Virus record (IMG/VR): IMGVR_UViG_3300031840_000861
Location: 1-25,037 of that record
From: a virus
Length of the DNA: 25,037 bases
Direction: 5' to 3' (one strand)
The position numbers and the translations under genes are program-made. The notes under the pieces are model-generated. The model was given only the letters and a program-made list of their open reading frames with translations. It did no database searches and had not been told where the DNA came from. This document shows, one piece after another, positions 1 through 25,037 of this stretch (its first letter is position 1; each line of letters begins with the position of its first letter).

Positions 1-2
1 CC

Positions 3-305
<303 letters not shown>

Positions 306-317
306 GGCCGATCCCGC

Positions 318-336
318 GCCGGGCCGGCCGCCCGGC
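318..336 (+). terminator. GC-rich stem-loop before the decoration gene
   Basis: GCCGGGC and GCCCGGC form a perfect 7-bp stem around a 5-nt loop, followed by CTTTCGT. The T-run is poor, so this could be a weak terminator, a processing site or an mRNA stabiliser. It lies between the chimeric frame and the strong ribosome binding site of the next gene. Confidence 0.35.
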
Positions 337-367
337 CTTTCGTCCCACATAGCAAGAGGAGGGGTTC

Positions 368-745
368 ATGCCCCCGTATAGTGCAACCGAATCCTTTACC
401 GAGGACAGCTTCGAACTGGGGCCGATGCCCAAAGTCGAAGAGATCGAGACGATCGTGTCCGGTCAAGACATCGCCGCCCGCCAGCCCGTGGGCAAGATCA
501 CGGCCAGCGGCAAGTGGAAGCTGTCCGATCCGGCAGCTGAAGATGGATCTGAGGTCGTGCGCGGTCTCTCGGCCATCGCAGTCGATGCGACGGCGGCGGA
601 CGTCAAGGCGCCGGTCATCAAGTCCGGCCGCTTCGATGAAGCCTCCATCGTGCTGACCAGCACCGATCACACGCTCGCCACGATCAAGGCCGACCTGACG
701 GGCACTCCGCTCTTCCTGGCCAATGTGAAAAACCAGTCGGTCTGA
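368..745 (+). CDS. Head decoration protein, lambda gpD-like (HDPD family)
   Basis: This 125-residue protein matches the lambda D family, small trimeric proteins that sit on the expanded capsid and stabilise it against internal DNA pressure. Family hallmarks are visible: an N-terminal segment ending in a hydrophobic strand (IETIVSGQDIA), the G-K-I-T-A-S-G-K turn near residue 45, S-D-P-A-A-E-D-G-S near 55, and the late F-D-E-A-S strand near 89. The ATG is preceded by AGGAGGGG at 357-364, the strongest ribosome binding site in the window, as expected for a protein needed in hundreds of copies. It lies directly before the major capsid gene, the lambda C-D-E order. The assignment is confident at family level; no structural role beyond this is visible. 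Confidence 0.88.
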   Translation: MPPYSATESFTEDSFELGPMPKVEEIETIVSGQDIAARQPVGKITASGKWKLSDPAAEDGSEVVRGLSAIAVDATAADVKAPVIKSGRFDEASIVLTSTDHTLATIKADLTGTPLFLANVKNQSV

Positions 746-762
746 CGGCTGGCTTTCTGCCG

Positions 763-780
763 GCCGGGTCCGCGCCCGGC
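763..780 (+). other. Intergenic stem-loop between decoration and capsid genes
   Basis: GCCGGG and CCCGGC pair as a 6-bp stem around a 6-nt loop in the 68-nt gap. No T-run follows, so it is more likely an mRNA processing or stability element than a terminator. Confidence 0.35.
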
Positions 781-813
781 TGATCAATCCACGGCTTAAA
801 CGGAGATCCCGAC

Positions 814-1851
814 ATGGCCATCAATTTTACCGGGCGCGACACCCGCGAAATCGTCGCAGTCATCGAGCAGTTTAACCGCCCGCGCACCTTCCTGCTCGAT
901 ACCTTCTTCCCGCGTGCGGTCTACTCCAACAACCAGTTCCTCGACTTCGAGGAAATCCTGCGCGGTCGTCACATGGCCCCGATTGTCCATCAGCGTTCGC
1001 CGGGCCGCGATGTGCGCAGCGGCGGCTTCGACATGCGCGCTTTCGAGCCGCCCCTCATGAAGCCGCTCGAACCCGTCGATCCTAATCGCGCCATTCAGCG
1101 CGTCGCCGGCGAGGCGCTTGGCGGTGAGATGACGGTCGCCGACCGTTATGAACTCATCAAGCTCGACATGCTGCTCGAGCAACGCAAGTCCGTCCTTCGC
1201 CGCATGGAATGGTATGCGGCCAACTGCCTGCGCAGCGGTTCCGTGACTGTGACCGGCGAAGGCTATGCCGAACCGATCACGATCAACTATCAGCGCAAAT
1301 CGACCTTGACCAAGGCGCTGGTCACCACGGCCCGCTGGGGCGAGGACGGCGTTGATCCTTCCGAGGATATCGAGATCTGGATGCAGGAGCTGCAGGACGA
1401 GAGTGGTTTCGCCCCGACCCATATCGTCCTCGATCCCAAGGCTTGGCGCTTGGCCCGACCGTTCCTGAAGGATGTTCTGGACAACCGCCGTCAGGCATCG
1501 GGTTCGATGGAACTCGGCCCGGTAAGCGTCGGCGATGACGTCACTGACGCGCGCTATTTGGGCGCGCTGGGTGATATCGAGTTCTGGCTCTACCAGGAAT
1601 CGGTCACGGACGATGACGGCTCGGCCACCAAGCTGATGCCCGATCACACCGTCCTGATCGGTTCCAACAAGATCGAGGGGGTGCGCGGCTACGGCGCCTT
1701 GATCTCGAAGACGCACGGGTTCCTGCCGCTCGAATACGGACAGCGGGTATTTGAGGACGTGAAGACCGAGCAGGAATACGTGGAGACCCAGTCGAAGGGC
1801 ATCCCGATCCCGGCTCGTCCGAACGCCTTCATGGCGATCACCGTCCGCTAG
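814..1851 (+). CDS. Major capsid protein, lambda gpE-like (Phage_cap_E family)
   Basis: The 345-residue product has the length and sequence pattern of the lambda E family, an HK97-fold shell protein. Visible family features are an N-terminal R-P-R-T-F-L-L-D-T-F-F-P near residues 28-38, Q-F-L-D-F-E-E-I, the mid-protein YELIKLDMLLEQRKSVLRRMEW segment near 112-131, and a C-terminal PLEYGQRVFEDVKTEQEYVE stretch typical of the family, where phages diverge only near the tail. No obvious N-terminal scaffold (delta) domain is present, as expected for cap_E proteins. The start is set by GGAG about 8 nt upstream. It follows the decoration gene and precedes the connector genes. Confidence 0.92.
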   Translation: MAINFTGRDTREIVAVIEQFNRPRTFLLDTFFPRAVYSNNQFLDFEEILRGRHMAPIVHQRSPGRDVRSGGFDMRAFEPPLMKPLEPVDPNRAIQRVAGEALGGEMTVADRYELIKLDMLLEQRKSVLRRMEWYAANCLRSGSVTVTGEGYAEPITINYQRKSTLTKALVTTARWGEDGVDPSEDIEIWMQELQDESGFAPTHIVLDPKAWRLARPFLKDVLDNRRQASGSMELGPVSVGDDVTDARYLGALGDIEFWLYQESVTDDDGSATKLMPDHTVLIGSNKIEGVRGYGALISKTHGFLPLEYGQRVFEDVKTEQEYVETQSKGIPIPARPNAFMAITVR

Positions 1852-1867
1852 GCCAGAAGCCGACTCA

Positions 1868-1888
1868 AGCTGCCCGGCCGGCGCAGCT
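1868..1888 (+). other. Intergenic stem-loop after the capsid gene
   Basis: AGCTGC and GCAGCT form a 6-bp stem. The 9-nt loop is itself GC-palindromic (CCGGCCGG). There is no T-run. It is one of a series of stem-loops in the gaps between head genes. Confidence 0.35.
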
Positions 1889-1938
1889 CCGCGAAGTCCG
1901 GCCAATTCAATCTATCAACCGAAGAGAGGAAAATGATC

Positions 1939-2334
1939 ATGGCCAAGGCCAAGATTATCAAGGTGCGCGTGGCTCCAGGCCGCTCGCTCCAGCTCGGAAA
2001 GAGCGACGACGAGGACGCCCGGGCCGACGAGGGCGAAGTTGTCGAGATCGAGGAAGAAGAGGCGATTCTCCTGAAGGAGAAGGGCTTCGTCGTCGACTAC
2101 AATCCGCCCAAAGCCGAGACGGTGAAGTCCTCCGGCAAGAGGTCCGAAACCGCCAAGACCGGCACCAAGACCGCCAAGACCGGCACCAAGACCGCCAGCA
2201 CGGGCAAGGGCGGCGCCGCTCAGACCGGCGCCGCCAAGACCGGTGACGGCGACGGAGACGGCCCGGGTGACGGCGATGGGGATGCCGCGGGCGGGGACGG
2301 TGCCGCCCCCGGTCAGACCAAGCCGGCCGCCTAG
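1939..2334 (+). CDS. Small repeat-rich, acidic-tailed phage protein between capsid and head-tail joining genes
   Basis: No family is recognised with confidence. The first 55 residues look folded (KIIKVRVAPGRSLQLG, then an acidic E-E-E-E-A segment and an L-L-K-E-K-G-F-V-V-D-Y strand). The rest is low complexity: a lysine/threonine repeat (K-T-G-T-K-T-A), then glycine-aspartate repeats (G-D-G-D-G-D-G) and a Pro/Ala end. Its place between capsid and the FII-like joining protein is where lambda has the packaging helper FI, which is similar in size, but sequence similarity is not evident. An ATG at 1933 is also in frame; AGAGGA ends at 1930, only 2 nt from it and 8 nt from 1939, so the later start is preferred. 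The basic then acidic tail is presumably disordered. Confidence 0.7.
   Translation: MAKAKIIKVRVAPGRSLQLGKSDDEDARADEGEVVEIEEEEAILLKEKGFVVDYNPPKAETVKSSGKRSETAKTGTKTAKTGTKTASTGKGGAAQTGAAKTGDGDGDGPGDGDGDAAGGDGAAPGQTKPAA
2152..2193 (+). repeat. Two perfect 21-bp tandem units inside the small acidic protein gene
   Basis: The unit GCCAAGACCGGCACCAAGACC occurs twice back to back and is followed by a decaying third copy. It encodes A-K-T-G-T-K-T. The two copies are identical at every base, so the duplication is recent or kept homogeneous by slippage. Confidence 0.85.
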
Positions 2335-2347
2335 CGAACGCCGTTCG
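2335..2347. repeat. Iterated palindrome CGAACGCCGTTCG, copy 1 (extragenic)
   Basis: Perfect 6-bp arms flank a single central base. The palindrome begins at the base after the TAG stop of the preceding gene and lies 17 nt before a 12-bp hairpin. Including the upstream CTAG, a 17-bp stretch is identical to copy 5 near 19882-19898. Confidence 0.85.
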
Positions 2348-2364
2348 GCCAAGCTCAAGGAAAG

Positions 2365-2392
2365 CGCCCCGGGTCCTGATGGATCCGGGGCG
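2365..2392 (+). terminator. Strong 12-bp hairpin after the head gene block (attenuator or weak terminator)
   Basis: CGCCCCGGGTCC pairs with GGATCCGGGGCG (11 Watson-Crick pairs and one G-U) around a TGAT tetraloop. The downstream run is only GTCTTG, so termination would be partial. It sits between the highly expressed capsid genes and the low-copy connector genes, which would suit stepping down expression, and its 3' arm lies just before the start of the next gene, which has no clear Shine-Dalgarno of its own. Confidence 0.5.
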
Positions 2393-2403
2393 GTCTTGAC
2401 CCG

Positions 2404-2799
2404 ATGACCACTCATGCCCGCCGCGCCCTGGACGTGGCCTTTCGCCTTTACGGCTTCGATGCGGTCTATACCGCGCCCGAGGCCCAGGCGGCGGCCGGAA
2501 CGGTGCGCCTGCTTCCCGTGCCGCAGGACATGGCGGATGCGACCGCATCCTTCATGACCACGCGCATTGTCACGGGCTCGATCCAGTTCCGCGTGCGGAT
2601 CTACGAACCCGCGCTCGAGGACGCGGTGCTGGCCGAGAAGGGCGAACTTGTGACCCCGGCTATCCTGGGGTCCGGGCTCGAACCCTTCGCCGGCAAGACG
2701 TTCGTGATCGATGGCGAGCCCAAATCGCTCGATCTCTACCGGCTGACCCGCACGATCGCGGTCCACGATGCCGCCCGCTTCGGCCCGCCGCAGGCCTGA
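2404..2799 (+). CDS. Putative head-tail joining protein, lambda FII-like
   Basis: This 131-residue protein begins M-T-T-H-A-R-R-A-L-D-V-A-F and contains a V-I-D-G-E-P-K-S-L-D strand near residue 105, followed by a short helix. Size, beta-rich pattern and place (after capsid, before the tail-completion genes) match the FII-like joining proteins of alphaproteobacterial siphophages, which sit beneath the connector and receive the finished tail. Sequence similarity within this group is always weak, so the assignment leans on gene order. The ATG follows a GGGGCGG stretch that is part of a hairpin, so translation may be affected by that structure. No membrane segment or catalytic motif is seen. Confidence 0.6.
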   Translation: MTTHARRALDVAFRLYGFDAVYTAPEAQAAAGTVRLLPVPQDMADATASFMTTRIVTGSIQFRVRIYEPALEDAVLAEKGELVTPAILGSGLEPFAGKTFVIDGEPKSLDLYRLTRTIAVHDAARFGPPQA

Positions 2800-2804
2800 C
2801 GCTC

Positions 2805-3506
2805 ATGTCAGTCGACATCACGCTGGCCCTGCAGGGCGAGTATGAACGCTTCACCGATGCGGCCCAGACAGCGGTTCTGCAGGCCCTGGCCGCAGCGGCC
2901 TATGACGTGACCTTTCAGGCGCGCGAAGAGTTGAAGAAGGACACGCGCGCGGCCGGTCTCGGCGTTATCGAGCGGACCTGGCGCATGGAGATGTTTCCGG
3001 CGCGCGGCAAGCTCTCGACGGCGCCGACTGGCTGGATCTACTCGCGCGCGCCTCAGATCATCGAATCCTTCGAGCGGGGTGTGACGATCGGCGGCGGTCC
3101 GTCCAGCCCGATTGCGATCCCGATCCCGGACAGCCCGGCCGGAGATCTGAAGAACCCGCGCGGCCCGGCCAATCTGGTCGATGCGGCCGAGGCCAAGTAC
3201 GGCAAGCTGACGGTCATTCCTGGCGGTCCGGGCAAGGCGGCCATGCTGGTCGCGAACAATGTGCGTTTTACCAAGACCGGCCGGCTGTCTGCGGCCAAGC
3301 TGACAAAGACCGGTCGCTATCGCAAAGGCGCGGCCAGCGTACCGCTCTTCTGGCTGGTGCCGAATGCACACCTGAAAAAGCGGCTGAACGTCGCCAAGAT
3401 CCGGCACCGCGCCGAACGCCGTTCGGCGGCGCGCCTGCGTCACCACCTGGACCGCCATCTGGCTGACGTCATCGCCAAGCTATCCGATCAGGGTTTCAAG
3501 CTGTGA
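2805..3506 (+). CDS. DUF6441-like phage protein, probable tail-completion/minor tail component
   Basis: A 233-residue basic protein, with clustered arginine and lysine in the last 60 residues (K-K-R-L-N-V-A-K-I-R-H-R-A-E-R-R). The pattern of an N-terminal helix, a middle W-I-Y-S-R-A-P near residue 72, an I-P-I-P-D loop and a late F-W-L-V-P-N-A-H near 184 matches the DUF6441 proteins found in alphaproteobacterial phages. Its position corresponds to lambda Z / HK97 gp10, which finish the tail so that it can attach to the head. It starts 5 nt after the previous stop, and its own stop overlaps the next start (GTGA). One copy of the iterated palindrome lies in its C-terminal coding region and reads A-E-R-R-S. 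Function is inferred from order; the family match is from memory. Confidence 0.62.
   Translation: MSVDITLALQGEYERFTDAAQTAVLQALAAAAYDVTFQAREELKKDTRAAGLGVIERTWRMEMFPARGKLSTAPTGWIYSRAPQIIESFERGVTIGGGPSSPIAIPIPDSPAGDLKNPRGPANLVDAAEAKYGKLTVIPGGPGKAAMLVANNVRFTKTGRLSAAKLTKTGRYRKGAASVPLFWLVPNAHLKKRLNVAKIRHRAERRSAARLRHHLDRHLADVIAKLSDQGFKL
3413..3425. repeat. Iterated palindrome CGAACGCCGTTCG, copy 2 (intragenic)
   Basis: This is an exact copy of the 13-bp palindrome inside the DUF6441-like gene. Flanking bases extend the symmetry by one pair per side beyond the core (C and G), so the local palindrome is longer here than at the extragenic copies. Confidence 0.85.
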
Positions 3507-3976
3507 CCCGCGCCGAACAGATCCGGCAGGCCTTGTTCGAGGCGATCCGGACCGGTGCCGCGGCCACGCCGGACCTGCCGGCTCCGGTCCGCAATGAGGG
3601 ACTCGAGCAGGGCCTGTCCCGGCTCTCGGCGCAAACCGGTTCGCATGGCTGGCTCAACCTGATCGACCTTCAGCCCGAAAAGCTGGGCGAGGAAATTGGA
3701 GATCAGGGCGAGGGGCTTGAGGAGTACGACCTGCCCGTCCGCGTCGAGTGGGTCGTGCTTCACCCGGACGATGCGACCCGCGAGGCGGCATTCGATGCGG
3801 GCCTTCAGGCCCTGGGCGCCATCCTGCGCGCCGATCTGACGCTGAACGGGACCTGCGACGATCTCACCTTTGACGCGCCCGACAGCGCGGAGACGGTGCT
3901 GTCCGGCGTGCCGCAGTTCAAATCGTGCGAGTTCACCGTCCGGCTGCTCTTTGCAGTGCCGGACATCCTGTCCTGA
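3503..3976 (+). CDS. Putative tail terminator protein, lambda U-like
   Basis: The 157-residue product starts at GTG within a GTGA overlap with the previous gene and reads M-T-R-A-E-Q-I-R-Q-A-L-F-E-A-I. An N-terminal helix, a central strand (Y-D-L-P-V-R-V-E-W-V-V) and a late pair of strands (C-E-F-T-V-R-L-L-F-A-V) give the alpha-beta layout of tail terminators, which cap the growing tail tube and make the head-binding face. Position between the tail-completion protein and the tube protein supports this. Sequence alone gives only a weak match, so it is chiefly an assignment by gene order. No alternative enzyme motif is present. Confidence 0.6.
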   Translation: MTRAEQIRQALFEAIRTGAAATPDLPAPVRNEGLEQGLSRLSAQTGSHGWLNLIDLQPEKLGEEIGDQGEGLEEYDLPVRVEWVVLHPDDATREAAFDAGLQALGAILRADLTLNGTCDDLTFDAPDSAETVLSGVPQFKSCEFTVRLLFAVPDILS

Positions 3977-3991
3977 AAGGAGTTCTGACCG

Positions 3992-4246
3992 ATGGCCAGC
4001 AAACCCAAATCCACGCCCGCCGCCTCGCAAACCGGATCCGCTGCGGCGCCGACACAGGCCCAGCCGGCCAAGCCGGCCGCGCCGGTCTACGCCTTTTTCC
4101 TGCGTGCGCACAGACAGGGTGACGGGTCTCAGATTGCGCGCGGCTGTGTGCGCCGCCTCCCCGGCGACGAGTTCACCCGCCTCAGCGGCGGCGAGACGCC
4201 CACCGTGCGCAAGGCCAGCCAGACCGAAATCGCCCTGGCCGGCTGA
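3992..4246 (+). CDS. Small hypothetical protein with disordered Ala/Pro/Lys N-terminus
   Basis: I do not recognise this 84-residue protein. The first 30 residues are a low-complexity Ala/Pro/Lys/Gln linker (A-Q-P-A-K-P-A-A-P). The rest looks compact and could form a short beta-barrel-like unit (Y-A-F-F-L-R-A-H, then a V-R-R-L-P-G-D-E-F turn). A clear AAAGGAG ribosome binding site lies about 9 nt upstream of the ATG, so it is probably translated. It occupies the gap before the tail tube gene. The V-x-R-L-P-G-D pattern resembles short tail-associated proteins of other phages, but no function is claimed. Confidence 0.6.
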   Translation: MASKPKSTPAASQTGSAAAPTQAQPAKPAAPVYAFFLRAHRQGDGSQIARGCVRRLPGDEFTRLSGGETPTVRKASQTEIALAG

Positions 4247-4309
4247 CCTCCTTTCACCCCGCTCCCCCCGGGGCGACCCGGCGCCTGGCCGGGCGCGCGT
4301 TCGTGCCTG

Positions 4310-4324
4310 CGGCGCTTCGCGCCG
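4310..4324 (+). terminator. Stem-loop before the tail tube gene
   Basis: CGGCGC and GCGCCG pair perfectly around a TTC loop, followed by TTCTCA. A second, weaker stem (CCCGGC with GCCGGG, about 4277-4293) lies just upstream. No long T-run is present, so termination would be partial. The 111-nt gap otherwise holds only the ribosome binding site (CGGAG) of the tube gene. Confidence 0.3.
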
Positions 4325-4357
4325 TTCTCACCTGCCTACTGATCACGGAGATTATTC

Positions 4358-5365
4358 ATGCCGGACGTTGCATCCCAACGAAGCCGCGGCCTTGTCCTGG
4401 CCGCCGGTCTTCAAACCGACTTCGTCACGCCCCTGTCTACAGGGCTGGGGCGCTACACCTACTACGAAGAGAGCCTGAACACGACCGAGGCTCCGGCCGA
4501 GGACAACGAGCTGGGCCTGGAGACCCATGACGATCGCTCTCCGACCGATCCGGGGCCGGGCTCGAAAGGCGGGCAGGGCTCGATCGTCGTGCCCGCCGAC
4601 CTGAACCAGCTCGGCTTCTGGCTGACCTTGCTTCTGGGGACACCGGACACGACCGATAACGAAGATGGCAGCTGGACCCATGTCTTCAAATCGGGTGCCG
4701 ACACGCTGCCGAGTGCGACGCTGCAGCGCGCCCTGGGCAGCGGCCGCTGGAAGATCGCCAAGGGGCTGATGGTCAATTCCATCGCCTTCGGCCTGGCCAA
4801 GTCCGAGGATGGGTATCGCACCTTCCGCCTCGATTGCATGGCCCGTGAGGTCTACACCGCCGGCGCGCCCATCGAGGCCGATCCTGCGGCCATGGCGGCC
4901 CGTGCCAAGCTTCCGGCCAAGCGTGGCCTGACCCGGCTGAACTCGGTGGTCAATGCCCAGCTGGTCTCCGGCGAGTTCACCTTCGCCAACAATCTTCAGC
5001 GTGAGGATTATGCCGATAGCGCCGACGATGCCGGAGATCTGGCGAGTGCCATGGAACCGGGCGATCTCAGCTTCTCCGGCAACCCGACCTATCGGTTCAA
5101 GCGCGGCGCCGCGCTGAACGGGGCGATCGACCTGTTCACCTCGCATACCACGCCGTTCGCTCACGAGATCGAGTATGCGCGCTCGGACACGTCCTCGCTC
5201 CTGATCGCCACGCCGCGTTGTTTTGCGCCGCCGGCCGTGCCGGCCGCCAACGGTCCGGGGCCTGTCGACTTCTCGACCTCGATCACGGCGCGTCAGGTGG
5301 TCGGCGAAACGCCCGCTCCGCTGATGACGGTCACGCTGACCAACGCCGTGGAGAGCTATTCGTGA
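4358..5365 (+). CDS. Major tail tube protein (Phage_tube_2-like)
   Basis: The 335-residue protein has the layout of the long tail tube family: an opening T-P-L-S-T-G-L near residue 25, an acidic E-D-N-E-L-G segment where the family carries a conserved E-x-E loop, the G-S-I-V-V-P-A-D strand, a F-W-L-T-L-L-L-G-T-P helix near 87, G-S-W-T-H-V-F-K-S-G near 105-115 and L-P-S-A-T-L following it. These proteins stack as hexameric rings to make the tube through which DNA is delivered. CGGAG lies 8 nt upstream of the ATG. The stop overlaps the next start (GTGA), as is common for tube and chaperone genes. Confidence 0.85.
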   Translation: MPDVASQRSRGLVLAAGLQTDFVTPLSTGLGRYTYYEESLNTTEAPAEDNELGLETHDDRSPTDPGPGSKGGQGSIVVPADLNQLGFWLTLLLGTPDTTDNEDGSWTHVFKSGADTLPSATLQRALGSGRWKIAKGLMVNSIAFGLAKSEDGYRTFRLDCMAREVYTAGAPIEADPAAMAARAKLPAKRGLTRLNSVVNAQLVSGEFTFANNLQREDYADSADDAGDLASAMEPGDLSFSGNPTYRFKRGAALNGAIDLFTSHTTPFAHEIEYARSDTSSLLIATPRCFAPPAVPAANGPGPVDFSTSITARQVVGETPAPLMTVTLTNAVESYS

Positions 5366-5901
5366 CCGCGTCTGACAAGCCGATCCGGCTGAAGCGCCGG
5401 GCCGACACGCAGACAATCGAGGTTGGCCAGGTCTGTCTTGAAGTACGCCCGGCCGGCGCGTTCGAGAAGGACATGGCCGAGGAACTGGCCAGGGGCTATG
5501 CGCGCAAGGTGGTGGAGTCCAGCGAGCTGGCCGCGACATTGAACCTGTCTGCCGGCGTGCTGGCCCGGCTGGGCGATCTGCATGACGGTCTCGACTTCTC
5601 GGCGGGCTTCGGCCTCTTCCTCTATGCGGTGGCGCTTGGCGAAATCTCGATCGTGCAGGTGCTGTCCGGCGTGGAAAGTCCGGACGGGTGCCCGGCCCCG
5701 TTCGCGCCCTCGCTCGGCGATATCGCGCTCCTGTTCCAGGAGAACCTGCCACCGCCAAGCGCGGAGACCTATGCCGGGGCCTTCATCACCCGGATATCCG
5801 GTCTGCGCATTCTGGAGGATGGCGAGGGAAAAGGCTGCGCCGCCGTGCCCGGTATCTCTGGGGGCGCGGCGGCGAATCCTGCCGGCGATGTCAGAACCTA
5901 G
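5362..5901 (+). CDS. Tail assembly chaperone, short form (lambda G-like)
   Basis: The start is GTG 5362, overlapping the tube stop by 4 nt, and gives 179 residues; an in-frame upstream ATG lies inside the tube gene and is not credible. Residues 1-20 are a basic strand region, and the middle is helical (E-K-D-M-A-E-E-L-A-R-G-Y, L-S-A-G-V-L-A-R-L). It lies between tube and tape measure, exactly where tailed phages place the chaperone that coats the tape measure and recruits tube subunits. At residues 155-157 the codons GAG GGA AAA form a slippery site, so a fraction of ribosomes would shift to make the longer GT form. Ribosomes that do not shift end at TAG 5899-5901. Confidence 0.82.
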   Translation: MTASDKPIRLKRRADTQTIEVGQVCLEVRPAGAFEKDMAEELARGYARKVVESSELAATLNLSAGVLARLGDLHDGLDFSAGFGLFLYAVALGEISIVQVLSGVESPDGCPAPFAPSLGDIALLFQENLPPPSAETYAGAFITRISGLRILEDGEGKGCAAVPGISGGAAANPAGDVRT

Positions 5902-6251
5902 GCGAGCCCTGTGCGTCCGGCGGCCGAACGATTGACGGGACCTGGTGTCCGCTCGATTCCGACGCGCCGCGGACACCGGAGGGCAATCTCGCCTGGTCGC
6001 TCGCGCAGGATCCGGGGATCTGGATCCACGTACCGCTTACTCTGCCCACCCCGAACGGGATCCCGGTCACGGCTCTTGTCTGCACCGGCCTGCAGGTGCG
6101 TGAAGCCCTGGGCCGTGTGGCCGAGCTGCACCGGTATGACCGCGCGGCGCTCATCGCCTTCCTGCGCGATATCGAGGCCGGCCGCATCCTTGGCGAAAGC
6201 GACCAGGCGGGCGGGTCTGGCCTGCAAACCGGCGAATACGAGGACGATTAA
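5362..6251 (+). CDS. Tail assembly chaperone, frameshifted long form (lambda GT-like), joined at 5832
   Basis: A -1 shift at the G GGA AAA heptamer moves reading from the G frame to the next open frame: the product reads 5362-5832, then from 5832 to TAA 6249-6251, 296 residues in all. The extension of about 139 residues begins R-L-R-R-R-A-R-Y-L-W-G, has an E-S-C-R-R-C-Q-N-L-G-E-P-C cysteine cluster, a W-S-L-A-Q-D-P-G-I-W-I-H segment and ends acidic. The extension frame has no good ribosome binding site or start near 5901, which argues for frameshifting rather than a separate gene. In lambda, the T part binds the tube protein and G binds the tape measure. The tape measure ATG follows the TAA immediately. 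Confidence 0.82.
5826..5874 (+). promoter_or_regulatory. Programmed -1 ribosomal frameshift signal: slippery heptamer plus hairpin
   Basis: GGGAAAA at 5826-5832 is positioned as G GGA AAA in the incoming frame, a canonical X XXY YYZ site close to lambda's G GGA AAG. After a 5-nt spacer, 5838-5850 pairs with 5862-5874 through 13 base pairs (12 Watson-Crick and one G-U) around an 11-nt loop. Heptamer phase, spacer length, stem length and the -1 relation of the two open frames all agree. Confidence 0.9.
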
Positions 6252-8909
6252 ATGAGCCGTGCCGTCAACGTCCTCCGGCTGCGCCCGGGAGATGCCGATC
6301 AGGTCATGTCCGCGCTGAAGAAGCTTGGCGGGGAACATGAGCGCCTGGCTGACCGCATCGAGAAGTCGAACAGGAAAAGTTCGAACTCGACGCGGGCGGT
6401 CGACCGGGCCATGCGGGATCTGCGCCGGAACCTGACCAATACGGCCTCGCGCATTCCCATCCTGGGCGGCGCGGTCGAGGCGCTCGGCATGAAGGCCGTC
6501 GCGGCCGCCGCCGGCATCGCGGCTCTGGGGCTCGGCCTGGCCCGGGCCATGCGCATAGCCCGCGAGGCGGTGCGTGCCTTTGACGAAGTGGCCAAGCGGG
6601 CCGACCGGATGAGCCTGGACACCGACACCTTCCAGTCGCTCCAGCTGGCGGCCGACGAAGAGGGTGTGAAGCTGGAACAGCTCAATCAGGCGCTGAACAT
6701 CTTCACCATCAACTCGGCCCGGGCCGCGACCGGCCGCGGTGAAATGGTCGAGAAACTGCGCGAATCCCATCCCGATCTCCTGCGTGAGATCAACCTGACC
6801 GAAACCAATGCCGAGCGTCTCGAGCTGATCGCGACCGCATTGCGCAATGCGCGCAATGAACGCGAGCGGACCATCCTGGCCAATGCCGCCTTTGGCGAAA
6901 GCGGCCTGGCCGTCGCCCAGATGCTGGAGCGCCAGCAAGGCGGGATCGAGGGGCTCACCGCCCGTGCCCGGGAAATGGGTGTCGTGGTCGATGAAAGCGT
7001 GCTGCGCCGCGCCGAGATGATGGAGAACCGGCTCGGCGTTGCGGCCCGCGTGATCGACGTGAACATGAAACAGGCCTTCATCGATCTCGCGCCGGTCCTG
7101 GTCGCTTCGGCTGAAGGTTTCGCATCCTTTGCCCAGGGTGTGCGCCGCGCGACCGAGGCGATGCACCCGTTCTTTGAAGAGTTGATGAAGGTCCAACGCA
7201 TCACGTTCGAGGATACGGCCGCAGATCTCGAGACCCAGCTTGCGGGCATGGAAACGCTCTGGTCTCAGCTGGACGCCCTCTCACGGCGCGAGTTCGGCGC
7301 GTTCGGTGCGGCCCGCGCCCATGCCGGCATCATGCCGCAAGTCGAGGATGTTCTGGGGGCCGATGCCGTCAAGGCGATCCAGGACCGCGTGCGCGCGGCC
7401 GGCGGGGCGCAACAGGAGATGATTGCGGCCTACCGCGATGCGCTCGTCGAGATCTATACCGAGGGCCGGGACGCCTTGCGGGCGTTGCGCACGGAGACCG
7501 GCCGCGAAGGCGACGATACGCTGACACTGTCTCAGCGCCGCGAGGCGGCCCGCGTTCGGGCCGAGCTGGGCGACACGACCGGTCTGGTCGCGCTCGAGCA
7601 GGAGCGCCTCAACGAGCTGGTCGGGGCCGGTGCGATTACGGCGGACGAGGCGGCGGCGGCGCTGGCGCGCTATCGGACAGGACTGGAAGAGGCGGGCAGC
7701 GCGGCGCGCGATGCGGCTCAGGCCGAACGCGCCGCGGCGCAGATCCGCGCAGATCTCGGCGATGTCAGCGAACTGGTGAGCTTGCGCCAGGCCGAACTGA
7801 ATGCGCTCGTGGCGCGCGGCTCCATTACCCAGGACGAAGCCAGCCAGGTTCTGACGCGATACCGCGCCGAGCTGGACGGCACGGCCGAGGCGCTGGCCCG
7901 GGCCGAAGAGATCACGCGCTCCATCCGCAACCCGGCCGAGATCTACAATCAACGCGTCGCCGAACTCTCCGTCCTGCATCAGCAGGGCCATCTCGACTTT
8001 GCCGTCTATCTGCGCGCCATGCAGGCGGCGCGTGCCGAGTACGAGCAATCCAATCCGCTCCTGGCCGACGCGGCCCGCATCCGGGACGAGATCGCGACCA
8101 AGGAGGAACGCCTGGCGGCCGAGACAGCCAGGGTCCGCGAGATCGTCGAAAACACAAACCTGACCTGGGAAGAGGCCCGCGAGTATCTCGAGCGTTACGG
8201 GGAAGGGCTCGACCGGGCCGAGAAGGCGGGCAGTTCGCTGCGCTTCGAGACACAGCTGTTGGACCGCATCCTCTCCGGTCAGGTCGAAAGCTGGGAGGAT
8301 CTGGGGCGGGTGGCCCTGCAGGTTCTCGCCGATATTGCCCGTCAGGCCGTGATGACCGCAGATTCCACGCAAGGGCTGGGTTCCTTCATTGCCCAGATTG
8401 CCGGGGCCTATTTCGGGGGTGGCAACAGCGGCTCGATCAGCGTGGCCCGCACGGCCGGCCCGGCCATGGCCAATGTTCCGGCGCCGAGCCTCTCCCTGCC
8501 GACCTTCCACGAGGGCTGGCAGGGCAGTCCGGCCAGTGCCGCCCGGCAGGTTCGCCGTCACAGCCGGCTCGGCCCCGATGAGTATCAGAGCGTGCTGCGA
8601 CGTAACGAGCGCGTCTGGACGGCCCGCACCAATGCCGAGGTGCTGGCCACGCTGTCATCGATCGCGGGCGCGCTGTCGCAGGCCCCGGCCCCCGGCCAGG
8701 CCGGGGGTGCCGGCGGCATCGAGGTCCATGTCAATGACTATGGCGGGCGGCGGGACGATGTGGAGGTCAGCGAACGCCGTTCGCAGGACGGCAGCCACAG
8801 GATCGATGTGATGATCGGCAAGAAGGTCAACGCCATGATGGGCGCGGGCGCCTTCGATGGCGGCCTGCAGAAACGCTATGGCATGAAGCCGAAGGTGGGG
8901 CAGCGCTGA
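6252..8909 (+). CDS. Tail length tape measure protein
   Basis: This 885-residue, helix-rich protein follows the chaperones and is the longest gene before the tip proteins, the defining position of the tape measure. Residues about 72-107 are a hydrophobic, Ala/Gly-rich segment (A-A-A-A-G-I-A-A-L-G-L-G-L-A), as often seen near the N-terminus. Residues about 430-570 hold tandem units of about 64 residues (A-x-x-R-A-x-L-G-D-x-x-x-L-V, then A-x-x-A-L-x-R-Y-R) ending in Y-N-Q-R-V-A-E-L. The C-terminal 120 residues contain H-E-G-W-Q-G and a short Gly-rich linker, a region usually processed or buried at the tip. Using the lambda rule of thumb of about 0.15 nm per residue, the tail would be roughly 130 nm. 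The start abuts the TAA of the GT gene. Confidence 0.9.
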   Translation: MSRAVNVLRLRPGDADQVMSALKKLGGEHERLADRIEKSNRKSSNSTRAVDRAMRDLRRNLTNTASRIPILGGAVEALGMKAVAAAAGIAALGLGLARAMRIAREAVRAFDEVAKRADRMSLDTDTFQSLQLAADEEGVKLEQLNQALNIFTINSARAATGRGEMVEKLRESHPDLLREINLTETNAERLELIATALRNARNERERTILANAAFGESGLAVAQMLERQQGGIEGLTARAREMGVVVDESVLRRAEMMENRLGVAARVIDVNMKQAFIDLAPVLVASAEGFASFAQGVRRATEAMHPFFEELMKVQRITFEDTAADLETQLAGMETLWSQLDALSRREFGAFGAARAHAGIMPQVEDVLGADAVKAIQDRVRAAGGAQQEMIAAYRDALVEIYTEGRDALRALRTETGREGDDTLTLSQRREAARVRAELGDTTGLVALEQERLNELVGAGAITADEAAAALARYRTGLEEAGSAARDAAQAERAAAQIRADLGDVSELVSLRQAELNALVARGSITQDEASQVLTRYRAELDGTAEALARAEEITRSIRNPAEIYNQRVAELSVLHQQGHLDFAVYLRAMQAARAEYEQSNPLLADAARIRDEIATKEERLAAETARVREIVENTNLTWEEAREYLERYGEGLDRAEKAGSSLRFETQLLDRILSGQVESWEDLGRVALQVLADIARQAVMTADSTQGLGSFIAQIAGAYFGGGNSGSISVARTAGPAMANVPAPSLSLPTFHEGWQGSPASAARQVRRHSRLGPDEYQSVLRRNERVWTARTNAEVLATLSSIAGALSQAPAPGQAGGAGGIEVHVNDYGGRRDDVEVSERRSQDGSHRIDVMIGKKVNAMMGAGAFDGGLQKRYGMKPKVGQR
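8771..8783. repeat. Iterated palindrome CGAACGCCGTTCG, copy 3 (intragenic)
   Basis: This exact copy lies near the 3' end of the tape measure gene and reads S-E-R-R-S. With the flanking G and C, symmetry extends to GCGAACGCCGTTCGC, 15 bp. Confidence 0.85.
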
Positions 8910-9274
8910 TGGCCATCGACCTGCCCGATGGATTTGTCCTCAACACCCTGCGGGAGGGCTATACCTACACGCCGCCCCGGGTCCGCGAGAGCGAGGTCGA
9001 CCAGGGCGCGCCGAAGCAGCGGCGCGACACGACCGCGGCTCCCGCCGATATCCAGGCCCGCTTCGTCATGTCGCGCGCGCAGTACCGCGATGTCTTCCTG
9101 CCGTGGTTCAACGGATCGCTGGCCGGCGGCGCGCATTGGTTTAACTGGACCGAGCCCTTCACCGGCGATTCAGGCCGGGCGCAGTTCAAGGGCGGCAGCC
9201 TGCCGGCGGTCACGCGCTCGGCGGGCGGGCGTATCGTGCTCGGCGCCCAGCTGCGCTTTGTGAGGACGCCCTGA
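8909..9274 (+). CDS. Tail tip protein, minor tail M-like position
   Basis: This 121-residue protein starts in a TGATG overlap with the tape measure stop. It begins M-A-I-D-L-P-D-G-F, has an R-F-V-M-S-R-A-Q-Y-R-D-V-F-L-P-W-F segment near residue 51 and H-W-F-N-W-T-E-P-F near 76-84. That layout (a fixed-length beta unit ending in a W-x-P motif) is common in small alphaproteobacterial tail proteins that lie between tape measure and DUF1833 genes, the place of lambda M. M-like proteins form part of the distal tail ring. I cannot name a Pfam family with certainty, so the call is by position and general character. Confidence 0.65.
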   Translation: MAIDLPDGFVLNTLREGYTYTPPRVRESEVDQGAPKQRRDTTAAPADIQARFVMSRAQYRDVFLPWFNGSLAGGAHWFNWTEPFTGDSGRAQFKGGSLPAVTRSAGGRIVLGAQLRFVRTP

Positions 9275-9777
9275 TGGTGTCGCGCCGCTTCCTGGAGGAA
9301 AGCCAGGCGGAGACAACGGACGAGATATGGCTTGTCTTGTTGACCTTCTCTCACCCCGACCTTGCCGCGCTCGCTATCGATCGGCCCGATATCGGGATCT
9401 CGGATGGCGAATTGCGACTGGTCGCAAACGACACAGATATCGTCTCGAACGGCCGGACCTTCATGGCCTACGCGTTCGAATGGATCCCGCCCGGCCAGAG
9501 CGAACAGGGCCGCGATGCGGCGCGCATCCGCCTGGACAATGTCGACCGGCGCATCGTGGAAATGATCCGGCTGCTCAAGACGTCTCCGGAGGTCACGGCC
9601 GAGATCGTCCTGGCCAGCGACCCGGACGTGGTCGAGCAGAGCTTTCCCGCCTTCATTATCCCGGCGCCGGGCTGGAGCATGCTGACGATCGAGGCCGATC
9701 TGAAGGCGCGCGACGATGACGACGAACCGGCCATCGCCTGGACCTATTCGCCGCGCTTTGCCCCGGGTTTGCACTGA
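9274..9777 (+). CDS. DUF1833 family tail tip protein (lambda L-like position)
   Basis: The 167-residue product starts in a TGATG overlap and shows the DUF1833 pattern: S-R-R-F-L-E-E near the start, W-L-V-L-L-T-F-S-H-P-D, then R-L-V-A-N-D-T-D-I and the G-R-T-F-M-A-Y-A-F segment, D-N-V-D-R-R-I-V near residues 89-96 and a C-terminal P-G-W-S-M-L-T-I. DUF1833 proteins lie immediately before NlpC/P60 tail genes in many alphaproteobacterial phages and prophages and correspond to lambda L by position. The biochemical role of L-like tip proteins is structural; lambda L carries an iron-sulphur cluster, but no conserved cysteine set is present here, so that property is not implied. Confidence 0.82.
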   Translation: MVSRRFLEESQAETTDEIWLVLLTFSHPDLAALAIDRPDIGISDGELRLVANDTDIVSNGRTFMAYAFEWIPPGQSEQGRDAARIRLDNVDRRIVEMIRLLKTSPEVTAEIVLASDPDVVEQSFPAFIIPAPGWSMLTIEADLKARDDDDEPAIAWTYSPRFAPGLH

Positions 9778-10214
9778 TGTCGGTCCTGACCCCCACTCTT
9801 CCGCCGCGCGGCTGGCAGGCACCGTATATCGGCGTGCCCTATCTATGGGGCGGGATCGATCCTTCCGGGTGGGATTGCTGGGGGTTGATCTCCTGGTGTC
9901 TGCCCGCTCATTTCGGCACCGGCCCGATCGAGCTTTATCAGGATGTGCGCACGCCCGAAGTCCAGGCGAGCCGGGCCGCACGTTTCGATGCGCAGGAGGC
10001 CGCCATAAAGGCCGGTCGCGGGGGCTGGCGGCCCAGCGCGGCGCGTCCGGGCGCGGTGGCGCTGTTCAACATTCAGGGGCGGCCGCTGCATGTCGGCCTG
10101 TGTCTGGGCCAGGGCCAGTTCCTGCACGTCCTTGCCCAGACGCCGACCTGTGTCCAGACGCTCGGCTCTCCGGAATGGGCGCGCCGGATCGAGGGTTATT
10201 ATGTCCCCGCTTGA
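9777..10214 (+). CDS. NlpC/P60 family tail-tip peptidase (lambda K-like)
   Basis: The 145-residue protein carries the NlpC/P60 core: the nucleophile in D-C-W-G-L (Cys34), preceded by the usual Y-L-W-G-G-I-D-P-S-G lead, the general base in P-L-H-V-G-L (His105) and a further histidine in F-L-H-V (His117). These enzymes cleave gamma-D-glutamyl or related bonds in peptidoglycan stem peptides; tail-borne copies are thought to open the wall during DNA entry or to process tail proteins. It lacks the N-terminal JAB domain that lambda K carries. It starts in a TGATG overlap and its end overlaps the giant hub gene by 14 nt. Confidence 0.88.
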   Translation: MSVLTPTLPPRGWQAPYIGVPYLWGGIDPSGWDCWGLISWCLPAHFGTGPIELYQDVRTPEVQASRAARFDAQEAAIKAGRGGWRPSAARPGAVALFNIQGRPLHVGLCLGQGQFLHVLAQTPTCVQTLGSPEWARRIEGYYVPA

Positions 10215-13200
10215 TGACGCGACGCGCCCCCTGTCTCGCGCCGAGCTGACGGCCCACGTCTTTGATCGGCCCTTCGCCCAGACCCGGCCGCGGCGAATCA
10301 CGGTGCCGGAGGGCGCCACGATTGACGCCATGGTCGCGGCCGGGCTCGGCGATCCGGTCCTGCGCGCGCATGCTGTCGTGTGGCTGCAGGGTGAGCGTGT
10401 GCCGCGCGCCGCCTGGTCGCGCATCCGGCCCAAGCCCGCCGCTGTCGTGTCGATCGGCATCCGGCCGTCCGGCGGCGATAGCGACGGCGCCAAGCTGATC
10501 CGCACCGTGCTGCAGGTCGCGGTGGTGGCGCTGGCAACCTGGGTGGGTGGCGGCGCCGGCGGCGCGATCGCGTCATCGTTTTGGGCCGCGGCCGCCGCGT
10601 CCACGATCATGGTCGTGGGCAATCTGGCCATCAACGCCCTTGTGCCGCCGCCTCAGCCCAGCCTGGAGACCAATGCGCGCCCGGATGCGACGTATTCGAT
10701 CGAAGGCGCACGAAACGAGCTGGTGCCCTATGGCGTGGTTCCTCTGCCGATGGGGCGCATCCGGGTCTTCCCCCGCATGCAGGGTCAGCCCTGGCAGGAG
10801 ACGGTCGGTGACGATGTCTATCTGCGCCTGCTCTTCTCGCTGGGGCCTATGGAGTATGCAGACCCGGACCCGGATCTGATCAAGATCGGGGAGACGCGCG
10901 CCAGCGACTTCGAGGGCGTCGAGATTGAAACCCGGGTCCGTCCGGACGATCCCCCGATCACGCTCTACACGACCGATCCATCGACCGAAGTGGTCGGCGC
11001 GCACCTCACGACCGGGCTCTGGGTGACGCGGACCGGCCAGCCGGACATGACGGAGGCCGTCATAATCCTCGCCTTCCCGACCGGCCTGGGCGGGAAGGAC
11101 AAGAAGGGCAAGAATGTTTCGGTCACGGTGACGCTCGACGTCCAATATCAGCCGGTTTCCGAGGATCCGGACACCGGCCCCTGGTATGATGCGAGATCCT
11201 CCGCCCCGCAATCCAACCAGGCCGTGGCGGCGCTTGGCGAAACCCGCTTCGGCTTTGGCGGCTTGTTCGGAGACTACGATACACGGGTCCGCGGATTCGG
11301 CGCCCCGACCGGCACAGTCACCTACAGACGCGCCGAGCCGGGCAAGCCGTTCCGCCGCGAAATCCGGGTCGCCTTGCCGCAGGGTCAGTACCGCTTCCGG
11401 GTTCGCCGCACGAATGCGGAAGCCGACGATGACCGGACCGCAGACCGGGTCGACTTCGCGCAGCTGATCAGCTTCGCGCCGACCGATCCGAACCCGGAGC
11501 CGATGCACGCCGAAATGGCGATGCGCATCAAGGCCAGCGATCAGTTGTCGGGCATGGTCGACACGATCAATCTCGTGCTCGAGCGTGTGGCTCCGCGCCT
11601 TGATCCCGAGATCGCCGGCGATGAGGACGCGGATCTGTCCACGGTGACCGCCGAGGACTGGACAGAGGCGGCCATCACGCGCAGCCCGGCCGATCTCGGC
11701 CTGTTTGCCGTGCGCGGGCCGCATGTCGCAAACCCGCGTCCCGATGCGCTGATCGACTGGCCGGCCTGGGCCGCCTTCTCCAGATGGTGTGCCGATCAGG
11801 GCTACACCTTCGACTATTTCCTCGTCGAGGATATGCGCCGAGCCGACTGGTTGCGCCTGATCTGTGCGGCCGGTCGCGGCCGGCCGGTGATCTTGAACAA
11901 TCTTCTGTCTGTCGTGATCGACGCGCCGCGCGTCTCCGGACCGTCCGCCATGATCACGGCGCGCAATGTGCGCGGCTTCCGGATGACGAAAACCTTCCCG
12001 GGCGACGTGCATGCGCTGCGCGTCACATTTCAGAACGAGGAAGAGGGTTACCGGACTGACGAGCGCATCGTCTACATGGACGGCTATTCGAAAGACGGGA
12101 GTGAGGCGGGTACGCAGGAGGCCACGAAGTTCGAGGCGCTCGAGCTGATCGGCGTGACCGATCCGGACCTGATCTATCGCCTGGCCCGGTTTCACGGCGC
12201 GACGGCTTTGCTCCAGACCGAACGCTTCCATTTTTCTCAGGACGTGGAATCGCTGACCTGCACCTACGGTGACCTGGTTGCGATCCAGCACGATGTGATG
12301 GTGCTGGGTCTGGGGGCCGGCCGGGTGGAGTCCCTGATCCTGGAGGACGGGACAGGGCGTATTGCCGGCGTGGTGCTTGACGAAACCGTCGAGATGACCG
12401 CCGGCGTGCAGTACGGTCTGACCTGGCGGCGCGTCGTCGATGACGGGGAGGATCATGCCCATGTCGAGCTTGAGGCGTCGCGGCCGGTCCAGACCGTACC
12501 AGGCGCGGTGCAGACGCTCCTCTTTGTCGACAGCATGGCGGCGGACGACGCGCCCGCGGTCGGAGATCTTCTGGCCTTCGGCGAGCTGGGTCAGGAGACA
12601 GTGCCGGCGCTTGTGCGCAATATCGATCCGGCCCCCGGGCTGGAAGCCGATATCGAATGCGTCCTCGAGGCCGCGGCGCGTTTCCAGGCCGAAGACGGGC
12701 CGGTCCCCAGCTGGGGTTCGGCCATTGTCACGCAGATCCGCCGGCGCCCGCCGACCCCGGAGCTTGTCGCCGTCAATGTCAGCGCGGCCGGGATCTTCGT
12801 GCGCTTCGGCGTGCCGACCGGGTTTGAGGATCGCATTGCCCGGGTCGAGGCGGCCTGGCGGGTCACGCCGGCTGCGGACGGCGAGGCGGCCTGGACCGCG
12901 CTGTCGCCGCTGGGCGCGGAAGATCGCGTGCTCAGCTTCGTCCCGCCCAGCCCGCTGGAAGACTATGACTTCAAGATCGTCCTGATCGACGCCGAGGCGC
13001 GGCGGTCCGAAGCCCCGTTGCTGGTCACGTCGATCTCGGCCGACGATCAGCTCGACCCGCCGCAGGACGTGTTTGCCAATGCCGTCACGATCGAGACAGC
13101 GAACGGCGTTCGGCAGCCGGTTCTGCAGGTCTCGGCCGAAGCCGATGACGACTTGACGCTGACCGATCTGGTTGTCGAGATCCGGCCCAGCTCCAGCGAG

Positions 13201-15396
13201 GATGAGGCCGACTTCAACCCGCTGGCTATCCTGCCCCCGTCACAGCCCACGCGCGACATACGCGATGTGCCGCCCGGTTCGACGGTGGACGTCGCCTTTC
13301 GCTACCGTGCGCTACGCGGCGAGGGCTATATCTACAGCCCGCGCGTGCTGGTCGAGGATGTCGTCATCCCCGATGAGCTGACCGCGATCGACGCCACAAT
13401 CCCCTCCGCCTCGATCGAGGCGGCGCGAGAGGCGATCAACGACGCGCTCGGCCGCGTGGACGAGACGCTTGCGGACTCTGCCGGCGCGCTGGCTCTGACA
13501 TCCGCTATGAGCGGCCAGCACTCGCTGCTCAACTGGTTGCAGGACCCGCTTTTCCAAGCCGGGTCCGATGGCTTCCGCGTGGTCGAGGGTGTCCAGATGC
13601 TCGCGGACGGGCCTCCGCGCGCCATTCAGGCGTCGTGGACACTCTCCGCAACGGGCGCGCAGACCACGCGGGTCATTTGGTGGCCGGGCCGGAAGCCGGT
13701 CCGTGAGGGTGTCTTCGTCCAGGCCTCATGCGACATCGCGGTCCTGGGCGCGGCGTCGAGCGCGCGCGTGGAAGCGGTCTGGTATGATGAGGCGGGCGAG
13801 ACCTTGTCGGCGAGCGAACTCGGCGCCGGATCGTCCGGGCGCATCGGCGGTGTCGCCGAGGCCCCGGAAGAGGCGGCCTTCGTGGAAATCCGCGTCGTCC
13901 CGGTTGCGGGCTCGGCAGACATTGGCGGGCTCGTGTTGTCCCGCCCGCTCGCCGCCTACGCTTTACCCGGGCAGATCGAGCCGAGCCCGTTTCAGCCGCC
14001 GGATAACGAACTCGCTGCCGAGATCGCGGAGCTTCGCCGCACGGTCGGCGCCATGGCGGAGTTCATCCGCAGCCTGCAGGCGGAAACCCGCCAGGGCCGG
14101 GCCGGCTACCGGGAGAACGTGACGGCGCTTGTCACCGAAAGCGAGTCACGCGCCGAGGCCGTGGCGGGCGTGTACGCGGTGCTCGAAGGCGAATACCTGA
14201 CACAGGCCGCGGCGTCGCAAAGCTATCTGGCGCTCGCGAATCTGGAGGAGTCGATTGCGGGGATCGACCTGACCGCAAACGCCGCGTTCGAGGCTCTTGC
14301 GACTACGGTCAACGGCCTGCCCGAGGACGTGCTGAGTGAGGCCTCGGCAGAGGCGACATTCGTTTCGAAAGCCGGTCTGGAGCAGGCTGTCGCGGGGATC
14401 AGCTTCAGCGGTAATGCTGAATGGCAAGACCTGACCGCCGCGTTCGACATTCTTGTGGGCGCGGTCGCGGATGTTGAAGATCAGGCCGCGTACTTTGAAG
14501 TTCTGGTTGAAGGCGCGGGCGGCAATAATTCTCAGGTCCGGCTTTTCGCGGGCAAGGACGGCTCGGCGGTCGACCTGGTCAGCGACCGGATCGCTCTGCG
14601 CAATCCGGTCGACGGGACGGTCACGGATGCGCTCGTTGCGACCGGCGGGAATATCTACATCCCCAACCAGCTCATTATTGACGATGGCGGCCGGCTGCTG
14701 ATCCAGGGGCCGGGCAACGCCGAGATGAATTTCGGCAACTGGTTCGGTGGTCAGTACTGGGGCTTTAACGTTTACGATGGCGAGAAGAATCTTGTCTTTC
14801 TGGATCCGGTATCTGGCACCTATCTCATTGACGGGGTCACGCTCAAGAATGCCACGGTCGCGAGTTCGGGGCTCGCGGTCGGCGCCTCCCTCAAACAGTG
14901 GATTGCCGCCGACGCTCCGAGCAATTGGTACATCACTTCGACCAGCCAGAAGCTCGCGAGCTTCGTCGTCTCTGGGGTCACTGCGGAAGCCTCAATCCAG
15001 ATCGACGCGCAGATCGACGTCTATAACCTTCACGATTCGGATGTGCACATCGGCGCGCTTATCCAGGTTGACGGTGGAGCGGGCGGAACGCGGACCTTCT
15101 ATCGGATCATGGGGCAGACGGTGACCGAAACGCTCGCCGGGGGGATGACCACCCAGCAATTGAGCGCGGGCAGTCACACGATCGACCTCTGGGTCGTCTA
15201 TTACGGCGCGCGCTCCGGCACCCCGGACAACACGGATATTCGTGTCGAGAACTACGAGGTGCGGGCCGCGCTCGTTGAGCGTGCGGCGGTCACGCAGCTC
15301 TCGACGGCAACCCAGCCGAATACGACAGGCGGCGGTGGCGGCGGCGGAGGCCCCGGTGGGGGCTGGAATCCGCCCCCCGGCGCAGCCTTGCCCTAA
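10201..15396 (+). CDS. TipJ-type host-specificity protein: gpI-like N-terminus fused to gpJ-like hub
   Basis: The start is taken at ATG 10201, 14 nt inside the peptidase gene, giving 1731 residues; an earlier in-frame ATG would lie deep in that gene. Residues 1-85 look like a beta-grasp domain (R-R-I-T-V-P-E-G-A-T-I), followed at about 100-150 by two hydrophobic segments (V-A-V-V-A-L-A-T-W-V-G-G, then I-M-V-V-G-N-L-A-I) as in lambda tail protein I. The middle is the J-like baseplate hub, with FN3-like strands around 860-1080. Residues 1269-1300 form a short coiled coil, and 1431-1467 resemble the DUF1983 region. The end is a poly-glycine run followed by proline-rich residues. This protein closes the tail tip and is expected to contact the receptor or hold the fibre. 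One palindrome copy lies inside. Confidence 0.87.
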   Translation: MSPLDDATRPLSRAELTAHVFDRPFAQTRPRRITVPEGATIDAMVAAGLGDPVLRAHAVVWLQGERVPRAAWSRIRPKPAAVVSIGIRPSGGDSDGAKLIRTVLQVAVVALATWVGGGAGGAIASSFWAAAAASTIMVVGNLAINALVPPPQPSLETNARPDATYSIEGARNELVPYGVVPLPMGRIRVFPRMQGQPWQETVGDDVYLRLLFSLGPMEYADPDPDLIKIGETRASDFEGVEIETRVRPDDPPITLYTTDPSTEVVGAHLTTGLWVTRTGQPDMTEAVIILAFPTGLGGKDKKGKNVSVTVTLDVQYQPVSEDPDTGPWYDARSSAPQSNQAVAALGETRFGFGGLFGDYDTRVRGFGAPTGTVTYRRAEPGKPFRREIRVALPQGQYRFRVRRTNAEADDDRTADRVDFAQLISFAPTDPNPEPMHAEMAMRIKASDQLSGMVDTINLVLERVAPRLDPEIAGDEDADLSTVTAEDWTEAAITRSPADLGLFAVRGPHVANPRPDALIDWPAWAAFSRWCADQGYTFDYFLVEDMRRADWLRLICAAGRGRPVILNNLLSVVIDAPRVSGPSAMITARNVRGFRMTKTFPGDVHALRVTFQNEEEGYRTDERIVYMDGYSKDGSEAGTQEATKFEALELIGVTDPDLIYRLARFHGATALLQTERFHFSQDVESLTCTYGDLVAIQHDVMVLGLGAGRVESLILEDGTGRIAGVVLDETVEMTAGVQYGLTWRRVVDDGEDHAHVELEASRPVQTVPGAVQTLLFVDSMAADDAPAVGDLLAFGELGQETVPALVRNIDPAPGLEADIECVLEAAARFQAEDGPVPSWGSAIVTQIRRRPPTPELVAVNVSAAGIFVRFGVPTGFEDRIARVEAAWRVTPAADGEAAWTALSPLGAEDRVLSFVPPSPLEDYDFKIVLIDAEARRSEAPLLVTSISADDQLDPPQDVFANAVTIETANGVRQPVLQVSAEADDDLTLTDLVVEIRPSSSEDEADFNPLAILPPSQPTRDIRDVPPGSTVDVAFRYRALRGEGYIYSPRVLVEDVVIPDELTAIDATIPSASIEAAREAINDALGRVDETLADSAGALALTSAMSGQHSLLNWLQDPLFQAGSDGFRVVEGVQMLADGPPRAIQASWTLSATGAQTTRVIWWPGRKPVREGVFVQASCDIAVLGAASSARVEAVWYDEAGETLSASELGAGSSGRIGGVAEAPEEAAFVEIRVVPVAGSADIGGLVLSRPLAAYALPGQIEPSPFQPPDNELAAEIAELRRTVGAMAEFIRSLQAETRQGRAGYRENVTALVTESESRAEAVAGVYAVLEGEYLTQAAASQSYLALANLEESIAGIDLTANAAFEALATTVNGLPEDVLSEASAEATFVSKAGLEQAVAGISFSGNAEWQDLTAAFDILVGAVADVEDQAAYFEVLVEGAGGNNSQVRLFAGKDGSAVDLVSDRIALRNPVDGTVTDALVATGGNIYIPNQLIIDDGGRLLIQGPGNAEMNFGNWFGGQYWGFNVYDGEKNLVFLDPVSGTYLIDGVTLKNATVASSGLAVGASLKQWIAADAPSNWYITSTSQKLASFVVSGVTAEASIQIDAQIDVYNLHDSDVHIGALIQVDGGAGGTRTFYRIMGQTVTETLAGGMTTQQLSAGSHTIDLWVVYYGARSGTPDNTDIRVENYEVRAALVERAAVTQLSTATQPNTTGGGGGGGGPGGGWNPPPGAALP
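13100..13112. repeat. Iterated palindrome, copy 4 (intragenic, opposite orientation)
   Basis: CGAACGGCGTTCG is the reverse complement form of the other copies. It lies in the TipJ gene and reads A-N-G-V-R, a different codon phase from copies 2 and 3, which read E-R-R-S. Confidence 0.85.
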
Positions 15397-15413
15397 CACA
15401 GGATCACGAGCCC

Positions 15414-18400
15414 ATGTCACAAACATATATCTGGTTTGACCTTGCTGGCGGCTGGACCGATCCCGAGACCGGCGAGACCTTCCGCCCGGGCCAGACGGTG
15501 CGCTTCGACACGAGCGTGACCGAGACGGCAGAACTCGTGCAGCGTGCGATCGATGCCGGCGCCGCGGTGGACCTGCCCCAGCTTCTTGCGACCTTCTTCC
15601 CGATTGCGTGGTCGAACATCACCGGCAAGCCTGCCAGTTTCACGCCGAGCGCGCACACGCACACGGCAGCGGACGTCGTGTCCGGCGAGTTCTCGGACGA
15701 CCGTATCTCGCAGAGCAGCGTGACGCAGCATCAGGTCGCGCTCGCTCTGGCAATCGCACAGATCACGGGACTTCAGGCCGCGCTCGACGCCAAGCTGGCC
15801 ACGTCCCTGAAAGGCGCGGCCAACGGCCTGGCCGAGCTGGATGCGTCCAGTCTTCTCAAGGCTGCGCAGCTCCCGAACGTGCCGGCTTCCAAAGTCACAG
15901 GCACGTTGGACACGGCCCGTATCCCGCAGCTCGACTGGTCGAAGATCATTGAAGCCACTCGGCCAACCACTCTTGCGGGATACGGTATCGCGGACGCCCT
16001 GACTTCGACGGAGATCGGCCAGCAAATCCAAGCGGCCATCGACGCTCTTGTGGGCGGCGCACCGGGCGCACTCGACACGCTCAACGAGCTTGCGGCGGCG
16101 TTGGGCGACGACCCGGACGCCATCGCCACTCTGACCAATGCGGTATCCAGCAAGCTCGACGCCTCAGTATGGCAGGCGGCCTCCGACACTGTAGACGGCT
16201 ACATGTCCAAAGAGGACAAGGCGAAACTCGACGGTATCGAAACCGGGGCGACCGCCGACCAGACCGGGGCGGAGATAAAAGCCGCCTATGAGGGCGAGGC
16301 CGACACGAACGCCTACACTGACGCGGAGAAAAGCAAACTCGCCGGGATCGCAGAAGAAGCGACAGCGAACCAGACAGACACCTATCTCCGGTCTCGGGCC
16401 AACCATACCGGCACGCAGGCGATCAGCACGGTCGCCGGCTTGCAAGGCGCGCTGGACGACAAGGCCGACATTGCCGCCCTCCCGCGTGCGTCCGTGGCGC
16501 AGTACAGCTCGACAGACACCGTGACTGATCTTGCCGGATCGGGTGGGGCTGTCATCGGTTGGGATGAGATCGTCCAGGCCGACAGCGCTATCAGCGTGAG
16601 CGGCGGCAGCCTGACCTTCAACGAGGCCGGGCAGTACAAAGTCTCGGCCCGGATCGAGTACGAGGACACGTCTACAGAGGGCGTGGACGTGGACTCCTCA
16701 ATCGGCGTCTTCTTCAAGCTCAACGGCGTGGCCATGGGCGGCAAAAGCGTCGGCACGGCGATCAGGAATGTGGCCGGGGCGAATGAGGGATCGGCCTATA
16801 TCCAAGGCATCGCCAACGTCGAAGTCGATGACGTCCTGACCATCTGCACGCAGCGCGAGAGCGGGGCCGACGAGCTGACCCTGCGCTCCGGCGAGAGCGC
16901 CCTGATTATCGAGAAGGTGGGCGGTAAGTCTGCCCTGCTGCCCGCGACGACGATTGGCGAAGTGCAGGGTCTTCAGGCCGCGCTCGACAGTAAGGCCGCC
17001 GCGACCCACGACATTATCGACATAGCCCCGTCCAGTAGTGTCATAACCCCGGCGACGGGGGTGCAGGCGTTCGAGGCCAACTCAGCTCTTGAGGCTGGTT
17101 GGCCCGCACCGTACACGGTGGGCCTGAATGTCAAATTCAGCGAAAACCGTCTGTTCCAGCTCACCGCCAGCAATACGGCGATGTGGTTCCGCAACGGCCA
17201 TAACGTCAACGGGTCAGGGGGTACGGGGCCGGGCTGGTATCCGTGGCGACTGATCTGGAACAGCGCCAATTTCGACCCGACGACCAAGGCCGACAAATCC
17301 AACACCTACACGCAAGCCGAGGTCGATGCCGCGATCACGGCTGCCATTGACGCTCTGATTGGGGGAGCCCCGGGCGCACTCGATACACTCAACGAGCTGG
17401 CTGCAGCTCTGGACGATGACGAGGCGTTTGCGGCGACGATTACCGCCTCCTTAGGTAGCAAGATCGACGTCTCAGCAAAAGGCGCGGCAAACGGTGTCGC
17501 GACCCTCGACGGGGACGGCAAGCTCAATCCTGACCAAATCCCCGATGGGATCGGTGGCGCCGGTCTGACCGTGGCGACGATCAAGACGAGCGCCTTTACG
17601 CCTGCTGTCGGGGAGATCACGCCGGTCGATACGTCAGGCGGCGGCGTCGCGCTCACGGCGCTCCCCGAGACGTCGACTTATGGCGCGCGCTTCGCGCTCG
17701 AAGCTCATGATGAAACATGGTCGCCGTCCAACCCGGTTACGTTGCCCGCACTCGCCGGTGCGCCGCTGAACGGCGAGGACGTGGACCTGATCTTCAACGA
17801 GCCCGGTGTGGTGTTCGCCCGCTGGACCGGGGAGACTTACGGGTGGGAGATTGTATTCGTCCCGGCCGCAGTGTCGTCAGACTATCGCGCCGCGACCGTG
17901 GAAACCCCATCCATCACGAGCCCCGCCGACGATGCGACCGATGTGGGCGAGACGATCATCGTCACGGCCTCGGCCTTCGCGATGACCTACCAGAGCGACA
18001 CCCACGCTTCCACCGACTGGCAGCGCTCGACCGCCTCGGACTTCTCGACCATCGACGCGGAGAGCCTGGAGGATGCGAGCAATCTGACGAGCTGGACGAC
18101 GCCCGCGCACGGGGCCACGTCGACGGGATACTTCTATCGGGTCCGCTATCGGTCGGCGGGTGGCGTGGTGTCGGAGTGGTCGCCGGTTATCAGCGTGACG
18201 ACTGCCAGTACATTCATAATAGTTGAGGCGACGGGCGGAACTGTTACCGATGACGGCGACTATCGGGTACATACGTTCACTACTTCCGACACTTTTGAGG
18301 TCCAATCTTTTTCGGCCGGAAACGCCGAGTTTGATCTGTTGGTCGTCGGTGGCGGCGGCGCTGGTGGTGTCGGCGGCGGCGGCGCAGGAGGCGTGCGCCA

Positions 18401-19004
18401 TTTTGAAGACCTGTCCGTGCCTGCGGTGGGTTCTCACAGCATAACTGTAGGGGCAGGGGGACTGGCCAGCGGAAGCTATGGTTCCCCGGGCTCAAATGGC
18501 GGGGCGTCGTCGGCACTAGGTTACTCCGCGAGCGGCGGAGGGCGTGGTGGACACGGTGGGGCCTCCTCGGCGGGGCAATCCGGCGGCTCCGGCGGCGGCG
18601 GCGCTGCGTCGAACATTGCGACGACTGCAGGTGGCGCTGGTAACTCGGGGGGCTACTCGCCGGTTGAGGGTTACGGAGGCGGTTCCGGTGCGACTGAATA
18701 TGCTGGCGGTGGCGGCGGTGGTGCCGGTCAGGCTGGCTCTACCGGAAGCGGTTCCGTCGGCGGTGACGGAGGTGACGGCATCTCCGTTTCGATTACAGGG
18801 ACAGCGACCTATTACGGCGGCGGCGGGTCTGGTGCCTCGGACGGAGGCACACCAATACCAGGCGGTCTTGGTGGTGGCGGCCAAGGCGGAAGCACCGGAC
18901 TCTCGGCTGATGCCAACACTGGCGGAGGCGGTGGTGGTGCTAATTCGACCGGGACAAATGGCGGCTCCGGCGTCGTCATAATCCGTTATCGCCGCGTTCC
19001 GTAA
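15414..19004 (+). CDS. Mosaic tail fibre / receptor-binding protein with glycine-rich tip
   Basis: The 1196-residue protein is a string of known fibre modules. Residues 66-86 hold W-S-N-I-T-G-K-P and H-T-H-T-A-A-D, a typical collar. The segment A-I-D-A-L-V-G-G-A-P-G-A-L-D-T-L-N-E-L occurs near 207-230 and again near 643-665. Residues 360-502 resemble a C1q/TNF-like jelly roll (F-N-E-A-G-Q-Y-K-V-S-A-R). Residues 531-626 resemble a pyocin-knob binding domain (W-Y-P-W-R-L-I-W-N-S). Residues 826-933 resemble an FN3 domain. From about 973 it is almost pure Gly/Ser with aromatic interruptions, ending G-G-S-G-V-V-I-I-R-Y, the signature of polyglycine-type tips that choose the receptor. It follows the hub gene by 17 nt. 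Domain names are from pattern recognition; the fibre role is firm. Confidence 0.87.
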   Translation: MSQTYIWFDLAGGWTDPETGETFRPGQTVRFDTSVTETAELVQRAIDAGAAVDLPQLLATFFPIAWSNITGKPASFTPSAHTHTAADVVSGEFSDDRISQSSVTQHQVALALAIAQITGLQAALDAKLATSLKGAANGLAELDASSLLKAAQLPNVPASKVTGTLDTARIPQLDWSKIIEATRPTTLAGYGIADALTSTEIGQQIQAAIDALVGGAPGALDTLNELAAALGDDPDAIATLTNAVSSKLDASVWQAASDTVDGYMSKEDKAKLDGIETGATADQTGAEIKAAYEGEADTNAYTDAEKSKLAGIAEEATANQTDTYLRSRANHTGTQAISTVAGLQGALDDKADIAALPRASVAQYSSTDTVTDLAGSGGAVIGWDEIVQADSAISVSGGSLTFNEAGQYKVSARIEYEDTSTEGVDVDSSIGVFFKLNGVAMGGKSVGTAIRNVAGANEGSAYIQGIANVEVDDVLTICTQRESGADELTLRSGESALIIEKVGGKSALLPATTIGEVQGLQAALDSKAAATHDIIDIAPSSSVITPATGVQAFEANSALEAGWPAPYTVGLNVKFSENRLFQLTASNTAMWFRNGHNVNGSGGTGPGWYPWRLIWNSANFDPTTKADKSNTYTQAEVDAAITAAIDALIGGAPGALDTLNELAAALDDDEAFAATITASLGSKIDVSAKGAANGVATLDGDGKLNPDQIPDGIGGAGLTVATIKTSAFTPAVGEITPVDTSGGGVALTALPETSTYGARFALEAHDETWSPSNPVTLPALAGAPLNGEDVDLIFNEPGVVFARWTGETYGWEIVFVPAAVSSDYRAATVETPSITSPADDATDVGETIIVTASAFAMTYQSDTHASTDWQRSTASDFSTIDAESLEDASNLTSWTTPAHGATSTGYFYRVRYRSAGGVVSEWSPVISVTTASTFIIVEATGGTVTDDGDYRVHTFTTSDTFEVQSFSAGNAEFDLLVVGGGGAGGVGGGGAGGVRHFEDLSVPAVGSHSITVGAGGLASGSYGSPGSNGGASSALGYSASGGGRGGHGGASSAGQSGGSGGGGAASNIATTAGGAGNSGGYSPVEGYGGGSGATEYAGGGGGGAGQAGSTGSGSVGGDGGDGISVSITGTATYYGGGGSGASDGGTPIPGGLGGGGQGGSTGLSADANTGGGGGGANSTGTNGGSGVVIIRYRRVP
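15771..15788 (+). repeat. 18-bp direct repeat in tail fibre gene, copy A
   Basis: CTTCAGGCCGCGCTCGAC encodes L-Q-A-A-L-D. An identical copy lies exactly 1200 bp downstream in the same frame, part of the duplicated fibre modules. Confidence 0.85.
16971..16988 (+). repeat. 18-bp direct repeat in tail fibre gene, copy B
   Basis: Identical to copy A at 15771. Between them, 16441 holds a diverged third version reading L-Q-G-A-L-D-D-K. Together they mark the joints between repeated shaft modules. Confidence 0.85.
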
Positions 19005-19026
19005 GCCTGAAAATCGAGGTAAAACG

Positions 19027-19512
19027 ATGACCTATGCAATTCTCGACGATGGCCGCGTTGCTAATATGGTCGAGGCCGACGAGGATTTCGCATCCGCTCA
19101 AGGATGGCTCCCGGTTAGCGGCTTCGTTGACTATGGCGACCGCTGGGATGGGTCGAAGTTCATCCCGTTCCGGGACGAAGCGCTCTCCGAGATCGCGGCG
19201 ATCCGCTGGAGCAAGACGCAGTTTTTCGCTTATGATGACGTTATAGCCTACGCCGAACCGGCCATGGGTCCGGTGATGGGTAAAATACGCATTCTCGAAG
19301 AGCTGGATGCGACCGGCCCGGTCAAGTTCAAGCTCAACGCCACGACCTGGCGGGACATGACGCTGTCCGATCTGAAAGACTACGGGTTGGCGATCGATGC
19401 GTTTATGCAGCCATTCTACGACTACGAGGCCGTACTTGCCGGGCAGATCGAAGCGGCCGCCAGCTTCGAGGTTGTCAACGCTATCGACCTCATGAGTGGA
19501 TGGCCGGCGTGA
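19027..19512 (+). CDS. Putative tail fibre assembly or fibre-associated protein
   Basis: This 161-residue protein starts M-T-Y-A-I-L-D-D-G-R-V-A-N-M-V-E-A-D, followed by a W-L-P-V-S-G and a D-R-W-D-G-S-K-F segment. That opening is typical of short proteins found directly after tail fibre genes, many of which are fibre chaperones (tail fibre assembly or DUF4376-like). The C-terminal half is helical (L-S-D-L-K-D-Y, D-Y-E-A-V-L-A-G-Q-I-E-A-A). A clear GAGGT ribosome binding site lies 8 nt upstream. Adjacent location and matched N-terminus support a partner of the fibre; I cannot assign a specific family with certainty. Confidence 0.65.
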   Translation: MTYAILDDGRVANMVEADEDFASAQGWLPVSGFVDYGDRWDGSKFIPFRDEALSEIAAIRWSKTQFFAYDDVIAYAEPAMGPVMGKIRILEELDATGPVKFKLNATTWRDMTLSDLKDYGLAIDAFMQPFYDYEAVLAGQIEAAASFEVVNAIDLMSGWPA

Positions 19513-19874
19513 CACCGGTTGTCCGCGTCGAGCGGCGAGGGCCGCTGGCCTGCTTCGTCTTGCTGGAGCCCTTGACGGTGCGCGAGCTGACGATTGACCC
19601 ACCGTTCGCCAGCGACGGGGAGAGCGTGCCGTTCTGGGCGCAATGGCTCTTCCCGCGCGCCTCCGCCGCGCTGCCCGCCTCGATCGCGCACGACTACCGG
19701 CTATCGCTCACACGCGATCCGGCGGCCCGGTTCCGCGCGCATCGCGAGTTCCGCGAAGATCTGATCGCGACCGGGGTCCGCACCTGGCGCGCGCAGATCA
19801 TGTGGCGTGCGGCCATGCTGGCTGACGACACAATCCCGGTCGCGCGGCGGCTGCGCTTCCTGTTCACCGAGTAA
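19500..19874 (+). CDS. DUF1353 family phage protein
   Basis: The 124-residue protein shows the DUF1353 core: L-T-I-D-P-P-F-A-S-D-G-E-S-V-P near residues 29-43, then I-A-H-D-Y-R-L near 62, followed by helices with R-F-R-A-H-R-E-F. DUF1353 proteins are common in the late region of phages and prophages; their role is unknown, although the conserved H-D pair suggests a metal or catalytic site. It overlaps the previous gene by 13 nt from ATG 19500; a GTG at 19509 giving a GTGA overlap, the same style used elsewhere in this cluster, is an equally plausible start. It is the last gene before a strong terminator. Confidence 0.75.
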   Translation: MAGVTPVVRVERRGPLACFVLLEPLTVRELTIDPPFASDGESVPFWAQWLFPRASAALPASIAHDYRLSLTRDPAARFRAHREFREDLIATGVRTWRAQIMWRAAMLADDTIPVARRLRFLFTE

Positions 19875-19885
19875 CCGCCCACTAG

Positions 19886-19898
19886 CGAACGCCGTTCG
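19886..19898. repeat. Iterated palindrome CGAACGCCGTTCG, copy 5 (extragenic)
   Basis: It lies 11 nt after the TAA of the DUF1353 gene and ends 4 nt before the intrinsic terminator stem. The 17-bp block CTAGCGAACGCCGTTCG at 19882-19898 is identical to 2331-2347. Confidence 0.88.
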
Positions 19899-19902
19899 TT
19901 CC

Positions 19903-19924
19903 AGCCCGCTTCGGCGGGCTTTTT
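19903..19924 (+). terminator. Rho-independent terminator at the end of the structural operon
   Basis: AGCCCGC pairs perfectly with GCGGGCT around a TTCG tetraloop, followed directly by TTTT. This is the most convincing intrinsic terminator in the window. It separates the tail genes from the lysis cassette. Confidence 0.88.
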
Positions 19925-19950
19925 CATGCCCGAAGCACAGGAGACCCGGC

Positions 19951-20427
19951 ATGCCGCATCGTCTATTCCCGCAGCCCTGGATGGCTTTGTTTCTCGAGAC
20001 GCCGCTCGCGCTCGTCTCGATGCTGGCGCTGCTGGCGACGCCCGAGATCCTCCAGCCCCTGGCCGCCGCCTTTGCCGGCGCGGTCGGGGTGTGGTGGTTT
20101 CTCGACGGTCGGCCCTGGCACCGGCGCATCGGCTATGCGCTGGTTTCGGCGATGCTGGGCCTGCCCATGGGGCTTCTGGCCGACGCGCTGGCCGGCGTGT
20201 TCTGGGGCGCCTGGCCCGCCGAGGGCCGTCCCGGCATGGTCATCGGCGCGGTCCTCATCAGCGTTTATGTCGCCAAGGCGCTGCGCGGTGTGGCCAAGGC
20301 CTGGACCGATGATCCGGAAGAGCTGGCCGAGCTGCTCAAGGACGTCATCCATCGCTGGGCCGGGCGCGGCGTGCGCCGTCCGCCGGCGCCTCCGGCCGAG
20401 CCGCCGCGCGGGGAGGACCGGTCATGA
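19951..20427 (+). CDS. Multi-pass membrane protein at the head of the lysis cassette
   Basis: The start is ATG 19951, with AGGAG 7 nt upstream; the reading frame also extends upstream through the terminator, but that part is not credible. The 158-residue product has about four hydrophobic stretches: near residues 11-28 (L-A-L-V-S-M-L-A-L-L-A), 33-47, 56-78 (A-L-V-S-A-M-L-G-L-P-M-G-L-L-A) and 90-105. A charged, proline-rich cytoplasmic tail follows (R-R-P-P-A-P-P-A-E-P-P). Position just before the lysis enzyme and membrane peptides suggests a holin or holin-associated protein, but its length is above that of small holins, so the function is left open. Its stop overlaps the next start (ATGA). 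Confidence 0.68.
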   Translation: MPHRLFPQPWMALFLETPLALVSMLALLATPEILQPLAAAFAGAVGVWWFLDGRPWHRRIGYALVSAMLGLPMGLLADALAGVFWGAWPAEGRPGMVIGAVLISVYVAKALRGVAKAWTDDPEELAELLKDVIHRWAGRGVRRPPAPPAEPPRGEDRS

Positions 20428-20894
20428 TTGCGCGCGCCGATGCCGACGATCTGATCCTCCTGCGCATGCGTCACGATGCGCGCGCCACGCTCGGCCGTCT
20501 GATCCTGCGTCAGCGCCCGCTTTGCTACACGCTGGAGGACCGGCCGCCAAAGGTCCCCGGCGTGAAGGAGCCCGGCCATAGCCGCATCCCGGCCGGGCGC
20601 TGGCCGCTGCGGCTGCGCGGCGAGGGCGGGTTCCACGATCGCTATACGCGCAAATGGTCCTGGCACGCGGAGAGGGTCGAGATCGTCCTGCCGGGCTGGA
20701 CCTATGTGCTCTTCCACGCGGGCAACTACCACTCGGACACGGCCGGCTGCGTCCTCGTCGGCGAGAGCTGGGGCGAGAGCGCCCACGGCCTGAGCATCTG
20801 GTCGAGCCAGGCGGCCTATGAAGACATCTATCCCGTCCTTCGCGCGCACGCGGCCAAAGGCGGATTCCTGACGATCGTGGATGAAAAGGATTGA
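20424..20894 (+). CDS. DUF5675 family protein, candidate lysis enzyme
   Basis: The 156-residue protein shows the DUF5675 signature: L-G-R-L-I-L near residue 23, C-Y-T-L-E-D at 34-39, S-R-I-P-A-G-R-W near 53-60, G-G-F-H-D-R-Y and the block H-A-G-N-Y-H-S-D-T-A-G-C at 98-109. The H-x-G-N / D-T-x-G-C arrangement is reminiscent of the histidine and cysteine of L,D-transpeptidases, which act on peptidoglycan; that enzymatic reading is an inference. DUF5675 proteins are often encoded next to phage holins, as here. No other endolysin-like gene is present in the cassette, so this is the best candidate for the wall-degrading enzyme. GGGGAGGA lies upstream of the ATGA overlap. Confidence 0.78.
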   Translation: MIARADADDLILLRMRHDARATLGRLILRQRPLCYTLEDRPPKVPGVKEPGHSRIPAGRWPLRLRGEGGFHDRYTRKWSWHAERVEIVLPGWTYVLFHAGNYHSDTAGCVLVGESWGESAHGLSIWSSQAAYEDIYPVLRAHAAKGGFLTIVDEKD

Positions 20895-20898
20895 GACG

Positions 20899-21099
20899 AT
20901 GACAGATGACGTGATTGGCCGTGTCCTGCTTCTCGCCCTTGCCATATTTGCCGGGGTCGGCGCTGTGGCGGGCTTTCTGATCAACCTGCATGCCGGGCTC
21001 GGCGCGGCCCTCGGCGCCGCCTTGCTGGGCGGCGTGGCCGGATTGGCGGCCTGCATCGTGCTGGTCGTGATCTTCTTCGTGCTCGAGGTGAGACGGTGA
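20899..21099 (+). CDS. Two-TM small membrane protein, probable holin
   Basis: The 66-residue protein from ATG 20899 has two hydrophobic helices, about residues 7-28 (G-R-V-L-L-L-A-L-A-I-F-A-G-V) and 38-60 (L-L-G-G-V-A-G-L-A-A-C-I-V-L-V-V), and a charged C-terminus (E-V-R-R). That is the classic two-helix holin plan: N-terminus and C-terminus on the same side and a basic tail. An alternative ATG at 20881 adds six residues but overlaps the previous gene. The next gene begins in a GTGA overlap. Holins are unrelated in sequence, so the call rests on topology and the lysis context. Confidence 0.66.
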   Translation: MTDDVIGRVLLLALAIFAGVGAVAGFLINLHAGLGAALGAALLGGVAGLAACIVLVVIFFVLEVRR

Positions 21100-21215
21100 C
21101 GCCCTGGCAGGCCGCGGGGCTGCTGATCCTCGCGCTGGCGATCGTCGTCTTCGTGCTGCCCTGGGCGATCGGGGCGCGGTCGATGCTCGAGCAGCTGAGA
21201 AGGTGGGTATCATGA
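21096..21215 (+). CDS. 39-residue single-TM peptide between holin and spanin genes
   Basis: It begins at GTG in a GTGA overlap with the holin-like gene and ends in an ATGA overlap with the i-spanin gene, so it is translationally linked on both sides. Residues 7-28 are a single hydrophobic helix (L-L-I-L-A-L-A-I-V-V-F-V-L-P-W), followed by a charged end (L-E-Q-L-R-R-W-V-S). Such tiny membrane peptides in lysis cassettes can be pinholins, antiholins or helpers. The coupling makes translation likely; which of these roles applies cannot be read from the sequence. It is easily missed because of its size and GTG start. Confidence 0.6.
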   Translation: MTPWQAAGLLILALAIVVFVLPWAIGARSMLEQLRRWVS

Positions 21216-21613
21216 TCCGATCCGTTCTTCGCCTCGCCCTCGGCAGGCCACTCCTGACGGGCGGCCTCGCCGCCGCCCTGTTCGCCGGCACCTTCGCGGC
21301 CGGGACCGGAACGGGCATGTGGCTCCAGTCCCTGCGCGAGTCCAAGGCGCGCGAGGCTCTGGCCGTCGATCTGGCGGCGTGCCGGGGATCGCAGGCCGAT
21401 GCCGCGATTGCGGCCGCCAAACGCCAGACCGAAACCACGACGGCGAATCTCACCCGCATGTCCGGCCTGGCCGACCGTCTCGACGCGACCGCCAACGCCT
21501 TCGATCAAATCAATGGAGAGCCCCGTGAAGTGGTTTACCGTGCTGAGTGCCTGTCTGATCGTGACGATGAGCGCCGGATGCGCGAACTCGCCGCCGGAGA
21601 CCCGGATCATTGA
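21212..21613 (+). CDS. Inner-membrane spanin, Rz-like
   Basis: The 133-residue protein from ATG 21212 has one N-terminal membrane helix at about residues 13-37 (G-G-L-A-A-A-L-F-A-G-T-F-A-A-G), followed by an extended helical periplasmic part rich in Ala/Arg/Gln (A-A-K-R-Q-T-E-T-T-T-A-N-L-T-R-M) and ends R-A-E-C-L-S-D-R-D-D-E-R-R-M-R-E-L. This topology and the cysteine-containing C-terminal pattern are typical of Rz-type i-spanins, which join the outer-membrane spanin and fuse the membranes in the last step of lysis. An in-frame GTG at 21203 is less likely. The gene overlaps an Rz1-like lipoprotein in another frame, which strongly supports the assignment. Confidence 0.8.
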   Translation: MIRSVLRLALGRPLLTGGLAAALFAGTFAAGTGTGMWLQSLRESKAREALAVDLAACRGSQADAAIAAAKRQTETTTANLTRMSGLADRLDATANAFDQINGEPREVVYRAECLSDRDDERRMRELAAGDPDH

Positions 21614-21893
21614 GGTCAACTGTGCGGCCGGGATCGATACCGGCCGGCTTGATCCAGGCGAGCGCCCCGCGCCGATCTCGGCCGGGCAGGACTGGCGCGT
21701 CTATGGCGAGGGGCTCTATGTCCGCGCGCTCGGCCTGCACGACCGGCTGAGTGTGGCTCATGCTGCGCTGGCGGCCTGCCAGGCCGGGGAGGGGGAGACA
21801 ACGAGGCGGCGCTCATCGCCTCCCCCGGCCGGGTCTAGATCATCTTCAACGCCACGAGGGCGAGAATCAGAAACCCCGGGGGAATCGAGATAA
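21525..21893 (+). CDS. Outer-membrane spanin lipoprotein, Rz1-like, overlapping Rz
   Basis: GTG 21525 follows GGAG (21515-21518) by 6 nt and gives M-K-W-F-T-V-L-S-A-C-L-I-V-T-M-S-A-G-C: a basic start, a hydrophobic stretch and a lipobox (M-S-A-G-C) at residue 19. The mature lipoprotein begins C-A-N-S-P-P, proline-rich as is usual for Rz1, and continues with an E-G-L-Y-V-R-A-L-G-L helix. It starts inside the Rz-like gene in a different frame, the arrangement seen in lambda and many phages. Frame stop is at TAA 21891-21893, giving 122 residues, longer than most Rz1 proteins; the last 35 residues are Ser/Pro/Arg-rich and may be dispensable. An in-frame ATG at 21513 is an alternative, but GTG is better placed. 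Confidence 0.8.
   Translation: MKWFTVLSACLIVTMSAGCANSPPETRIIEVNCAAGIDTGRLDPGERPAPISAGQDWRVYGEGLYVRALGLHDRLSVAHAALAACQAGEGETTRRRSSPPPAGSRSSSTPRGRESETPGESR
21782..21830. other. Large stem-loop between convergent genes
   Basis: GGCCGGGG pairs with CCCCGGCC, with three more pairs after a single bulged C, around a 26-nt loop. It lies inside the distal part of the Rz1-like gene and just beyond the stop of the minus-strand peptide. There is no T-run on either strand, so it is a weak terminator candidate at best. Confidence 0.3.
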
Positions 21894-21945
21894 ACATCGT
21901 TGCCGATGCCATCTCGCGCTTGAAGGCCAGATAGGCGTGGTGCAT
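21835..21945 (-). CDS. 36-residue hydrophobic peptide, minus strand
   Basis: From ATG (complement of 21943-21945) it reads M-H-H-A-Y-L-A-F-K-R-E-M, then a hydrophobic helix (M-F-I-S-I-P-P-G-F-L-I-L-A-L-V-A-L-K-M-I) to the C-terminus. GAGGAG lies about 8 nt upstream, a strong ribosome binding site, so translation is credible. It points against the lysis cassette and overlaps the end of the Rz1-like gene by 59 nt. Two inverted repeats lie in its leader. Small hydrophobic peptides with structured leaders include type I toxins, but no antisense RNA can be shown here, and a tail-end membrane peptide of another kind is possible. A longer reading frame upstream exists but lacks a ribosome binding site. 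Confidence 0.5.
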   Translation of the reverse strand: MHHAYLAFKREMASATMFISIPPGFLILALVALKMI

Positions 21946-21980
21946 AACCACAACTCCTCTTCTGAGGTTGAAGTCCGAGC

Positions 21981-22017
21981 GCCGCCCCTCTCCAGCTCCA
22001 ATTGGTTTCGGGGCGGC
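21981..22017. repeat. Inverted repeat, 8-bp arms, leader of the minus-strand peptide
   Basis: GCCGCCCC and GGGGCGGC are perfect arms around a 21-nt loop that contains CCAATTGG. In the RNA of the minus-strand peptide it would fold into a stable hairpin about 35 nt before the start codon. Confidence 0.55.
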
Positions 22018-22021
22018 TCTC

Positions 22022-22045
22022 GTCGCTGTAGTTGTCAACAGCGAC
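22022..22045. promoter_or_regulatory. Operator-like inverted repeat around a TTGACA -35 element
   Basis: GTCGCTGT and ACAGCGAC are perfect 8-bp arms separated by 8 bp. The centre holds TTGACA on the minus strand (22038-22033) and TTGTCA on the plus strand. Symmetry of this length around a consensus -35 looks like a regulator binding site, although no good -10 element is visible at 16-18 nt on either side. Confidence 0.4.
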
Positions 22046-22126
22046 TCACGTTTATCCCTGTTGTCCTAGCTTGTGCAGCCCCTTGTTCTTCACAGGCGAC
22101 TACTCTTTGTGGAAGCCTGAGGAAAA

Positions 22127-22387
22127 CTAGCGCCAGCCACTCGGCCGGCTGGGCACGGGCTGGCGTTCGCCGGGGACATCCTCGGGCGCACCGGCCGGCA
22201 CGCGGCCCTGATCGTCCGCCCAGATCCCTTCGACCCCGACCCCGATTCCGCATTTCTTGCACGGCCGGTTGAGCCGCTTGTGCAGGCTCGGCGTGTCCGC
22301 GCCCGGCCCGGCCGGAATCCAGACAGGCGCAAAGCACCCCTGCACGCAGGTCACGCGGTATCCGGCGATGTAGGAGTACTGGCCCAT
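22127..22387 (-). CDS. Small cysteine-pair (zinc-ribbon-like) protein, minus strand
   Basis: From ATG (complement of 22385-22387) this gives 86 residues: M-G-Q-Y-S-Y-I-A-G-Y-R-V-T-C-V-Q-G-C, then R-P-C-K-K-C-G-I-G-V. The two cysteine pairs (14/18 and 43/46) could bind one zinc ion. The C-terminal third is Pro/Gly/Arg-rich and looks disordered. GAGAG lies about 8 nt upstream. The reading frame is open much further upstream on this strand, but that part lies opposite the methylase gene and is not credible. It is transcribed away from the methylase; a function in DNA or RNA binding is possible but unproven. Confidence 0.55.
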   Translation of the reverse strand: MGQYSYIAGYRVTCVQGCFAPVWIPAGPGADTPSLHKRLNRPCKKCGIGVGVEGIWADDQGRVPAGAPEDVPGERQPVPSRPSGWR

Positions 22388-22418
22388 ACAGCTTCTCTCG
22401 CCTTTGATGGGCGGGGGC

Positions 22419-22512
22419 CGGGGCGCGCCAACGCCCCGAGCCGCGGGAGTAAGGTCCCGCACGACGCACGGGCTAGCACCGTGCCCCGTTCCCGCCGCCG
22501 GCCGGACCGGCG
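22419..22512 (+). other. Run of four stem-loops upstream of the methylase gene
   Basis: Four successive perfect stems lie in this short gap: CGGGGCG/CGCCCCG (22419-22438, 7 bp), GCGGGA/TCCCGC (22443-22460), GCACGG/CCGTGC (22466-22484) and CGCCGG/CCGGCG (22496-22512), the last three 6 bp each. The string GGGAGTAAGGTC (22445-22456) recurs as GGGAGTAAAGGTC just after the last stem (22515-22527), close to the methylase start. A structured leader or small RNA is possible; GC-rich sequence alone also forms such stems, so this is tentative. Confidence 0.4.
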
Positions 22513-22537
22513 CGGGGAGTAAAGGTCTTTCATCACC

Positions 22538-23353
22538 ATGGAGTCGAGTCCCGATCTGTTCGGCGATGTGTCCGTCGAGCCTGCCCAACCGGTCGCCGCC
22601 TATCTCGGCGGCAAGAAGAATCTGGCGCGCCGCCTTGTGCCGCTGATCGATGGCGCGCGTGCGCGCCTCTACGCCGAACCCTTTGTCGGCATGGGCGGCA
22701 TCTTCCTGCGCCGGCGCATCCGGTCGCCGGTCGAAGTGATCAACGATTACAGCCGCGACGTGGCCACCTTCTTCCGGATCCTGCAGCGCCACTATCCGCA
22801 ATTCATCGAAGTGCTGCGCTTCCAGCTCACGACCCGGGCCGAGTTCGAGCGGCTGTCCGCGACCGATCCGGACACGCTGACCGACCTCGAGCGCGCGGCG
22901 CGCTTCCTTTATCTGCAAAGCTGTGCCTTCGCCGGCAAGGTGTCCGGCCGGTCCTTCGGTGTGGATCTCTACCAAGGCGGCGCGTTCAACCTGCTCTCGA
23001 TCGTGCCGCGCCTCGAGGCGGTGCATGCGCGCCTGGCCAAGGTGACGATCGAGCGCCTGTCCTACGAAACCTTCATCGCGCGCTATGACACGGCCGAAAC
23101 GCTCTTCTATCTCGATCCGCCCTATTGGGGCGGCGAGACCGACTACGGCAAGGATTTGTTCGCGCGCGCGGACTTTGCCGCGCTGGCCGACCAGCTCGCG
23201 CGGATCGAGGGCCGCTTCATCCTGTCGATCAACGATGTGCCGGAGATCCGCGAACTCTTCGCCTGGGCCGATATCATGCCGGTCGACGTAACCTACTCGG
23301 TCGGAGAGAACGGCCAGACAGCCAAGGAGCTGATTATCCGCAATGGTCAGTAG
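22538..23353 (+). CDS. DNA adenine N6-methyltransferase, Dam/D12 family
   Basis: The 271-residue protein has the D12-class order of motifs: A-Y-L-G-G-K-K near residue 21 (motif X, AdoMet), E-P-F-V-G-M-G-G at 47-54 (motif I, AdoMet binding), I-N-D-Y at 68-71 and the catalytic D-P-P-Y at 193-196, followed by W-G-G-E. It transfers methyl groups from S-adenosylmethionine to adenine in DNA; Dam homologues recognise GATC, but the target cannot be read here. Prophage copies often protect the phage genome from restriction or alter host gene expression. It is preceded by the stem-loop run, with AAAGG about 12 nt before the ATG, and converges on the next gene with a 2-nt gap. Confidence 0.9.
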   Translation: MESSPDLFGDVSVEPAQPVAAYLGGKKNLARRLVPLIDGARARLYAEPFVGMGGIFLRRRIRSPVEVINDYSRDVATFFRILQRHYPQFIEVLRFQLTTRAEFERLSATDPDTLTDLERAARFLYLQSCAFAGKVSGRSFGVDLYQGGAFNLLSIVPRLEAVHARLAKVTIERLSYETFIARYDTAETLFYLDPPYWGGETDYGKDLFARADFAALADQLARIEGRFILSINDVPEIRELFAWADIMPVDVTYSVGENGQTAKELIIRNGQ

Positions 23354-23355
23354 GC

Positions 23356-23568
23356 CTATTCGGCCGCATCCGGCCGGCCGGCCTTGCGTGCGATCGTCTG
23401 GAGGTGCTCGCTCATCTCGCCAAGGCCCATGCTGACCAGCCCGCTGACGACCAGCAATCCGCCAAAGCCGAGCTGGATATCCGTCCCGCCTGCGGCGAGT
23501 GCGATATAGATCAGAAACCCGCCACCAAGACTGCCGGCAAGCGCGGCCAGAATAAACCAGGGCGACAT
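23356..23568 (-). CDS. Small two-TM membrane protein, minus strand
   Basis: The 70-residue protein from ATG (complement of 23566-23568) has two hydrophobic segments, about residues 4-26 (W-F-I-L-A-A-L-A-G-S-L-G-G-G-F-L-I-Y-I-A-L) and 33-51 (L-G-F-G-G-L-L-V-V-S-G-L-V-S-M), then a charged end (S-E-H-L-Q-T-I-A-R-K-A-G-R). GAGG lies about 8 nt upstream. It is the last gene of the prophage before attR. Holin-like size and topology are noted, but it is not in the lysis cassette and points the other way; I would call it a hypothetical membrane protein. Confidence 0.6.
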   Translation of the reverse strand: MSPWFILAALAGSLGGGFLIYIALAAGGTDIQLGFGGLLVVSGLVSMGLGEMSEHLQTIARKAGRPDAAE

Positions 23569-23775
23569 GGACAGACCTCATTCAGCATGATCAGGATGAT
23601 GCGTCCGTCAGACTAGCCCAGGCGACGGGTCTGCGTCACCCGGGGGCGGGGCGGATCGGGGCGCTTCCCGCTTCGGCCGTCCTGCCAGCCGGCCCCGGCG
23701 CCCGGCTGTCCGGCCCGCCGCAACGGGCGGAAAACGGGTGGAGGCCCGGACTAGCCTGTCCCACAAGGGACCTGA
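23569..23775. other. Intergenic region at the prophage right end
   Basis: No credible gene is seen. Several GC-rich hairpins are present, including GTCCC/GGGAC around ACAA just before the tRNA fragment. GCCCGGA at 23744-23750 matches the usual 5' acceptor arm of tRNA-Phe, but it is 25 nt from the anticodon stem instead of the normal 19, and no D-arm lies between. Confidence 0.6.
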
Positions 23776-23825
23776 GCGGATTGAAAATCCGCGTGTCGGT
23801 GGTTCGAATCCGCCCCCGGGCACCA
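23776..23825 (+). other. Probable attR: 3' half of a tRNA-Phe gene
   Basis: From the anticodon stem to CCA this is a normal tRNA-Phe: stem GCGGA/TCCGC with loop TTGAAAA (anticodon GAA at 23783-23785), variable loop GTGTC, T-arm GGTGG/CCGCC with TTCGAAT, acceptor CCCGGGC and ACCA. No D-arm or matched 5' half precedes it. Phages that integrate in tRNA 3' ends leave exactly such a fragment at the far junction, so the prophage is expected to end here and the intact gene to lie at the other end, outside the window. Confidence 0.78.
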
Positions 23826-23908
23826 TTTTTCCTCCCATCGTTTCATTAACCTCTCACGCGTTTTTCTCGCAGCGCAGGCGCGAGATTGGCTTCCTCTGCC
23901 ACGCGTTC

Positions 23909-23917
23909 TGATATACT
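23909..23917 (+). promoter_or_regulatory. Extended -10 promoter element of the kinase gene
   Basis: TGATATACT contains TG-N-TATACT, an extended -10. A -35 candidate (TTGGCT, 23886-23891) is 20 nt upstream, too far to count for much. Transcription would start at or within a few bases of the ATG at 23922, so the mRNA may be leaderless or translation may begin at a later ATG (24039). Confidence 0.5.
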
Positions 23918-23921
23918 ATTA

Positions 23922-25037
23922 ATGGACGCCAAGAGGTTGAATGCGTTGGATCGTCGGGGGAATGCGCCAGCAGGGACACACCGCAGCGCCGCCAGCCGTG
24001 GCCCTGCCGGTCGCGGAGCGTCTCTCCTCGATCACATCATGGCCTTTGCCGCGCGTCTCGATACCGACGGACGGGTCCTAGACGTCAATCAACCCGCGCT
24101 CGAACTCGGGGATACCTCCGGGGACGACGTGCTGGGCAAACCCTTCTGGGAGTGCTTCTGGTGGAGCTACGATCCCGCCATCCAGTCTGAACTGCGTGAA
24201 GAAATCCGGCAGGCCGCAAACGGGGTGACGATACGCCGTGATGCCGAATGCCGGATGACGGGCGACCGGCTCGTGGCGATCGATTTCCAGCTGGCCCCGC
24301 GCCGCGACGAGTCCGGCCGGGTCGTCGACCTGGTCGCGTCGGGTGTCGACATTACCGAACGCAAGGCAAGCGAGCGGCGCCTGGCCGCCAGCGAAGCCCG
24401 CCTGCGGTCGGTCTTCACCTCGATCGATCAGGGCTATTGCCTGTGCGAGATCGAAACGGATGAGGCGGGATGCCCGATCGACTACCGGTTCGTCGAAGTG
24501 AACCCGTTATTCGAGGAAATGACGGGATTACACGACGCGCAGGGGCGCACCGCGTTCGATCTTGTCCCCGGCCTGGAGCGCCACTGGCTGGACGACTATG
24601 TACGGGTCGCGCTCGACGGCGAGACGCTGCGCTTTGAAAGCGAGTCCGAGGCGATGGGCCGCGTGTTCGACGTGTTTGCGGCTCCGGTCGAGCCGCGCGG
24701 TCACTTTGTGTTAGTTTTCAAAGACATAACAAAGACCAAAGAGGATGAGAAGCATCGCGCCCTGCTGGCTGGCGAGCTCAATCACCGGGTCAAGAATTCG
24801 CTGGCGACGATCCAGGCCATGGCCAACCACACCTTGCGCACGGCCTCGGATCTGGACTCCTTCGGCCAGGTCTTCTCCGGCCGTCTGCAGGCCATGGCCT
24901 CGGCGCACGATGTCACCTTCAGCAAGGACGGGGAGGGCGCGGCTGACCTGCACAGCCTGATCGAGGCCCAGCTCGGACCCCATGCGCCGTCGGAGCCTGA
25001 CCGGCTGCGGCTGGACGGGCCACAGATCAACCTTGCA
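23922..25037 (+). CDS. PAS/PAS HWE-family sensor histidine kinase; 3' end outside window
   Basis: The frame is open from ATG 23922 to the right edge (372 codons seen). After a short basic start, residues about 40-150 form a PAS domain ending V-D-I-T-E-R-K, and about 155-275 a second, ending F-K-D-I-T-K-T-K. The phosphoacceptor box E-L-N-H-R-V-K-N-S-L (His288) followed by A-T-I-Q-A-M-A is the HWE-type form, a histidine kinase family most common in alphaproteobacteria and often linked to stress or light sensing. The ATPase domain lies outside the window. No LOV-type flavin cysteine motif is seen, so the signal is unknown. It belongs to the host chromosome, being beyond the attachment site. ATG 24039 is an alternative start. 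Confidence 0.85.
   Translation, partial: MDAKRLNALDRRGNAPAGTHRSAASRGPAGRGASLLDHIMAFAARLDTDGRVLDVNQPALELGDTSGDDVLGKPFWECFWWSYDPAIQSELREEIRQAANGVTIRRDAECRMTGDRLVAIDFQLAPRRDESGRVVDLVASGVDITERKASERRLAASEARLRSVFTSIDQGYCLCEIETDEAGCPIDYRFVEVNPLFEEMTGLHDAQGRTAFDLVPGLERHWLDDYVRVALDGETLRFESESEAMGRVFDVFAAPVEPRGHFVLVFKDITKTKEDEKHRALLAGELNHRVKNSLATIQAMANHTLRTASDLDSFGQVFSGRLQAMASAHDVTFSKDGEGAADLHSLIEAQLGPHAPSEPDRLRLDGPQINLA

Follow-up and report, generated by a model that had tools for sequence, protein, structure and literature searches.

A dispersed 13-bp palindrome in temperate phages of alphaproteobacteria as a probable loading site for a ParA-less ParB-like protein

The window analysed here is a 25-kb IMG/VR record (IMGVR_UViG_3300031840_000861), taken at its full length of 25,037 nucleotides. 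Matches to PHROG and Pfam, every one of them on the + strand, begin with head decoration and major head proteins and continue through tail fibre J to a holin and a D12 methyltransferase. The last part of the window (23775–25037) is 98.8% identical to Marinicauda pacifica, and the start of this segment falls inside tRNA-Phe. Because the sequence is host-like from within tRNA-Phe onwards, the window represents a single arm of a prophage whose integration site is that gene. The prophage in it is incomplete, its host is a Marinicauda strain, and the window has the following features:

368–23353, + strand: late arm of the prophage (structural genes, lysis genes and D12 methyltransferase), from PHROG and Pfam matches
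2335–2347, + strand: site 1, CGAACGCCGTTCG, intergenic, directly after the stop of ORF 1933–2334
3413–3425, + strand: site 2, within the phrog_6367 gene (2805–3506), codon phase 2
8771–8783, + strand: site 3, within the tape-measure gene (6252–8909) and close to its 3' end, codon phase 2
13100–13112, - strand: site 4, where the + strand reads CGAACGGCGTTCG, within the tail fibre J gene (10090–15396), codon phase 1
19886–19898, + strand: site 5, 12 bp past the end of ORF 19500–19874 and ahead of a terminator-like hairpin
23775–25037, + strand: right attachment boundary, where the 3' part of the host tRNA-Phe gives way to DNA of a host sensor kinase

The first 20 kb of phage DNA had no match in the M. 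pacifica genome, in a search run without a positive control. The major capsid protein found no relative when used as bait among viral contigs, and nothing closely related to the window DNA turned up in the phage collection. The window does not include the early arm, where integrase and parB would lie. Since it is absent from the contig, the link to parB described below rests on relatives of this phage, which presumably carries a parB of its own, predicted to be on the minus strand and linked to the integrase.

The five sites are exact copies of CGAACGSCGTTCG, an inverted repeat of 6-1-6 design whose central base is C or G. They start at 2335, 3413, 8771, 13100 (in reverse form) and 19886, just as the preliminary description had reported, and its statement that a given 13-mer is expected far less than once in 25 kb was also confirmed. 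The order-2 Markov expectation for the window is 0.006 copies. Allowing at most one mismatch, we counted 10 matches (five sites on two strands) against a mean of 0.11 in dinucleotide shuffles, none of which reached 10. Every occurrence of GAAC-N3-GTTC in the window is the exact 13-mer, so all 13 positions are constrained. Three unrelated genes contain the copies at 3413, 8771 and 13100, which are read in codon phases 2, 2 and 1; the other two copies are extragenic, as originally described. A shared protein segment is rejected as the source of the repeats, given the unrelated genes, the two codon phases and the intergenic copies, and the earlier suggestion of selection at the DNA level is supported.

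Exact copies of CGAACGSCGTTCG, a count that overlooks degenerate sites, number 4–18 in each of twenty-two other phages and prophages, about 150–1400 times the Markov expectation. Viral contigs were found through a 14-base form of the motif, and 20 among the matches listed were searched as whole records. These virus records held 2–21 copies each, and a reversed-pattern control gave 0 in all 20. The copies span each element end to end with a typical spacing of ~4–5 kb, and host ranges were resolved to order level. Placement is more even than uniform (combined Fisher p ~1e-13, a significance inflated by the relatedness of the elements, which are not independent samples), and eight single elements reach p < 0.02 on their own. 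All thirteen site bases were kept in 39/60 cross-phage comparisons, with flanks 67–96% identical. One site within parB is common to elements G162, G117, G241 and G303 at a flank identity of ~70%. In general the sites lie in unrelated genes and have no flanks in common. This pattern of even spacing, unrelated genes, unshared flanks and sites that often stay intact while their flanks diverge speaks against the insertion of a mobile motif, which had been raised as another explanation for the repeats.

The motif might instead be a genome signature of the host lineage (an uptake-like, nucleoid or segregation motif) that was taken over by the phage. Its palindromic, repeated nature would suit this, but the M. 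pacifica genome has one copy of CGAACGSCGTTCG in 3.1 Mb, and because of this we reject a host-lineage motif. Most of the 299 genomes of M. pacifica's order carry 0–2 copies, like the reversed-pattern control (control maximum 4). Tight clusters of 6–21 copies over ~23–90 kb occur in seven of the 299, and outside these prophage clusters the remaining host genomes stay at the reversed-control level. Genome G259 has seven scattered copies and is without a phage-type ParB. The highest count in a class-wide draw of 385 genomes was five; the order and class surveys together cover 684 genomes in overlapping draws. The motif belongs to the phage element and not to the host lineage, and a borrowed host signature is hardly conceivable. 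Among the roles first proposed, a phage-regulator or segregation-type site gains support, whereas a host self-recognition or uptake-like motif does not agree with one copy in M. pacifica and mostly 0–2 in the 684 genomes. A host count at expectation had been named in advance as a refutation; this is what we found, and it applies to the host-motif idea only.

The protein family most widely shared among the elements is a ParB-like protein of 450–920 aa, with 556 aa in G311 and 704 aa in G314; terminase and portal come next (seventeen elements each). With an iterated profile, we identified full homologues in 20/22 elements and a partial one at the contig edge in G315; none was found in G304, a 34-kb fragment. 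ParB_N (PF02195) scored above cut-off in most tested homologues and below it in G241, and it was undetected in the ParBs of G303 and G305, though the family profile finds both. Across sixteen ParBs that are 19–53% identical to the first (reference) sequence, the CTP-binding boxes (NPR, GERR, ENxQR) have N118, G161, R163, R164, N203 and R206 invariant. A ParB-type helix-turn-helix (HTH) follows the CTPase domain, with PF17762 above cut-off in several, V274 invariant and a match in fold, and its recognition helix has an R-x-V-Q-like pattern in most. Many of the proteins also have a winged-helix or Cro-like HTH before the CTPase boxes and a long C-terminal region after them. The first-ranked structural matches to the core fold (AlphaFold2 and Foldseek) were Noc, nucleotide-bound ParB (ParB-CTP) and KorB, with Noc on top; searching PDB sequences by profile points the same way. 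NCBIfam parB_part was above its cut-off in 5/6 ParBs examined, and scores for the NCBIfam Noc model were far under its cut-off. The G305 ParB has a C-terminal ROS/MUCR domain (E 4e-30), and the C-terminus of the G127 ParB contains a stretch clearly similar to it. In alphaproteobacteria, MucR acts as an H-NS-like silencer (PMC10746212, PMC8857273).

ParA (PF13614) was absent from 15/16 virus records (the window fragment and 14/15 others), with the control search positive in 14/14 genomes. The single match, in G312, lies ~13 kb from parB. ParB baits in the phage collection returned ParB_N-level similarity alone, at most 51% over short stretches. Pairwise ParB alignments led to six new contigs; the four with the closest ParBs (48–93% identical) all carry the motif, and it is absent from L208 and L209, the two with distant ParBs.

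The parB gene is opposite in orientation to terminase or portal in 36/36 pairs and has the same orientation as the integrase, of serine or tyrosine type, in 15/15 cases, usually no more than a few kb away. A site lies inside or at most 1.2 kb upstream of parB in twenty of the twenty-one full genes, which suggests autoregulation. XRE proteins are also encoded near parB. Many sites fall within late genes instead of at promoters, a location that suits coating better than simple repression but is proof of neither.

Because motif-bearing elements supplied the sequences for the ParB profile, the overlap between genomes with the motif and genomes with top-scoring ParBs is partly circular. A de novo motif test is free of this circularity. 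We ranked the 299 order genomes by ParB profile and chose ten loci with a large phage-type ParB and no exact-motif cluster. An inverted-repeat search that made no use of the motif recovered 6-1-6 palindromes in at least seven of these ten regions. CGAACC-N-GGTTCG was found in G127, G117:C5, G142 and G092 (p 4e-7 to 4e-16), CGAGCG-N-CGCTCG in G177, CGARCG forms in G137, and CGCACC-N-GGTGCG in G196, while the G018 region has eight copies of CGAAC-N3-GTTCG. The search gave at most a weak palindrome in G027, and p-values for weak palindromes vary with the background model; none was recovered de novo in G180 (ParB E 2e-59). In ten matched host regions of 40 kb, drawn from these genomes or related ones, CGAAC-N3-GTTCG occurred 0–2 times each. 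Some of these host regions show other repeated palindromes (e.g. CTCCCC), so the test rests on the shared 6-1-6 design and not on p alone. Regions G027, G127, G137, G177, G018 and G196 contain phage genes. Those of G142 and G117:C5 have Prim-Pol and D5-type helicase genes, so either could be a phage or a satellite. No one residue of the recognition helix accounts for whether a ParB goes with CGAACG or with CGAACC sites. The best evidence for recognition of the palindrome by ParB is the co-variation of site type and protein, and to judge from the sequences, ParB very likely does read it.

In our view, CGAACGSCGTTCG probably marks the dispersed positions at which a ParB/KorB-like lysogeny protein, encoded by the phage without a ParA, loads onto DNA. 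By analogy with ParB, Noc and KorB, a ParB dimer would bind each palindrome via its HTH, close into a CTP-dependent clamp, and slide onto adjacent DNA. With a loading site per 4–5 kb, such clamps could cover an entire prophage of 35–60 kb, and a site at or in parB would let the protein regulate its own gene. The most likely purpose would be lysogeny, through long-range repression or compaction of the prophage. We infer physical binding, clamp sliding and silencing, and the proposal of clamp coating and silencing draws on the parB context, the MucR-like ends and the long-range repression by KorB, which slides as KorB-CTP and silences promoters from >1 kb away (PMC11790492). Silencing is suggested by the two ParBs that end in a MucR-like silencer domain, and we put it forward tentatively.

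The same ParB could serve segregation, its sites acting as scattered centromeres through which a phage genome that is excised or plasmid-like is retained when cells divide. Its family membership, the parB_part scores and the resemblance of the dispersed sites to parS are all compatible with such a role. However, the elements carry integrases and reside in chromosomes, an array across the whole element exceeds the needs of a centromere, and the cognate ParA of a ParABS partition system was missing from nearly all virus records despite the positive control. We therefore consider segregation unlikely. Clamps might also act in the lytic cycle, tagging or covering phage DNA so that it is packaged or modified, or shielding it from host nucleases or restriction. 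In phages, ParB domains near terminase genes are proposed to steer the modification of DNA as it is packaged (PMC6536676), the window encodes a D12 methyltransferase, and a protective coat would match the whole-genome coverage. Yet parB goes with the integrase and against the late genes in every element examined and is not in the packaging operon, which makes a lytic function rather unlikely. We also rejected the D12 methyltransferase itself as the protein that recognises the site, since known targets do not resemble a 13-bp palindrome and only 6/23 elements yielded the gene in similarity searches.

As in mycobacteriophage L5, the sites could also be stoperators to which a conventional repressor of the Cro/CI (XRE) type binds. 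L5-type phages bear up to 30 dispersed 13-bp repressor sites (PMC6550527), and XRE genes do lie close to parB. Among elements with the identical 13-mer, however, the XRE recognition helices are wholly different, whereas that of ParB keeps its pattern in most. In addition, L5 sites have an orientation bias that this symmetric palindrome lacks, and we consider XRE stoperators very unlikely.

A ParB-family clamp with sites spread over the element and long-range silencing, known for KorB and proposed here, recalls the KorB/OB system of the IncP plasmid RK2. The KorB operator, TTTAGC(c/g)GCTAAA (PMC2680271), shares its 6-S-6 design with CGAACG-S-CGTTCG. Between the two operators this design is the only common ground, as the half-site here is CGAACG and the operator TTTAGCSGCTAAA is not matched. 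Moreover, our elements are integrated prophages and not a plasmid, ParA/IncC was not found, the proteins are larger (with the extra N-terminal HTH and long C-terminal region), and sites occur throughout the late genes. Noc of Bacillus, the top Foldseek match, is likewise a ParA-less ParB paralogue with many dispersed palindromic sites (NBS), but it works on the host chromosome and septum, and its NCBIfam model scores far below cut-off here.

Many dispersed copies across a temperate phage genome are also seen in cluster A mycobacteriophages (L5, Bxb1), where up to ~30 dispersed 13-bp stoperators have subgroup variants that track the repressor (PMC6550527). Those sites are oriented with transcription and read by a conventional repressor, whereas ours are palindromic and linked to a ParB-CTPase protein, with no conserved cognate XRE repressor among elements sharing the site. 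The SPbeta repeated element is a prophage-wide motif read by a non-classical master repressor, MrpR, but the fold of MrpR is that of a recombinase, and promoter regions are where its sites have been reported (PMC10516654). VirB of Shigella is a ParB-like CTP clamp repurposed for gene control (PMC10770331); unlike the protein proposed here, it is an activator that counters H-NS on a plasmid, and it has no repeated array.

In openly available papers we found no earlier description of a ParA-less, prophage-wide ParB-site array. According to a 2025 survey of the ParB-CTPase fold, orphan ParBs are widespread on mobile elements and their functions are open; the portions of it consulted note orphan prophage ParBs without assigning such sites (PMC12704722). 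One orphan ParB group now gains a probable DNA target, a readable site code and several natural specificities. With the gene context of this group, which points to lysogeny, these make its function directly testable. It is quite possible that a large group of temperate phages of alphaproteobacteria has a chromatin-like system of its own, in which a ParA-less clamp, in some cases fused to a MucR-type domain, slides over and silences the whole prophage from evenly spaced palindromes. Site and ParB might, on that same provisional reading, have diversified into several specificities. If silencing is true, prophages would possess a chromatin analogue that they encode themselves and that CTP drives, and prophage-wide control would come in three kinds: stoperators, SPBRE/MrpR and this one. 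In raw sequence, the 6-1-6 palindromes can moreover serve to spot such prophages and to tell their class of ParB.

The phage-type ParB, a large orphan ParB/KorB-like protein and putative reader of the 13-mer palindrome, carries a C-terminal Ros/MucR-like zinc-finger silencer domain in genome G305 (L158:15222-17765), and the ParB of genome G127 (L248/L249) likewise ends in such a domain. To our knowledge, a phage ParB fused to a C-terminal Ros/MucR-like zinc finger has not been described. Two distinct motif-bearing prophages adjoin in the single genome G162 (G162:C1:3525368-3614229), and each encodes its own ParB, which raises the question of cross-regulation between these neighbors.

The 13-mer is also found in groups set closer than the 4-5 kb spacing seen elsewhere. 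Genome G258 has two pairs, with the copies 61 bp apart in each (G258:C6:128187 and G258:C27:9754), and three copies fall within 175 bp in genome G139 (G139:C59:20035-20208). Seven dispersed copies were found in genome G259 (contigs C74, C105, C128, C132, and C162), where we found neither a 13-mer cluster nor a phage-type ParB.

At the left end of the window, positions 1-147 appear to encode a GyrB-like peptide (a likeness recognized by eye) fused in frame with an unrelated stretch. A Pfam search of the joined 100 amino acids gave no match, and this segment resembles an assembly misjoin, placed as it is on the edge of the record. Palindromes of the CTCCCC-N6-GGGGAG type recur in the matched host control regions of G142, G162, and G092 (L270, L271, L278, L279, L282, and L283) and probably belong to a family of dispersed repeats or terminators.
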